Source: Buxus sempervirens (lineage: Eukaryota; Streptophyta; Magnoliopsida; Buxales; Buxaceae). From it: DNA of 64,000 nt. The translations under genes and the position numbers were made by a program. A model generated the notes under the pieces. That model saw nothing but the letters and a program-made list of their open reading frames with translations. It did not search any database and was not told the origin of the DNA. The stretch is taken from positions 441,501 through 505,500 of the forward strand of contig OX387195.1 in the NCBI GenBank assembly GCA_947561395.2, in the 5' to 3' direction. Below, piece by piece: positions 1-64,000 of the stretch (positions are counted from its first letter, which is position 1; each line of letters begins with the position of its first letter).

Positions 1-756
1 AAAAACAACGCCAAGGCATGCATACGGAAACAGGAACAGAGACTTGTGTACATGCAAGAAGACTCCTAGTAGAGCTCTAACTAACATGTGTACACCGTAA
101 TCCTTTCAAGACCAGACCCCAAGACGCATGCTTAAACCCACGTAAATGTAGAAAGAAAGGAAGAGGGGGGATTTTCATGGGGTACATTAGAGATAATCGG
201 AGAGGGAACAAGCTCCCTTTTCAAATGTGCTTGGCAGCAAGCTAACCCAAATACTTATGAGTCATAAAAGTGCGTAAACTGGACTCTCATGCCTCTAAAA
301 GCTCACACGTGGACCTTTACCCTTGGGGGGTCTTCATGACATGAAGCAGAAATCACATGCATGCTATGTGGGCACTCAAAGAGACTTAGAACAACAATGA
401 AGGACCATGCACCTCAACATGCTTGGAAATACCCCATTCTCATATATGTAAAGTAAAATTTCGTAGGAAGCAATACCTGGGGGTTCTTGAACCCTTGAGC
501 TAGGTGGAGTTGCTCCCTTGAGGTGGTACAGCAGCTGGAGATCTCCCTTTGTAGCACCAAGAGCAACTCAAGTCCTTCTTGTTTCAGTAGGAATAGAGAA
601 GGGAAGGAGAAGATAAGAATGGCTTGGGGTGGTATGGGGAGGTGATGAAAGGCAAATGGGGTTGGAAGGGATGGGATTCGGGGTGTGCAGGTGAGAGAAG
701 AGAGCAGGAGAAAAGCCAAAAGAAAAGCCAACCCCGGATATGAGCTGCTGATTTGC

Positions 757-764
757 TATTTATA
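757..764 (-). promoter_or_regulatory. TATA box of A1 (minus strand)
   Basis: TATAAATA on the minus strand. The same box lies at the equivalent place in A3 (9481-9488), A4 (47297-47304), A5 (58432-58439) and C1 (55043-55050). In A1, A3, A4 and A5 a splice-donor-like AGGTA follows 272-280 nt downstream, which supports a real core promoter. Motif call by eye. Confidence 0.5.
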
Positions 765-775
765 GGCAACTTAAT

Positions 776-885
776 GTATCCAGCAACTCAAGCCGGATAC
801 ACTAAGGTCCCCTTTTATCCGGCCTTCATGGCCGGATACACTGGCACTCCTTTGTATCCGGTCTTCAATGCCGGATACAAAACAT
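776..885. repeat. Palindrome array of A1, word TATCCGG
   Basis: Array of inverted repeats directly upstream (minus sense) of the A1 TATA box. The unit at 816-838 has arms TATCCGGCC and GGCCGGATA around five bases; the unit at 853-879 has arms TGTATCCGG and CCGGATACA. A further half unit is at about 791-802. The word differs from that in other family A copies, although the flanking backbone is shared. Confidence 0.75.
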
Positions 886-2410
886 AATCATTTGAAAATT
901 AAATGCCGCTGCGAATTTGTCGGGCGATCGGCGTGAATCTCGCGCGAAAATCTTCTTGTATCTGGCCTCCAAGTCCGGTCATGAAGGGGAGCTAGTGTAT
1001 CCGGCATTTACAAATCGAAAAATTACGGATTTGCCATTCGACTTGACCGATTCGACCGATTTGACACTTTTGGATATCTACGGATCGCCCCGTATGAATT
1101 TTTGATATTTAAGATTCAGTCCCTGAGATATTTTGCTGCGTTGGCTGCCACGTGTGCAGTTCCTACGCCACGTGTGTAGTTTCCGGCTTTGCTGCGCGGA
1201 AACTTCGATAGCTCATATCTCATTTATCCGAACTCCGATTTGAGCAAACTCAATTGCGTTAGACTCATATCAGAGCCATCTATTTAATGACGTAGGGCTA
1301 AGCACTTGGCACGGGGTTCGAGGAAAGGTCAACTTTCGGCCCTTCCTTAAGTTTGACCGCCCGCAGAACCTTTATCCGGACTCCGATTCCTGCAAACCCA
1401 GTTGCGTTGGACTCGTGTTGGGATTCTCTATCCATTGGGATAAAGCAAGGTGGCCAAATTTTATCTGATTAAAAGGTCAACTTTTCACCCTTCAGGGTTT
1501 GACTTTTTAGCCGGGTTTTGCATTTCTGGCTTTTCTGGGAGTGCAAAAATGAGGTGCTTACAGTTATAGAGAAATTTTATTTTATTAGTGAGATATGAAC
1601 TTTTATTATTTGAAAATAAACTCATACTGTGCGCACCTAAGAATCGATCGCACGGGTGAACGCGTGCAAGACACGTGCCTCGGGACATTTGGAGTCGCCA
1701 CTACTTGAAAGGTGCAGGCAGACACAAAGGGTTGCCTAATTGGGTCTAATCTTCTGGTTTGCGGCTTTTTTAGAGATCTGGCTAAGTTCTCGATTACGTC
1801 TGGGGAAGTCCGAAGACACCCCAGCCTGCCCCGTCGGTTTGACGGGTCCCTCGGGTCTCCCTAGTTTTGAGTCAACTATCTCACCCTGTCCTAATCCAGC
1901 ATGTATTTTGGTTAAGTCTAGTGGGGTCCTTTGAAGGTGTGGGCCTCTTTTTATTATTTTTATCTTTTTATCCTTTTTGGTGAAGTGGGTTAGGTATGGG
2001 CCCTGTTTGGAGGCCTATGGATTGCCAGATTGGGTTTGAGCCCATGGCTTAGTAGGGTCATTGGGTAACCCTTGTTGGATTTGGTTTGTTTTTGTTTAAA
2101 GGATTGGTTAAAACATGCAAACTTAAGTTGGTTCAGATTTTTAAGGGGCCCAGTGGGCTTGGACTTGGCCCACAGGCAATTAACCAGGTGGCCTTTGACC
2201 CATTTATTGAAAATGGGCCTTGTTTGGGCCGGACTGGATGTGGGCCCCGTTGGAAGGCCCACAAAGCCTTGATGGGTGCGGGTGGGCCCACGGTGTCAAA
2301 ACGGGTTTGGGGTGACCCAAAAAGCCTAATGAGTTAAGTTTATGTTAAAACGGGTCGGATTGGGTCCAACCGGGTCAAGGGAATTGATTTTTTGATTAAT
2401 TATGGAATAA

Positions 2411-2513
2411 ACCGCATATGCAATGCGGTCTAGGCTGAACCGCAGATTGAATGCATTTCAAGCCTAACCGCATATGAAATGCGGTCAAGCCCGAACCGCA
2501 CTAAGTATGCGGT
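2411..2513. repeat. First palindrome array of A2, word ACCGCAT
   Basis: Three 19-bp units with arms ACCGCAT and ATGCGGT or close variants, at 2411-2429, 2467-2485 and 2495-2513. A related word returns in the second array about 1.2 kb away (3704-3875), next to the TATA region. Confidence 0.8.
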
Positions 2514-3703
2514 TTGGCTCAGCTTTCCCAAAATGGCCAAATCGGCCGCTGGATCTGGTTTGCTTGGCTCCCTGGGATGTTTGCCAGCTCTGGTGGCCTC
2601 CAGTGCTTGCTTCTGGTGACATTAATACCCGCTTTTACACCAAAACTTCGCTTTTTTACCAATCACTCAAGCATCCTTGACCACCCATTTCAAGAACCAA
2701 AGAAGCATACATGACCAGATGTGAAAGTGAAAACACATAAGCTTTACAACTAGTAGGTGAGATGAATCGGTTAAGAAATCAAATCGTGATTTAAGTGAAG
2801 TGTTGAAAACCATAAAAAAGGTATCTCCAAACAAAGCACGTGCTAGTGAGTAAAAAGAGGAAGTGATCCTCAACTAGTTGTGCAACTAAACACACACTCA
2901 CTATAAGAAATCTGCGACAAACAAATACAAGTGTGTGTTGTGTGTGGCATTCTTGTTAAAAAGAAAGTAAATGTAAAGGGAATGAAATCACCCGCGTGTG
3001 CTCCTTGTGTTCCTACCTCCTACATGCATGAATATGGACGTGGGGAAAGAATATTGCAAACTTGCAAACATATATGGGAATACCAAATAACCTGTCCAAC
3101 TTGAAGGGAAAGAAGGGTAAGAGTGTTAGGGGTACATGAGATCGAAGAAAGAGGACAGACCCCTCTTAAATATCATAGATCAATGAGAGAAAACAAGCTT
3201 ATAACTATATGAACAAGACTTTATGTTAAACCCTTCTCTCCTCTCATCCCTTTTCGTATAGAGATCCCCATCTTCCATGGGGTCTCATATGATATGCACA
3301 AGGGAAACCAAACAATTAGAAAGAATATAACAATTATAAGTACTAAAAAGCTTAAAACAAAAGTTACTGGAAAGGCCTGATTCTTATATATGTTAAGTAC
3401 AGAGTTACCAAGAATACTACCTTGCTATTACCTTTCAGCTCTGATGAGTGGTGGTACCCCGGGAGATGTGGACAGAAATTCGGGAGCCTTCTCACCTCCA
3501 GAATTCAGCTTTTCTGTGTTCTTTGTGTGAAAAAGTAGAGAAAATGAGCAAAGGAAGGACTAAGAGGGGTATTTTAGGGATTAAAAAGGGTTTAGATGGA
3601 TAGGTGAGCTTCAGGATGGTCGCAGGTCGCCAGAGCAGCAGGGTAACGACAGGGTTCAAAATCCTTCTCAACAATGGGGGGTGGACGCCTATTTGTAGGC
3701 AAA

Positions 3704-3875
3704 ATGTCCGTGTCCGCATTTCAAATGCGAACGAGCCGCCCATGTGCTAAAATCAGCGCGAATCTGCCAGCTGTCGCCGTTGCCGACGTGTGGTGATCTT
3801 CTAGAAGACCAAAACCGTATTTGAAGTGCGGACATGACTTGTCCGCGTTTCAAATGCGGACGAGCACGTTTTAAA
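3704..3875. repeat. Second palindrome array of A2
   Basis: Inverted repeats with arms GTCCGC and GCGGAC (3841-3861) and TCCGCAT and ATGCGAA (from 3712), plus degenerate units between. The word is close to that in the first array of the same copy and to A5, but unlike A1, A3, A4 and A6. Confidence 0.7.
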
Positions 3876-4482
3876 AATTCCAGATTTGAAATCCATTATC
3901 CAATTGAGCTTTGAGTGAAGATATGTTACGATTTTTTCATTATTTAATACAAAAATCTAGATTCTTTTATTAAAATCTTATTTAAATAATTAAATACTTT
4001 TAATAATTACTTATTTATTACTTTTAAAATATTACTTATTTTAATAATTACTTATTTTATTTTTGATATTTATTTATTCTGCATTTTTCTGCTGTTTTGC
4101 CACATGGGCAGTTTTCTTGAAACTTTAACCGGCCATAACTTTTTCGTCCGGACTCCTATTCGAGCAAACTTAGTGTCATTGGAATCGGCTAGGAATCCTC
4201 TATCCACCAGAATCAAAGTGGGCAGCTAAATTGGGGTCAAGCAAAAAGTCAACTTTTGCTCTCCAAAAGTTTGACCGGCTCATACCTTCCTCGTCCAGGC
4301 CCCGATTCCAGCAAATTCAGATGCGTTGAAACTGTGTCAGAATGCTTTTTTCAATGAGAGGGAGCTTGATGGTCAATCTCCACTGAATCAAAAAGTCAAT
4401 TTTTTTTACCCTCTCGGGTTTGACTTTTCAATTTGAATTTTCATTTTCTTCATTTTGGGGGTGCAAAAATCAGGTGCTAACA

Positions 4483-5585
4483 CATACCATTAGTGGGAAA
4501 ATTATTGAGGATAATTGATGTAAGGTTTTTAGACTTGCTATATGATTACTAAGGAATTTGTTAAATTTCTTAGGCTGATTTATGTTGATCAGATGAATAG
4601 ATTTCAAGTAAATTTGGCTGCTGGAAAAATTCAGATTTAACTTAGTCTTGTTTTGGAAACTTCATTGATAGATGGCTTTAGTGCTTATTTGAAAGTGAAT
4701 TTGTTATTGTTAATTATAAAATGACTTCATTCACTTTAAGCATGGTTTTATGTTAAATTTGTGAATTATATAATAATTTTGTTAAAGTATTAAGGGCAAG
4801 ACTTAGTGTGGATCCACAGTCTAGTTAGAAAATGTAATTTGTACTTTTTGTTTGGATTCAAGTCTAGGGTTCCTTTATGCGTTTCCTCCATGATGGAGAG
4901 GCCTTCCATGAGGGAAGTGCTATAGCAAGTCCGTTTCCACCATGAGGGTGAGGTCACACGAGTATTTCCACCATGAGGTGATGAATTGGATGTTCGAGCT
5001 ATTGCAGTGTTTTCAACTGGATTGTTTGGAACACTAGTGCTTAGCCACACAAAATAGACAAACTTCATGAGTCCCAATATTTTACTTTTGTTCCGAATCT
5101 GATTTTGATATCGAATGTGATTGTCAATGTATTTCGAGATTAGTCGGATTAATCGAGGTTAACCATAAAATTTAATGATTGTAACCTGTGCATGTTTTAG
5201 AATTGTTATGACTGTATTTCCTTGCATGCATATGCTACTTGCTGGGATATTTGTATCTCACTGTTTTGTTTTGTTTTCAGATCTCGATGAGGATGACACA
5301 GTTGGGGCTGATATTTCGGTGGACTATCCAGAGTATCGTGTGGAGGATTATTTTGTTGAGTAGTGGATTATAGTTGTCTGGTTTGGATAGTGTGAGTTGT
5401 GTTTATGGATATTGTATTTCATTTTGGATGGTGATTGGGAATTAGTGAAACTTTATTTCATGTAATTGAATCTCTTGAGCATATATTTCATGGTTTCTCA
5501 TACTCTGTTAGATCCTGTGGAATTTAGTTAACCCTTTGGGTATGAGTTACGGTTATTCCACGTAACTCGGATCTGGGGCGTTACA
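4483..5585 (+). mobile_element. Family B copy B1, right-hand part of a solo-LTR-like element
   Basis: Sequence resuming after A2 and ending in GGGGCGTTACA at 5585, the family B terminus. It holds a cassette of short inverted repeats built on CCATGATGG and CCATGAGGG (about 4875-4990), a conserved block GGGATATTTGTATCTC (about 5240) and a splice-acceptor-like pyrimidine tract ending TTTTCAG at 5280. The stretch 1563-1627 between A1 and A2 probably also belongs to B1. The left end is off-window. The element probably sits in the older A7, whose GAGTTGCCAC follows directly. No coding region. Confidence 0.55.
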
Positions 5586-5611
5586 GAGTTGCCACTGCTT
5601 GATGGGGTGCA
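5586..5611 (-). mobile_element. Fragment of old family A copy A7 (left piece)
   Basis: GAGTTGCCAC...GATGGGGTGCA matches the GAGTCGCCAC...GATGGGGTGCAGG block near the left end of A3 and A4. It is cut by B2 directly after GGGGTGCA and resumes at 12995, so B2 landed inside it. Oldest layer of this nest. Confidence 0.6.
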
Positions 5612-5739
5612 TGTAAAATCCCGAAATTTTAATAATATTAAAAATTGGATTTTATGTTTATTAATTAATTTAATTGATGTAAAATTTCAGGAAAGGAGAA
5701 AAGGAAGTTATTTAGAGGAAAAATACAAAAATTAAGATC

Positions 5740-6595
5740 TGATGTGTTAAAGTATATTGGCATTTGATGATGTGGAAGCATCTGATGACATGGAATTTTT
5801 AAATCTGTATTTTTCTAGTTGTCATTATCTAATCAGATAGTTTGTTAACAAAGATTTGAATTAACTTTTATCTCATAGAGATTTGATATGCATCTCTTAG
5901 AATCTTATCTTTTAGAATCTTATCTCTTAAAGATTTGATATGCATCTCTTAGGATTAACTTGAATTCTGATTTCTCAGATCTGATATGTATCTCTTAGAA
6001 TCTGATATGCCTTATCTAATTAAGAGATTATCTTTCCAGATTGAAAATTTCGAATCTGGAAAAATAGTTAAGAGAATATCTTATCTGTTCCTTATCAGTC
6101 AGTTGTAACAAAGTTACAACAAGTTAACTGTTTTGTTGAGTGATGTTTCAGGTTATAAATACTGATGTGAGTTTGACAGAAAACTCAACTTCTGATAAAT
6201 TAAACAAATTTATCAGAAGTATTTGAAGCTCATCGTTCTTCGGGAGAAGAACTTGAAGCCTTCTAGAGAAGGCAACTTATGATTGAAGGGAGTTCAATCA
6301 TGGATGCATAAGTCAAGGGGGAGCCTTGCTGCACACAGAAGATTAAAGGGAGTTCAATCTTGTCTAAGTCGAGGGGAGCTCGTTGAACAAGACCCTAAAG
6401 AGTCTTCTACACATTGGCGACGAAAAAGAGGGAGTCTTTTGTATGTGTAAGTCCACATTGGTGTATGTAAGATTTTGTTTAACTTTAGTGGATTGTTCAT
6501 CATCTGGATGTGGTCCCGAGGATTAGGTTAATACCGAACCTCGTTAAAAAGTCTCCTGTGTTCATGTGTTACAATACAGTAGTTTAACACTAACA
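5740..6595 (+). mobile_element. Solo LTR, probably Ty1/copia type (856 bp)
   Basis: Starts TGATGTGTTAAAG and ends TTTAACACTAACA, with GATC on both flanks (exact duplication length is ambiguous because of overlapping bases). A plus-strand TATAAATA lies at 6154-6161, about 420 bp into the element, as expected of an LTR promoter. It interrupts B2 and has no similarity to families A, B or C that I can see. Copia assignment is an inference from size and termini. Confidence 0.5.
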
Positions 6596-6775
6596 GATCT
6601 AACATGATGAATTATTAAAATGGTAAATTGGTTACTTGAGTTTCATTGGCTGGCTTTTGGTGGATTAGTAGTGTGGCAAGCATGTGGTCAAGCCATATCT
6701 AATTGCGTTTATGTAGGAAATTGTGCTGGAGTGGCAAGCATATAATCGGGCTTTAAACACAGTCCTAGTGGCAAC

Positions 6776-6783
6776 TATATAAG
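6776..6783 (+). promoter_or_regulatory. TATA box of B2
   Basis: TATATAAG on the plus strand, corresponding in position to TATAAAAG of B3 (39150-39157). It defines the sense strand of family B as plus in this copy. Confidence 0.4.
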
Positions 6784-8378
6784 GAGATTCATTTCGATCG
6801 ACCGTTTAGTTGGGTGTTGATCGAGTGTTCTGGAGATCAGAGAATCAAAGGGAAGTAGCTAGGGTTTGGAGGAGAAGAAGAGAATTCAGAGGAGATTGCA
6901 TCAGATCTAGTAATTTGATTGTTTGAAGAGAGGTTTCGGCTGTTATTGGCGATCGGAGTATCACCAAATTGTTAGATTCAGAGAGTAATTCGGTAAGCTA
7001 AAAATTCAGATTCGTAATCAACGATTATACAATGATTTTGAGGTGATTCGAATTGGAGTCTTTCAGATCTGATCAAACTCATATTTCCTGCAGAAGAAAA
7101 AGCAAACCGATTGTGCGCGCGTGGGAAACGCGGCACGGAATAATTCGGAGTCGCCACCGCCTGATGGGGTGCAGGCGGACACCTGGGTGCCTTAATCTTG
7201 TCTATTAGGGCTTTTGGTCTACGGCTTGAGATTCTAAGTAGGGTCTTGGTTGTGGTCCGGGGAAGTCCGTAAACACCCCGGTCCACCCCGTCGGATGACG
7301 GGTCCCGTGGGTTCCCTGGTTTGAGTCAGCTTGCATTGGTCTCACCTGATTCCTAATCCGATATGCAATTTGGTTAAGTCTGGCGGGACCACCTGAGTGG
7401 TGTGGGTCCCTTTAATTACTTTTATCTTGATTACTCAGGTGATCTGAGTCTGGTTGGGTGGGCCCCGTTGGAAGGCCCACGGTATCCTTGGTGGGCTTAG
7501 TCAAGCCTGTGTACCCTTGTGGACCTCAGTCTAGCCTGAGAGGTCCTTTGGGCTTTGGTTAGTTCAATTGATTTTACTTTAGGTTCAGATTTAAAATTTA
7601 AGTGTTTTTCATGAAAAGGTGGGCCGGATAGGTTCATGGGCCCCTATGGTGGGCCAACCTGGTGGCCAAGCATTTTTATTGGATTTATCTTTTTAATCTG
7701 CCAAAGTGAGTTGGACACTGGGCTTGGGGCCCGTAGTCCAAATCTGGGCTTGTAAGCCCAGGTTACCGGAAGTTAGGGTTTGCACCCTTCCTTGGTTCGG
7801 TTGGTGGGCTTTGGCGGGCCCGATAGGCCCTTGCCCTTGGTCTCGGCCAAACCACGCAATTCATGCATCAATTTCACATAACAAGGCTCGGGTGGGCCGC
7901 ATTGGGTTTGGCCCGCCCGGTTCAAATTGTTCATTTTACTTAAGTTATTTAATGGCATGCTTTGGTGTTTATTGGGCTTGGTGGGCCCCATTGGAAGGCC
8001 CACTGGAAGTCAAGTTGGACCGGGAGTCCAAGTCCCATGTCGGGTTTCCGGGTGACCTAGAAACCCTATTGGTTTATCCGGTTCGGTTCGGAAATATCAT
8101 TCACATCTAGCAACAATCACAGAAAAAACACACGATAGACATTCTGTCAGAGAAAAAAACTGGCTCATTGTGCTGGGTCCAAGGGGAGGTACCCGGGGGC
8201 CCTGTGGGCGGAGCGAAGCGGAGCCCCTCGCGGAACAATAAAGGGCATTTTTGGAATTTTTCAAAAATATATCAATTCGGCATGTTTTAGGGGTAGGCAC
8301 CGACCTCAGGTAGTAGGCGCGAGGTCGGCGCGAAATGGGCGGACCGAAAACAGCGAAAAAACACAAAAAAATGAAGTG

Positions 8379-8502
8379 GGCGCGAGGTTCGCGCGAGGTT
8401 CACGAGAATCTCGCACGAGCTTCGCGCGAGGTTCACGCGAAGTGCTCGTGCGAGCTTCACACGAGATTCGCGCGAGCTTCGCGCGAGATTCGCGCGAACT
8501 CA
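8379..8502. repeat. First palindrome array of A3, word TTCGCGCGAG
   Basis: Dense array of CGCGAG / CTCGCG half sites in both orientations, about ten or more, standing where A2, A4, A5 and A6 carry their own words. The CpG density is very high against the AT-rich surroundings. An arginine-rich reading frame across it is a translation artefact of the repeat. Confidence 0.7.
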
Positions 8503-9462
8503 GCGGACACTCGATGCTCTCGGTTTTCTTTCAAACTCCCTTTCTTAGCTGATTTTTAAGATCTGTAACTCATTTTTTAGGCTTTGTAAGCCCTCCCAGG
8601 GCTTCGACCACCCCCAGAAGATACTCACACATGCATTGGAATTAATCTAAACATGCTTCATGCTTCATCCCACAACCCAAAATCTCTTAAGAGAGAAAAA
8701 AAAAACAAACCCGATAAAAAACAAACCCGATACAGATGCATTAACAGCTTAAAAAGGGGGGGGGGGTGATGGGAGCATGCTCAAGGGTGCACAAGCAGCA
8801 AATAGCATGTTAGCAAGTCCAGCAATGTAAAAAAAACAACAAGAAAAAACAACATGCAGACATTACATGCACTTTCCTCCCCCGACTGGACCTCCGAGCA
8901 GGCACACTAACATCCGAAGAAGGGAGAGAGGAGGGGGGTTTAGAGGGATACATCAGATGAGTTAAATGAGGAGCTCATTCTTTACAGGAGTGCCGGGCAC
9001 CTCATGAGCACTCGGAGGAGCAACAAAACCCTTGTCTTCTTCACGGGGTCGTGCATGAGGTCTCCCTTACCCTGGAGACCTCCATGTCACCCAAAATGGG
9101 GGGAGCAACAGAATGCGTAGCAAGGGAAGGAAACACAACAGTTGCGATGACATGCATACGACTCCCATTTTTATATATGTAAACAAGTGCGAAACATTAC
9201 CTGGAGTTCCTACGTTCTGGTGCAAAGCGGCGGCTTCTCCTTGAGGTGGCACGAGCTCTGGAACTCTCCTCTCTTGCACCTCCAGCAGCAACCGGCCTCC
9301 GCTTGTTTGCGTGAGGATGAGGAAGAAGCAAGACTAGGGGGTGTTGGATCAAGGTGGGGAGCTTGGGGAGGCCGAAGCCACTGAGACAGGTAGGGTTCGG
9401 GTGGGGAAGGAGCTTGGGCACTGCACCAGAAATCCTCTAAACCAAATTTTTTCCAACCCTTT

Positions 9463-9480
9463 GCGCGAGATTTCGCGCGG
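9463..9480. repeat. Second palindrome site of A3
   Basis: GCGCGAGATTTCGCGCG, the same word as the array at 8379-8502, lying directly next to the minus-strand TATATAAA (9481-9488). Confidence 0.65.
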
Positions 9481-9488
9481 TTTATATA
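9481..9488 (-). promoter_or_regulatory. TATA box of A3 (minus strand)
   Basis: TATATAAA on the minus strand, with the palindrome site directly upstream and a donor-like AG/GTAAT 280 nt downstream (exon end 9201). Confidence 0.5.
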
Positions 9489-9934
9489 GACCGAGGGAAA
9501 AAAAAGGACCCGCCCACTTAAAAAAAGGGGCCGCTCACTTAAAAAAAGGGTATCTTCTCAGCTTGAGCTGAGCGCATACCCTGCTGCCACGTCCGCGCGA
9601 GCGGCATAATGATGAGAAATAATTTAATGCCGCCGCTCGCCGGTCGAAAAATCTAAAAAAATTCAGATTTAGTCCCTGACAATTTTTGGTAAAATCCGAT
9701 ATTCTCGGATTTTTACAGATTTAGTCCCTGGGATATTTCGAATGTTCGGATATTTACGGATTTGATCCCTGAGATATTTTCCTGCGCAACTCGCCACGTG
9801 TGCAGCTTTTTGCCACGTGCGCAGATTGCCGATTTTGCTGCTCGAGAATTTTGTCAGCTCATATTTTCTTCATCCGGACTCCGATCTGGGCAAACTTAGT
9901 TTCATTAGAATCGTATCGGAGCCCTCCATCCCAT

Positions 9935-10669
9935 GACCTAGGGGTAGGCCTCTGGATCGGATTTTAGCAGAAAGTCAAATTTTGGCTCTGCTCAGGTTTG
10001 ACCGCCCGCAGAACCTTCGTCCGGACCCCGATTCCTGCAAACTCAGTTGCATTGGAACCGTGTCGAGATTCTCTATCCAATGACCTAGGGGTAGGCCTCC
10101 GGATCTGATTTTAGCAGAAAGTCAACTTTTGGCTCTGCTCAGGTTTGACCGCCCGCAGAACCTTCGTCCGGACCCTGATTCCTGCAAACTCAGTTGCGTT
10201 GGAACCGTGTCGAGATTCTCTATCCAATGACCTAGGGGTAGGCCTCCGGATCGGATTTTAGCAGAAAGTCAACTTTTGGCTCTGCTCAGGTTTGACCGCC
10301 CGCAGAACCTTCGTCCGGACCCCGATTCCTGCAAACTCAGTTGCATTGGAACCGTGTCGAGATTCTCTATCCAATGACCTAGGGGTAGGCCTCCGGATCG
10401 GATTTTAGCAGAAAGTCAACTTTTGGCTCTGCTCAGGTTTGACCACCCGCAGAACCTTCATCCGGACCCCGATTCCTGCAAACTCAGTTGCGTTGGAACC
10501 GTGTCGAGATTATCTATCCAATGACCTAGGGGTAGGCCTCCGGATCGGATTTTAGCAGAAAGTCAACTTTTGGCTCTGCTCAGGTTTGACCGCCCGCAGA
10601 ACCTTCATCCGGACCCCGATTCCTGCAAACTCAGTTGCGTTGGAACCGTCTCGAGATTCTCTATCCAAT
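9935..10669. repeat. Tandem array, five units of 147 bp
   Basis: The word GACCTAGGGG recurs at 9935, 10082, 10229, 10376 and 10523 and the unit closes at 10670, a constant period of 147 bp. The first unit is more diverged, the others nearly identical. Each unit contains the TCCGGACCCCGATTCCTGC and AAAGTCAACTTTTGGCTC segments that other family A copies carry as two or three diverged units at the same place. So the array is an expansion of an ancestral right-end module. Confidence 0.92.
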
Positions 10670-12994
10670 GATATAAAGCGAGGTGGCCAATTTTCACTTG
10701 ATCAAAAAGTCAACTTTTCACCCCTTAGGGTTTGACTTTCTGTCCAGGGTTTGTATTTTTGGTTTTTCTGGGAGCGCAAAAATGAGGTGCTTACACCGAT
10801 CGAATGGAAGTGATGTTTTCAGAGTTGAAAAGTAGAATTGAGGACTATGGAGACTGGAATTTGACATCACTAATGTAAGTAGCACCTTTGAAATTCGATT
10901 TTCGTTTAGAATTGTAGATTACAGAACCGATCATGAGATGATTTTGAATGCTCTCTGTTTCTATGATTAAAATAGCTATTGACATATAGATTGTTGGAAT
11001 TATGGTTTTATTAAGTCCGAATTGGTATGGTTGATGTCTTAAGTGAGTAATGAATACATAGTAAGTGGTTTAAAGGAAGAAGAATAGGTCAAAATTTGAG
11101 AAATGGAAGTTGCAGGAAGATGAACTTCCGTTCTGGTTGAGATCGCCTAGGCACCCAGACTAGGCGACCTCATTCTTAGGAATTTGGCTGGATGCCCAGA
11201 GATCGCCTAGGCGCCTGGTGGTAGGCACCCAGAGAGTAAAACTTCAAATTTTTATAATTAACTTGCTGGTTCAAATCAGGGATTATTTTGATGAATCAAA
11301 TAGAGGTAATTAAGGGAAATGGGATAAGTGAAGAATTATGTCATTCTAGAATTCATAAGGGGAATTGACTTAAAATAAAAAAAAAAGAAAAGAAAGAAAG
11401 GGTGAGTGTATACAATAGTATATAATTACACATAAGAGATTAGAAATTTCAAGAGTAAGGGTTATAGAAATTTTACCATGAGCAGCATATTACTGAGATT
11501 AATTGGAGGTGTTCTAGGTGATTTCTTCAGAAAATTAAGTTAATTATGAAGTGGGAATTAGGGTTCTTATTTAAGTAAATTGTGAGCTTTAGAAAAGGAT
11601 ATTAGTAGCTTACTTTGGGAAAGAATAAATTATGGATAATGCTTATAGGAAATTAATTGTTTTGAATTAAAAATGTGTAAATCAATACTGAATTTTATTG
11701 ATATGGTCAAACTCAGATTTCTGGCATTCGATTTTCATTGGATTAATCAGGAATGACACGATTATGTAAATTTGCGTCGAATTGGGTTTTATGCGAATTT
11801 TATGAAAAGAATTTTAAACTGAATATGAAGGATTTTATTTGTTTTCCTCCATGTACTTGGAGAGATGGATTGAGACGCCCATGTACTTGGGTAGATGTTA
11901 TGCTTCCGTGTACTTGGGGATGCCCCATTGTTGTGTTTGCTGGACATCGTGTTTGGTTTTGTTTTAGAGTCTAGTGGGCATAATACGATATGGATCCATT
12001 TAGGAGCTAGATAGTGGGAAGGATTGTTCTTTACTAGTGGTAATTCTTTGTTCGTGCACGCGTTTCCATCGTGTACTCGATGAGGCCTTCTCTATACAGG
12101 GGGATTGTTGCTTTCCCTCATTTTATCGTGTACTCGGACTATAACTGGTTAGTACTTGCCAACCCTTCGCTGTACTAGTTGGGTTCTCCCGCAATAAGAC
12201 GATGATCGTGTACTCAGCTTCGCACATAAGCCGGGAGGTGGTACAGTGGACATTGATATTACTCTAGTTAAAGGCAGTCTTATTTCATGAGTCATACTGT
12301 GACTTATTAAATTCTGATCGATATTATTGATTTGGCTAGTAAATGAAGTCTATCTATTTTGTTTGGATTAAGGCTAGTCTCCTTAATGCGTTTCCTCCAT
12401 GATGGAGAGGCCTTCCATGAGGGAATGGCTGCAGCAACTCTGTTTCCACCATGAGGGTGAGGTCATTTGTATTTCTATCATGAGGGTGATGATATGGATA
12501 TTTGAGATGTTGCAGTTGTTCTTAGACTGGATTTTCTAGAGCTAGGTCTTAACCTATTAAAATACTCAAATTTCATTATTATTATTGTTTTGACATATAT
12601 ATCTATTATTGTTTGGTTTACATGATGGATTCAGATTATTCGTGTTATCATCACTACTATATATATTTTAACTGATTCATGTTTCAGAACTGAATAAAAT
12701 GTATTTGAGCATGTATATACTACTTACTGGGATATTCGTATTTCATTCCGTTTTTTTTTCAAATCTTGGAAAGGACGATACTTTATGGGTAAATGCTTGG
12801 ATCATGTGATTTAGACTTGAGATATGGTATTTTTATAATTGAGCATAGGATTGTAGTTGACTCTACTTATGTAGTTTATTGCTTTATTCATGTTTTCCTT
12901 TACTCTGATATATCGATCTTGTGTGAAATATTAACACTTTGGAGATGAGTTACAGTTTTCACTACGTAACTCGGATCTGGGGCGTTATAATGTA

Positions 12995-13300
12995 GGCAAA
13001 CACCTGGATGCCTAAGAAGTTGCCTATTTAGGTGGTTTGCGACTTGAGATTCTAGTTAAGTATTCGGTTATGGCTCGGGGAAGTCCATAGACACCTCGAT
13101 CCGCCCCATTAGGTGACAGGTCCCATAGGTCATCCTGGTTATGAGTCAACACGCTTTATCTCACATGTCCTTGTCGATATGCTAATTTTTATCAATGAGA
13201 CCATTTGAATGGTATAGATCCCATCTTATTTGATTTTATCTTTCTTTATCACTTATTTGTGACTGAGTTTGTGAGCACCATACAACGGTCGATTTTGAGG
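12995..13300 (-). mobile_element. Fragment of old family A copy A7 (right piece)
   Basis: GGCAAACACCTGGATGCC onward follows the family A left end (GCGGACACCTGGGTGCC in A3), with the GGGGAAGTCC...ACACC and GGTGACAGGTCCCA blocks recognisable up to about 13.25 kb. More diverged than A2-A6, and truncated. The right boundary is approximate. Confidence 0.55.
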
Positions 13301-13941
13301 AATATGGAGGTTAGTTGGGTGATGTCAAGTGATATTTGCCATTTGTTTCATCAGTAACAGTTTCCATCCCACGTAAGGTTAGGTCGGTTGATGTATAAGG
13401 CTGTATTCTTTTCAATTCTTTGGGGGATATGAAGGACAAGAAACTCCAGAATTTTCAAGAACCTGCAAGTTGAAGTACATGCAGTTCTGAAAGAAATAAT
13501 GGTGATGGATTCATCATGGCTTGTCATTAGGAAGTTTCATGATATTTTTGCATCAGAGATTGTGTCTTTGTGGAGCGCTCTGGCTATTAGTTGATTTGAG
13601 GTTTAGTCCAGGTACTTTTGATGGAAATAATAGAGATGGCATCGTTACGGCTCAATGTTAGGATGAAATTTCAAGCCATAGCTGTAAGGGACTTGGTGTC
13701 TCAGTGGAGAGTTCTAGCTTCTGGATGAGGCGAGCTTTCTTGGAGGATGGATGCAGTTTCAACACTAATATTTCTTATGTTTATGCTATGTGTTTTCAGT
13801 CAACATTGCTTTCTTTAGTTCTGTTTCCATTATGTTTCTTCTATTTATGTAATTTATGTCCACATTCTCATGGACTGTTTTGTTTTCTTGTGTACTATTT
13901 ATTCTCTATTTTAATGAAATCGCCTATTATTCAAAAAAAAA
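13300..13941 (+). mobile_element. Probable LINE 3' end
   Basis: A stretch ending in TTTTAATGAAATCGCC, TATTATTC and a run of A (13930-13941), the tail type seen on the L1 at 30828 and on the 107-bp stub at 34070. The sequence before it has no readable domain, so only a 3' untranslated part is likely. The 5' limit is uncertain and no target duplication was found. Confidence 0.35.
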
Positions 13942-14040
13942 AAGGACAGAGATGTAAGTTAAACAAGAAAATTCTATTTCTCTAACATTTTCTTCCTTTT
14001 TTTCTTTTAATAAAAGCCATTTGAAGGGTTAGCTCCTTCC

Positions 14041-14100
14041 CTCTCCTCTCTTCTCTCTCTCTCTCCCCATCCCCCTCTTCCTTTCTCTCTCTTCCTCTTG
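14041..14100. repeat. CT-rich simple sequence
   Basis: Run of CTCTCC, TCTCTCTC and TTCC units, about 60 bp, just left of the inverted-repeat element. A similar CT-rich stretch follows that element at about 14650-14710. Confidence 0.8.
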
Positions 14101-14117
14101 CAATAACAATTTGTTTG

Positions 14118-14641
14118 GGATAATTATAGCTACACACCTATAGGCTTGTCACTTTATGTAACCCCCTAGCATTTGGAAAATGAAAAAAACTCTCCCTTGA
14201 CATATGCACAAACGGTCACAAAACCATTTTTATTAGTTAAGAATATTGAAAAGAACAAACTAACGCCTGAGATTAAATTTATTTAAAAGCCAATATAATC
14301 TCAAAAATATCAAATTAAAGTTAAAGAGTTAATACAATTAAATAATTCCTAATAAAATAAAAATTAAAATCCCACTTTCTTCATTGAACGTTCTCTAGAA
14401 GTTTTCTTATAAATCCATATGTAAGGGTAATTTTGTTATTTAGCGTATACGGTAAAGTGTTTTGTTCAAACTTAAAAAGGATAATTTAGATATAAAATCT
14501 TTGAAAGGGCCTCCTTGATCGTTTAATTTAGATATAAAATCTTTGAAAGGGCCTCCTTGATCGTTTGTGCGTATGTCAAGGTATGTTTTTTCATGTCTAT
14601 GTATAAGTGACAAACATCAAGGGACTACGTGTAATTATCCC
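14118..14641. mobile_element. Foldback / MITE-like element with imperfect terminal inverted repeats
   Basis: The left end GGGATAATTATAGCTACAC reads as an imperfect inverse of the right end ACTACGTGTAATTATCCC. Inward the match continues: CCTTGACATATGCACAAACG at about 14197 against its near reverse complement at about 14560-14580. The interior is AT-rich and non-coding and holds a 42-bp tandem duplication (14483-14566). The superfamily is unclear because no clean target duplication is seen. Confidence 0.5.
14483..14566. repeat. Perfect tandem duplication, 2 x 42 bp
   Basis: Two identical 42-bp units (14483-14524 and 14525-14566) starting AATTTAGATATAAAATC and ending CTTGATCGTTT, inside the foldback element. 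No mismatch, so recent. Confidence 0.95.
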
Positions 14642-15093
14642 TTTCTTTTGGCTCTCTCTCCCTATCGCTCTTTGTCCCCTTGCCTCTCTCAATCTCTTCC
14701 TCTCCTTTCCTCTTGTTATAGTAATTTCATAGAATCTAAGCATTTTTTTCTGTCTTTTCGCTCCTTTAGTTGTTTTGGAAGGAGGAAGAAGCAACAAGCA
14801 AAAGGAGAAGAGGATCTAAGAGAAAAAAACAAAGGCGGAAAAGCCTTTAACACACTCACGTTAGGTATTGATTTAAAAAAAAATCAAAAACAAAAAATTC
14901 ATAGGGTAGTTGAAGGCTTGAAACGCTAGGTGGGCCCCTTCTACTGAGGGGTTTCTACTCAAACAAAACACACCATCTGACACCATTCACAACTGACAAC
15001 ATACAAGTCAAGCGTTACATGAATGAAAACCCAAAGAAAGCGCAAACACTCCTTCACGGCTTATGTGTAATAAATTCTACACGTCTGTAATTC

Positions 15094-15407
15094 CTAACTG
15101 GTTTCCACATTCTTACTTGCTTCCACCTTGTCTGCACCTTCCACCTCCACACTAGCACTAGCTGCCGTCTCTACGCTTGCTGCCGTCTCTACACTTGCTG
15201 CTGTCGCGATGCCATCTGTGGGATTGCTATTCTTGATGGAGCCACTGGCATCCTTGGTAAGGTCAACATTGCTTGGGGCCACTGGAGCGCTAATAATAGC
15301 AGAGCTTGAACCAATAGCCTGCTCTTCCAATTCCTGTGACTTGTTGAGGGCATGGCAGTGCGGGCAGTAGTAGGTTATGTATGCAAAGTCCTCTTTCCTA
15401 GCAAGCC
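15094..15407 (-). CDS. LNP: LNP exon 5 and stop
   Basis: Acceptor GTGCAG before 15407. Encodes [18 protein letters not shown], completing the zinc finger, then a low-complexity tail with AASVET repeats and the TAG stop at 15094-15096. The 3' untranslated region continues below 15094; no clear polyadenylation signal was fixed. Confidence 0.93.
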
Positions 15408-18400
15408 CTGCACCAAAACAAACATTTGCTGCTCAGTTATCTGATAAAATACAATTACACAGTTTACGATAAAGCCATGAGTGGGATTCTGACAACCGAC
15501 CCAACCATATATTACCAAGCCCACCCTCAAACTGATCAGGTTGGGGTGATTTGGTTTGGATGCAACAAGACTTCGGAAAATACAGCCTTTGTTTTTTTTT
15601 TTTTTTTAATAAAAAAACTTATGGGCCGGTACAACCATACTTATTTACTCATACAATACTTATGTTTGTATAAAGCATATAATTAAACAATTGAATGGCA
15701 ACATGGGCCGGTAGGGTCTGGCTGGACCAAACCCAGTTGATGGTAATTTCCCCCATTGCCATCTCTTATTATGATTGACTCAATATGCCCCAATTTAGCT
15801 GTTTTTGTTGTATTATTAATAAAATATATCGATCACAAAAACCAAGAAAAACATCCTGCTCACCATTGTGCATATGGCAATTGCCACATATAAGTGCATA
15901 AGATTGTGTTGGATCCTCCCCAACAAGCAATGCTGCAATACGAGCAATCCATCCCCCATCATGCGTCATCGATTTGGGGTGATGCTTAACCACAACTGGC
16001 TCTTGTAGTGTAGGAATATCCATGCCATCCGGAGAAGCATAAGTTCCATCTGACTCCAGATGCGATGGTAATTCCTGAATTGATTGCTGCAATATGGTGC
16101 TCCCTGCACTGCTAGATCTGGAGGGAGACTGTTTCCGGTTTCTGAGACCAGAAGATTGCATAAGCTCAACATCATTGCTTTTCCCAGATGGAGCGTTGAG
16201 CTTAGTCTCATCTCCTACATAAACTTTCAAGCCTGAATCTGCACCCAACTTTGATGCCAGGACAGTTGCAGCGGCTGCCTTTGCTCCTGGGTCAGGGTCA
16301 TACCTCTGCATTAAGGTGCATACAATAGTTACCCTATGTAGGCAAACAATCATGTATGTGCTTGGTATTATTCATCCAGATTCAGAGATATTAACACCAA
16401 AAATACTCCAAGCAGAAAGGGGGTGCTAAGAAATCTGGGGCATTGTTTCCTGCAAAAGCATACATCTGGTGGGCATGATGATACTAGTCTTGAAAGATAT
16501 GAATAGCTCTATTAATCACCTGAATGAGCTGTTGCGTAGAATAATAGTTTGTCCTCTCTTTAAGTTCATCAATTTTTGCTTGCCTTTCTGCACGGAGCCT
16601 TTCAAGAGTTTTCTGGTCCTTGCGATCACCTGCAAGAATAATAAGGAATGCTCAGATTCAAGATATTCTGTTTCTGAATCAGGTGAGTTGTTGAAATTAT
16701 GTACATATCCATAAATAGGTATCTGAGAATTTCAAACAGAACTACTTTATCCAAGAGACATGGTTGTAATAATTCAAGATATCTATAGATGAAAAATACC
16801 ATCAAGACTTCAGATTAGGTACACAACAAAGAGGAATGCCTCTGTCCATAGGAATACTGCTAACTCCCCCATTACATCTCTGAACTTTAAGTGCGTGAAA
16901 GTGCTAATTGCTCCAAAACCAAAGCATATTCCCATGGACGTATAACTAAACTCCTAACTCTTTGCAAGTATTAAGCTTTCAGTGTTATTTACTACTAAGT
17001 ATATTCAGAAGTTAATATGCATAAGAACATATGTAAAAAAAAAAAAAACAAAAAGCATTACAGATAGATCGTCATGTGAAATCAAATTAGGCCACATAAA
17101 ATTATATCATGCAAATTGTGGGCTAATTTTACATCATGCAACAAGACCAAAAGAATCAATGTGCAATAGAATCAAGACTGAACATATATGTATGTATGTA
17201 TGCATGTATGTATGTATGAAGGTTAACAATACTAGTTTATGCCACATTATATCCAAAGCGAGAACAATTTGCATAACAGAATCTTGCATTAAATAATACC
17301 TCCAAGACATTTCTTGAACAGATTATCCCCCAGATTAAAGAATATAATAGACTTCCAAATTCTTAATTTATTGACAGGAATATACATACACAACATTTTA
17401 GAAGATTATTGGAAGACTCAAGTGTATAATAAGGTAATAAAACGGCTATAATTTTAAGATAAGAAGAGAAAAGAAAAGGATAAAATTGAAAGCAAAAATA
17501 ATAATAATAATAAATAAATAAATAAATAAAAACAACAATTAAAGCATACATCAATCAATTCAGCTTCTCGTAGACGATTAAGGAAGAAAAAATGATTATG
17601 AATGTAGAGTTCAAGATATTTACACATCCTTGTGAAGCTTACGAGTGCTGAATATAAAGCAGAAGATAGACCAGGTAGAAGAAACACAGGCAAAACTCGG
17701 AGTGCCCTCATCTTCCAATCTAAATTCAATGTCCTTGTTATCATGATAGCATAACCCACTGCAATAACCTGCAAAATTTGCAGTAAGTACCTACCTCATG
17801 CTAGAGAAACTTTGTGTTTGCAGTAGAAATAATAGATGAAGCCTTTCTTTAGATAAAAGAACAAATCACTTAGTAATTAAAAGAAAAAGGAAAAAAGAAA
17901 CCAAATGATTATCCATCATATCTCTTTCATCTTTATGGTAAATTGGCTAATTGTCAAGGTACAAAACAAACTTGCCCTCTAGTCCTAGTACAACTGCAAA
18001 ATTCCATGGAACTGTTGGGACTGTCAATTCTCTGTACTCAATGACCGTCGTTGTAAGCTTGTTGAAGATCAGTACCATTCAAATAATACAAAATCTCAAA
18101 CAAGGGCTATACTGCATATACTTTTCCGCTCTACCCAAAGTACAAATTTTCAACACGATATGACATAGGAATGAGTATGGAATCCATGTGGATCATTCAC
18201 CATGTCTAATTTTTTTAACAGATTATTCTTCTAGTATAAGAAAATGCCTCCTTTATCTTTGTTATACAATGAGTAGAAATTGACATTGTCTATACATTTT
18301 ATTCTATTTCAATATTATCTAGCATAAAAAAAGTTTGAAATATTTAATAAACGACTGACACACACACACTCATATCCAAGTCCGTGCAGCACAGTGCAAT

Positions 18401-21400
18401 GTAAAAAGGCCCTTAAATGCACAAACTGAACTTGAAATCCATGGACTTCTACAATCTGAATAATAAGTTGATTTTTTTTAAAAAAATAATTAAATTCACT
18501 AATAACTTATCCTAAAAACATCACATTCTTGTGGAATCCCACAAATGATTCACAAAAAAAACTATGTAATATCCTACAAATAAAAATAATCATGAAATTC
18601 AAAGAAAAAAAATCATTTAGAATAAAAAAAAACCTGAAATTTTGGTATTTTGAGTTTGATTCATTTCAAACTATACAAATCCTTGACAGTTTGTCATAAA
18701 AAATGTGGACTTACAAAATTGTCAATAGAGCAATGTGTGAGAGGAGAGAGTGAGAACTCAGTTCAGATCAAAATGAGAAAAAGAAAGAAAAAAAAAAAGA
18801 AGGCCTAAAAGTTATTCTAAAAACACAATACATCAAACATTACTCATCACTAATTTGTATAGAGCAAGATTCACTGTCTAGTTTCCGCATCACGTTGTCT
18901 GGGTTTGTTGGAATTTTGCCAGTATTCTAATCTTGCAGCTTATATTTTTCATATTATATAGGGTCAAAAAAAATTTTTAAAAAAAATCTAGAGAATAAGA
19001 AAATTAAGATATATATATACACTAGCAATTGTAAGACATGCGTTACATGTAATCACTGATATATTTGTATTTTAATGATAATTGCTTAGTTAGATTGTTT
19101 TAGGAAACAAAATTTTTTTCTCAATATAGATAAACATTTTCATGACAATAATTATTATTTTAAGAACACGTTTCCCTTTTCTCTTAATTTATATTATATT
19201 TAATTACATAACATCAATATATATAATATAATACATTTCTAAATATCATTATTGCTGTACCATTAAAATTATATTATATACTATGGGTAGATAATAGTTT
19301 TAATATTATGTAATGCATAGAACATCTTCCATATGTAAATAGGGATCTCACAGTTTTTAATTTCAAGATTTTCAATGCATATCTATCATTTAATATATTT
19401 AATCCAAAATCTAGAAGAATGTTGACATGAAAATAATCTCACCACAATTTCTTTTATCCACTGTCGGTCCCAAGCCCGGATAGAATATCTTAAAATTCGC
19501 AATCACATTAAAATGAAATGGTCAAATTGATTTTTTTCCTCTTAGAAGGATTGCACTAGCTACTTATAGAGACTGCAAGGTTATTCCCAGCAAGAGTTTA
19601 GCTTCACAACATAGATTAATGGTGATGGATATTTGTCTTAAAAGTGGGAGGAAAACAAATATACTAAAATAAACCCAAAAACAAAACAATGGAAGTTTAA
19701 AGGAGAGAGTTTAGTTATTTTTTAAGAGTAAGTTAATGAAAGAGGCCAGTTGGGACCTTATGGGTGATCCGACTAGGATGTGGAATGAAATGGCCAATTG
19801 CATTAAAAGACTTGGAAAATAGTTATTAGGAGAATCGCGAGGTAGTATTCCAACTCATACGGAAACTTGGTGGTGGAGTGATGTAGTCTAAGAAGCTATC
19901 AAAGTGAAAAAATTGTTATTTTAAAATTTGGAAAAAGAATTAGACCCAGGAGAACTTAGAAAGGTATAAAAATGTTAAAACAAAGAAAAAAAGTTAGTGA
20001 AGCAAAAAACCATGCCTATGACAACTTATATGATAATTTAGCTACTAAATAAGGTAAAAACTTTATTTATAAATTATCAAGATTTAGAAAGAGGAAAACA
20101 AGTGACTTAGATCAGGTTAAATGTATTAAAAGTGAAAATTCAAGAGTTTTGGTAAAAGATGAGGAGATTAAAGATGAAAAGAATATTTCATGAAATTATT
20201 AAATGGGGAAGGTACACAAAGATCTGGATTCTGTATAAATAATAGCAGTAATGGAACTAGAGAACAAACCTACATTTGTACGGTTCGAGTTGAAGAAGTT
20301 AAAGATGCTCTAGTCAAAATGAGAATAGGAAAAGCCTTGGGCCCAGATGGCATCCCTATAGCGGTGTGGATTTGCATAGGAGATATTGGTGTATTTTTGT
20401 TGACTAAATTATTTGATGGAATTTTAAGGACTGAGAAAATGTCAAATGCTTGGAGCATTAGTACAATAATACCAATATTTAAGAACAAGGAGATGTACAG
20501 GAGTGTGCAAATTATCGTCACATTAAACTTATGAGTCACACTATGAAATTGTTGGAAATAGTGATTGAACATAGATTAAGGCTAATAAATTGAGTGACAG
20601 AAAATAAATTTGGATTTATGCCTGAAAGATCCACTACAGAAGCTATATTTTTACTTAGACAGTTAATAGAAAAGTCTAGAGGAGAAACAAAAAAAGATTT
20701 GCTATGGTTTTCATTGATTTAGAAAAAGTGTATGATAGGTTCAATGTAATGAAGGATATGATGAGGGAGACTTAACTAAAGTGAAAACCGTTGGCGGCGA
20801 ATCAACTAATTTTCTGGTTACGATAGGTTTGCTTCAAGGGTCAGCTATCAGCACTTATCTTTTTGTTTTAATTATGGATTAGTTGACGAGTCATATTCAA
20901 GATGAGATACCCTTGGTGTATGCTATTTGCAAATGATATAGTATTGGTAGGCCACACTATAAGTAAATATTAAGCTAAAAATGTGAAGAGAAACCTTAGA
21001 ATCAAAGAGTTTTAAAATAAGCCGTGTGAAGACTGAATATATAAAATGCTCTTTTAATACAAATAACAATATAACTAATGAAACTATTAGAATTTACAAT
21101 CAGGATATCCCTTTAGGTAATGAGTTCAAATATCTTGGATGAATGGTACAAAAAGATGGAGAAATTGATGAAGATGTTGCACATAGGATCAGAGTTGGTT
21201 GGCTTAAGTGGCGGGGTGCTTCTAAAGTTTTGTGTGATAAACATGTTCCACTTAAATTAAAAGGTAAGTTCTTTAAGACAACAATTAGACCAACTATGTT
21301 GTATGAGACAAAATGTTGGGCAGCAAAGAATTTTGTGTGATGGCATGCGGGGCAAAGAATTTTGTGTGATGACATGCCCCGCATGCCATCCGAAATCCAG

Positions 21401-24400
21401 CTGAGTAGATTTCATTTGGCATGAGGCAAAATGTTGACCATGCTGAATGAAACTAGGGTTTTTTTTTATTTATCAATAATGGTAAATTTTATATATAAAA
21501 ATAAAGATAGTTACTGAACAGCAAAACAATAGACACACTAGCCCACGAGAAGTGGGATGTGCCTAAGCAGTGATACTAATGCTAATATGACCCTTACAAT
21601 ACATGTCCCATATATCTAAACAATCATCACCTCCCAATTTCTTACAATATCCCCTACCCCGTAGCCACAAAACTCCAGGGATACCGAAGTCCAAAAAGCT
21701 GCAATATCCAACACTGACTCTAAAAGTGACTCTCATCAATAAAAATATCCTCAGATATGCGTCGATTTCGGTTCAGCCAAACCATCCATATGATAGCAAA
21801 AACACTCCTGAATAGAGCCTTCTACCTCTTTTAGACATATGTGGGAATCTCCACTATTCAGCCAATTCACAAAGAGATTTCGGGACTGTCCACTTTACTC
21901 CTGCTTTTTGCAACACTCTGCACCACATGTAACCAGCAAAATCACAATGCACTAGTAAGTGGTCCACTTTCTCCCTGGCCCTCATACAAAGGGTACAACC
22001 ATGTGGTGACAACACCCAAGTTTTCCATCGACGCTGAAGAATATCTTGGGTATTGATCCTATTTAAAAAAGTAGTCCATGCAAAGATCTTCACCTTAAGA
22101 GGGAATTTGGCTTTCCAAAGGAATTGAGTATGAAAACTAGGAGAATGAGAAAATCCCAACTTTCAAAAATGCGACATCCAAGATTTAAAAGAATACTGAC
22201 CATGAGACTCAAGAGACCAACACCTAATATCTGTAACTTTGGCATGGATAATCACCCTTTGGGATGTTCAAAATAAATCACCCAAGTCATTTACCTCGAA
22301 ATCATGCAGATCCCTCCGAAATAGAAGGTTCCACTCTAATCCATTATCGAACAAAGACAAGATATTACAAACAAAAGGATCCCTCGGAATACGAATCTGG
22401 AAAAGCCGAGGAAATAATGATGCATGAGTAGAATCCCCCCACCAAACATCGGACCAGAATTTAAATGTCTCCCATACGAAGCTTGGTAGATACCAACGGC
22501 AAGAATACTTGAGATAGAGACAAAATGGATTTCTAGGTACATTTGTAGGGTATTTTAGCATTGTGATAGACCTCCCATCCATTATGGTGAATTTCAAACT
22601 TACTCATGATTACCTGATGCCACAACGCCGCCCCTTTCCTAGCCGAACCTCCAGAGCCATTTTCCAAGTAGAGCGGAATTTTTTATGCCACAACCCTAGG
22701 GATTTTTTATGTCCCTACAAGGATTCCGTTTCTTTTTCTGCCGAAACCGCCAAATGCTTTAATATGTAGTGGTAAAACTCAAAAATTTTCTTATGTACCA
22801 GTTTGATACTACTGATAATGGCCAAGTAAAATCAACATATAGTCTAATGCAACCACAATCAAATATTTTTATATACAATGAAAGGACTCGTGTCAATCAC
22901 CTAGAAAGCAATGTAACTAGGCCAAGTTGTATTGGTTGTAGATGACAACCAAAACCTTGATAGCAAGGCTGTTAAACACCTAGGCAAAGCTAGGTGACTT
23001 TTCCCTAGCCTAGGCAAGTGCCCAGGTGAGAAGTTCTAAAGAAATTTTGTTTTATATTATTTCTTGATACTCTACAAGTCGATAAGCAACATATGCAACA
23101 TTTTTTAGAAAAAAAAAAATAATCAATGAATTTCCTACTAACACAGTCAAATGATTTGAGCAGAATATTAGATGTGAGGAGCCTCCAATGAAATGAATTA
23201 CAATTAAAAGTAAATTGAAAGAATTAATCTATTCATTAATCATAGAACAACATTCTTTCATGTCATTATATGAAGGAATGCATGCGATTGTAGTGCCTAT
23301 GAGTCAAAGGAACATATTAATTAATCACAGCACATCAAATTTTTAAAAAGAAAGTATGGTAGGAATAATTAAATAACAAAATTAGCAAAACAAAAACTTA
23401 TTATCACGAATTATAACGATGATAAAAATTGAAAATTATGCAATTAATTAGGCTAGCCAATTGTTTAGCCAAAATCACCATCACGTTATTGCCTAGGTCA
23501 TAAAGAAAACAAAAAGGAAGGAAAAAAGCCTAGCTGCATAGGTGTCAGTCTTTAACAATGCTTCTTGGTAAGAACCCTTTACCCTTTAGTTTAAAGGATA
23601 TATGGCCAACCCATTGAAAGATTTTAAGGGATCATAATAGGAAAATATACTCCAGGTTGAAATTCATTAAAAACCACTACACATTAAAGCTAACATCAAA
23701 ATTTGGGATCAGGAGACCTTCGGATATATATGTAAAGACACTATTTTTCGTAAGATTAGCTAAGACCATTAGACCATTAGACCGCTAGATTAATTGACTA
23801 AGAATGAAAGGAGATAAAGAAGGAATTTGATGGTAACATTTTTAAAAAAAATAATAATAATAATTCTACTGGCGTGGAGACTGCTTCAGTGAATTCTTTT
23901 TCTAAATTTTAAGTAAAAGTGACTTTAAGTTCTTGTTATGGCATTTTACAGGTAAAAGACTCTCATAGTAATAGCCTAGCCTTCAAAAAATAATACTAGA
24001 CGGCGACTCTCGTGCGACGAAGCTGACTATCGCGACTGGACGAAGGCGACTTTCGCGACTGGATGAAGGTGATTCTCGTGACGACGGCGACGAAGACTCT
24101 TGCTGACAACGTCGAAGGTTCTAAGCAAAGACGAAGGTTTCGACGTAGGTTCGACAAAGGTTCTCGACGTCGACGAAGGCTTTCGAAGCAAGTTATCGAC
24201 GAAGGCTCTCGACGTAGGCTTTCGGTGAAGTCTTTCGACGAAGGCTCTCGGAGAAGTCTCTCGACGAAGGGGTTAATGCTGACAGATTTTGACTCTGAGG
24301 AAGGTTCTGTGTGGGGGTACATACGGCGAACCTGAAGAAGGTGTAAGAATGCCAAGTTTTGCTCGGCGGGAAATCCTTCCCAGGAATGGAGTAGGTGCCA

Positions 24401-27400
24401 GGGAAAGGGTGCGTCGTGAAGTTAGATCCCGAGATAAGAAGTTCTTGTTCGATGTTGGGGTTTCTCCTAGAACTGTTCGTATATCAGAATCGTGGCGTCG
24501 GAGCCAGGTAGTGGTGGTGTTGGAAGCGGCGGCTTTGGAGTGGTTTTTCGAAAATGTGAGATTATTTTGCAGGGGACTGTGTATTGGAAGTGTGCGTCGA
24601 TTTCGCAGAGGAGACCTCGTTATTTCTCTTCATTGTCTCCGGAATCAACGTGGCCTTTACCTGCAGATGGAGATGATGGGGCATAATATGCTTCATCGAA
24701 AGGTTATTTTTCCTGCTGAAGAGATTGATGGCCGATGGGGGTACATATGCTGGGGCTGTGATCCTCCATTGAGAAATGGTTCTAATAAGGCTTCAGAATC
24801 TTTTGAAGAGTGGGTGACGGACAATCATTCCTTTTCTTCAAAGGCTGCGAAGGGGATGGATCCTATCATCAACCTAGAACAGAGTATCACTTCTAATGGG
24901 CAGCGGTGGTCGTCCCCTGTTATGGTTACTACGGATGGACCCATTGGCGATTGGGAGGTTTTGTGTGATGATATTGTGAAGGTTAGTGGAATCAGTGGAG
25001 AATTTAGGTGCATTCCTATGTCATCTTCGAGTGCTATTGGATTTCTCCAATTAAGGTCCGATCTATCGTCGATCATGTTGCACTCTGGTCAATGCGGAAT
25101 GCATGGTAATGTGCCTTTCTCCCCATGGAGGGATGGGTATTCAGGTTCTTACAAGGCTTTCAGCAATGAAGGTTTGGAGATAGCTATTTTCGGATTACCA
25201 TTTCATCTTCTATCCTCTGAAGCCTTGTCGGAAATTGGTGCACTGATGGGTGGCGTTACTCAGAAAGGTAGTATCATTCACAAAGGTTGATACAGCGGAG
25301 GTGTTCTATTGAGAGTTCGGGAAACTCGTCGACAACGTATCCCTAGATGTGTCGTTCTCGAGGACAGAGGATTCAGGTATGAGTTGCTGTTGTGTATTGT
25401 TGATGAAATCGGCGGGGATTTTACTAAGGATGGGAGGAGTACTGAGGCTAGGGATGATTATACGAATTCAGGAATGGGTGTCAGATCTTTTAGAGAAGCT
25501 CTTTTGCAACAGTCTTGCAGCAATAGGCAGATTAGTCCAATTGCACGGGACCATGTCAACCTAAGATAGGCCTTGGCTTTCGGGCTTCCATCTCAAAGAG
25601 CTGCATTGAGGGAGGGCCCTTCGTATGCTGGAAGGGAGGGCTGCCATGCTAATGTGAGCCCACATAATCAAAACAGGGAATATCCCCAATCCTCAATGGC
25701 CCAGAATGGAACATCAGCTAGAGCTACAGGTCACCCTATAGTGGACTTTGATGGGGAGGCCCAAAGGGACTCTGTTAAGGATGGAAGAAGAGAAGATGTG
25801 GTGTATAATGGTATGGAGTGTGAGGCAGCACCAGAGGTGGCACCTTCTCCTTGCTGCCCTTCTGCTTCTCAGGTTCCATTCATGAGAAACTCTTCCTCTC
25901 CTCCCCTTCCCAACTTTCTAGAAGCTGCAGAAGAAAAATGGCGGCGTGTTGTTCAAGATTGGGTTATGGAAACCCTTGTGGCTGTTGGGTGTGGATTGGG
26001 TAGTGCCTCCTTGGCAACTCAAGCGGAGCAGATGCCACCCTCCTCAAAAGAGAAGAGGATGTTGGGAGTTTCTGAAGGGAGGTTAGCAAGAGAAGATAGT
26101 TATCAAGAAGGGAGGATCAGCATGTCGAGGTGTTCGGGTAAGGAAGGAGATGACCAATTGGGTGGACATGCTGTAGGGAAGGAATGGAGGATCTATTCTC
26201 AGCAGCGACCAGTGTCAAACAGATCCCAGCAGCGGTACTCTCCAAATAGTGGTCTTCCATCGGTTGTACGGCCTCTCGTACAGTATTCAGATTACGCTGG
26301 TAGCGGTTCGAGTGGGTTTGTTTCTCCGCAAACACGTATTTTGTGCAGAAGAGGGGGGGGGGGGGGGGGGGGGGGGGGGGCCAACTCCAAAGGGTCGACT
26401 TCTATGGGTGGTAGAAGTAATACAGATCTTCTCTCAAGGCAATCCTCTAAACTTGGAATTTTTAAAAGGATTACAGGTGGGTGTTCCTTTCAATCTAGTG
26501 CTGTGCTTCCTTCGGTAACAAGTCCTTCAGATTCATTATTGCTATCATATCACCAAAAAGGTATGCCCTATGAGTCTAGCCATGGTCTTTCTTCCCTTGC
26601 ATTTTCTGAATGTGTCCGGACCTCTATTGGTGATGAACATGCAGCTGATTTCATTTATGGTGAATTGGATGAGGGTGTTGATGCTGAAGAGCTGAAGTCT
26701 GTGCATAACCAATCCCAAGGTAGTGAGTCGGATTGGGAGGGGGAAGGTAATTTAGAGGATCGACCCTTATCGGGTGGGGATCCATCTAAGTGTCGGTTTA
26801 AGGAGTAGAGATGTTTTTGGGCTCAGTAGTGGAAAGAATTTTAGGGGCAGATGGTTCAATGGTCTCTCCCCAGGTTGTGACCAGTCATCTTGTGGGAGGT
26901 GATAGGGTGGGTATTAATGGTGACTTATGAAGATTTTAAGTTGGAATATTAGAGGCTTAGGGTGCTCCGGCAAGCTTCGTGCGGTAAAAGAGTTGTGTCA
27001 TAGGTGGAAACCAGATATTGTGCTGCTTCTAGAGACTAAAAAAGAATCGATTGATTCTTGGTTTGTAAGATCCTTGTGGGGTACTAGGGATAAAGAGTGG
27101 GTCTTCCAACCGTCGAGAGGGTTGGCGGGTGGCATCTTGCTTATGTGGGATTCATCAGTCTTGCGGAGCAGCGATGTTAGGATCGAGACATATTCCATTT
27201 CTCTTCTATTTTCTCATGTATCAGAGTCTGTTTCTTGGATGTTTACAGGGGTATATGGCCCATGTTCTGCTAGATTGCGGAATGGTTTTTGGAGTGAATT
27301 ATGTCGTATTGCCCCTAATTCCGGTTCCTCTTGGGTGATCATAGGTAATTTCAATGTCATACGGTTCCTAAATGAAAAGAGTGGGGGTGTATCTCGGGTG

Positions 27401-30400
27401 ACTACTAGCATGAGGCGATTCTCCAATTGGATCCAAGACTATGAGTTGGTTGATTTTCCACTGTCTGGAGGTAAATTTACATGGTCTAATTTCCAATCCC
27501 CTCCTATCTGTTCCAGATTAAATAGATGTTTGGTTTCTTCATCCTGGGCTGGTTTGTTTCCTTTGGCTTGTCAATCTGTGCTTTCTAGCCCCGTCTCTGA
27601 TCATAGTCCCATCTTAGTATCCACTGAACCTCGCAGCCATGGTCTAGCCCCATTTAGGTTTGAAAACATGTGGCTTACTCATCCTTCTTTTCACGACCTC
27701 ATTCTCAAGTGGTGGGGTGAACTTTCTCATCATGTATCTAGGTGGGCAGGTTTTAAGTTTATGAGAATTTTGCAAGGATTGAAACAAAATTTAAAACAGT
27801 GGAATTGGGGTACATTTGGGAGAATTGAGGCCCAGAAAAATTCTTTGTTGGGAGAAATTGAGGTTTTGGATAGAAAGGAAGAGGATGGGGGTCTATCCTT
27901 GGTAGAAAGGGAAGCAAGACAAGATAGAAAGAGTGAGCTCGATGTAATCTTAAAGCAAGAAGAGATTCATTGGTGTCAGAAATCCCGAGTGACATGGCTA
28001 AAGGAAGGTGATAATAATACAAGGTCTTTTCATGCTATGGCTAGTGGAAGGAAAAGGAGGAATACGATCACCCGGTTGGTAATTGGGGACCAAGTGGTGG
28101 AGGAACATGATGTTATTATCCGGGGTTTGGTGGATTTCTATACTAAGTTATACCGTTCGGAACAATCTTTCAAGTTCTCTTTTAGAGACATCAATGAGAA
28201 TAAGTTGGAGACCAATAAAAAAGAGTGGATTGAGAGGGAGTTTGATATGGAGGAAGTTCATAGAGCTGTAAGGGAGCTGGCAAGGGACAAAGCCCCTGGT
28301 CCAGATGGTTTTACAATTGCCTTCTATCAAGATAAGTGAGATATCATAAAGGAAGCAATTATGGAGGTAATGCGTGAATTCCACACTCATGGAATCATAA
28401 ACAAGGTGACTAACTCCACATTCCTGGTTCTTATCCCTAAGGTTAAAGGGGCAGAGAGGATTAGGGATTTTTGGCCGATAAGTCTCACAACTAGCCTCTA
28501 CAAAATCATATCCAAAGTCCTGGCTATTAGGCTTAGCAAGATCCTTCCATCCATTGTGGATCCATGTAAATCTGCTTTTGTTGAGGGTCGTCAAATTTTA
28601 GATTGTTCCCTTATTGCAAACGAATGTGTCCAAGAGAAGATTCAATCAGGGGATCAAGGCTTATTGATTAAATTGGATCTAGAGAAGGCATATGATAGGG
28701 TTGAGTGGGGATTCATAGATTCGGTCCTACAATGGAAAGGCTTTGGTGAGAGATGGAGAAAATGGGTTAGTGGATGCCTTCATAATGTTCAGTTCTCATT
28801 CATATTTAATGGGACGGTGGCCAGCCTTTTTCAATAATCTAGGGGATTGAGGCAAGGGGATCCCTTATCCCCATTCTTGTTCACCTTGGGGAGTGATGTT
28901 TTGAGTTGGTTCCTTAAGAAGGGTCAGGACATTGGCATGTTTCAGGGGTTACATGTGGGTTCAGATCAGGTCCTATTAACCCATTTGATGTTTGCTGATG
29001 ATACCCTTCTATTTGTCCAACCTAGAAGAGAGGCTGTTTTCGAGATCAAGTGCATTTTGAAAGCCTTTGAAATTGTCTCTGGTCTAAAGGTTAACTTAGG
29101 AAAGAGTAGCATTCTAGGTATCAATACTCTTGATCCCATCTTATCTAAATTTGCTGCAATTCTTGGATGCAAGGTGGATCACTTCCCAATTACCTATCTC
29201 GGTCTTCCCCTAGGTGGGAAGCCCAAATCCTTTTCCTTTTGGGAGCCAGTGATTGAGAGAATTGAACAGAGATTAGCTACGTGGAAGCGGAATTATCTTT
29301 CTCTTGGGGGTCGTATTACTCTTATAAATTCATGTTTGTGTGGCTTGCCCATTTACTTTATGTCTCTATTCAGGATGCCTAGTCGGGTCTCTAAAATTGT
29401 GGAAAAAGCACAACGTGATTTCTTGTGGGAGGGGAGGGAGAGCAAGAAGGATCACCTGATTCGGTGGGATGTGGTATGTCGTGGGAAAGATAAAGGGGGA
29501 TTGGATCTTGGGAATGTTTATGCACGGAACTCAGCTCTCTTGGCTAAATGGCTTTGGCGATTCAGCAATGAACAAGACAGTCTGTGGTGTAAGGTTATCA
29601 GCAAAAGGTACGGGACTTCAGAAAATGGGTGGGATATTAGGACTGGGTCAAGGATTCATGGTGGCAGTCCTTGGAAAGCGATTGCCTCCTTGGCCCCTAT
29701 CTTTTACCAACATGTTCGCTTTTGGGTTGGTTTTGGAACGAACGTCCGGTTTTGGTTAGACCATTGGCGGGGTGAATCCCCTTTGTCATCTTGTTTCCCT
29801 CTCCTTTTCAAGGTGGCTTCTAATCCCAATGCCATGGTTTGTGAGGTTATGGTTCAAGCCTCTTATGGTCTCAATTGGTTCTTGCATTTTAGGCGGGACC
29901 TTAGATCTTTTGAGATTGATATGTTATCTTCTTTACTATCTCAGTTTGAAAATTTTTCCCTCAACCCCTCATTATCTGATAGGCGTGTGTGGATGCCTGA
30001 TTCTTCTGGGTCATTTTCTTGTAAGTCATTTCTGTCCCTTGTTAGACCTCCATCTTCCAACCCTCATGCTATTTTCCAAGCCAAGCCCCTGTGGAAACCT
30101 TGTATTCCTCTGAGAATTAAAGGGTTTGTGTGGATTGCCTTGTGGAATAAGATCAACACTACAGATACTATCCAGAGAAGAAGACCCTATATGGCATTAT
30201 CCCCTCATATGTGCATTCTATGTCGATCTTGTGGGGAGACTGAGGATCATTTACTTATCCATTGCTACTTCACACACCAAGTTTGGCAACATTTTCTTGG
30301 GTTGGTTGATATTGAGTGGGTATTCCCTAGGACGGTGCCGGAGCTCTTCTCTCAATGGAGATTCTCATGCTTGGGACCTCAAGGAAGATGCCTATATCGA

Positions 30401-33400
30401 TACTTATTTTTTGCTATATGTTGGAGTATTTGGTTGGAGAGGAATCGACGCATATTTGAAGAGAGGAGCTGCCCCCTTCCTGAGGTGGTGGATTCCATAA
30501 AATTCCATGTTGCGTCTTGGGCCGTTTTGCTTCCTTCTTTTAGTGGTTATTCAATTGATGACATTAAAAGATGTTGGGCATCTCTATGTGTTTAAGGATG
30601 GTAGAAGTACTTTGGCGGGTGACAGGTATGGGGGAAGGGTATGTGAATGGTTAATAGTAGGTTTTGGATATGTTTCTGGGGTGTATCTAAGTAGGTAGTC
30701 CTTTCTTCCACTATGTGTAGAATGCCTTATTCTAACACGGTGGAGGATCCTTCTATGTTTGTATCTCTTGTACTTTCAAGTTTTTTCCTATCTATATATT
30801 TGATTTCATTATCAATCAAAAAAAAAAATAGCCTTCAAAAAATAATTTGGAACAGATGCTATCAAGAAGGGCTTTGGGAGCAATACAGAAAGAAAACCCT
30901 TATGTCATTTTTTTCCTTATTCCAAGACTACAAAAATATGAATAAGGATGATCTTTGAAGCCATTCAAGGACTTCTACCCTGGTAGGAGTCATGAATTAA
31001 ATCAATAATTCAAAGTTTCAGTTTTCATATTAAGGGAAGCAGAATTGAGGATGTCAAAGATTTTAGAAAAAATCACTAATTCAACCTTTTTGGTTCTGAT
31101 CACAAAGGGGTGGCTAAGGACGTCAGAGATTTTAAGCCTATAAGTCTGATTACCAGCCTCCACAAGATAACTGCTAAAATGTTTCATAAGAGTTAAAAAA
31201 ATGCTAAATGTTCTATATGCCTGAAGGAGGTCAATGATCCCATTACATTTCGTAATCAGAGCACTTTCATTGAGGATATCTAAATTTTAGTGTCTGAGAG
31301 CCAATGATTGCATGGATAAAAGGAAAGAACGGGCAAGGCTGGTTGGTGTGTAAACTTGAAATCGAGTACTGCAGTAGAGTTGACTGGAACTTTTGGGACA
31401 TGGTCATTGAATGAACAGCTTCTGTAGACAAATGGCGAAGCTGCATTAGTGGATGCCTCCAGAACATTGCCTTCCTCGTTAATGTAGATCTCAAAGTTCA
31501 ATTAAACTCATCTAGAGGCCATTATCAATGATATCGTCTCTCCCCCTTCCCTATCACTTTGGTGGCCAATATCTTTACCAGCTTTATAACAAGGGCTTAG
31601 GAAGGTGACCCTATAAGGAGCTTCAAAGTTGGTTCTAATAAATTGAGTGTGCCTTTGCCTTATCTGCCATTTGCAGATGGTGCCATACAGTATATGCAAG
31701 CTGACAAAGATTAGGTGTTCTAGGTTAACTGTATCATTAATTGTTATGATTTCATAGTTGCCAAGAATTGAAACAAGGTACTTGTAGGACTCAAAATTAG
31801 TGCTGATTAATATTACCTGTTCAACAAGTCAAGTCAGAGCTCAAATTCTAATACGTGTGTTTATATTTTACAAGTTATCATGGGATTAAGAAACGAAACA
31901 AAGCAAAGGATTTATAACAGAACTTGTTATTGTGTTCTAAATGAGTTAGGAGAGTCTATTAAAGGTTTATAGAAAAAGAGAGTACAGCCATCTTATTGAA
32001 TATATAGTTATTTTATAGCAAAACATCAGATTTTATTCATCTAAATTTGGAGTTTCAAGCAGGCATCTATTGGTTTCTCCTACACTTAACAGATAATTCA
32101 TTGTTGTTGTGTACTTTGCTATTTTCTGGCTTAGTCTAAGCTCAGATCTAGCTTTGGTTTATGTCAGATCTTAAACAGTTTTTTCTACTAGATTTTCTTC
32201 CTATGCTTCTTCTGCCTGTATTAGGACCTACATTAAGAGGTATCAGAGCAGGTCTTCCTGGTCATAATGGCTAAAGATAACCAGAAGCAAGAAGGAAATG
32301 AGAGATGCAGCACTTCCCGCTATTTTGATGAATGCATAGATTTGCATAAACTGAGCAGATATATGAACATCAAAGAGACAAGAGAACACAATTATGTTCC
32401 TACGAAGAAGGCTACTGAAGTAAAGGGAATTATAGTGAAGGAAAAAAAGAAAAAAGAAAAAGGAAAAGCCCTATTTAGGGCTATCGCAGTATAGGGAGAT
32501 CTACTGAACATAAACAACATGATACTGACATAAAAAGACTTTCTAAGAATGCACAAGAGAGATAGGAGTATATTTTGTGACTGCTGAAAGATTTTTTAAA
32601 CTAGGCAAAGATGAAACTATTGGGGAGACGAAATAACACACCTATATTCTACGACTAAGGCTGAAGGAAGTTCTGAAGATAAAAATAGGAGATACCAAAG
32701 GACCAGATGTATGTAAGAATGAACAAGATATAGGTACATTTTGATTGATCAAATTATTTGACAAGATTTTAAGGAACAGGAATATACCAAACACATGGAG
32801 GAGATACACTAAAATATCTATATTTAAGAACAAAGGATGTACTCAAAACTGTACCAAGTACTGTGGAATCAAGCTTATGATTACACCGTGACATTATAGA
32901 AAGTAGTGAAGAAACAAATATTCAAATAGATAACCAGTATCATAAACATTGTTTAACATTGTTTTTTTAAGGTCAGAGAAATGACATGCCTGGGGAAAAC
33001 GAGATTTCCCCAGTTTCCCTAATTTCGGCGAAATTTCGCTAAATCTCGGCGAAATTTCCCCAGATTTCCACATGTATGCATTTATTATTAATGTATTAAA
33101 AAGATACAAGAAAAAGTGAAAAAAAAAACATAAAACAAATATTTCCGTGGGGAAATATTCCCTCATTTCGGCAAAATTTCTCTGGATCTAGTCAACAAAA
33201 TTTCAGCGAAATGCAAAATTTCCATCCTTGGTTAAAAATAATATTTTGATTTATGCTAGAAAGTTCTCATTGAAGTATTTTTAGCAAGAAAAAGGAGAGA
33301 CACGTTATTTTCATTGACCTAGGGAAGCATATGTTAAAGTGTCTAGAGAATTAATTTTTTTGGCGAGAATTAAGTAGGAAAAAGTACCACGCAGATACAC

Positions 33401-35537
33401 TCAAATCAATGGTAACATTTATGGATAACATAATGAATTTGAGAGCAGCGGGTACTGAAATAATAAGTTTTTACTAACAACTGGTCTGCATCAGTGATCA
33501 TCTATTATTACTTATCTTTTCTCATAAATTATTAGTGATTTGAAAACTTAATTTAATAAGAAATGCGCTGATGTATGACAATTGTAGACAATGTGGTTTT
33601 AGCATACCAAGCGTAGAAGTAAATGTAATATAAATTATAAAGGGTACTTGGAATAAAAAAGTTTCAAAATGAGTGAAGCTAAGTATATGGAATGCAATTA
33701 TAGTACACATGGATACATGAGTGAAGCAATGTTAAGACTACAGAATTAAAGTATTCCCAAAAGTAACCACTTTATGATTTTATATTAATTCTCCATAAAT
33801 CAATACTTACAGGTAAGGATTTTGCAAATAGAATTATACACGGATGGCATGGAAACTTTCTAAAGTGCCGTGATCAATATATTGCAAGCAATCACTCTAA
33901 AATGTACATTCTATAAGAAAGTAACAAAGCATGCTATGATAAATGGAGATATATTGGGCAACAATGATTCCATTGCTGTTTTCCAGTACATTGTCTCAAA
34001 GACTGATTGCACTGTTTGTTTGTACTTTCTTTGATTTCAATGAATCTCCTCGTTAATTATCAAAAAAAAAATATTGGGCAACACAGATGAATGTATTCAT
34101 AAGAAGACCATAGCTGGGCTGGGGCACTGAGATGTGAAAACCTCGGAAAGTTGAGGTGAGAACATACTTATCTGAGAGTATCTAGGAATTGTCCCACTAC
34201 AAGAAAAGATAAAATAAATTAGGATAAGATTTTCCTCTCTAAATGATCTAAAAGGGCTAGAGGAAGGCCAAGGACCTGTATTTAATCCTTCAAAAATATT
34301 CTTGAATAGTCATAATTTGATTGAAATTTTTGGTTTTTAACAGAATAATATAGCAAAACAGGTTCATCTTGCCGATCTTACCTAGTTGGTTATGCCATTT
34401 GTTTGATGCAGATGTTGATACACCAAGGGAATACAAATAGATATTGTGTAGTATATATATGCACAAGCATATATGTACATACACATAAATGCATACATAT
34501 ACACACACAAACACATAGATAAACCTAGATAAAACACAAAGATTGGATAACTAAATAAAAATGGAGTAAAATATTGGATTTTTGCATTACTAGCAGGCCC
34601 TGATACTTAAATCAAGATTAACTCAAGAAAATGAATCAACTAAAACTTAAAACTAATGTTTTATTACTACTTAAAAAAGCAAGAATAATCAAGGAAAAAA
34701 TTAATGATGTTCAAAACAGAACATGAAGTCATACCTAGTAGATGACTTCCTCTTGGCTACAGATCCTTCCATTGTTAGGAAAAATTTTATTGAAAACGTA
34801 CTCCATAAGTTCTCTTTACCCTCTTTTTTTCCTTACGCTTTCACACAACTCGTGCCTGAGTTTAAGTGAATTCAATGCCTTTCTTTAGTGTACACACAAT
34901 AACATACATAAATAAACGTATATTTATTTTTAATAGCTACTATGTGTTCTCTCATTTGTCTTCGCATACTCTTTTTTCACTAAAATCGCTTAATCTACAA
35001 AGAGGTGACACGTCTATTACGCACGAATTGATCACCTAAGATGTAAGAAAGTTAACGATTAACCAGTTGAAATGCTTAAGCGAGCAGCCGGTGGTTCCCA
35101 GAGTAAAAATAAAATCAGTAAAGACATAGATTTAACTAAATCAAGTCCAATAATCACAGTTTGACGTCATACCAGTCCCGTGAGATCAGATTCGGTCATA
35201 CATTAAGATGCTTAAATCTAAAAGACATTACGGGTTTCAAGGTGAAAGATCAGAACTGATGTATGCACTAGCAGGAAGAGATCAGAACGAAAACGTGCGC
35301 CGGAAGACATGTAGGAAAACAAAGCCTAACACGTAGAAAGATCGAGAAAGAAAGAATTACCTCGAGTATTACGGAGATAACTATCAGATTCCTGGCAGTC
35401 CTCCGCCATCTTTGAGATCTCCTCTTCATTCTTGCATGAACGGAAGCTTCTTCCTTGGAAATGTGTTCCAATCTCTTCTCGAAATCCTCACCGCGTATTC
35501 TCAAGAGTCGATTCCAAATCCGGGACATTATTCCCAT
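15094..35537 (-). CDS. LNP: Lunapark protein, ER three-way-junction factor (five exons)
   Basis: Spliced host gene: exons 35361-35537, 17624-17768, 16520-16629, 15864-16305 and 15094-15407. Together 1188 nt give 395 residues. Plant Lunapark proteins sit in the ER membrane, act at tubule three-way junctions and are reported as E3 ligases acting on the RHD3 GTPase. Visible parts: basic N-terminus with [15 protein letters not shown] (residues 17-31), membrane segments at about 51-70 and 82-104, a charged helix [15 protein letters not shown] (109-123), [21 protein letters not shown] after it, a serine-rich linker, and the Lunapark zinc finger with Cys284, Cys287, Cys306 and Cys309 (CGNC...CPHC). 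The C-terminus is A/S/V/E-rich with repeated AASVET. An in-frame TAA lies three codons before the ATG, fixing the start; this N-terminus is shorter than in Arabidopsis as I recall it. Intron 1 is about 17.6 kb. Confidence 0.93.
15864..16305 (-). CDS. LNP: LNP exon 4
   Basis: Acceptor ATGCAG before 16305 and donor GTGAGC after 15864. Encodes [19 protein letters not shown] through the serine-rich linker to [19 protein letters not shown], the first half of the zinc finger. The finger is split by intron 4 in a glycine codon. Confidence 0.94.
16520..16629 (-). CDS. LNP: LNP exon 3
   Basis: Acceptor TTGCAG before 16629 and donor GTGATT after 16520. Encodes [16 protein letters not shown] to [10 protein letters not shown], the charged helix characteristic of the family. 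It has no ATG and is too short for an ORF scan. Confidence 0.93.
17184..17218. repeat. TATG microsatellite in LNP intron 2
   Basis: Repeated TATG / CATG units, about eight. A second simple tract of AAT and AAAT units lies at about 17497-17530. Neutral intronic repeats. Confidence 0.85.
17624..17768 (-). CDS. LNP: LNP exon 2
   Basis: Acceptor TTTTGCAG before 17768 and donor GTAAAT after 17624. Encodes [13 protein letters not shown]...LVSFTRM, covering the end of membrane segment 1 and all of segment 2, and leaves one base (T) to pair with GT of exon 3 as Cys108. Confidence 0.92.
17769..19740. other. LNP intron 1, 3'-side stretch without recognisable feature
   Basis: AT-rich intronic sequence with homopolymer runs and no coherent reading frame or terminal repeats. 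A short CA run is at about 18359-18371. Nothing further can be supported. Confidence 0.6.
19740..21340 (+). mobile_element. RTE-clade LINE remnant
   Basis: Decayed reverse-transcriptase sequence in sense. Recognisable pieces: ETWWWSD (about 19864), [13 protein letters not shown] (about 20331), the block around [14 protein letters not shown] (about 20452), [20 protein letters not shown] (about 20605), GLLQGSAIS (about 20830) and LFANDIVLV-like (about 20930), ending near [11 protein letters not shown] (about 21300). The order and wording match plant RTE-type elements rather than L1 ([30 protein letters not shown]). Many stops and frame changes; endonuclease part absent. Old insertion. Confidence 0.8.
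21341..21388. repeat. Inverted repeat, 12-bp perfect arms
   Basis: Arms TGGCATGCGGGG (21341-21352) and CCCCGCATGCCA (21377-21388) around 24 bases. A direct repeat GCAAAGAATTTTGTGTGATG (from 21323 and 21353, one change) overlaps it. It lies exactly where the RTE fossil breaks off, so it may mark a rearrangement. Confidence 0.85.
21457..22620 (-). mobile_element. 5'-truncated L1 LINE, 3' part of ORF2
   Basis: Inserted in the opposite direction to the big L1. The 3' poly-A appears as a T run at about 21459-21467. Minus-strand frames 22268-22597 and 21854-22159 read as the ORF2 C-terminal region: [25 protein letters not shown], then the zf-RVT-like [16 protein letters not shown] with [18 protein letters not shown]. 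The fragments are in different frames, so it is decayed. The RT core is absent. The right limit is approximate. Confidence 0.8.
22975..23570. mobile_element. Possible hAT-like MITE with imperfect inverted ends
   Basis: The left part (CTGTTAAACACCTAGGCAAA then GCTAGGTGACTTTTCC) reads as an imperfect inverse of the right part (GGAAAAAAGCCTAGC then GCATAGGTGTCAGTC up to about 23565). CCTAGG-type ends are common in non-autonomous hAT elements of plants. No 8-bp duplication confirmed. Confidence 0.35.
23977..23994. repeat. 18-bp target-site duplication of the L1 (left copy)
   Basis: TAGCCTTCAAAAAATAAT, repeated without change at 30829-30846 directly after the poly-A of the L1. It fixes both ends of the insertion. 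Confidence 0.96.
23995..24348 (+). repeat. L1 5' untranslated region with degenerate GACGAAGG repeats
   Basis: About 350 bp of repeated TCTCGACGAAGGC-like units with spacing near 24 bp and strong CpG content, unlike the AT-rich intron around it. Subunit repeats in a LINE 5' end often serve as internal promoter. Arginine-rich frames across it (for example 24063-24335) reflect the CGA/CGT repeats. Confidence 0.6.
24349..26808 (+). pseudogene. L1 ORF1 (nucleic-acid-binding protein), two internal stops
   Basis: One phase of 820 codons from [14 protein letters not shown], interrupted by TGA at 25288-25290 and TAG at 25567-25569. The N-terminal part [19 protein letters not shown]...LEWFFENVR and the middle part [20 protein letters not shown]...[17 protein letters not shown] resemble the DUF4283-type ORF1 of plant L1 elements. 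The downstream frame at the first stop reads VDTAE, so a small indel pair near 25290 is possible. A 28-base G run (26353-26380) encodes a polyglycine stretch in frame. I see no CCHC zinc knuckle. Confidence 0.75.
26353..26380 (+). repeat. 28-base G homopolymer in L1 ORF1
   Basis: An uninterrupted run of 28 G, read in frame as polyglycine. Such a run is unstable and a possible G-quadruplex. Its length may also be affected by sequencing. Confidence 0.85.
26811..26930 (+). CDS. 39-codon ORF between L1 ORF1 and ORF2
   Basis: ATG two bases after the ORF1 stop (26806-26808). The frame [17 protein letters not shown] runs 39 codons and ends in TGA at 26928-26930, overlapping the ORF2 start codon as ATGA. 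The stop-start overlap on both sides suggests ribosome reinitiation as the way ORF2 is reached. The peptide has no known domain and may only be a spacer. Confidence 0.45.
   Translation: MFLGSVVERILGADGSMVSPQVVTSHLVGGDRVGINGDL
26927..30595 (+). pseudogene. L1 ORF2, endonuclease / reverse transcriptase, two internal stops
   Basis: 1222 codons in one phase, with TGA at 28337-28339 and TAA at 28835-28837. Domains: APE-type endonuclease at about residues 1-230 ([26 protein letters not shown]), reverse transcriptase at about 440-760 ([45 protein letters not shown] at residues 689-692) and a C-terminal zf-RVT region ([18 protein letters not shown]). The endonuclease GDFN motif reads GNFN: residue 141 is Asn, codon 27347-27349, a G-to-A change at a likely catalytic residue. 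The copy is therefore probably inactive in the endonuclease as well as truncated in translation. Confidence 0.93.
30829..30846. repeat. 18-bp target-site duplication of the L1 (right copy)
   Basis: Identical to 23977-23994. Confidence 0.96.
30850..31850 (+). mobile_element. Old L1 reverse-transcriptase fragment
   Basis: Heavily decayed plus-strand RT sequence directly after the young L1. Pieces in several frames: [12 protein letters not shown] (about 31070), [10 protein letters not shown] (about 31381), [15 protein letters not shown] (about 31434) and [10 protein letters not shown]-like (about 31671). Wording follows L1 ([21 protein letters not shown]). Too broken for any product. Confidence 0.65.
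31860..32270 (+). mobile_element. Possible LTR-element fossil with initiator-Met primer site
   Basis: GGTATCAGAGCAGGTC at about 32239 matches the usual Ty1/copia primer-binding site (complement of initiator tRNA-Met), preceded by CCTACA and followed by an ATG. The upstream 300-400 bp may be an old LTR, but no second copy is seen. Weak call. Confidence 0.3.
32610..33930 (+). mobile_element. Second RTE-clade LINE remnant
   Basis: Decayed sense RT: DTKGPDV (about 32691), [20 protein letters not shown] (about 32746), [14 protein letters not shown] (about 32812), YCGIKLMI, then after an interruption at about 32955-33235 GLHQ (about 33484) and TYLFS. It follows the RTE order seen at 19.74-21.34 kb but is more decayed. 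The interruption looks like an inserted non-autonomous element. Confidence 0.6.
32955..33235. mobile_element. Inserted AAATTTCGGCGAAATTTC-type repeat element
   Basis: About 280 bp of repeated GAAATTTC, CGGCGAAATTTC and GGGGAAAT words in both orientations, interrupting the RTE remnant. The ends are loosely inverse (TTTTTTTAAGGTCAGAGAAA and the complement of TTTCCATCCTTGGTTAAAA). Probably a MITE; family uncertain. Confidence 0.35.
33964..34070 (+). mobile_element. Extremely short LINE insertion with 13-bp duplication
   Basis: 107 bp ending in a poly-A run, flanked by ATATTGGGCAACA at 33951-33963 and 34071-34083. A severely 5'-truncated LINE tail (TTGTTTGTACTTTCTTTGATTTC then A run). The perfect duplication makes the call firm although no coding part remains. 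Confidence 0.85.
34084..35360. other. LNP intron 1, 5'-side stretch
   Basis: AT-rich intronic sequence. A TATATG / CACACA simple tract lies at about 34450-34515. Nothing else recognised up to the exon 1 donor. Confidence 0.6.
35361..35537 (-). CDS. LNP: LNP exon 1
   Basis: Encodes residues 1-59, [12 protein letters not shown] to [10 protein letters not shown]. The exon ends ...CTCGAG followed by the donor GTAATT. The reading then continues into GTTATTGCA of exon 2, giving [11 protein letters not shown], as in known plant Lunaparks. Confidence 0.92.
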
Positions 35538-36315
35538 AGTTTGTTAGGGAAGTCGAACAGAAGTGCAGAGACAATTTCGGCGAAACTCTTGAAATTTAAG
35601 GATAATTAAAGAGAAGAGAGACGACGACGACCGAGTGTCCGGCGTTCTCTTTCCGACCCTAGGGCTCCCCCTTTCCTTTCAGTTCTTCTTCACTTATTAC
35701 AGACCAAGACCAATGTGTTGGAAACTTGCAAGACGTAATTATAGGCCATGTGCCGTGGCCATACTCTTTCATTTCATTTAGAAAATAAAATTTCTTATTA
35801 ACTCGCCGCTTGCAAGACGTAATTATAGGCCATGTGCCGTGGCCATACTCTTTCATTTCATTTAGAAAATAAAATTTCTTATTAACTCGCCGCTTACCAG
35901 GCGTTCAACGGATACCACTTGCGCGGTTGGCAGTTGCGCCAGTGGAAGCAATCCCAAAAGCATAAATGGGAAAAGGAGAAAAAATATATACCTTTCTTTC
36001 CTTGAAAAATGATGTACCTTTCTTTCCTTGAAAGTAACTAGGGACAGGAAATGTGTAATTAAATTACTGAACATCTACATAAGATAAATGTGTAATTAAA
36101 TTACTGAATATATGTATTACTGTTTACACAAGCTAATTCTTGGTGAATAAGAGAAGTCCACGTGACAACGTATAGGCCGAATTCTGAGAGTCAGACACGT
36201 GGAGTAATATGTGGTTGATGAAATGTGAAAGGACACTCATTTTTAGGCACGTGAGATTGCTGTGAGCGGGAAAATTCGAAAACAAATTAATTTCCGCGTG
36301 ATGAACAAAAACGAA
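35538..36315 (-). promoter_or_regulatory. LNP: LNP 5' untranslated and upstream region
   Basis: Minus-strand leader with an in-frame TAA three codons before the ATG and a CGTCGTCGTCTCTCTTCTC pyrimidine-rich stretch at about 35610, typical of plant leaders. No clean TATA box assigned. Upstream, a perfect 84-bp tandem duplication (35725-35892) interrupts the region, and a copia LTR begins at 36321 in divergent orientation. Transcription start not determinable by eye. Confidence 0.45.
35725..35892. repeat. Perfect tandem duplication, 2 x 84 bp
   Basis: Units 35725-35808 and 35809-35892 start CTTGCAAGACGTAATTATAG and end TTAACTCGCCG. No mismatch. It lies within about 200-350 bp upstream of the LNP start codon, so promoter spacing or elements may be doubled. 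Confidence 0.96.
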
Positions 36316-36320
36316 TTATA

Positions 36321-36702
36321 TATTGCAGCCTACAACATCTGCAGTTGTCATACACGCAGAGAAGCTCCAACCTAAGTCAGCAAGGTCAAAGATAAAATGT
36401 GGAAATAGATGATGTGTTCATTCTTTAGATTCTTATTAGGTTTATTTGGTTGATTTATTTAGTTCAACTTGCTGCTGTGTATTGTATCAGTTAGTTAGTT
36501 AGTTAGTTACATTAGCTAACTGCTACTGTGTCTCAGTTAGTTACATCAGTTAGTTTGTTACATTCTTTCCAATTGTACATAGTATATAAGCTTGATTACT
36601 GTAATTCATTCATTCGAGAGAAAGAGAATACAAATTCTTCTTCCATGTCTTTTGCTCTCTGATTCCTCTGTTCTTTATTCCCGATTTCTTCATTTACTTA
36701 CA
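36321..36702 (+). repeat. Left copia LTR
   Basis: 382 bp from TATTGCAGCC to ATTTACTTACA, with TATATAAG at 36593-36600 and a TTAG tetranucleotide run. Pairs with 44667-45044. Confidence 0.95.
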
Positions 36703-36720
36703 TGGTATCAAAGCAGTGAG
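36703..36720 (+). other. Primer-binding site, initiator tRNA-Met
   Basis: TGGTATCAAAGC directly after the left LTR, close to the usual TGGTATCAGAGC complement of plant initiator tRNA-Met, as expected for Ty1/copia. Confidence 0.85.
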
Positions 36721-39149
36721 CAACCATCATGGGAGATCCAGTAAACGATTCCAATAATCCTTCTTCTCTCAATACAGAAAATACCTCATCTAACACTGAC
36801 GGAGCCACTCGTTTCTTGAATCTCCATGACCCTTCCAACCCTTATCGATTGGAGAATGGAGATAATCCAGGAGTGAATCTTGTTGCAGAATTGTTGACCA
36901 TCGACATGATCTAGGGCAATGCGTAGGGCATTCCGAGCTAAGAACAAACTAGGTTTCATTTTGGGAACCATTACAAAGCCAACAGCAATGGATGATCCTC
37001 TTCTTGAAGTCTAGGAATGTTGTAAGGACATGATTGTTTCATGGATACAAAATTCTATTAGTAGTTCTCTAAAATCAAGCATTGCTTTCATAGATGATGC
37101 TCGAGAGATATGGATTGAACTGCAGGACAGATTTTCTCAGCAAAATGGGCCTAAAATATTTCAATTGAAGAAAGCTCTCTCAACTGTCCAGCAAGAACAA
37201 GATCCTGTGAGCATCTATTATGGTAAACTCAAAACCCTTTGGGACGAGCTCTCCGTGTATGATCCTATTCTTGACTGTGCTTGTGGGAAATTGAAGGTTC
37301 TTTTAGATTGACATCAACGTGACTGTGTTATATAGTTTTTAATGGGTCTCAATGACACTTATACTAATGTGCGAGACCAAATCATGTTTCTGGACCCTCT
37401 ACCTCCTCTCAACAAGGTCTTTTCCTTGATTCAACAACAGTAAAGACAACACCAAATGATTTCAATCGTCCCTTCCCCTGACTCTATGGCCTTAGCTACC
37501 AAAAAGACTTTTCCTACTGCCAAATTTGGAACCCGACCTGTAGCTACACAAAAACGTGAGCGACCTTTTTGTACCTATTGCAAAATACCTGGCCATATGC
37601 TTGAACAGTGTTTCAAGGTTGGAACTGCAGAGGCTCCCACTTGTACCCATTGTCATATGATAGGTCATATAGCTGATCAATGCTATAAGCTTTCCAACAG
37701 GACACAAGCTATATAAGTCAAAGAATCTTGTAGTTCAAGCAAATCAATCCAACATTTCCATTAATTCTGATCAGGAGGAAGATACAGACGAGAAGGTTGC
37801 ATTGACCAAAGGGCAGTATCACCAACTTCTGGCCTTGCTCAAACAGAAGGATATTTCAACTTTTCCACCTTCTTGCAATCAGATTCAATCCAACTTCACA
37901 TCCAAGCAAAATGTTTCTAGCCTTCCAAATATGTCTGGTATTCCTATTTCCTTATCCACTTACACACATGGCTCGCCCATTGCTCCTTTTATTTCTAGTA
38001 AAGTTCCTTGGATAATTGACACAGGTGCTACAGACCATATGGTCTACAGCACTTCCCTTTTTACTGCTATTACTGCAAAAGTTTCTTATTCTGTCAGATT
38101 GTCAAATGGCAATGAAGTTCCTGTAACCCATATTGGTATTGTTCAACTCACCAATACTATCATTTTGAAGGATGTGCTATTCGTTCCATCTTTTTCTTTC
38201 AACTTACTATCTGCTAAGAAGCTTTCCACCTCACTCACTTGTTGTCTTGTGATTTTTCCTACTGTTTGTTTTATTCAGGACCTAGTATCCTGGACAACGA
38301 TTGAATTGGGTGATGTCAGAAATGGGCTCTATCATTTACAGAATACCGAAGTGCATCCTTCAGCTCTAGCTTCTACAATTTCCAAATTTTTACATAAAGA
38401 TGTTAGCATTTCAGCTTCTGTTCTAAATAGCACTGTTGTTCCAGATCTATGGCATTGTCGCCTAGGTCATTTATCTTTTTCTAGACTTGTCTTGATTGAA
38501 GATCCTATTGTAAAGGACAACATTTCTGACAGTAATAAAACACCTTGTTGCATCTGCCCCATAGCTAAACAGCAGTGCCTTCCTTTTCATCTAGTTATCA
38601 TAAAGCTTCTACCATTCTTGAATTGTGTAAAACCCCGAATTTTCAGCAAATAAATAAATAATAACTAAATATGAATATTTGGTATGTCAATAAATTTGTC
38701 AAAATAAATTAGAGAATAAACTTAGAAATCTCGGAAGAAATCAAGTGACTAGATGTAAATTATCAAGGGAATGGTATTTTGGCCAATTCATATTAATTAT
38801 TGGTAAATAATTAAATACATAAATTAAGTTATTATTAGACTTGAGAAATAATGATAGATTTAAGTTGGGTTTAGATTGCCAATTAATAATGATATTTATA
38901 GCTTGATAAGTGGAATAAGGGCATAAGGATAAATATAGTCAATTTGGAACCTTAACTTGAGGAGATGAGAATTCTATAGAAGGATTTTAATTCTAATTAT
39001 CACAATGATAAGGGAGATTAGGAGAGTGGCGCAAAATCTGACCGTTAGATCGTGGTAGATCAAAGTAAGAATTAAGTAAATCCGAAATTGTGTTCTAATT
39101 GGATGGTTGTCTAATGGGTGATGCATGTGTGTTGCGTAGGATCGTGGGG

Positions 39150-39157
39150 TATAAAAG
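39150..39157 (+). promoter_or_regulatory. TATA box of B3
   Basis: TATAAAAG on the plus strand, about 525 bp into B3, with a donor-like site about 235 nt downstream (39388/39389). Confidence 0.5.
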
Positions 39158-40471
39158 AATAGGGTTTATACCCTAGAGGAATGATAAGCGTATATTCCAT
39201 CATATTGTATTTGGTTTGGGTATTAGACAGCCGAAGGAGAAAAACGAAAGGGAGAGAAAGACCGAAGAAGAAGAAGAGAAGAAGGAACATCTGTCTTGGG
39301 TTCTTCATCGCCTTAAGAGTGTTATTCTGTGTTTGAGAAGAGAATAAGGCTTTCTGTTCAGAGGAAGAAGAAGAACTCGTACAATCAGGTAGGTAGCACC
39401 AAGTTTTAACGTTCGTTTTGCGATCTTGAGATTGATCGAATCGTTGGCATGTTTTTATGATGTATCGATATATCTTTAGTTTGTTAATCACCTTATATAT
39501 GTGTTAGAATCACTTAGAACACGAAAAATTAGATTTACATAGTCGAGTAGCTGTTTTTGGTTGAGCGCCGACCTCTCTACGCTCAGCACTCCTAAGCGTT
39601 CCTCAGCGCTCGTTCAATAAATTAGAACGCTGTAGACCGCAAACTGACAAAAGGTTGGCGATTGATTTTGAACTACCGCTAACCCTAGACCGTCTGAGCG
39701 ATCTTGAGCGGTCTAAACAGAAAATCCAACTTTTCGTATTTTAATCCCTATTTCAATTCTAAACCATTTTTAATAAATTTTAATCGTTACATAAGGTGTT
39801 TTAGGACCAAAATAAATTATTAAATACCCTGTTTTGGCAGAAAAATAAATAGGGAATTATTTTGGGAAATTAGTTGCCTAAACTTGATCTTAAATAAGAA
39901 ATTCTAAGTTTAATGCAGATAAACCTTTATAGATTAGACTAATTAACTAAGAGACATTAATTTATATATCAGCAACCAGTTTTCTACAAATAGAGACCTT
40001 ATATCAGAAACCCAACCTAATCGAACTACCTTTGATAAATTTTAATTATCAGGACTATTAAGCCTTACTGGTAAGAGTTTAAACCAGAAACTACCTTATC
40101 GACATTGGAGAAAGGACACTATATACCTTTAGGCCTCATTAGTTAATTGAATTGGTCTACTCTAAGTTTCTCTACTAAAATAACACATACTTTATTATAC
40201 TGTGTCACCACCCCTAAATTCTACCTGAACTTCTTATTAAATAGCAAGAACCATATTATCCCTAAACTTACGTAAGTAGCAAGTATCTTATTACATCTAA
40301 ACTTTATTCTCTAAATTACTTTATAGCCTTTAATTATCACATAACTAGACTAGGCCATTATGATTACAAACTAATGAATTGAATTTGGAACAAGACTTTG
40401 GATTAATGATTGAAACATTAATCAACAACGATATAAACAGCAATGAAATACAAATTTCTGATATAATGGCT

Positions 40472-40760
40472 TGGTGGCCAGTTTTATTAATAACCTGCTT
40501 GGTGGCAGAGATTATTAACTTCTTGGTGGCAAAGATTATAACCTGCTTGGTGGCGGAGACCTTAACCCGCTTGGTGGCAGAGACCCTAACCCGTTTGGTG
40601 ACGGAGACCCAACCTGCTTGGTGGCAAAAATAACCCGCTTGGTGGCGGAGACCCAAACTGCTTGGTGGCAGAGATACCTGCTTGGTGGCGGAGACCCAAC
40701 TTTCTTGGTGGCAGAGATTACCCGCTTGGTGGCTGATATACCCGCTTGGTGGCGGAGACA
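40472..40760. repeat. CTTGGTGGC array, about 13 units
   Basis: About thirteen copies of GCTTGGTGGC followed by AGAGAC or CGGAGAC, spaced irregularly at roughly 16-37 bp. It produces repetitive frames on both strands. It is followed by a different set of short palindromic units of the CTCCTGCGGGAG type. B1 and B2 carry other words (CCATGATGG, CGTGTACTCG) in the corresponding region. Confidence 0.9.
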
Positions 40761-43700
40761 TTACCTCCTGCGGGAGAGACCTATTTCCTCCTGTGGGGCA
40801 AATGTATTTCCGATGGATTGCATCCTATAGGAGAGGTACCTCATGTGGGGGAGATGTGATTATGCTTGATTGCATCCCACATGGGGGATGGGTGTGTGAG
40901 TTATCACTGGAAGGTGAGGAAGCTATCTCCTACGGTAGAGGTAGATGCTAAGTGTTCACATCCTGCGTTAGAGATATGCTGTCTCCTGCAGGGGTACCTG
41001 TAGTCTTAGAGATGTGCATTCTCTTACGGAGCATGTGTGGATATTATGTATTTACATCCTGCAGTAGAGGTAGGCTACTACCTAGAGGTTGGTTTTATTA
41101 CTGATACAATGATTGATTCGCCGATTGATGGATTGTTTTAGATAGATCTGACAAGATTGTTTATTTAAAAGGAAATATTGAAATGTCATAATTGAATAGA
41201 ACTGCTATGGTTAAATGTGAACTATTAAAGTAGAATATTATCGGATCATGAATAAGATGTAGAATTGTTCATACGAAGACACTAATTGAATAAATTAGAA
41301 ACCATGGGAATGTGGATTATAATACCTGGTCCTTTAAATTGAAATGAAATGCACATGATTAACTTCCTTTAATTCGGGCACGGGTTCAGTGTTTGTTTTG
41401 TATCGTAATTATTCGTTTATCTTATTGACCGTAATCACTCGTTTATTTTATCGAGCATAAAACCATTGTTATTTTCTATATATATATATATAAACTGTTT
41501 TTCCTCATGCATGTGTTACCTATTGAGATGTTCGTATCTCACCCCTACTTTATATTCTATTTTTTAGGTTATCTTGGAGAGGACCCCACGGGTTAGACTG
41601 GTAGTGGGTAGAAGTCTAGAAAATCCAGATGAAAAGAGTAGAACAACTTTATATAGTTGTATTTGTTTAATTGGGATCATAATAGATGATTTGGTAGGAT
41701 ATTAAGAGTTAGTTAATTTGTAATTGCCTTTCATTTGATTAATTGATATAATAGGAAGATTCAGTTTCTAATGAACAATTTAAGCTTCCTAGCACTCTGA
41801 TAAATCTTAGTTCTTTATTTCTTTATCTTTGAACTGATTGTGATGTACCACAAGTTAATGCCTTGATCCGAGTCCAAAAAAAAAAAAAAAAGAGAAAAAA
41901 AATGACTCGGATTTGGGGCGTTACAAATTGATTCACTGTGATTTATGGGGACCATTTTCTACCATTGCATATGATGGATCTAAGTACTTCTTGACCATTG
42001 TTGATAATTACTCAAGAAGTACTTGGGTTTATTTACTCAAAGCCAAATCTGAAACTAGAAAATGTTTGGAGGCTTTCTATAACATGGCTGAGACTCAATT
42101 TGGAGTGAAAATTAAAGTTTTAAGAAGTGACAATGGGGTTGAATTTCAAATGATAGAGTTTTTCAATTCAAAAGGGATCATTCATCAAAGAACTTGTGTG
42201 GAAACGCCACAACAAAATGGAATAGTTGAAAGAAAACATCAACATATCCTTAACGTGGCAAGAGCCTTGAAATTACAATCTAGAATCCCACTCAAGTTTT
42301 GGAATGATTGTATTTTAACTGCTGTTTATATGATAAACAGAACACCAACTCCATTACTTGAAAACAAAACCCCTTATGAGTTTCTTTTTAATGAAAAACC
42401 AATCTATGCTCATATTAGGATTTTTGGTTGTCTATTTTTTGCTTCAACATTGAGTCAGGGTAGAACAAAATTTGATCCTCATGGTAGAAAATCAGTGTTC
42501 CTTGGTTATCCCTTTGGAATCAATGGTTACAAGCTCTTGGACTTGGATACTCATACTATTTTCATTTCTAGAGATGTGGCTTTTCACGAATCCACTTTTC
42601 CTTTCCATTCCAGTTCTATTTCACCTGATTCTAATGTTGACCCAGCTAACAATTCTTTCTCTTGGTTATTCCCAGATAATTTCAGCTCCCCTACTATTTC
42701 ACCTCTGCCCTCTTCCACTATTTCTCCTACAAATACCTCAGAACAACATTTCACTTCAACCCTTTCACCTTTAGTTTCTGAACATGCATCACCTAATCCT
42801 ACACCCGCTACTCATGATTCCCCTTCTTCATCCGAGTCAGTTGACTCTCCTGTCTTGCCTCAACTTGAACCTTCTAATGTTCCTTCACCCATTCCTCTTC
42901 GTAGATCCACTAGAACTAGGACAGCACCTCAGTATTTGAAGGATTTTCATTGTGATCAGGTCCTTTTTGACTCATCAGCTCATTCCTTGGCTATGATACC
43001 AGGTTCAACTTCAGGTAAATCTTTTCCTTTGAGTGATTCTTTATCTTACCTTCGTTTATCACCTGCATTCAAGGCTTTTTCTTCATCTATATCTATTATT
43101 GTTGAACCCCAAACTTACCATCAAGCTGTGAAAGATCCTAGATGGTGCCAGGCTATGGAAGCTGAAATAGCTACCCTTGAACTCAATAAGACTTGGATTG
43201 TGACTGATCTACCGCTTGGAAAAGAAGCAATTAAATGCAAATATGTGTACAAGGTTAAATACAACTTAGATGGCACAGTTGAGAGGCTCAAGGCTTGGTT
43301 GGTGGCAAAGGGGTACACTCAACAGGAAGGAGTGGACTACCATGAGACTTTTTCTCCAGTAGCAAAACTAGTTACAGTCAGGTGTCTTCTAGCCGTAGCT
43401 GCCATAAATGGATGGCATTTACATCAATTTGATGTAAACAATGCCTTTCTTCACGGGGATCTTCATAAAGAGATATATATGTAGAGACCACCTGGTTACA
43501 ACAAAGGCTAGCCCCATTAAGTGTGCAGATTGCTTAAAAGCCTTTATGGCCTAAAGCAAGCATCGCGCCAATGGTACTCCAAGTTCTCCTCATCCCTTCT
43601 TGAATTTGGTTTCACTGAATCTAAGGCTGATTATAGCCTCTTTACAAAGCTGGATGGTGATTCCTTTACAGTCCTTCTAGTATACGTTGATGACATTATT

Positions 43701-44666
43701 GTTGCTAGCACTTCTCTTCATTCTATTGATTCTCTCAAGCTCTTTCTAAATGAGAAGTTTAAGATCAAGGACCTTGGGTTGCTTAGATATTTTCTTAGTA
43801 TTGAAGTTGCCCGCTCTAATAATGGGATATATTTGTGCCAACGGAAATATGCTCTAGATATCTTGGCAGATTCTGGTACTCTTGCCTCCAAACTAGTTAA
43901 GGTTCCCATGGATCAGAACACTAAACTCAGTAAAGAAACAGGTGTTTTGCTTCCAGACCCTAGTATCTATTGGAGATTCATTGGCAGGTTCTTGTATCTC
44001 ACTATTATAAGGCCTGATACTAGTTATGCTATCCAGACTTTGAGTCAGTTCATGGATCGGCCTACATCGAATCACCTAGCAGCTGCTCATAAGGTACTGA
44101 GATATATTAAACAAGCACTTGGCCAAGGCATTTTTCTTCCTTCCAATTCTCAGCTGCAACTTCGAGCATATTGAGACTCAGATTGGGCTTCTTGCCTTGA
44201 TACTCGATGCTCTGTGACAGGCTATTGTATCTTCTTGGGATCTTCTTTAGTATCTTGGAAGTCTAAGAAACAATCAATTGTATCTCAATCTTCTACTGAA
44301 GCAGAGTATCATGACATGGTTGCTACATGCTCAGAGTTAACTTGGCTTCGTTAAATTCTTACAGCCCTTCAAGTTCATCATCCTCAAGCAGATTTTCTTT
44401 ACTGTGATAATCAGGCAGCTCTGCATATCGCTGCTAATCCGGTTTTCCACGAGCGTACCAAACACATTGAGCTTGACTGTCATCTAGTTAAAGACAAGAT
44501 TCAAGAAGGTAGTATCATTACTGCTCATGTTTCCACTCACTCATAGCTAGCTAATATTCTCACCAAAGCTTTGCCTTCTCATATTCTATAGTCTCATTTG
44601 TCCAAGATGAGAACAGACAATATCTATTCTCCATCTTCCGGGGAGGGGGGGGGGGGGGGGGTGTGG

Positions 44667-45044
44667 TATTGCAGCCTACAACATCTGCAGCTGTCATACA
44701 GGCAGACAAGCTCCAGCCTAAGTCAGCAAGGTCAAAGATAAAATGTGGAAATGGGTGATGTGTTCATTCTTTAGATTCTTATTAGGTTTATTTGGTTGAT
44801 TTATTTAGTTCAGCTTGCTGTTGTGTATTGTATTAGTTAGTTAGTTAGTTACATTAGCTAACTGCTGCTGTGTCTCAGTTAGTTACATTAGTTAGTTTGT
44901 TACATTCTTTTCAATTGTACATAGTATATAAGCTTGATTACTGTAATTCATTCATTCGAGAGAAAGAGAATACAAATTCTTCTTCCATGTCTTTTGCTCT
45001 CTGATTCCTCTGTTCTTTCTTCCCGATTTCTTCATTTACTTACA
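44667..45044 (+). repeat. Right copia LTR
   Basis: 378 bp, TATTGCAGCC to TTTACTTACA, TATATAAG at 44925-44932. One TTAG unit shorter than the left LTR and about 13 substitutions different. Confidence 0.95.
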
Positions 45045-46140
45045 TTATATGTTACTTGTTTTTATTCGATCACCCAGTTGATCACCTTAACTTATCTTTC
45101 ATGCCACTTGTGCGCGCGTCGGAAACTTGGCATGGGAAAGTTCGGAGTCGCCACCGCCTGATGGGGTGCAGGCCGACACCTGGGTGCCTAATCTTGTCTA
45201 TTATGGCTTTGTTCTGCGGCTTTGAGATTCTAAGTAGGGTCTCGGTTGTGGTCTGGGGAAGTCCGTGAACACCACGGACCATCCCGTCGAATGACGGGTC
45301 CCGTGGGTTCCCTGGTTTGAGTCAATCTTGGTTTCTCACCCGATTTCTAATCTAGCATGCAATTTTGGTTAAGTTTGTCAGGACCACCTGCGTGGTGTGG
45401 GTCCCTTTAATTGTTTTTTTATCTTTCTTAGTTAAGTGCTCTGAGTCTGATTGGGTGGGCCCCGTTGGAAGGTCTACGGATACCTTGGCGGGCTCGGTTA
45501 AGCCCACATGCCTCTGGTGGGCCTCAGTCTAACCCTGAGAGGCCCTTTGGGCTTTGGTGAGTTCAATTGATTTTACTTTAGGGTTTAAGTTGAATTTAAG
45601 ACGATTTGCATGCAAAGGTGGGCCAGAATTTGTTTATGGGCCCATTGGGTGGGCCCACAGTGGTTGCCAGTGATTTATTCGACTTTATCTTTTTTAAGTT
45701 CCCAAGGTGGGCTAAACTTTGGGCTTGGGGTCCATTAGTCTAGGCCTGGACCGGGTGGTCCATGGTTAAAGGGTTAGGGTATCGGACCCTACCTAGTCAG
45801 GTTCACGGGCTTAGTGGGCCCGATAGGCCCGCACCCGAGGTCATGGCCAAACCATGCTTACACTAGCCATCATGCTTTCTTTTTGGGCTTTGGTGGGCCT
45901 TGAAGGGTTTGGCCCAGTTAGTTCATTTTAATTATCTTGTTTAATGTGCAAAGGTGATCTTGGACGGGGTGGGCCCCGTTGGAAGGCCCACAAAGGAATC
46001 AAGTTGGGCTTGAAGGCCCGTGTACCATTTTGGGTCTCCGGTCGACCTGGAAACCTTGTTGGTTCATCTGGTTCAGCTCACATGACATAGCCAATCAACA
46101 CACATGCTAGAAATAGGTTTTTAACAAATTCAAAGAGTAA

Positions 46141-46260
46141 CCGAAATTGGATTTCGGTTGACCATGCCTGCTAGCATAACCGAAATCCAACTTCGGTTAA
46201 GCCACAGGAAACCCTTGACCGAATTGAGTTTTCGAGCAACCTGCCGAAACTCAATTCTGC
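46141..46260. repeat. First palindrome array of A4, word AACCGAAAT
   Basis: Inverted units such as AACCGAAATTGGATTTCGGTT and TAACCGAAATCC...TTCGGTTA, with degenerate CCGAATTG / CCGAAACTC half sites after them. Same word as the second array at 47317-47430. Confidence 0.75.
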
Positions 46261-47296
46261 ACTTTTTGGACAGAGAACCCATCCAGGGTGCTTGTGAGCA
46301 TGTAAGGTGTCTCTGTGGGCCCCTGTGTGGGCCCACAGTGGCTCTAATGAGGCCATTAGGCCCTCAACTCTGGGGCTTTCAAAGCCAAATAGCAAGGGGA
46401 ATCAAGGGGTTTGTTCCCCCCTTTTTCAAACTAAACAAGGATCAACCAGGGATCTGAGGATCCCTGGTTTGGTTTCCTTTACTAGAAGACAAAAAAAATA
46501 GCATGCTTACATGAAGATAAAAATCACACACAACATGACTACCTAGGCATGTTTCAAAGACCGCAACTAGACCTCGCATGACCAAAAATAAAGCGCAAAC
46601 TCCAGCATGCATCTCATGATATTTAACATGACAATATTATCTCTAAAGCCTAATCAATATCGCATCTAAAGAAGGGCGGGGGAGGGGGCTTATGCCAAGG
46701 ATACATTGGGATTTCAAGATGGAGGAGGAACATGCTCCTCACATTGACGTAAAACCAACAACCGTGACCCTAAAACAATGGCCGAACAGGGGTTGCATGA
46801 CCACTCTTAAACCACCTAACACGCCTTCTAGCCCCTCATTATACCATTGGTAGCTTACCTTTCCCACGGAAGTGATCTTTTATCAAATGAGCATGAGGAG
46901 ATGACGGAAATGACAAGCTAACATACACATGGTGACTAAGACATGAGGTTACAACGAAAAATAAAGTGCTCCAAATGAGTTGAAATTCATATATGTTGAA
47001 TAAACCTTAGGGAGAAGCCATACCTTACAGTTGAAATCCTCTTTGGAGGTGAGTTAGAGGCTCCTTGAAACACCACAACTCCTAGACAGCAACTCCTCCA
47101 AGCACCAAGTCTTCACAAGCCTTCTCCAAGGTTCTCCAGAGAAGAAGGAAGGGGTGGGGGAGGGTTTGAAGTGGTTTGGGAAGGGATTTAGGGTATTAGG
47201 AAGGGTTGAGAGGGTGGAGAGGGAGGTCACGAACAGGGTAGGGGGAGCTCCAACAACAAAAATGGCCAACCCCTTGCAAATGGGCTGCTGAAGCCC

Positions 47297-47304
47297 TTTT
47301 ATAG
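47297..47304 (-). promoter_or_regulatory. TATA box of A4 (minus strand)
   Basis: CTATAAAA on the minus strand; palindrome array upstream, donor-like site 273 nt downstream. Confidence 0.5.
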
Positions 47305-47316
47305 ACAAAATATGAA

Positions 47317-47430
47317 TAACCGGAATTGAATTCCGGTTATGAAGCAAATGTAGTATAACCGAAATTTAATTTCGGTTATACTACAAACCATTTGTAACCG
47401 AAATTAAATTTCGGTTACATTTGCACTTGA
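47317..47430. repeat. Second palindrome array of A4
   Basis: Three nearly perfect palindromes: arms ACCGGAATT / AATTCCGGT at about 47320-47338, TAACCGAAATT / AATTTCGGTTA at 47356-47378, and GTAACCGAAATT / AATTTCGGTTAC at 47394-47418. It lies directly upstream (minus sense) of the TATA box. Confidence 0.9.
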
Positions 47431-48100
47431 TTAGCAATTAATTTCTGTCAGGTACGGATTTAGACAATGTGTCGGGCGATTTTTGATTTCGCTTTATGAA
47501 CCGAAAATATATTTCGGTCATTCTGACAAAATTTTTGATATTTACAGATTGCTCCCTGGATTTGACCGATTTGACCTGATTTGACCTTGATATATTCGCA
47601 GATAGCCCCCTGCGAAATTTTGGATTAAACCCTGAGATATTTGGCAAGTTTTGGATATTTACGGATTGCCCCTTGAGATATTTTCCTGCGTTTCTTTGCC
47701 ACGTGTGCAGTTTCCGGGATTGCTGCCCGGAAACTTCAACAGCTCATATCTTCTTCATTCGGACTCCGATTTGAGCAAAAACAGTTGCGTCAGAACCGTA
47801 TTGGAGTCCTCTATCCATTGGCATAGGGCTAAGCACCTGGTTTGGGGTTTAGCAGAAAGTCAACTTTCGGCTCCCCCTCAAGCTTGACCGGCCTGTAAAT
47901 CCTTCATCCGAGCTCCGATTCCTGCAAACTCAGTTGTGTTGGAACCATGTCGGGATCCTCTATACATTGAGATAAAGCAAGGTGGCCAATTATCACTTGA
48001 TCAAAAAGTCAACTTTTCACCCCTTAGGGTTTGACTTTCTGTCTAGGGTTTTGCATTTCTGGCACTTCTGGGAGCTCAAAAATGAGGTGCTTACACCACT

Positions 48101-48587
48101 CTAACAACATTATTAGAAAATAGTTTAGTTTCTTTCCCACTGCTTCCTGTCATAGTGACATGTGAAGATAACTCCTATCCATACCAGTGAAGATCTTGCC
48201 ACCGATGACTTGGTTGTGGATGCTTGCAAACTCGCTTATCCTCCAACATCACGATGACAGGAGGGAGGCTAGTACCACAATTAGCTTCGATCAAGCCAGG
48301 TGAATAACTACAACAATCATGGCCAAGATGTGCTCTTTACATGAATCGCCTAATTGACATCATTAGCGGACATCCCTAAACTTGCTTGTCGCCTGACATT
48401 TCGATGGCGAGAGAGAGGTCAATACTATTAGTCCTATCAGTTTTCTTTGTTTTATTTATTTTCTCTTTCTTGGAGATTAATTGTTTAGGTTAGCTTCTTT
48501 TTGTCTCAATATGGCCACCATCCTCTACGATTGTAAATTTTGTACTCAAATACATGTGTGACTCATTAAAAATATACATTGGCTGAC
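48101..48587. other. Stretch without recognisable gene
   Basis: Non-coding sequence between A4 and the LINE tail. It may be flanking sequence of the LINE insertion; no frame or repeat recognised. Confidence 0.5.
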
Positions 48588-51500
48588 TTTTTTTTTCTGG
48601 CGAGAAACTTCGAGCATTAGATTAATTTGCAAACAAATCTGACTGTCGCCCTACAAGTGGTACCCATAACATCATAAAAAAGAAGGCTAGTAATACATTC
48701 AGGTGGTTTGTTTTTCCAATAACATGAGTAACCATCTAATGCAAAATTAGCCAAGGTATCAACAACAATGTTGGCTTCTCTGTATACATGGATGAACCTT
48801 ACTTGGCTTATGCTTTCCACCATCTGTTGAATCTGCAAAACCATCACTTGGATTACACCATGGGATGTCTTGTATCAGTTTCTACAAAAGTTGTAGCAAT
48901 ATACTTGACAATATCCTTACATAATAATCTGTTGAAGCCCATGTTTGTTTGCAAGGATAAGAACCTCCTTAAGGGCTGATGCTTTTGCTAGCAATGATGA
49001 TGCATGCTTGATTTGCATTGCATATCCAAAGACAAATTTGTCGATTTCATCTCATCCAACAAATTTGACTGTCGCCTTACCTGGGTTGGCACGTGCGGCT
49101 TCATCAAAATTGATTTTAATTCAAAAGGAATGAGGAGGGGACCAACTTACAAGTAGTTGTTTTGTAATACTTGCACCTTCATTCTTTTGAGGGATAAGAT
49201 GGGGTATATCAGCTATGAGATCCCTCAAGTAGTGATTGATGTTGGCAAGTGTAGGCCTTATATCTTTGAATAAACATTTGTTTCGTGCCATCCATGCGCA
49301 CCACGCAAAGCAGAGGAATACAGTCGGTAGGGAAGGATAGTATGTTGGGGTAATTGGATTAGATTCTTGAATAACCATTGTGAGCCATTCTTGGATAGAG
49401 TAATGAGTGATGAGCCTGTAACGTCCCGAACCCGGGTTAGTGCAAACCGGCACCCGACCCGAACCCGGTTCGCTACTGTAACAACTCGAATTCAGTTCAA
49501 CAACCAAATCCGAGATGTTACTGGCCCATATCAAATGCATCATCAATAATATACCAGACAATAGAATTAAATAATCCATTCACTTTATTATACTATCAGA
49601 GTCCAGAAACAAGTATGTGCGGAAGTGTAGTCTAAAATCCTCAAATAAACATTAAAGTTAATCATCAATCATTAATATCAAAGTCTGGTAAAATGAAATG
49701 GTTACTATCTCTCTCCTCTCTCTAGTACATCAAATGCAAATGAATAATAGTCTATCAAATATGACTAAGTCTATAACAATCCTCCACCTCAAACAAGATC
49801 CGGATAAAAGTAATCCTCCGGTGAATACTCAGCTACCTCTCCCTGGAAATCACTATGATCCCCCTCTCGCGTATCAGCTGAAAAATGAAATAAAAGCAGG
49901 GTGAGATACGAATATCCCAGTAGGTAACACATGCATGCTTAAACAATTAATATAAGTAAAATAACAGTTCATGCACGATTAAGCAATTTCGACTAATCAG
50001 GCTCGTATAATCATTCGTATCATTCATGAATACAAAACCGTATGATAAATAGTTCTAGAGATAAATTTCAGCAAGTTCTATTATAAGAATCCAATATCAA
50101 AATCATTAACATAATTCATGCTTTGCTAGGATGCACTAAACAGTCACATCCGATCAATATCTCAATCACATGCCTCCAGCATGTATACAATAATAATAAC
50201 AAGTGTTTGTGATTTCAGTGTCATTGTAGGACTCACAAAGATAGATAAACCTTTTGAGATGATTCTCAACCAATTGCTATACCACCGTGCGGCTTAGGAG
50301 CAATGCTACTAATGATACTCAAGTCTCATGCAGCGCAGCTTAGACAAGAGCCGTAGTCACTGACTTATTGCACACGTACCCATCAGAGTTGGCATGTACC
50401 ACCAGCATGCAGCACCAGAATCAATATATGGAGATGGTCGCTTATCCACATGTACAGGGAATCACTAGCGGCTCACCGGGGTGTCCCTCCAGACATAGGA
50501 CCTTCCCAGACAAACTAACTTGCAAAGGAAGCGCGTCGCACATGGGAGAAACTCAACCCAAATGACATATCCCTCAGATATCTAGCAACAACTATGGATC
50601 CATAACCAGCTATGCCCACTAGACTCCAAAAGTCCCTAAAATATAATCTTTCTGTAAGGGTTGGTGCCTAGCGGCATATAAAGGTTAAATCTGTCAATTA
50701 CTTTAATATTCGGGTCATCTGAGTTTTGAATTTATGATCTGAATTCTCTTTTTGTAATTCTCTGAATTATAGTGTAGTTTAAAAGATGTTCTATTAATTA
50801 AATAATAGTTAGGTTTTCCAAAAACTAGATTTCTCAATTTCTTTCAAAGTTTGGCAACTAATGTCCTAAATATCTTCCTAATTTATTTTTTTGTAAAACA
50901 GGGAATTAGATAATTTATTTTGGTCTTAAAACATCTTAATTAATCATTAAAATTGTCTAAAAATAGTTTGGAATTGAATCAGGGTTTGAAATTACGAAAA
51001 TTTGCAAATTTTGAATAGAGCGCCTAGGATCTCCTTGGCGGTCTGTGGTCGGTGGTAATTCAAAACAGGACGCCGACGATAAGTCTTCCAGCAGTCTAAG
51101 ATTTATAACTAGCGCCAAGGATTGCCGATGATCGCCGAGCACAGTCGAGGTCGGCGGTCTCCCAAAAACGAACAGAAACAGTTTTAAATCGTGATTTTTC
51201 TCGTCTAACATCATTCTATCATACATATAACATTGATACTAAACTAAATACATCAATAGATCATATAAAAACATGCTCTTGCGATTAAACGAACGTAAAT
51301 ACAAATCAAACGAACAAAACTGTGTCACCTACCTCTTGAACGTGCGTGGTTTCTCTTCCTCTTCTCCAACCAACTATACTCACAGTCGTGAGATAACCCC
51401 TGGACGATGAAGAACACAGAACCAGACCTTTCCTCCTCCTTGTTCCTCCTCAGTCGCTCGGCTTGGTTTGTCGCTTGCGGCTGTTGTCGAATACAAGCGA

Positions 51501-52375
51501 GAATACAAACGTGTATGATTTAGGTTATTTAATTGATATATATACTTCTTGATCCCATGTATCTCACATACAACTTTCCTATACACACTGCCCAATCAGA
51601 ACACATACCTCAATATCTCATGATCGGACGGTCAGATCTGCGTCTAACTCTGGATCTCCACTAATTATATTATCCCTTACATTAATAAAATATTTCCATC
51701 AATTATAACTCTCAAGAATATTATTTATTAATTTATTTTATTATTTTTTAATTTATTTATTAATTCAGGGTTTTACAGAGCCTATCAAGATATTCTCCCA
51801 AATAATCCAATAATTGTCCTCTTGCAAAGTGACATCTCATAAACAAGTTGTCCATTGATTAAATTGTCAGCCCATAAAATACATAACTTTCTTCATTCAT
51901 CCATATTTGATGGTGTAGAAGATCTGCAATAGTTATACCCTTATGAAGGATTTTCCATCTAAAGTGCTTAATTTTTTGTGCACCAAGCAATTGCCAAAGG
52001 GTTCTCCAAAATTTAGACAGCATTTTACATGTTCACCTTGGATGTATTAGCTTATAAACCGATGAAACTATGCATTTTCCAGTAGCTATATGCTTCCATA
52101 CACATTTGTCCATGTTTGAGTCGGGTTGAATAAGTATTGCAATTATCATTTTTGCAAATTCAAGTCGCCATAATTGTCTTACAACTTCGGACTTCCACAT
52201 GTTCTGATCAAAATCAATTAGGTTTGCAACTGTACTAACCCCAATGATTGTAGTTTGAGGCAAGAGCTCGGTATGGTTGTCCATGTATGGTATCCAAGAT
52301 GTACACTCTAATGGAATTGTGCAATATCCAGTAACTGTGCTCTTGTAATTAAGCAGTAATGAAGAGAGCATTTTA
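48588..52375 (-). mobile_element. LINE remnant with zf-RVT and RNase H, split by B4
   Basis: Minus-strand C-terminal part of an L1-type polyprotein. Order in sense: frame 52371-52033 (DFDQNMWKSEVVRQLWRLEF, VWKHIATGKCIVSSVYKL), zf-RVT-like KIKHFRWKILHKGITIADLL (about 51960), then after B4 CFAWCAWMARNKCLF (about 49300), the RNase H start IKINFDEAARANPGKA (about 49070-49115), and FIHVYREANIVVDTLANFALDG (about 48740). A short T run at about 48588-48596 fits the poly-A tail. Several stops and frame changes. The RT and endonuclease parts are absent. Known LINE lineages in plants carry an added RNase H domain in this position. Confidence 0.8.
49417..51777 (-). mobile_element. Family B copy B4, complete solo-LTR-like insertion (2361 bp), inverted
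   Basis: Begins TGTAACGTCCCG and ends GGTTTTACA, the inverse of B3, with the duplication GAGCC on both sides (49412-49416 and 51778-51782). In minus sense: TATA-like region at about 51535, donor-like AGAG/GTAGGTG (exon end 51333), inverted repeats with the word TCGGCG / CGCCGA (about 51020-51165), conserved GGGATATTCGTATCTC block (about 49903-49918) and acceptor-like TTTTTCAG (49878). Splits the LINE remnant, so it is younger. No coding region. Confidence 0.75.
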
Positions 52376-52379
52376 GTCT

Positions 52380-53210
52380 TTTTGGTGGTTTAATTTTGTA
52401 TATTTTACTTGACTAATTGTATTATTTATTTTTAGTTTGACAGGATATGTGTATGGGAGGAGTATGATTGGTGAAGTTTATGGAATCGAGTGGTGTGGCG
52501 ATGGACCAGATCATGTGTATATTAAAACTTAAGCAAGCAGCTGGGGGTTTCATTTCCCGGCTACCATTTGGTTAAGTCCAGCTGAAGAGAAAACCTAGCT
52601 AGGAGAAGAGAAGAAAAAGGGGAGAAGAAGAAAGGAAAAAGGAGAAGAAAAAGAGAAAGAGAGGTAAGGAGATCTTACTAACCTTGTTTGATTGTGAGTC
52701 GGATTGTTTGGCATGAACTATTAGAAATTGCATCTTTGTGTGATGTCTTGTACTTCTCATTAGCGTTGCCAATACTCTGTTGAATTGCTAGATTACAAGT
52801 ATCTTATGTGTTCGCATCAAATTCTGATTTTGAATGCATGTTATTGATCATTCTTGCTCCATTCAAGAACCAGGTCTTCACTCAAAGGAGAAGGAAGAGG
52901 CTCCTACTATTGTCAAGAACACTTAAGCAGCTCAAGGCCCATCAAAAGCTTCCTCATTCACAAGGTAAGCTTCTTAATACTTTGCAAATAACATACTTCA
53001 TTTTTACATGAACATGATGATCTTGGCTTCACTTTGAGTGTCTTCCCTCCTTCCTTTATTCCTATTTGTTTCCAACTCTTCCTCATTTGGTGGTTTTAAC
53101 GTGAGAAAGGCAAACAAGGGCCATGCCTTAAAAGGCATTACATTCAAAATAAGCCTCTTATCATGATGAGAGAAGGTGTGAATGGGTGAGCTGTGGTGAA
53201 AGATAGATTT
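52380..53210. other. Stretch without recognisable gene
   Basis: Between the LINE remnant and C1. A purine-rich GAAGAGAAG stretch lies at about 52590-52665. Possibly the start of the host repeat D. No coding frame credible. Confidence 0.4.
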
Positions 53211-55042
53211 AATATTGTGAGACATGGAAATGTCATCTAAGATGACCTCCGATATCGTCACGCGGGGATCGATAAATGTAAGAGTCGCTACCATCCATCT
53301 TAAGGTGTGAATGGACACCAAATGCATCATGAAAGCCAAATAGAGCCAAAGTAGCTCTAATATATGGAAAAATCCAGAGATTGGGTAAGGGGAATTATTT
53401 ATGAGCGGGGGAAGGTGTTAGGCACCCCCACTCATCCGTCTAAGACGGTTGCCACATGCTTGCTTATGCTCTAAATTGTTTGCTAATGAAATGGACGAAA
53501 AAGTGCTTATAACAAGCACAATGTATGTGACCATTCCACATGAGAAGTCTAATGAGCTTAGACTCTCTTGGTGGATCCATCACTCCTAGAACTTCATGAG
53601 TGAAGAGAAATCCAAGTGTAAATGAAGAAACTCAAGCTAAGGTAAATCTGGAGAAATTAGATCAAAAGAGCTTGAAAGCTTCGATTAACCATAACTTATT
53701 CAATTTAAATCCAAATCCAATGAAACCAAAGCCATTTGAAAACTGGTATATAGTAGAGCATATAGTAAAAATTTCAACTCAATCCGATTCAAAATAAGAG
53801 AGAAATCCACATCTAAAATTTGCTGTTATAACTTGGAAAAAGTGATGAGTAGGCATTTTCGAAGTCCTATTCGTGGAGTTTGGCTCAATAAAATTCCATA
53901 AAAATTGGTATGGAGGAAGTATGTAATGCCCTCTTTCCAAAGGAAAAGGTCTCACCCCAACCTCTATCCGGATGCGACTTGTGTGCTCTCTTGAATAGGC
54001 CTAGAAGACCACAGATTAGCTCTGGACTATGCCAGCGAGCACCTCTGAGTCAATCAAGCACACAGGCCTCAAATCAAATCAAAATCTGCTGAAACCAGTT
54101 GGAAATGAAAATAGACTTCTCAAGGAAAACTTAGAAATTAGAATCACTCAAAATGGATTAAAATTGAATAAACGGTGCACCATCAAAGCGGCAAGTTCAG
54201 CAATCTGGGCTGAACTGACTTACAAACTTTGGACAGATGGTGTCAAAAATTGGCTACATGAAAGTGGACGAAATTTTCCAGATATAAAATAGGCACATCC
54301 ATCTATCACATGTCTTTGGAATCACTCAAAAATTCATCCGGAGGATGAAGTTATAAGCATTCCAAGACAGGCCACAGATCTGCCCTGTTTTGAAGATTTT
54401 GAATAGAAAAATGGAAACCAGTGCATGTGTGTATGTGAATTCGACCAAAACCTTAAAAATAAACAAAAAACCATCTCATGAAGTTCTAGAATTCATTCTG
54501 AAGCTAATTGATTCAGATTTCCCGTATTAAACATGGAAATCCAAGATCTAGCTTCTTAGATGAAAATGGTGAAGAGTGTGTGTGAAGGTGTGGAAATCCA
54601 TTCCCTAGGAGAAGGATGGAATCCTTTGCTATTGAGAGCAAGGATTCACATATTTCTCCCGAAACAGATACATAATCATCAGAAAATTCATCCAAAGGCT
54701 CAAAGTAACCATATAGCATGCTCTTCATCATTTGTAGGTTCTAAGCCTAGAGGATCCATTCCACCTTCCTTTTCCCCAGGCTCTCTCTTCACGTTTTACG
54801 GCTAGAGAGGATTCCCAGGTACTTTGGAAGGGGTTTGGGGCTTGCAAACAATCACAAACTGGCCTTACACTACAGAAAGGTAGAAGTTGGGAATTGGAAT
54901 GTAAAGGCGAAGCTGGAAATGTAATCAGGACTTTACCTTAGGTAGCTTGAACACTTGAGGCAGCAATCCAACAGAGTTTCTCCTCTTCTTGCAAAGCTTC
55001 CAAGCTTCAAATTATCAGCCATTTGCAAGAGGAGGACCCCTC

Positions 55043-55050
55043 TATTTATA
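55043..55050 (-). promoter_or_regulatory. TATA box of C1 (minus strand)
   Basis: TATAAATA on the minus strand. Donor-like AAG/GTAAAG 105 nt downstream, a shorter leader than in family A. Confidence 0.45.
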
Positions 55051-55239
55051 GGCCAAGCCAAGGGTAGAAGAGTCCCAAGGGTAGGCTAAAAAGGCCTTCT
55101 AGATTATTCCAATTCTCCTCCAAGGCTTGAATTGGAGTAATTCAGCAAGTTTCGGAGGGTGAAATGGGGAGTTCAAGTCCTCAAGAGAGAGGTAATATGC
55201 GTAAATAAGGCTCAGAGATCGAGCCATTTCGCAAATCCC

Positions 55240-55530
55240 CGAAACAGCCAAAACCGCATACACAGTACGGTTTCAACACAATCGTCACTCAAAGTGCGGT
55301 TCATATACAAATTTAACCAAACCGCACATACAGGACGGTTCAATTCAGTTACGCTTGTCATGATTGCTGTCGACGTGGCTCAACGGCCGAAGCTTCGCGA
55401 AGCCACGTGGCAGCCCACGCAACAAGCATGGATGTCAACCGTGCTGTGTGTGCGGTTGCAACCGCACATACAGAGCGGTTGAGACCAAAATTACAAAAAC
55501 CGTATACTCAGTACGGTTGGCACCGATTTT
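55240..55530. repeat. Palindrome array of C1, words ACCGCA and ACCGTA
   Basis: Five or more inverted units: AACCGCATACACAGTACGGT (about 55251), ACCGCACATACAGGACGGT (about 55322), ACCGCACATACAGAGCGGT (about 55461) and the unit at 55498-55518 with arms AACCGTA / TACGGTT. The last unit is identical over 21 bp to one at 56267-56287 outside C1. Confidence 0.8.
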
Positions 55531-55636
55531 GAGAGTTTTTGAGTGCTTGACATATGTCAAGGCTCAAATAAGACTTTTAAAGTTTATTTGGAGTATTCTC
55601 TTATATAAAGGTGCAATTTGGGGTGTCTACAAATAT

Positions 55637-56406
55637 TTGATCTCAACTCCTTATCCCTAATCTGGATTCAAATGTACCCCTTCTTAAATCCGATATCCCT
55701 TCTTTAGGTCTTGCTTTGATCATGCTTATATTCATTCTTGTGCCTATGTTTCTTTGAGACAGCATGTGTACACACATACACACACATGCTACTTTTAGCA
55801 TCAAATTTCCTTAGGCAATTTCAAGTATGCTTTGAATCATATTCAGACCTCATTTTTGCACATACTTCACAGTAGGTTCTTATATATGGCATAAATTGTT
55901 TTCTCCTCTTTTTTGTGATTATTCATGTGCAATGGTTTGGCTGAAGTCCCCATGCAATAGGCCTTTTGGGCCTTTGATTTGGTCTCCCACCAATAGGGGA
56001 TGAAATCAGTTGCTTTAACCATGGTAGGGGACCTCACCCCACTCCAAAAACCCTAAGGTCGTAAGCTTAGACAAAAGGAAAAAAGCCCAAGCTCTTCTCC
56101 TTACATCCTTGGCATAATCACCTAGTAAAATAGGTTAAATGAAGTTTAAAATCAACTTGAAACCACTGTGGACACACCAGATGCCCACAGCATGTTCAAA
56201 CTCATCTAAAAGAAGAGGAAATCCCAAAAAGCCTCGAAAAATGCATTTTGTAATTTTTTAGAGCGTAACCGTATACTCAGTACGGTTTTGAATACTTTCA
56301 GGAATAACTGCACTATGTATACGATTACAGCCTGACAAGATTCCAGATAGCATTCTTTCCTCTTTTGGGTATTCTAAATTAACATTAAATGATTTGCAAT
56401 TAAGCC
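55637..56406 (+). mobile_element. Host repeat D, piece between C1 and A5
   Basis: Non-coding. Holds inverted repeats with arms AACCGTA / TACGGTT (56267-56287) and a degenerate unit at about 56316-56325. Further D pieces are 59165-59392 and 62513-62723, where C1, A5, A6 and C2 have landed. A segment at 59165-59392 is the reverse of the family A GGGCCCCGTTGGAAGGCCCAC region, so D looks like an A-related element lying in the opposite direction. Its ends are not visible. Confidence 0.4.
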
Positions 56407-57186
56407 AGTAGTGTGCGCACCTGTTTTTGCACGACGAGGCGCATGTGAGAGTGCGTGCCTTGGGACATTCGGAGTCGCCATTGCCTGAGAGGTGCAGGTA
56501 GACACCAAGGTACCTATTCTGGTCTAATTTTAATTGGTTTGCGGCTTTTCAGAGATCCTGGCTAAGTTCTTAGTTACGTCTAGGGAAGTCTGAAGACACC
56601 CTGGCCCGCGCCGTCGATTTGACGGGTCCCTCGGGTCTCCCTGGTTCAAGTCAACTTATTCTCACCTAATATCCTAGGCCAGCATGTAACTTATTTGGTC
56701 TGGTGGGAACCACTGAAGGAGTGGGTCTCCTTTTATTTGATTTTATTTTTTTATCTTTTCCCTTTAAATGATGTGGAATTGGGTATGGGCCCCGTTGGAA
56801 GGCCCGTGGGAGTCCAAGTTGGGCTAGAGCCCATGGCCTAGTCTGGGTTATTGGGTAACCCTTATTGGATTTGGTTGTTTTGGTCTAAGAACTAATTAAA
56901 TATGCAAGTTAGTTAAGTGTATTAAGGCTTTTAGGGCCCAATGGGCTTAGACTTGATCCAAGGGCAATTAATCAAGTGGCCTTGGGCATGTTTATTGAAA
57001 ACGGGCCTTGGTTTGGGCCGGATTGAATGTGGGCCCCGTTGGAAGGCCCACAAAGCCTTGGTGGGCCCAAAGTCTCAAAATGGGCTTGGATTGACCCAAA
57101 AGCCCCATTGGTTCATTTTGCATCAAATTGGGTCGGATCGGGTCCAACTGGGTTCCAGAAATGGATTTTTATGGGTTAAATGAGCC

Positions 57187-57265
57187 GGACCGCATATGTG
57201 GTGCGGATTGGGCATGACCGCAGATGCAGTGCGGTCCAAACATTGGCACCTGTATATGCGGTTTG
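57187..57265. repeat. First palindrome array of A5, word ACCGCA
   Basis: Units with arms ACCGCAT / GTGCGG (about 57189) and GACCGCA / TGCGGTC (57216-57236), then a half site TATGCGGT (about 57255). Confidence 0.8.
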
Positions 57266-58431
57266 GGCCCGAACTCCAAAAACGGCTGAAATGGCCTCGG
57301 GGTCTGGTTTGCCCTCTTCATTGGCACCTGCGCGAACTGCTTCATGCTTCAGATCACGTCCATAGAGGCTATCAAGATCACTTCTAGCTATAAGCACCCA
57401 TTTTATTTACCCATTCACATGCATATTTAATCACCATCAGCAAACACGCCAGCTAAATAACATATTAGCATATGAGAATAATGATATGAATCACATGATG
57501 ATAGTCAAAAGAAATATATAAAGGATTGACATGCTTTTAGAAACAAGCTAGAAATATTTAAGATGACTTACCAAGTGTATGCATGTAAGCTAGGAATTCT
57601 ATACTAATGTTTATAATGAATACGAACAAACCAAAGCGAGCCTCCATCATATCCCTTATGTACTATGTATGAATGTGTGAGAGGTGTACTTCCTATCCAC
57701 AAAAACATGCCAAAATAGTGAATGAAAATGAATACATGCATGTGTGTGAGGTGACCTTGCTACGTCAACAAAACCCCCACGAAAAGATGAGACAATGATA
57801 AAATGGGGAGACATATAAAAGAAAGATAAAATCTAACTTAAGAGAAGGGTGAGAGGGAGAGATTTAGGGGTACAACGGAAATCTAAAGAGGGCATATCCC
57901 TCTTTTAACAAAAGATAAACCAACTAAAAGAGATATTCAAAGTGACTTGAGCAAGACTTCTATTGTATACAAGGACCCTCGATATCCCACCTTTCGTATG
58001 AGGAGTCCCCTTTACCGTGGGGACTCTAATAACACACTCAAGAAGATTACATGGTGAATAAGATAGAATATAAGACAAATCTGAAGTTAGCCAAAGGAAA
58101 GCTTGCTTAAAAAGAACTTTGCTTCAATATATTGAGAAAAACACAACAAAGGCTATTACCTTGGTACTACCTTTCTTGTTTGGAGTGTGATGATACTCCA
58201 AGCGATGAACTGTAGCTTGAGAGCCTCCTTTTAGTTTCAAAAATCACCTCTGTTGGTTCTTTTTGTGAGTGGAAATGAGAAAAAGGAGAAAAGGATGAAG
58301 ATCTAAGGGTATTTTGGGTATAGAAAAAGAGTTTGGTTGAGTGGGTAGAACTTCAGAAGGGTGGTAGGTTGCTGGAGAGGCAGGGGGACCATAGGGCATA
58401 GAGGCCTTGCAAACAATGGAGGGTGGACGCC

Positions 58432-58439
58432 TATTTATA
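58432..58439 (-). promoter_or_regulatory. TATA box of A5 (minus strand)
   Basis: TATAAATA on the minus strand, donor-like site 272 nt downstream. Confidence 0.5.
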
Positions 58440-58451
58440 GGCAAAATTTTC

Positions 58452-58600
58452 GTGACCGCATTGCAAATGCGGTCGAGCTGCCCATGTGCACAAATACGTG
58501 CAAATCTGCCAATTGGCGACGCGTGGCAGGCTTCTAAAAGATCGGAACCACATTTGAAGTGCGGTCAAGGTACGTCTGCATTCAAAGTGTGGTCGCGTAC
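58452..58600. repeat. Second palindrome array of A5
   Basis: Unit 58454-58474 has perfect arms GACCGCATT / AATGCGGTC around GCA; degenerate units follow up to about 58600. Directly upstream (minus sense) of the TATA box. Confidence 0.85.
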
Positions 58601-59164
58601 GTTTTTAAATGCTGGATTTGAAATCCCTTATTCAATTTAGCTTTGAGTGAAGATTTGTTCTGATTTTATGAATATTTTAATGTAAAAATCAAGATTTTTT
58701 ATTAAACAATTATTTAAATAACAAGATATTTTTAATAAATATTTATTTTATATATTTATTTATTCTGCCTTTTGCTGCTGTTTTGCCACGCGAGCAGTTT
58801 CCTGAAACTTTGACCGGCCATAACTTTCTTGTCCGATTTCAGCAAACTTAGTTTTGTTGGAATTAGCTCGGAATTCTCCATCCACTGAGCTAGAGTATGG
58901 TGGCAAATTCTATTTTTAGCAGAAAGTCAATTTCTACTCCCCACAAGGTTTGACCAGCTCATAACTTCTTCATCCGGACTTTGATTTGAGCAAACTCAGT
59001 TGCGTTGGAGCCATGTCAGAATTTCATATCCAATGAGAAGAAGTTTAGTGGTCAATTTGAATCTGATAAAAAAGTCAACTTTTTTACCCCTCAGGTTTGA
59101 CTTTTTCAATTAGGGTTTTATTTTTTCATTTTTCTGGGTGCAAAAATGAGGTGCTCACAAGTAG

Positions 59165-59392
59165 GGTTCTTGGGTAACCAAGAACCCACCTTGGGACTTG
59201 GGCTTGCCTCCAAGCCCAAAATTGAGTGCTAGTGGGCTTTCCAACGAGGCCCACTCCCTTTACATACCTGAAATCAACTCCAAGTGGATTCCAGACCCAT
59301 ATGGACACCACTGTGGGCTATCCCCAAGCCCACAGTCCCCATAAAATCCAAAGGAACCAATTTAGAGTAGGAAAAAAAGGGAAATTAAGTTT
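59165..59392 (+). mobile_element. Host repeat D, piece between A5 and A6
   Basis: Carries GTGGGCTTTCCAACGAGGCCCAC, split here by its own symmetry, the inverse of the family A left-half signature, with AAGCCCA / TGGGCTT repeats. Non-coding. Confidence 0.4.
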
Positions 59393-60171
59393 CTAGGTGT
59401 GTGCATCGTTGCACGCGGGTGCACGTGAGAGTGCGTGCCTTGGGGAATTCGGGAGTTGCTACTGCTTGAGAGGTGCAGGTAGACACAGGGTTCCTAACCG
59501 GGTCTATCATGACTGGTCTGCGGCTTATTAGAGTTTCTGGGCAAGTTCTCGGTTACGATCTGGGAAAGTCCGAAGACGCCCCGGTCCGCCCGTTGATCTG
59601 ATGGGTCCCATGGGTCTCCCTGGTTCGAGTCGACTCTAACTCACCCTTATTTCCTAAGCCAGCATGTTCATTCTTTTGGTCTGAGTGGGGGCTACTGAAG
59701 GTGTAGGTCCCTTTTATTTTGTTTATTTTATCTTTTTAACCATTTAATGAAGTGGGTCGGATATGGGCATCGTTGGAACTCCCATAGGAATCCAAGTTGG
59801 GCTTTTGCCAAGCCCAAGGGCCAATTAGGGTTATTGGGTAACTCTTATTGGATCAGGTTATTGGATTTTGGATTTGATTTTATTTACAAAATTTAATGTG
59901 TTCAAGCTTTTAAGGGCCCGTTGGGCTTGGAGTTGGCCCATAGGCAATTATTCAAACGGCTTTGGACCCATTATAGAAATAGGCCGTGGTTTGGGTCGGA
60001 CTGGATGTGGGCCCCGTTGGAAGGCCCACAAATGGATCAAATCGGGCTTGGAAGGCCCAAGGCTCATTTTGGGTTTCCGGTTGACCCGGAAACCCTGCTG
60101 GTTCACAAGGTTGGATTATAATACATCAATAAACAATAAAAGGTTGAAAATTCACTTTTAGCATTTTTTAT

Positions 60172-60237
60172 ATGTAACCGAAAATGTATTTCGGTTAAAC
60201 AGAAATATGGTGTGACCGAAAATTAATTTCGGTCACA
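60172..60237. repeat. Palindrome array of A6, word ACCGAAA
   Basis: Two units: arms TAACCGAAA / TTTCGGTTA at 60175-60197 and arms TGTGACCGAAA / TTTCGGTCACA at 60211-60237, each around five bases. Same word class as A4. Confidence 0.88.
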
Positions 60238-61573
60238 CTACATTTTTTGTTTATCCAAAAAAAATGTTGGTTAATCATAAAAAATACCTTAGCCAACTTG
60301 AGTTTTCAGTAAAACAGTAAAAAAATTGATTTTTTGAAAGATTTAAAATCAACCAAATGGAAGGAGGCTAGGGTTGCCTCTTCCCTTTTTTTGAACTGAA
60401 ACCAGCAAGTGAACACGGACCCAAGTGTCCCTGTTTTGATCCCTCTTGCTCCAAAAACCAGCAGTCAACACATACAGATACAAATTAATCAAAAGACTTC
60501 AATAAAGAAACTTTCATGCTCAAGTGTGAGAGTGTGCCTTTGCTGCATACATATACTAAAATAAACATTCGCATGCATAAAAAAAACTGATTACAGAATA
60601 TATATATATATATAAAGAGTGATCTAAATCAAGCTCCTAATGCATGAGTGTGTGTGCATATGCATGGAGTATATGAGAAGAAATGATATTACTGATTTTT
60701 CATGAACAAGACAATAACCAAAAATAAGATGAAGCCATGACTAAAGTGTACAAAACAGCAACGTAAGGAGAGGAAATCCTACTCATATGCATATGCATAC
60801 TCCATATGGATGATAAGAAATATCATGCATGCCTTGGGTTAGTAAAATATAAAAAAAAGAAATAAAATCCAACACATTCATACATGAATTATAATATGAT
60901 CCTAACTAACTCATTCATTTTAGCTTAAAATAAGAATATCTAAAGAAGGGAAAAAGGGGATTACTAAAAGGGGTACATGGGATAGCAAAGAAGGGGAACA
61001 TACTCCCCATTGAATAAAGAGAGGATAGAAACAACAACTTTTAAATACTGGAAATCAACCAAAAAAATCTCTCCTTCTCTCTTTAGATCAACCGAAATCC
61101 ATCCCTTACCTTAAGGAAGTATCAACCCACATAAAATCATGAAAAGAGAGTATGATGGAGAGATAAATGCAAAGATCACTATAGAACAGAAATCTTACAA
61201 CCTACATAATATTCAACATGCTTTGAATAAGCCAAACCATACATATGTTCAATAAAATGGTCTAAGAAGACTCACCTTGAGCTTGAACACTTGTTAAAAG
61301 TGTTCTTACACCTTTCTTAGGCCAAGACAACACTTGGACAGCACCTCCCCTTCTCTAAGAGCACTCTTAAGGGCTTCTTTTTGTGTTTGAAATGAAGAGA
61401 TAAGATGGAGAAAGGATTCAAAATGGCTTAGGGGTTTGGAGGCCTTGAAGTAGAGTTGGAATAGGGTGAGGGAATGGTCGGATGGGGTGGGCAATGGAGG
61501 AAGTGAGAGAGGTGAAAGAGATGGAGGGAGTGAGGAGTAAGGGCGGAATGGAGAGAGCAAAAAAAATTGCCGA

Positions 61574-61591
61574 CCCCCCCCCCCCCCCCCC
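61574..61591. repeat. 18-base C homopolymer in A6
   Basis: Uninterrupted run of 18 C on the plus strand, a run of G in the inferred sense strand, about 25-45 nt downstream of the TATA-like region. Confidence 0.85.
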
Positions 61592-62512
61592 TTTAATGAG
61601 GGTTAATAAAGCTTTTTTATACTCCAAGACCAAAACAGAAATATGTTTGTACTCCATGACCAAATCATCAATACTTTTGATACCATGCCCCATTTTTTAA
61701 GAAAAATAATTATTACCCTTTTTTCTTATCCAACACCTCTTGGGGACAGCACATCACGCATGTGCTCTTATCCCCTTATTATTATATTATATTATTTTTT
61801 ATTTTCTTTGATTTTTATGAGTTTAATATTATTTTATTTAGATTTTTGTTTTGGTTTTAAATGCACATGCGTCTTTTGATTTTCTATTTTCTTTTTCTTT
61901 TATTTTAAACATCTTAATTAGATATTTTATGAAAATATTATTATTTTAATTCAAGATTCTTTTCTTTTACTGCTTTTGCCACGTGTGCAGATTTTCCGAA
62001 ACTTTGATTGCCCACAACTTGCTCATCTGATATCCGATTTTAGCAAACTTAGTGGCGTTGGAATCAGTGCGAGATTCTCTATCCACTGAGCTAGAGTTTT
62101 GCAGCAAAATCCGGTTTTTAACAGAGGTGCAAAATTGCTCCCCTTGAGCCGGTTTTGCTCATATATCTTTATTTGGGACTCCAATTCCTGCAAACTCAGT
62201 TGCGTTGGAGTCATGTCGAGATGCTCTTTCTGCTAGTATAAAATTGAGCAGCTGATTTGGGGTTTAGCAAAAAGCTGATTTATGCTATTTCTAGATTTGA
62301 CCAGCCCATAACTACTTCATTTGAACTTCGATTTAGGCAAACTTTGTGTCATTAGAACCGTATCAGAATCCTCTATCTATTGGTAAGAAGTTTGGTGGTC
62401 AGTTTGCACCCGATAAAAAAGTCAAATTTTTTACCCCTTAAAGTTTGACTTTTTCAATTCGGGTTTTATTCTTTCATTTTTCGGGGTGCAAAAACGAGGT
62501 GCTGGCACTAGG

Positions 62513-62723
62513 TTTAACAGTATAGGGAATACGTTGGTTACCGTATTGTCTATACGGTTACAGCATAAAACAGTGTAACCGTATGGAGTATATGGTTACA
62601 CTGTTCTATGGTTTCCAGCAGCTTGATTTAACCTTGCTTTCACTCAAAATCATCTTCAAATCAAACATACCTAATCCAAATATGGTGCTATCAGATATAG
62701 CAACCCTACATTGGGATTTACGC
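62513..62723 (+). mobile_element. Host repeat D, piece between A6 and C2
   Basis: Has inverted repeats of the words TAACCGTAT and ATACGGTTA (about 62538-62600), again the AACCGTA class seen at 56267 and in C1. Non-coding. Confidence 0.45.
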
Positions 62724-62728
62724 CTTCC

Positions 62729-64000
62729 TGTGAGACATGGAAAAATCACTGAGATGATTCCCCTCCTTCATCACACGGGCTCAACGAAAATGGGAGAGTC
62801 GCCACCATTCAATTTTTGGGGTGTGAATGGACACCAAAAGATTCAATGTAAGCAAAATGAGCTAAAAGGCAAATACTAGAGTAAAAATAACTCTACTTGA
62901 AAATTAAATCCAGAGATGGGTAAGGGGATTAGATTATGAACGGGGGAAGGTGTTAGGCACCCCCATTCACCCACACAAGGTGGTTGCCAAGTGTTGTTCA
63001 TGCTAAAAAAATGAGAAAGTTTGCTAAAATAATCAAAAACCTTGAGAAAGGATTAAACAAATGTGTGATACCTTCACATGAGAAATCCAAACGAATTCCA
63101 GATCCTCTTTTATGTCAATATCACTTCTGGAATGTCACCAATAGATGGAAATCAAAGCTAAAATTGCACAAAACCAAGTTGAGTCAAATCCGGAAAATTC
63201 GGTAAAAGATAGAGCCATTTGTCTTGAAATCATTTAAATCTAATTGAATCAAACCAAATCCATTTGAAAGATTATGATAAATAGAAGACTCATGCAAATT
63301 TTCAATCAATTCCGGTTAAAATCCTAGGAGTTATTCTCCTTTGAAATCTGCTGTTGGAGATAGTTAAAAGTGACAAGTGAGCAAGTTTGGAAAATCATTT
63401 AGAAAAATCGGCTCTATATAAATCGGTGAAATTTGGCATGAATTGAGTATGTAGAGCCATCTTTCAAATGAAACTAGCCTTATATCAAAATTCATTCGGA
63501 TGTGCCTTGGGTGATCTCCCGAACAGGCCCCGAGGATCACAGATTAACCAAGAAAAGTGTTGTTGAGTAGTTCTGAGTAAATCTATTACCCACGACACAA
63601 ATGGAGTCAAAAAATTATGAAACCAACTGGATTTGAAATTAGGCTTCCAAAGGAAAACACAAAAACAAAAATCACTCGAATCGGACTTAAAACGAACACA
63701 TGGCGCTCAGTCGAAGTGACAGGTTCCGCAATCTGGCCTGAATTGACCTATCAACTTCGACTGAGAGGTGTAAAAAATCCATTTGATAAAAATTAATGAA
63801 ATTTTACTGGCATAAACTATACAGCCTCACCTTTCCCATGGCTCTGAAATCACTCCAAAATTCATCCGGACGATGAAGTTACGAGTGTCCGAAGTTGGGG
63901 TACAGCTGCTGTCTAGTTTCAGTCTTTTTAAAGAAAATCAACTCAAAATAGTGATAAGGTGCGTGTGATCCGTGCAATGTAAACCAAAACCACTTGAAAA
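62729..64000 (-). mobile_element. Family C copy C2, left part, runs off the window
   Basis: Begins TGTGAGACATGG at 62729, then AGAGTCGCCACC (about 62797) and GGGGGAAGGTGTTAGGCACC (about 62942), and follows C1 to the window end (for example CCACAGATTA near 54010 in C1 and TCACAGATTA near 63537 here). The candidate left duplication is CTTCC (62724-62728). The right end lies outside. Confidence 0.65.

Follow-up and report, generated by a model that had tools for sequence, protein, structure and literature searches.

Six copies of a repeated element, family A, lie in the window (the whole stretch of 64,000 nucleotides analysed here). An earlier note had claimed that each copy carries its own inverted-repeat word, in four of them both upstream of a minus-strand TATA box and again 1 kb or more away. 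This raises the question of what these words are, and what could read them such that both sites change together.

Family A and its word-bearing units

From its domain order, family A is assigned to the Ty3/gypsy LTR retrotransposons of the Tat type. The loci L093 and L094 contain RT_RNaseH, RVT_3, Integrase_H2C2 and rve in this order, and an additional RNase H, inserted between the first one and integrase, characterizes the Tat (Ogre/Retand type) elements in the available portion of PMC6317226. The LTR pair L013/L014 (99.4% identity over 1.5 kb, 14.6 kb apart) encloses integrase domains, gag- and protease-like frames recognized by eye and an LTR/internal junction, and L090 has a PBS-like stretch after the LTR. 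Ogre proper has a PBS for tRNA-Arg and encodes gag-protease and RT-integrase in two ORFs separated by an intron. In the window, A2 to A6 are LTRs with TG..CA ends and a perfect 5-bp target duplication each (read by eye). The units and their arrays are as follows.

1-1562, minus strand: A1, U3 side of an LTR, TATCCGG word; continues left of the window
819-874: A1 proximal array, TATCCGG dyads of the form CCG-N11-CGG starting at 819 and 858, 39 bp apart
1628-4482, minus strand: A2, solo-LTR-like unit, target duplication CATAC, AACCGCA/TCCGCA word
2412-2512: A2 distal array, three ACCGCA dyads (CCG-N11-CGG) starting at 2412, 2468 and 2496
3715-3859: A2 proximal array of TCCGCATTTCAAATGCGGA type, upstream of a TATA-like box near 3689-3697 (by eye)
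7112-10795, minus strand: A3, solo-LTR-like unit, target duplication CCGAT, TTCGCGCGAG/GCGCGAG words outside the N11 frame
8380-8498: A3 distal cluster of CGCGAG words
45109-48095, minus strand: A4, solo-LTR-like unit, target duplication CCACT, AACCGAA word
46141-46196: A4 distal array, AACCGAA dyads starting at 46141 and 46180, 39 bp apart
47320-47414: A4 proximal array, dyads starting at 47320, 47359 and 47398, in 39-bp phase
56412-59159, minus strand: A5, solo-LTR-like unit, target duplication AGTAG, GACCGCA word
57189-57262: A5 distal ACCGCA words, dyad start 57218; partly degenerate, under the threshold of the concordance test
58456-58472: A5 proximal dyad GACCGCATTGCAAATGCGGTC, centre 25 bp from the TATA box
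59398-62507, minus strand: A6, solo-LTR-like unit, target duplication CTAGG, AACCGAA word confined to the distal site
60178-60232: A6 distal array, dyads starting at 60178 and 60216, 38 bp apart

The words lie where the earlier note had placed them. In A2, A4 and A5, the class found upstream of the minus-strand TATA box recurs 1.1-1.2 kb away, and A3 has GCGCGAG/TTCGCGC words at both places, ~1 kb apart and without the N11 frame. In A4, the TATA box is at 47298-47303, and the proximal dyads are centred 25, 64 and 103 bp away from it. A1 is also a two-site copy, with its proximal array upstream of the minus-strand TATA box at ~759-764 and four further TATCCGG dyads, 39 bp apart, left of the window (window coordinates about -579 to -462). 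A partner of A1 lies 18.9 kb to the left on the same strand, with 99% identity across the 600 compared bases, so that A1 is probably one of the LTRs of a full-length element. A6 has a distal array and no proximal one, in line with the earlier note; its word is AACCGAAAA, not AACCGAAAT. Beside this array A6 is a mosaic, first A2-like (85%) and then A4-like (85%).

Constant frame and two-site agreement of the words

Most words are forms of one dyad, CCG-N11-CGG, with variable flanks. The words do differ between copies as the earlier note had it, but all except the A3 class share this frame. The window has 17 dyads over the palindrome threshold at N11, a count that includes one conserved U3 palindrome that is not a word, and 0-3 for every other spacing between 4 and 30. 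In 100 resampled windows with the same neighbour frequencies, the mean was 0.03 N11 dyads and the maximum 1. Across 65 copies, we counted 144 palindromic dyads at N11 (46 of the 65 copies) and at most 5 at any other spacing from 0 to 23. This set comprises 29 copies selected by similarity to the proximal region of A4, so AACCGAA is over-represented in it, and 36 others (6 from the window, 24 random ones from C1 and 6 found via the A1 flank). Without the 29 A4-like copies, 59 dyads remain at N11 and at most 5 at other spacings. Nine near-identical or overlapping loci (L001, L002, L009, L013, L024, L027, L029, L032 and L039) were removed from the spacing, mismatch, TATA-distance and concordance counts.

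Genome-wide, TATCCGG gave 28,817 matches versus 58 for a reversed-pattern control, with N11 in 90/92 among the matches listed, and AACCGCA gave 3,802 versus 17, with N11 in 49/50 among the matches listed. Patterns fixed at N11, which provide match counts and no spacing test, yielded 1,470 versus 3 for AACCGAAA, 11,266 versus 0 for GCCCGTA and 977 versus 1 for AACCGTA. A free-gap spacing search with AACCGAA (5,371 matches versus 307 in the control) was swamped by another, AACCGAACC-type repeat, and this word was therefore switched to a fixed N11 pattern.

The dyads are also phased to the promoter. Among dyad-TATA distances below 120 bp, 85 of 91 place the dyad 24/25, 63/64 or 102/103 bp upstream of the TATA box. 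Neighbouring dyads are spaced by 39 in 73 of 105 cases, and the arrays have a 39-bp (or 28-bp) phase; the TATA anchors were set by hand for the neighbour-spacing and concordance analyses. Across dyads, any of the four bases can follow CCG. Symmetry is retained while the arms vary, and conserved loops such as AACTCAG lie between differing arms.

The proximal and distal words were concordant in 34 copies, and none of 5000 permutations was as good, which supports the claim of a co-changing set rather than chance, as does the N11 excess in the window. The commonest three-base key is identical at both sites in 23 of the 34 copies, and the base after CCG in 30. From this set the conserved AGTTTCCG..CGGAAACT palindrome was excluded, and five more loci (L010, L015, L016, L018 and L021) were removed for missing distal DNA. 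With nine representatives, several of them from one clade, 12 of 5000 permutations reached the observed concordance. Of 30 C1 copies, 19 were extended; they were chosen with the proximal words known and the distal words unseen. Read to +2600, 10 of these 19 random copies have no dyad over the threshold, and 5 have dyads at both sites.

AACCGAA is common to A4 and A6 although they belong to two different LTR clades, while A3 and A4 have different words despite 91% identity at the LTR start, and A5 and A6 despite 86% identity. Pol is 91-93% identical in amino acids between word classes. By these comparisons, the words follow neither the LTR backbone nor pol.

PMD genes with matching words

Longer elements bearing the same words contain candidate genes for a reader. 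At L092, a minus-strand PMD gene (PF10536, E 4.6e-14) is preceded by two TATCCGG dyads, spaced by 39 bp and ~1.25 kb ahead of the ATG. A second array there is centred 25, 63 and 102 bp upstream of a minus-strand TATA box, ~117 bp upstream of the ATG of another gene, which has PMD/DUF7745 homology. L105 also has a PF10536 match (E 9.8e-10), and the two PMD genes of L092/L105 are barely alike (20% over 78 aa). As a prediction test, AACCGCA positions were picked by geometry and led to L095, which has a PMD exon with 52% identity (E 1e-96), a coiled-coil-like exon as well, and AACCGCA-type words in place of TATCCGG. Thus, two diverged PMD lineages carry different words. In C1 from 4.1 to 17.2 Mb, five of six matches to the L095 exon (L095 included) have an AACCGCA dyad 2.0-2.1 kb 3'; these matches are near-identical copies and hence not independent.

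The arrays of the PMD-bearing elements recur 20-21 kb apart, and from this recurrence and the array order we infer that they are LTR elements of ~20 kb. By the same array repeats and order, the PMD genes apparently run antisense to gag-pol. Their sequences tie them to family A by shared words only, and among the loci examined no PMD gene is joined to a family A element. None was found within the window, or in the parts covered of L013/14 and L003/4 (TATCCGG), L027/28 (GCCGCTCGC), the AACCGAAA element (L103), the GCCCGTA element (L104), L093 and L094; for three word classes, the parts covered yielded no PMD gene. Seven other PMD loci (L096-L102, from 117 Pfam matches) are unrelated to these exons by tblastn at 1e-3 and have no array, with a palindromic N11 pair in L096 alone, inside the PMD coding part.

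A putative regulator and its proposed operators

Our results suggest that the words are half-sites of operator-like dyads arrayed at the promoters of Tat-type Ty3/gypsy elements. The dyads would be read by a dimeric, sequence-specific DNA-binding regulator, most likely a pair of PMD-family proteins encoded by the longer elements, which carry the same word at their own repeats and at their PMD gene promoters. Drift in protein specificity could then lead all arrays to change their word together, as in VANC/VANDAL, and elements with a matching word and no PMD gene might use the protein in trans. We hold this reading tentatively, at slightly less than an even chance; binding, dimerisation and the direction of regulation are all predicted, and two PMD lineages with two words are a very small sample for co-evolution. 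The VANC-like protein suggested earlier has thus gained candidate genes, in ~20 kb elements and with a matching promoter word, and its binding is a prediction. The PMD matched no solved structure by sequence. MAIN and MAIL1, two silencing proteins of the host, contain the domain as well, and its molecular role is called unknown in the available portions of PMC5418596 and PMC9289625.

The closest prior art is Sirevirus (Ty1/copia; Bousios et al. 2010, PMC2829016), whose palindromes are likewise element-specific and have a CGG-CCG core, numerous copies of them preceding the TATA box in the LTR. Its motifs recur upstream of an ENV-like accessory gene, comparable to the PMD promoters here, and the four Sirevirus elements without this gene have no motif copies outside the LTR. 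However, Sirevirus belongs to another superfamily, whereas family A has the gypsy order of RNase H then integrase; its accessory gene is ENV-like, and its consensus spacing is shorter and variable, not CCG-N11-CGG. The available text of that paper describes neither a second LTR array nor genome-wide co-variation. VANC/VANDAL (Hosaka et al. 2017, PMC5735166; Sasaki et al. 2023, PMC10398659) also combines a TE-encoded protein with short motifs, arrayed in tandem in the non-coding regions of the element; both vary by family, and an unrelated TE can share the motif of a VANDAL family. In the present elements arrays and words differ, and the protein comparison covers two lineages. VANDALs, in contrast, are DNA transposons with same-orientation motifs and no fixed dyad in the accounts available, and VANC binding has been demonstrated whereas PMD binding is predicted.

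According to Neumann et al. 2019 (PMC6317226), 57% of Ogre elements carry PMD (PF10536), and the PMD-A clades are exclusively Gypsy-encoded (Ikeda et al. 2017 PMC5418596). The portions of these papers available describe no target DNA or promoter array, whereas here a word is shared with LTR arrays. For host MAIN/MAIL1, a PMD complex was suggested, among other options, to recognise the promoter motif 'DOWN' (Nicolau et al. 2020 PMC7156037); these are host genes with putative binding, and the text available describes no dyad. Retand elements have antisense ORFs with TRP28, located between pol and the 3' LTR, that were suggested to be DNA-binding regulators (Vicient 2025 PMC11963269); these have another domain, and no matching sites are reported in the part available. 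Within the collection searched, no title or opening of an abstract linked PMD proteins with LTR dyads.

One alternative is that a host transcription-factor family or silencing factor reads CCG as a dimer, with word switches being moves between paralogues or escape from a repressor; the PMD genes would then bear the word merely by residing in elements that use this factor. LBD (LOB-domain) proteins were considered as host readers, and the literature searched gave only a passing mention. The presence of words in elements without a detected PMD gene fits this alternative, and so do the Sirevirus motifs (PMC2829016), which have a CGG-CCG core, flanks that differ by element and a neighbouring ENV-like gene, as expected of a shared host reader. 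However, a word change at two sites, with near relatives such as A3/A4 and A5/A6 differing, is hard on a fixed factor. The variable base after CCG and the second PMD lineage with another word also count against this alternative. We consider a host factor unlikely.

Still less probable is an origin without any co-evolving regulator, by tandem duplication and recombination between elements, the word match reflecting module exchange and common descent. The 39-bp tandem units, the mosaic in A6 and the weaker permutation result for nine representatives are in line with such exchange. A single local exchange would, however, miss one of the two LTR sites that share a word, and at least five words retain the N11 spacing, with symmetry held as arms change around conserved loops.

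The weakest alternative takes the words as RNA hairpins, as small-RNA sources, a role proposed for the Sirevirus palindromes of maize, or as kissing/cyclisation sites that would join the 5' leader of the genomic RNA to its 3' U3. Stem formation by the arms is possible, small RNAs reportedly map to Sirevirus palindromes (PMC10760457, as available) and tea PMD genes yield 21-nt phased siRNAs (PMC10673657, as available), but the arm mismatches at nine flank positions (53 G.T versus 58 A.C, plus 278 others) have no G-U preference, which rules out hairpins as the main reading and disfavours the paired RNA structures proposed earlier, N11 whatever the stem or loop length and the fixed TATA distance point to double-stranded DNA, the PMD arrays are located at promoters, and an Rfam search of the window returned nothing over gathering scores, so this alternative is very improbable.

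Returning to the PMD proteins as readers, it is possible, with more doubt than for the system described here, that gypsy PMD proteins in general are fast-diversifying dimeric DNA readers. Each lineage would have a private code, a fixed CCG-N11-CGG frame with variable inner and outer bases at LTR and regulator promoters, and lineages would 'speciate' through joint changes of protein and word, while PMD-less elements would live off a lineage whose word they copy. The repeated motifs and ENV-like genes of Sirevirus might be a parallel case. If so, a major plant retrotransposon lineage would carry evolving regulator-operator pairs of its own, and its elements may operate private self-recognition systems that change quickly. 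VANC-style anti-silencing would then share one principle with Sirevirus palindromes and with the accessory genes of retrotransposons. The dyads predict which DNA a PMD protein should and should not bind. Immediately beyond the L024 LTR is a piece resembling the second PMD gene; since this LTR is the outer end of a pair, the piece is probably part of a neighbouring element.

LTR character and promoter phasing of the family A units

The window corresponds to C22:441501-505500 in a 676.5-Mb genome, probably that of a land plant to judge from its repeats and PMD genes, and the minus strand is the reading direction of its family A LTRs (copies A1 to A6). Inspected by eye, A2-A6 (2.7-3.7 kb) show TG..CA ends and a perfect 5-bp target duplication each, and so resemble solo LTRs. 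The partner of A1 lies 18.9 kb leftward on the same strand, with 99% identity across 600 bases. One LTR end pattern gave 6,597 exact genome matches (3,337 + 3,260) versus 0 for the reversed pattern. Near-identical LTR pairs are present, such as L013/L014 (99.4% over 1.5 kb, 14.6 kb apart), which enclose integrase domains as well as gag- and protease-like frames identified by inspection. The domain order in two relatives, RNase H, second RNase H (RVT_3) and integrase, is that stated for Ogre/Retand.

The dyads are phased to the TATA box and to each other. Among 91 dyad-TATA distances below 120 bp, 85 are 24/25, 63/64 or 102/103 bp, for several words. Consecutive dyads are spaced by 39 bp in 73/105 cases and by 78 bp in 14/105, and GCCCGTA arrays often show 28-bp spacing.

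The LTR start of A3 (window 9868-10671) holds ~5 near-identical, nucleosome-sized tandem units of 147 bp; related units number two or three in other window copies, and the alignment of the LTR pair L027/L028 is offset by 147 bases. At L090:237-310, the LTR end includes TGGCGACTCC ~45 bp ahead of a PBS-like TGGCGACTCCGCTGGGGAC; it looks like a duplicate of the primer site inside the LTR. A2-A5 carry a related sequence, GGAGTCGCCA, near the corresponding end.

One dyad frame under many words, matched at two LTR sites

The earlier note assigned copy-specific palindromic words to family A. A list of the inverted repeats in the copies revealed a common spacing of these words; two matching flank bases were required for a palindromic CCG...CGG pair. 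Across 65 copies, N11 accounts for 144 such pairs, and no other spacing between 0 and 23 exceeds 5; the higher counts at 24 and 33 are consistent with neighbouring dyads. The N11 pairs carry 14 flank words and occur in 46 of the 65 copies. Without the 29 copies chosen for likeness to A4, 59 pairs are at N11 and at most 5 elsewhere, and the window itself has 17 versus 0-3. Genome-wide searches with five words gave 977-28,817 matches each, versus 0-58 in the controls.

Genome-wide dyad matches by word
TATCCGG, free gap 0-30: 28,817 matches, control 58; N11 at 90/92 places among the matches listed
AACCGCA, free gap 0-30: 3,802 matches, control 17; N11 at 49/50 places among the matches listed
AACCGAAA, N11 fixed: 1,470 matches, control 3
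GCCCGTA, N11 fixed: 11,266 matches, control 0
AACCGTA, N11 fixed: 977 matches, control 1

The free-gap genome search with AACCGAA was swamped by another repeat. The words differ between copies, and most share the CCG-N11-CGG spacing, with the exception of the A3 class (GCGCGAG, GCCGCTCGC, CGCTCACC), which falls outside this frame.

The proposal that words correlate between the two LTR sites is borne out. Of the 60 copies examined, 34 have above-threshold dyads both proximal to the TATA box and at the distal site, and in these a mean of 3.50 of 4 variable positions match; permuting the distal sites gave a mean of 2.56, and 0/5000 permutations reached the observed value (12/5000 for nine representatives alone). 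Both sites have the same commonest three-base key in 23/34 copies and the same base after CCG in 30/34. In a C1 sample of 19 copies read to +2600, both sites were found in 5, only the proximal in 3, only the distal in 1 and neither in 10, and the base after CCG agrees in 5/5 copies with both. The distal array of A1, beyond the window edge, also agrees with its proximal word. In the C1 sample, the outer bases of L035 differ between sites (GCCCGTA/AACCGTA). Among nine rows listed for AACCGTA on C1 below 10.53 Mb, five have a GCCCGTA dyad within ~1 kb and four have other spacers.

One alternative is that the words simply follow backbone phylogeny. By their first 130 bases, A1, A3, A4 and others form one group and A5, A6, L035 and L011 another, and A2 joins A5 and A6 by its LTR tail (77% and 68%, versus 58-59% to A3 and A4). 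In these sequence comparisons the words do not follow the LTR backbone: over the first 130 bases A3 and A4 are 91% identical and A5, A6 and L011 86-89%, yet their words differ, and AACCGAA is common to A4 and A6 despite their separate clades. The pol of L093, a GCCGCTCGC-class element, is 91-93% identical to TATCCGG-class pol. Beside its distal array A6 is a mosaic, A2-like and then A4-like, and therefore local exchange contributes. Paired RNA structures are disfavoured: RNA-stem selection is expected to favour G.T mismatches, and arm mismatches in 159 distinct dyads comprise 53 G.T, 58 A.C and 278 others, so that G.T is no commoner than A.C and the dyads are not RNA-like.

PMD genes with matching promoter words

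Match positions show that in several C1 elements a TATCCGG array is repeated after 20-21 kb, and that one extra array lies ~5 kb ahead of the second; the repeated arrays are presumed LTRs. Ahead of the second array, L092 carries a minus-strand Plant Mobile Domain (PMD) gene (E 4.6e-14) with further exons at inferred borders, one of them coiled-coil-like. A pair of TATCCGG dyads with 39-bp spacing precedes its ATG by ~1.25 kb, and an apparent leader intron lies in between. The dyad centres of the extra array are 25, 63 and 102 bp ahead of a minus-strand TATA box, and a second gene, which has PMD/DUF7745 homology (E 9.8e-10 and 1.2e-8), starts with its ATG ~117 bp beyond this box. Both genes are probably antisense, because their orientation opposes the presumed LTR direction. 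The L092 family has 3,561 PMD-exon candidates, and the 119 that were scored are 92-100% identical.

AACCGCA positions of like geometry (C1:14717242, 14733165, 14738270) were used to predict another PMD gene, and in L095 such a gene occurs where and on the strand predicted, 52% identical over 289 columns (E 1e-96). Its dyads are AACCGCA-type, the nearest centre lying 24 bp ahead of a degenerate TATA (TATTTTAA), and the fetched stretch has no TATCCGG dyad. Of 150 second-lineage matches, 6 fall within the C1 range covered by the AACCGCA matches listed, and in 5 of these, including the discovery case L095, an AACCGCA dyad lies on the 3' side at a distance of 2.0-2.1 kb. We calculate the chance of one such dyad as ~0.001 from genome-wide density; the five copies are near-identical and thus not independent.

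A putative reader and related elements

We propose that a putative dimer reads the words, since a dimer would produce a fixed inverted-repeat geometry with variable contacts, and that the TATA-phased arrays would be used by a transcription regulator. The matching words at LTR and PMD promoters suggest that the PMD gene products may feed back. By analogy with VANC (PMC5735166), anti-silencing or activation would be preferred over repression. Putative PMD dimerisation would fit the coiled-coil-like exon and the suggestion, in PMC5418596, that MAIN and MAIL1 perhaps act as heterodimers. A host PMD complex is proposed as a possible reader of a promoter motif in PMC7156037.

According to Bousios et al. 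2010 (PMC2829016), Sireviruses have one palindromic motif per element, with a CGG-CCG core in 12/13, located ahead of the TATA box and ahead of the ENV-like gene, and in the LTR only in four elements without that gene. This arrangement is of the same kind as the present dyads. The present case concerns another superfamily; its spacing is fixed at CCG-N11-CGG, and it includes two arrays in each LTR, PMD genes and co-variation of words across the genome.

The stretches read from L013/14, L003/4 (L094), L027/28 (L093), the AACCGAAA element (L103) and the GCCCGTA element (L104) showed no PMD gene, and the last showed only a gag-like frame. Either such elements are dependent, or the reader is something other than PMD. 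None of the loci examined combines a PMD gene with a family A element. At L024:675-1012, just outside a family A LTR that is the outer end of a pair, is a sequence that resembles L105's second PMD gene at 76-89%. Seven other PMD loci have neither detectable homology to the L092/L095 exons nor arrays; in one of them, L096, a palindromic N11 pair falls within the coding part. PF10536 gave 8,447 first-look PMD candidates genome-wide, of which 117 were scored; several of these form pairs of ~575-590-aa frames separated by 3.4 kb, which seem to represent a different type of PMD element.

Single GCCCGTA dyads recur after ~9.5-10.5 kb, with one inside, at C1 9361740-9388991 and 8128486-8138967. These are different elements with the common word GCCCGTA, and one holds a gag-like frame (L104). 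The window also contains the following features.

55254-56285: five AACCGCA/AACCGTA-like N11 dyads that do not belong to family A, with a spacer type that the genome-wide matches also include; probably left over from another element with the N11 frame
62541-62600: AACCGTA palindromes immediately to the right of A6, beyond its target duplication; a further element with the N11 frame
53382-54353 and 62917-63881: two copies, 72-82% alike, of a non-family-A repeat with GGGGGAAGGTGTTAGGCACCCCC
35725-35895: perfect 84-bp tandem pair
40489-40766: CTTGGTGGC minisatellite
24016-24270: GACGAAGG minisatellite
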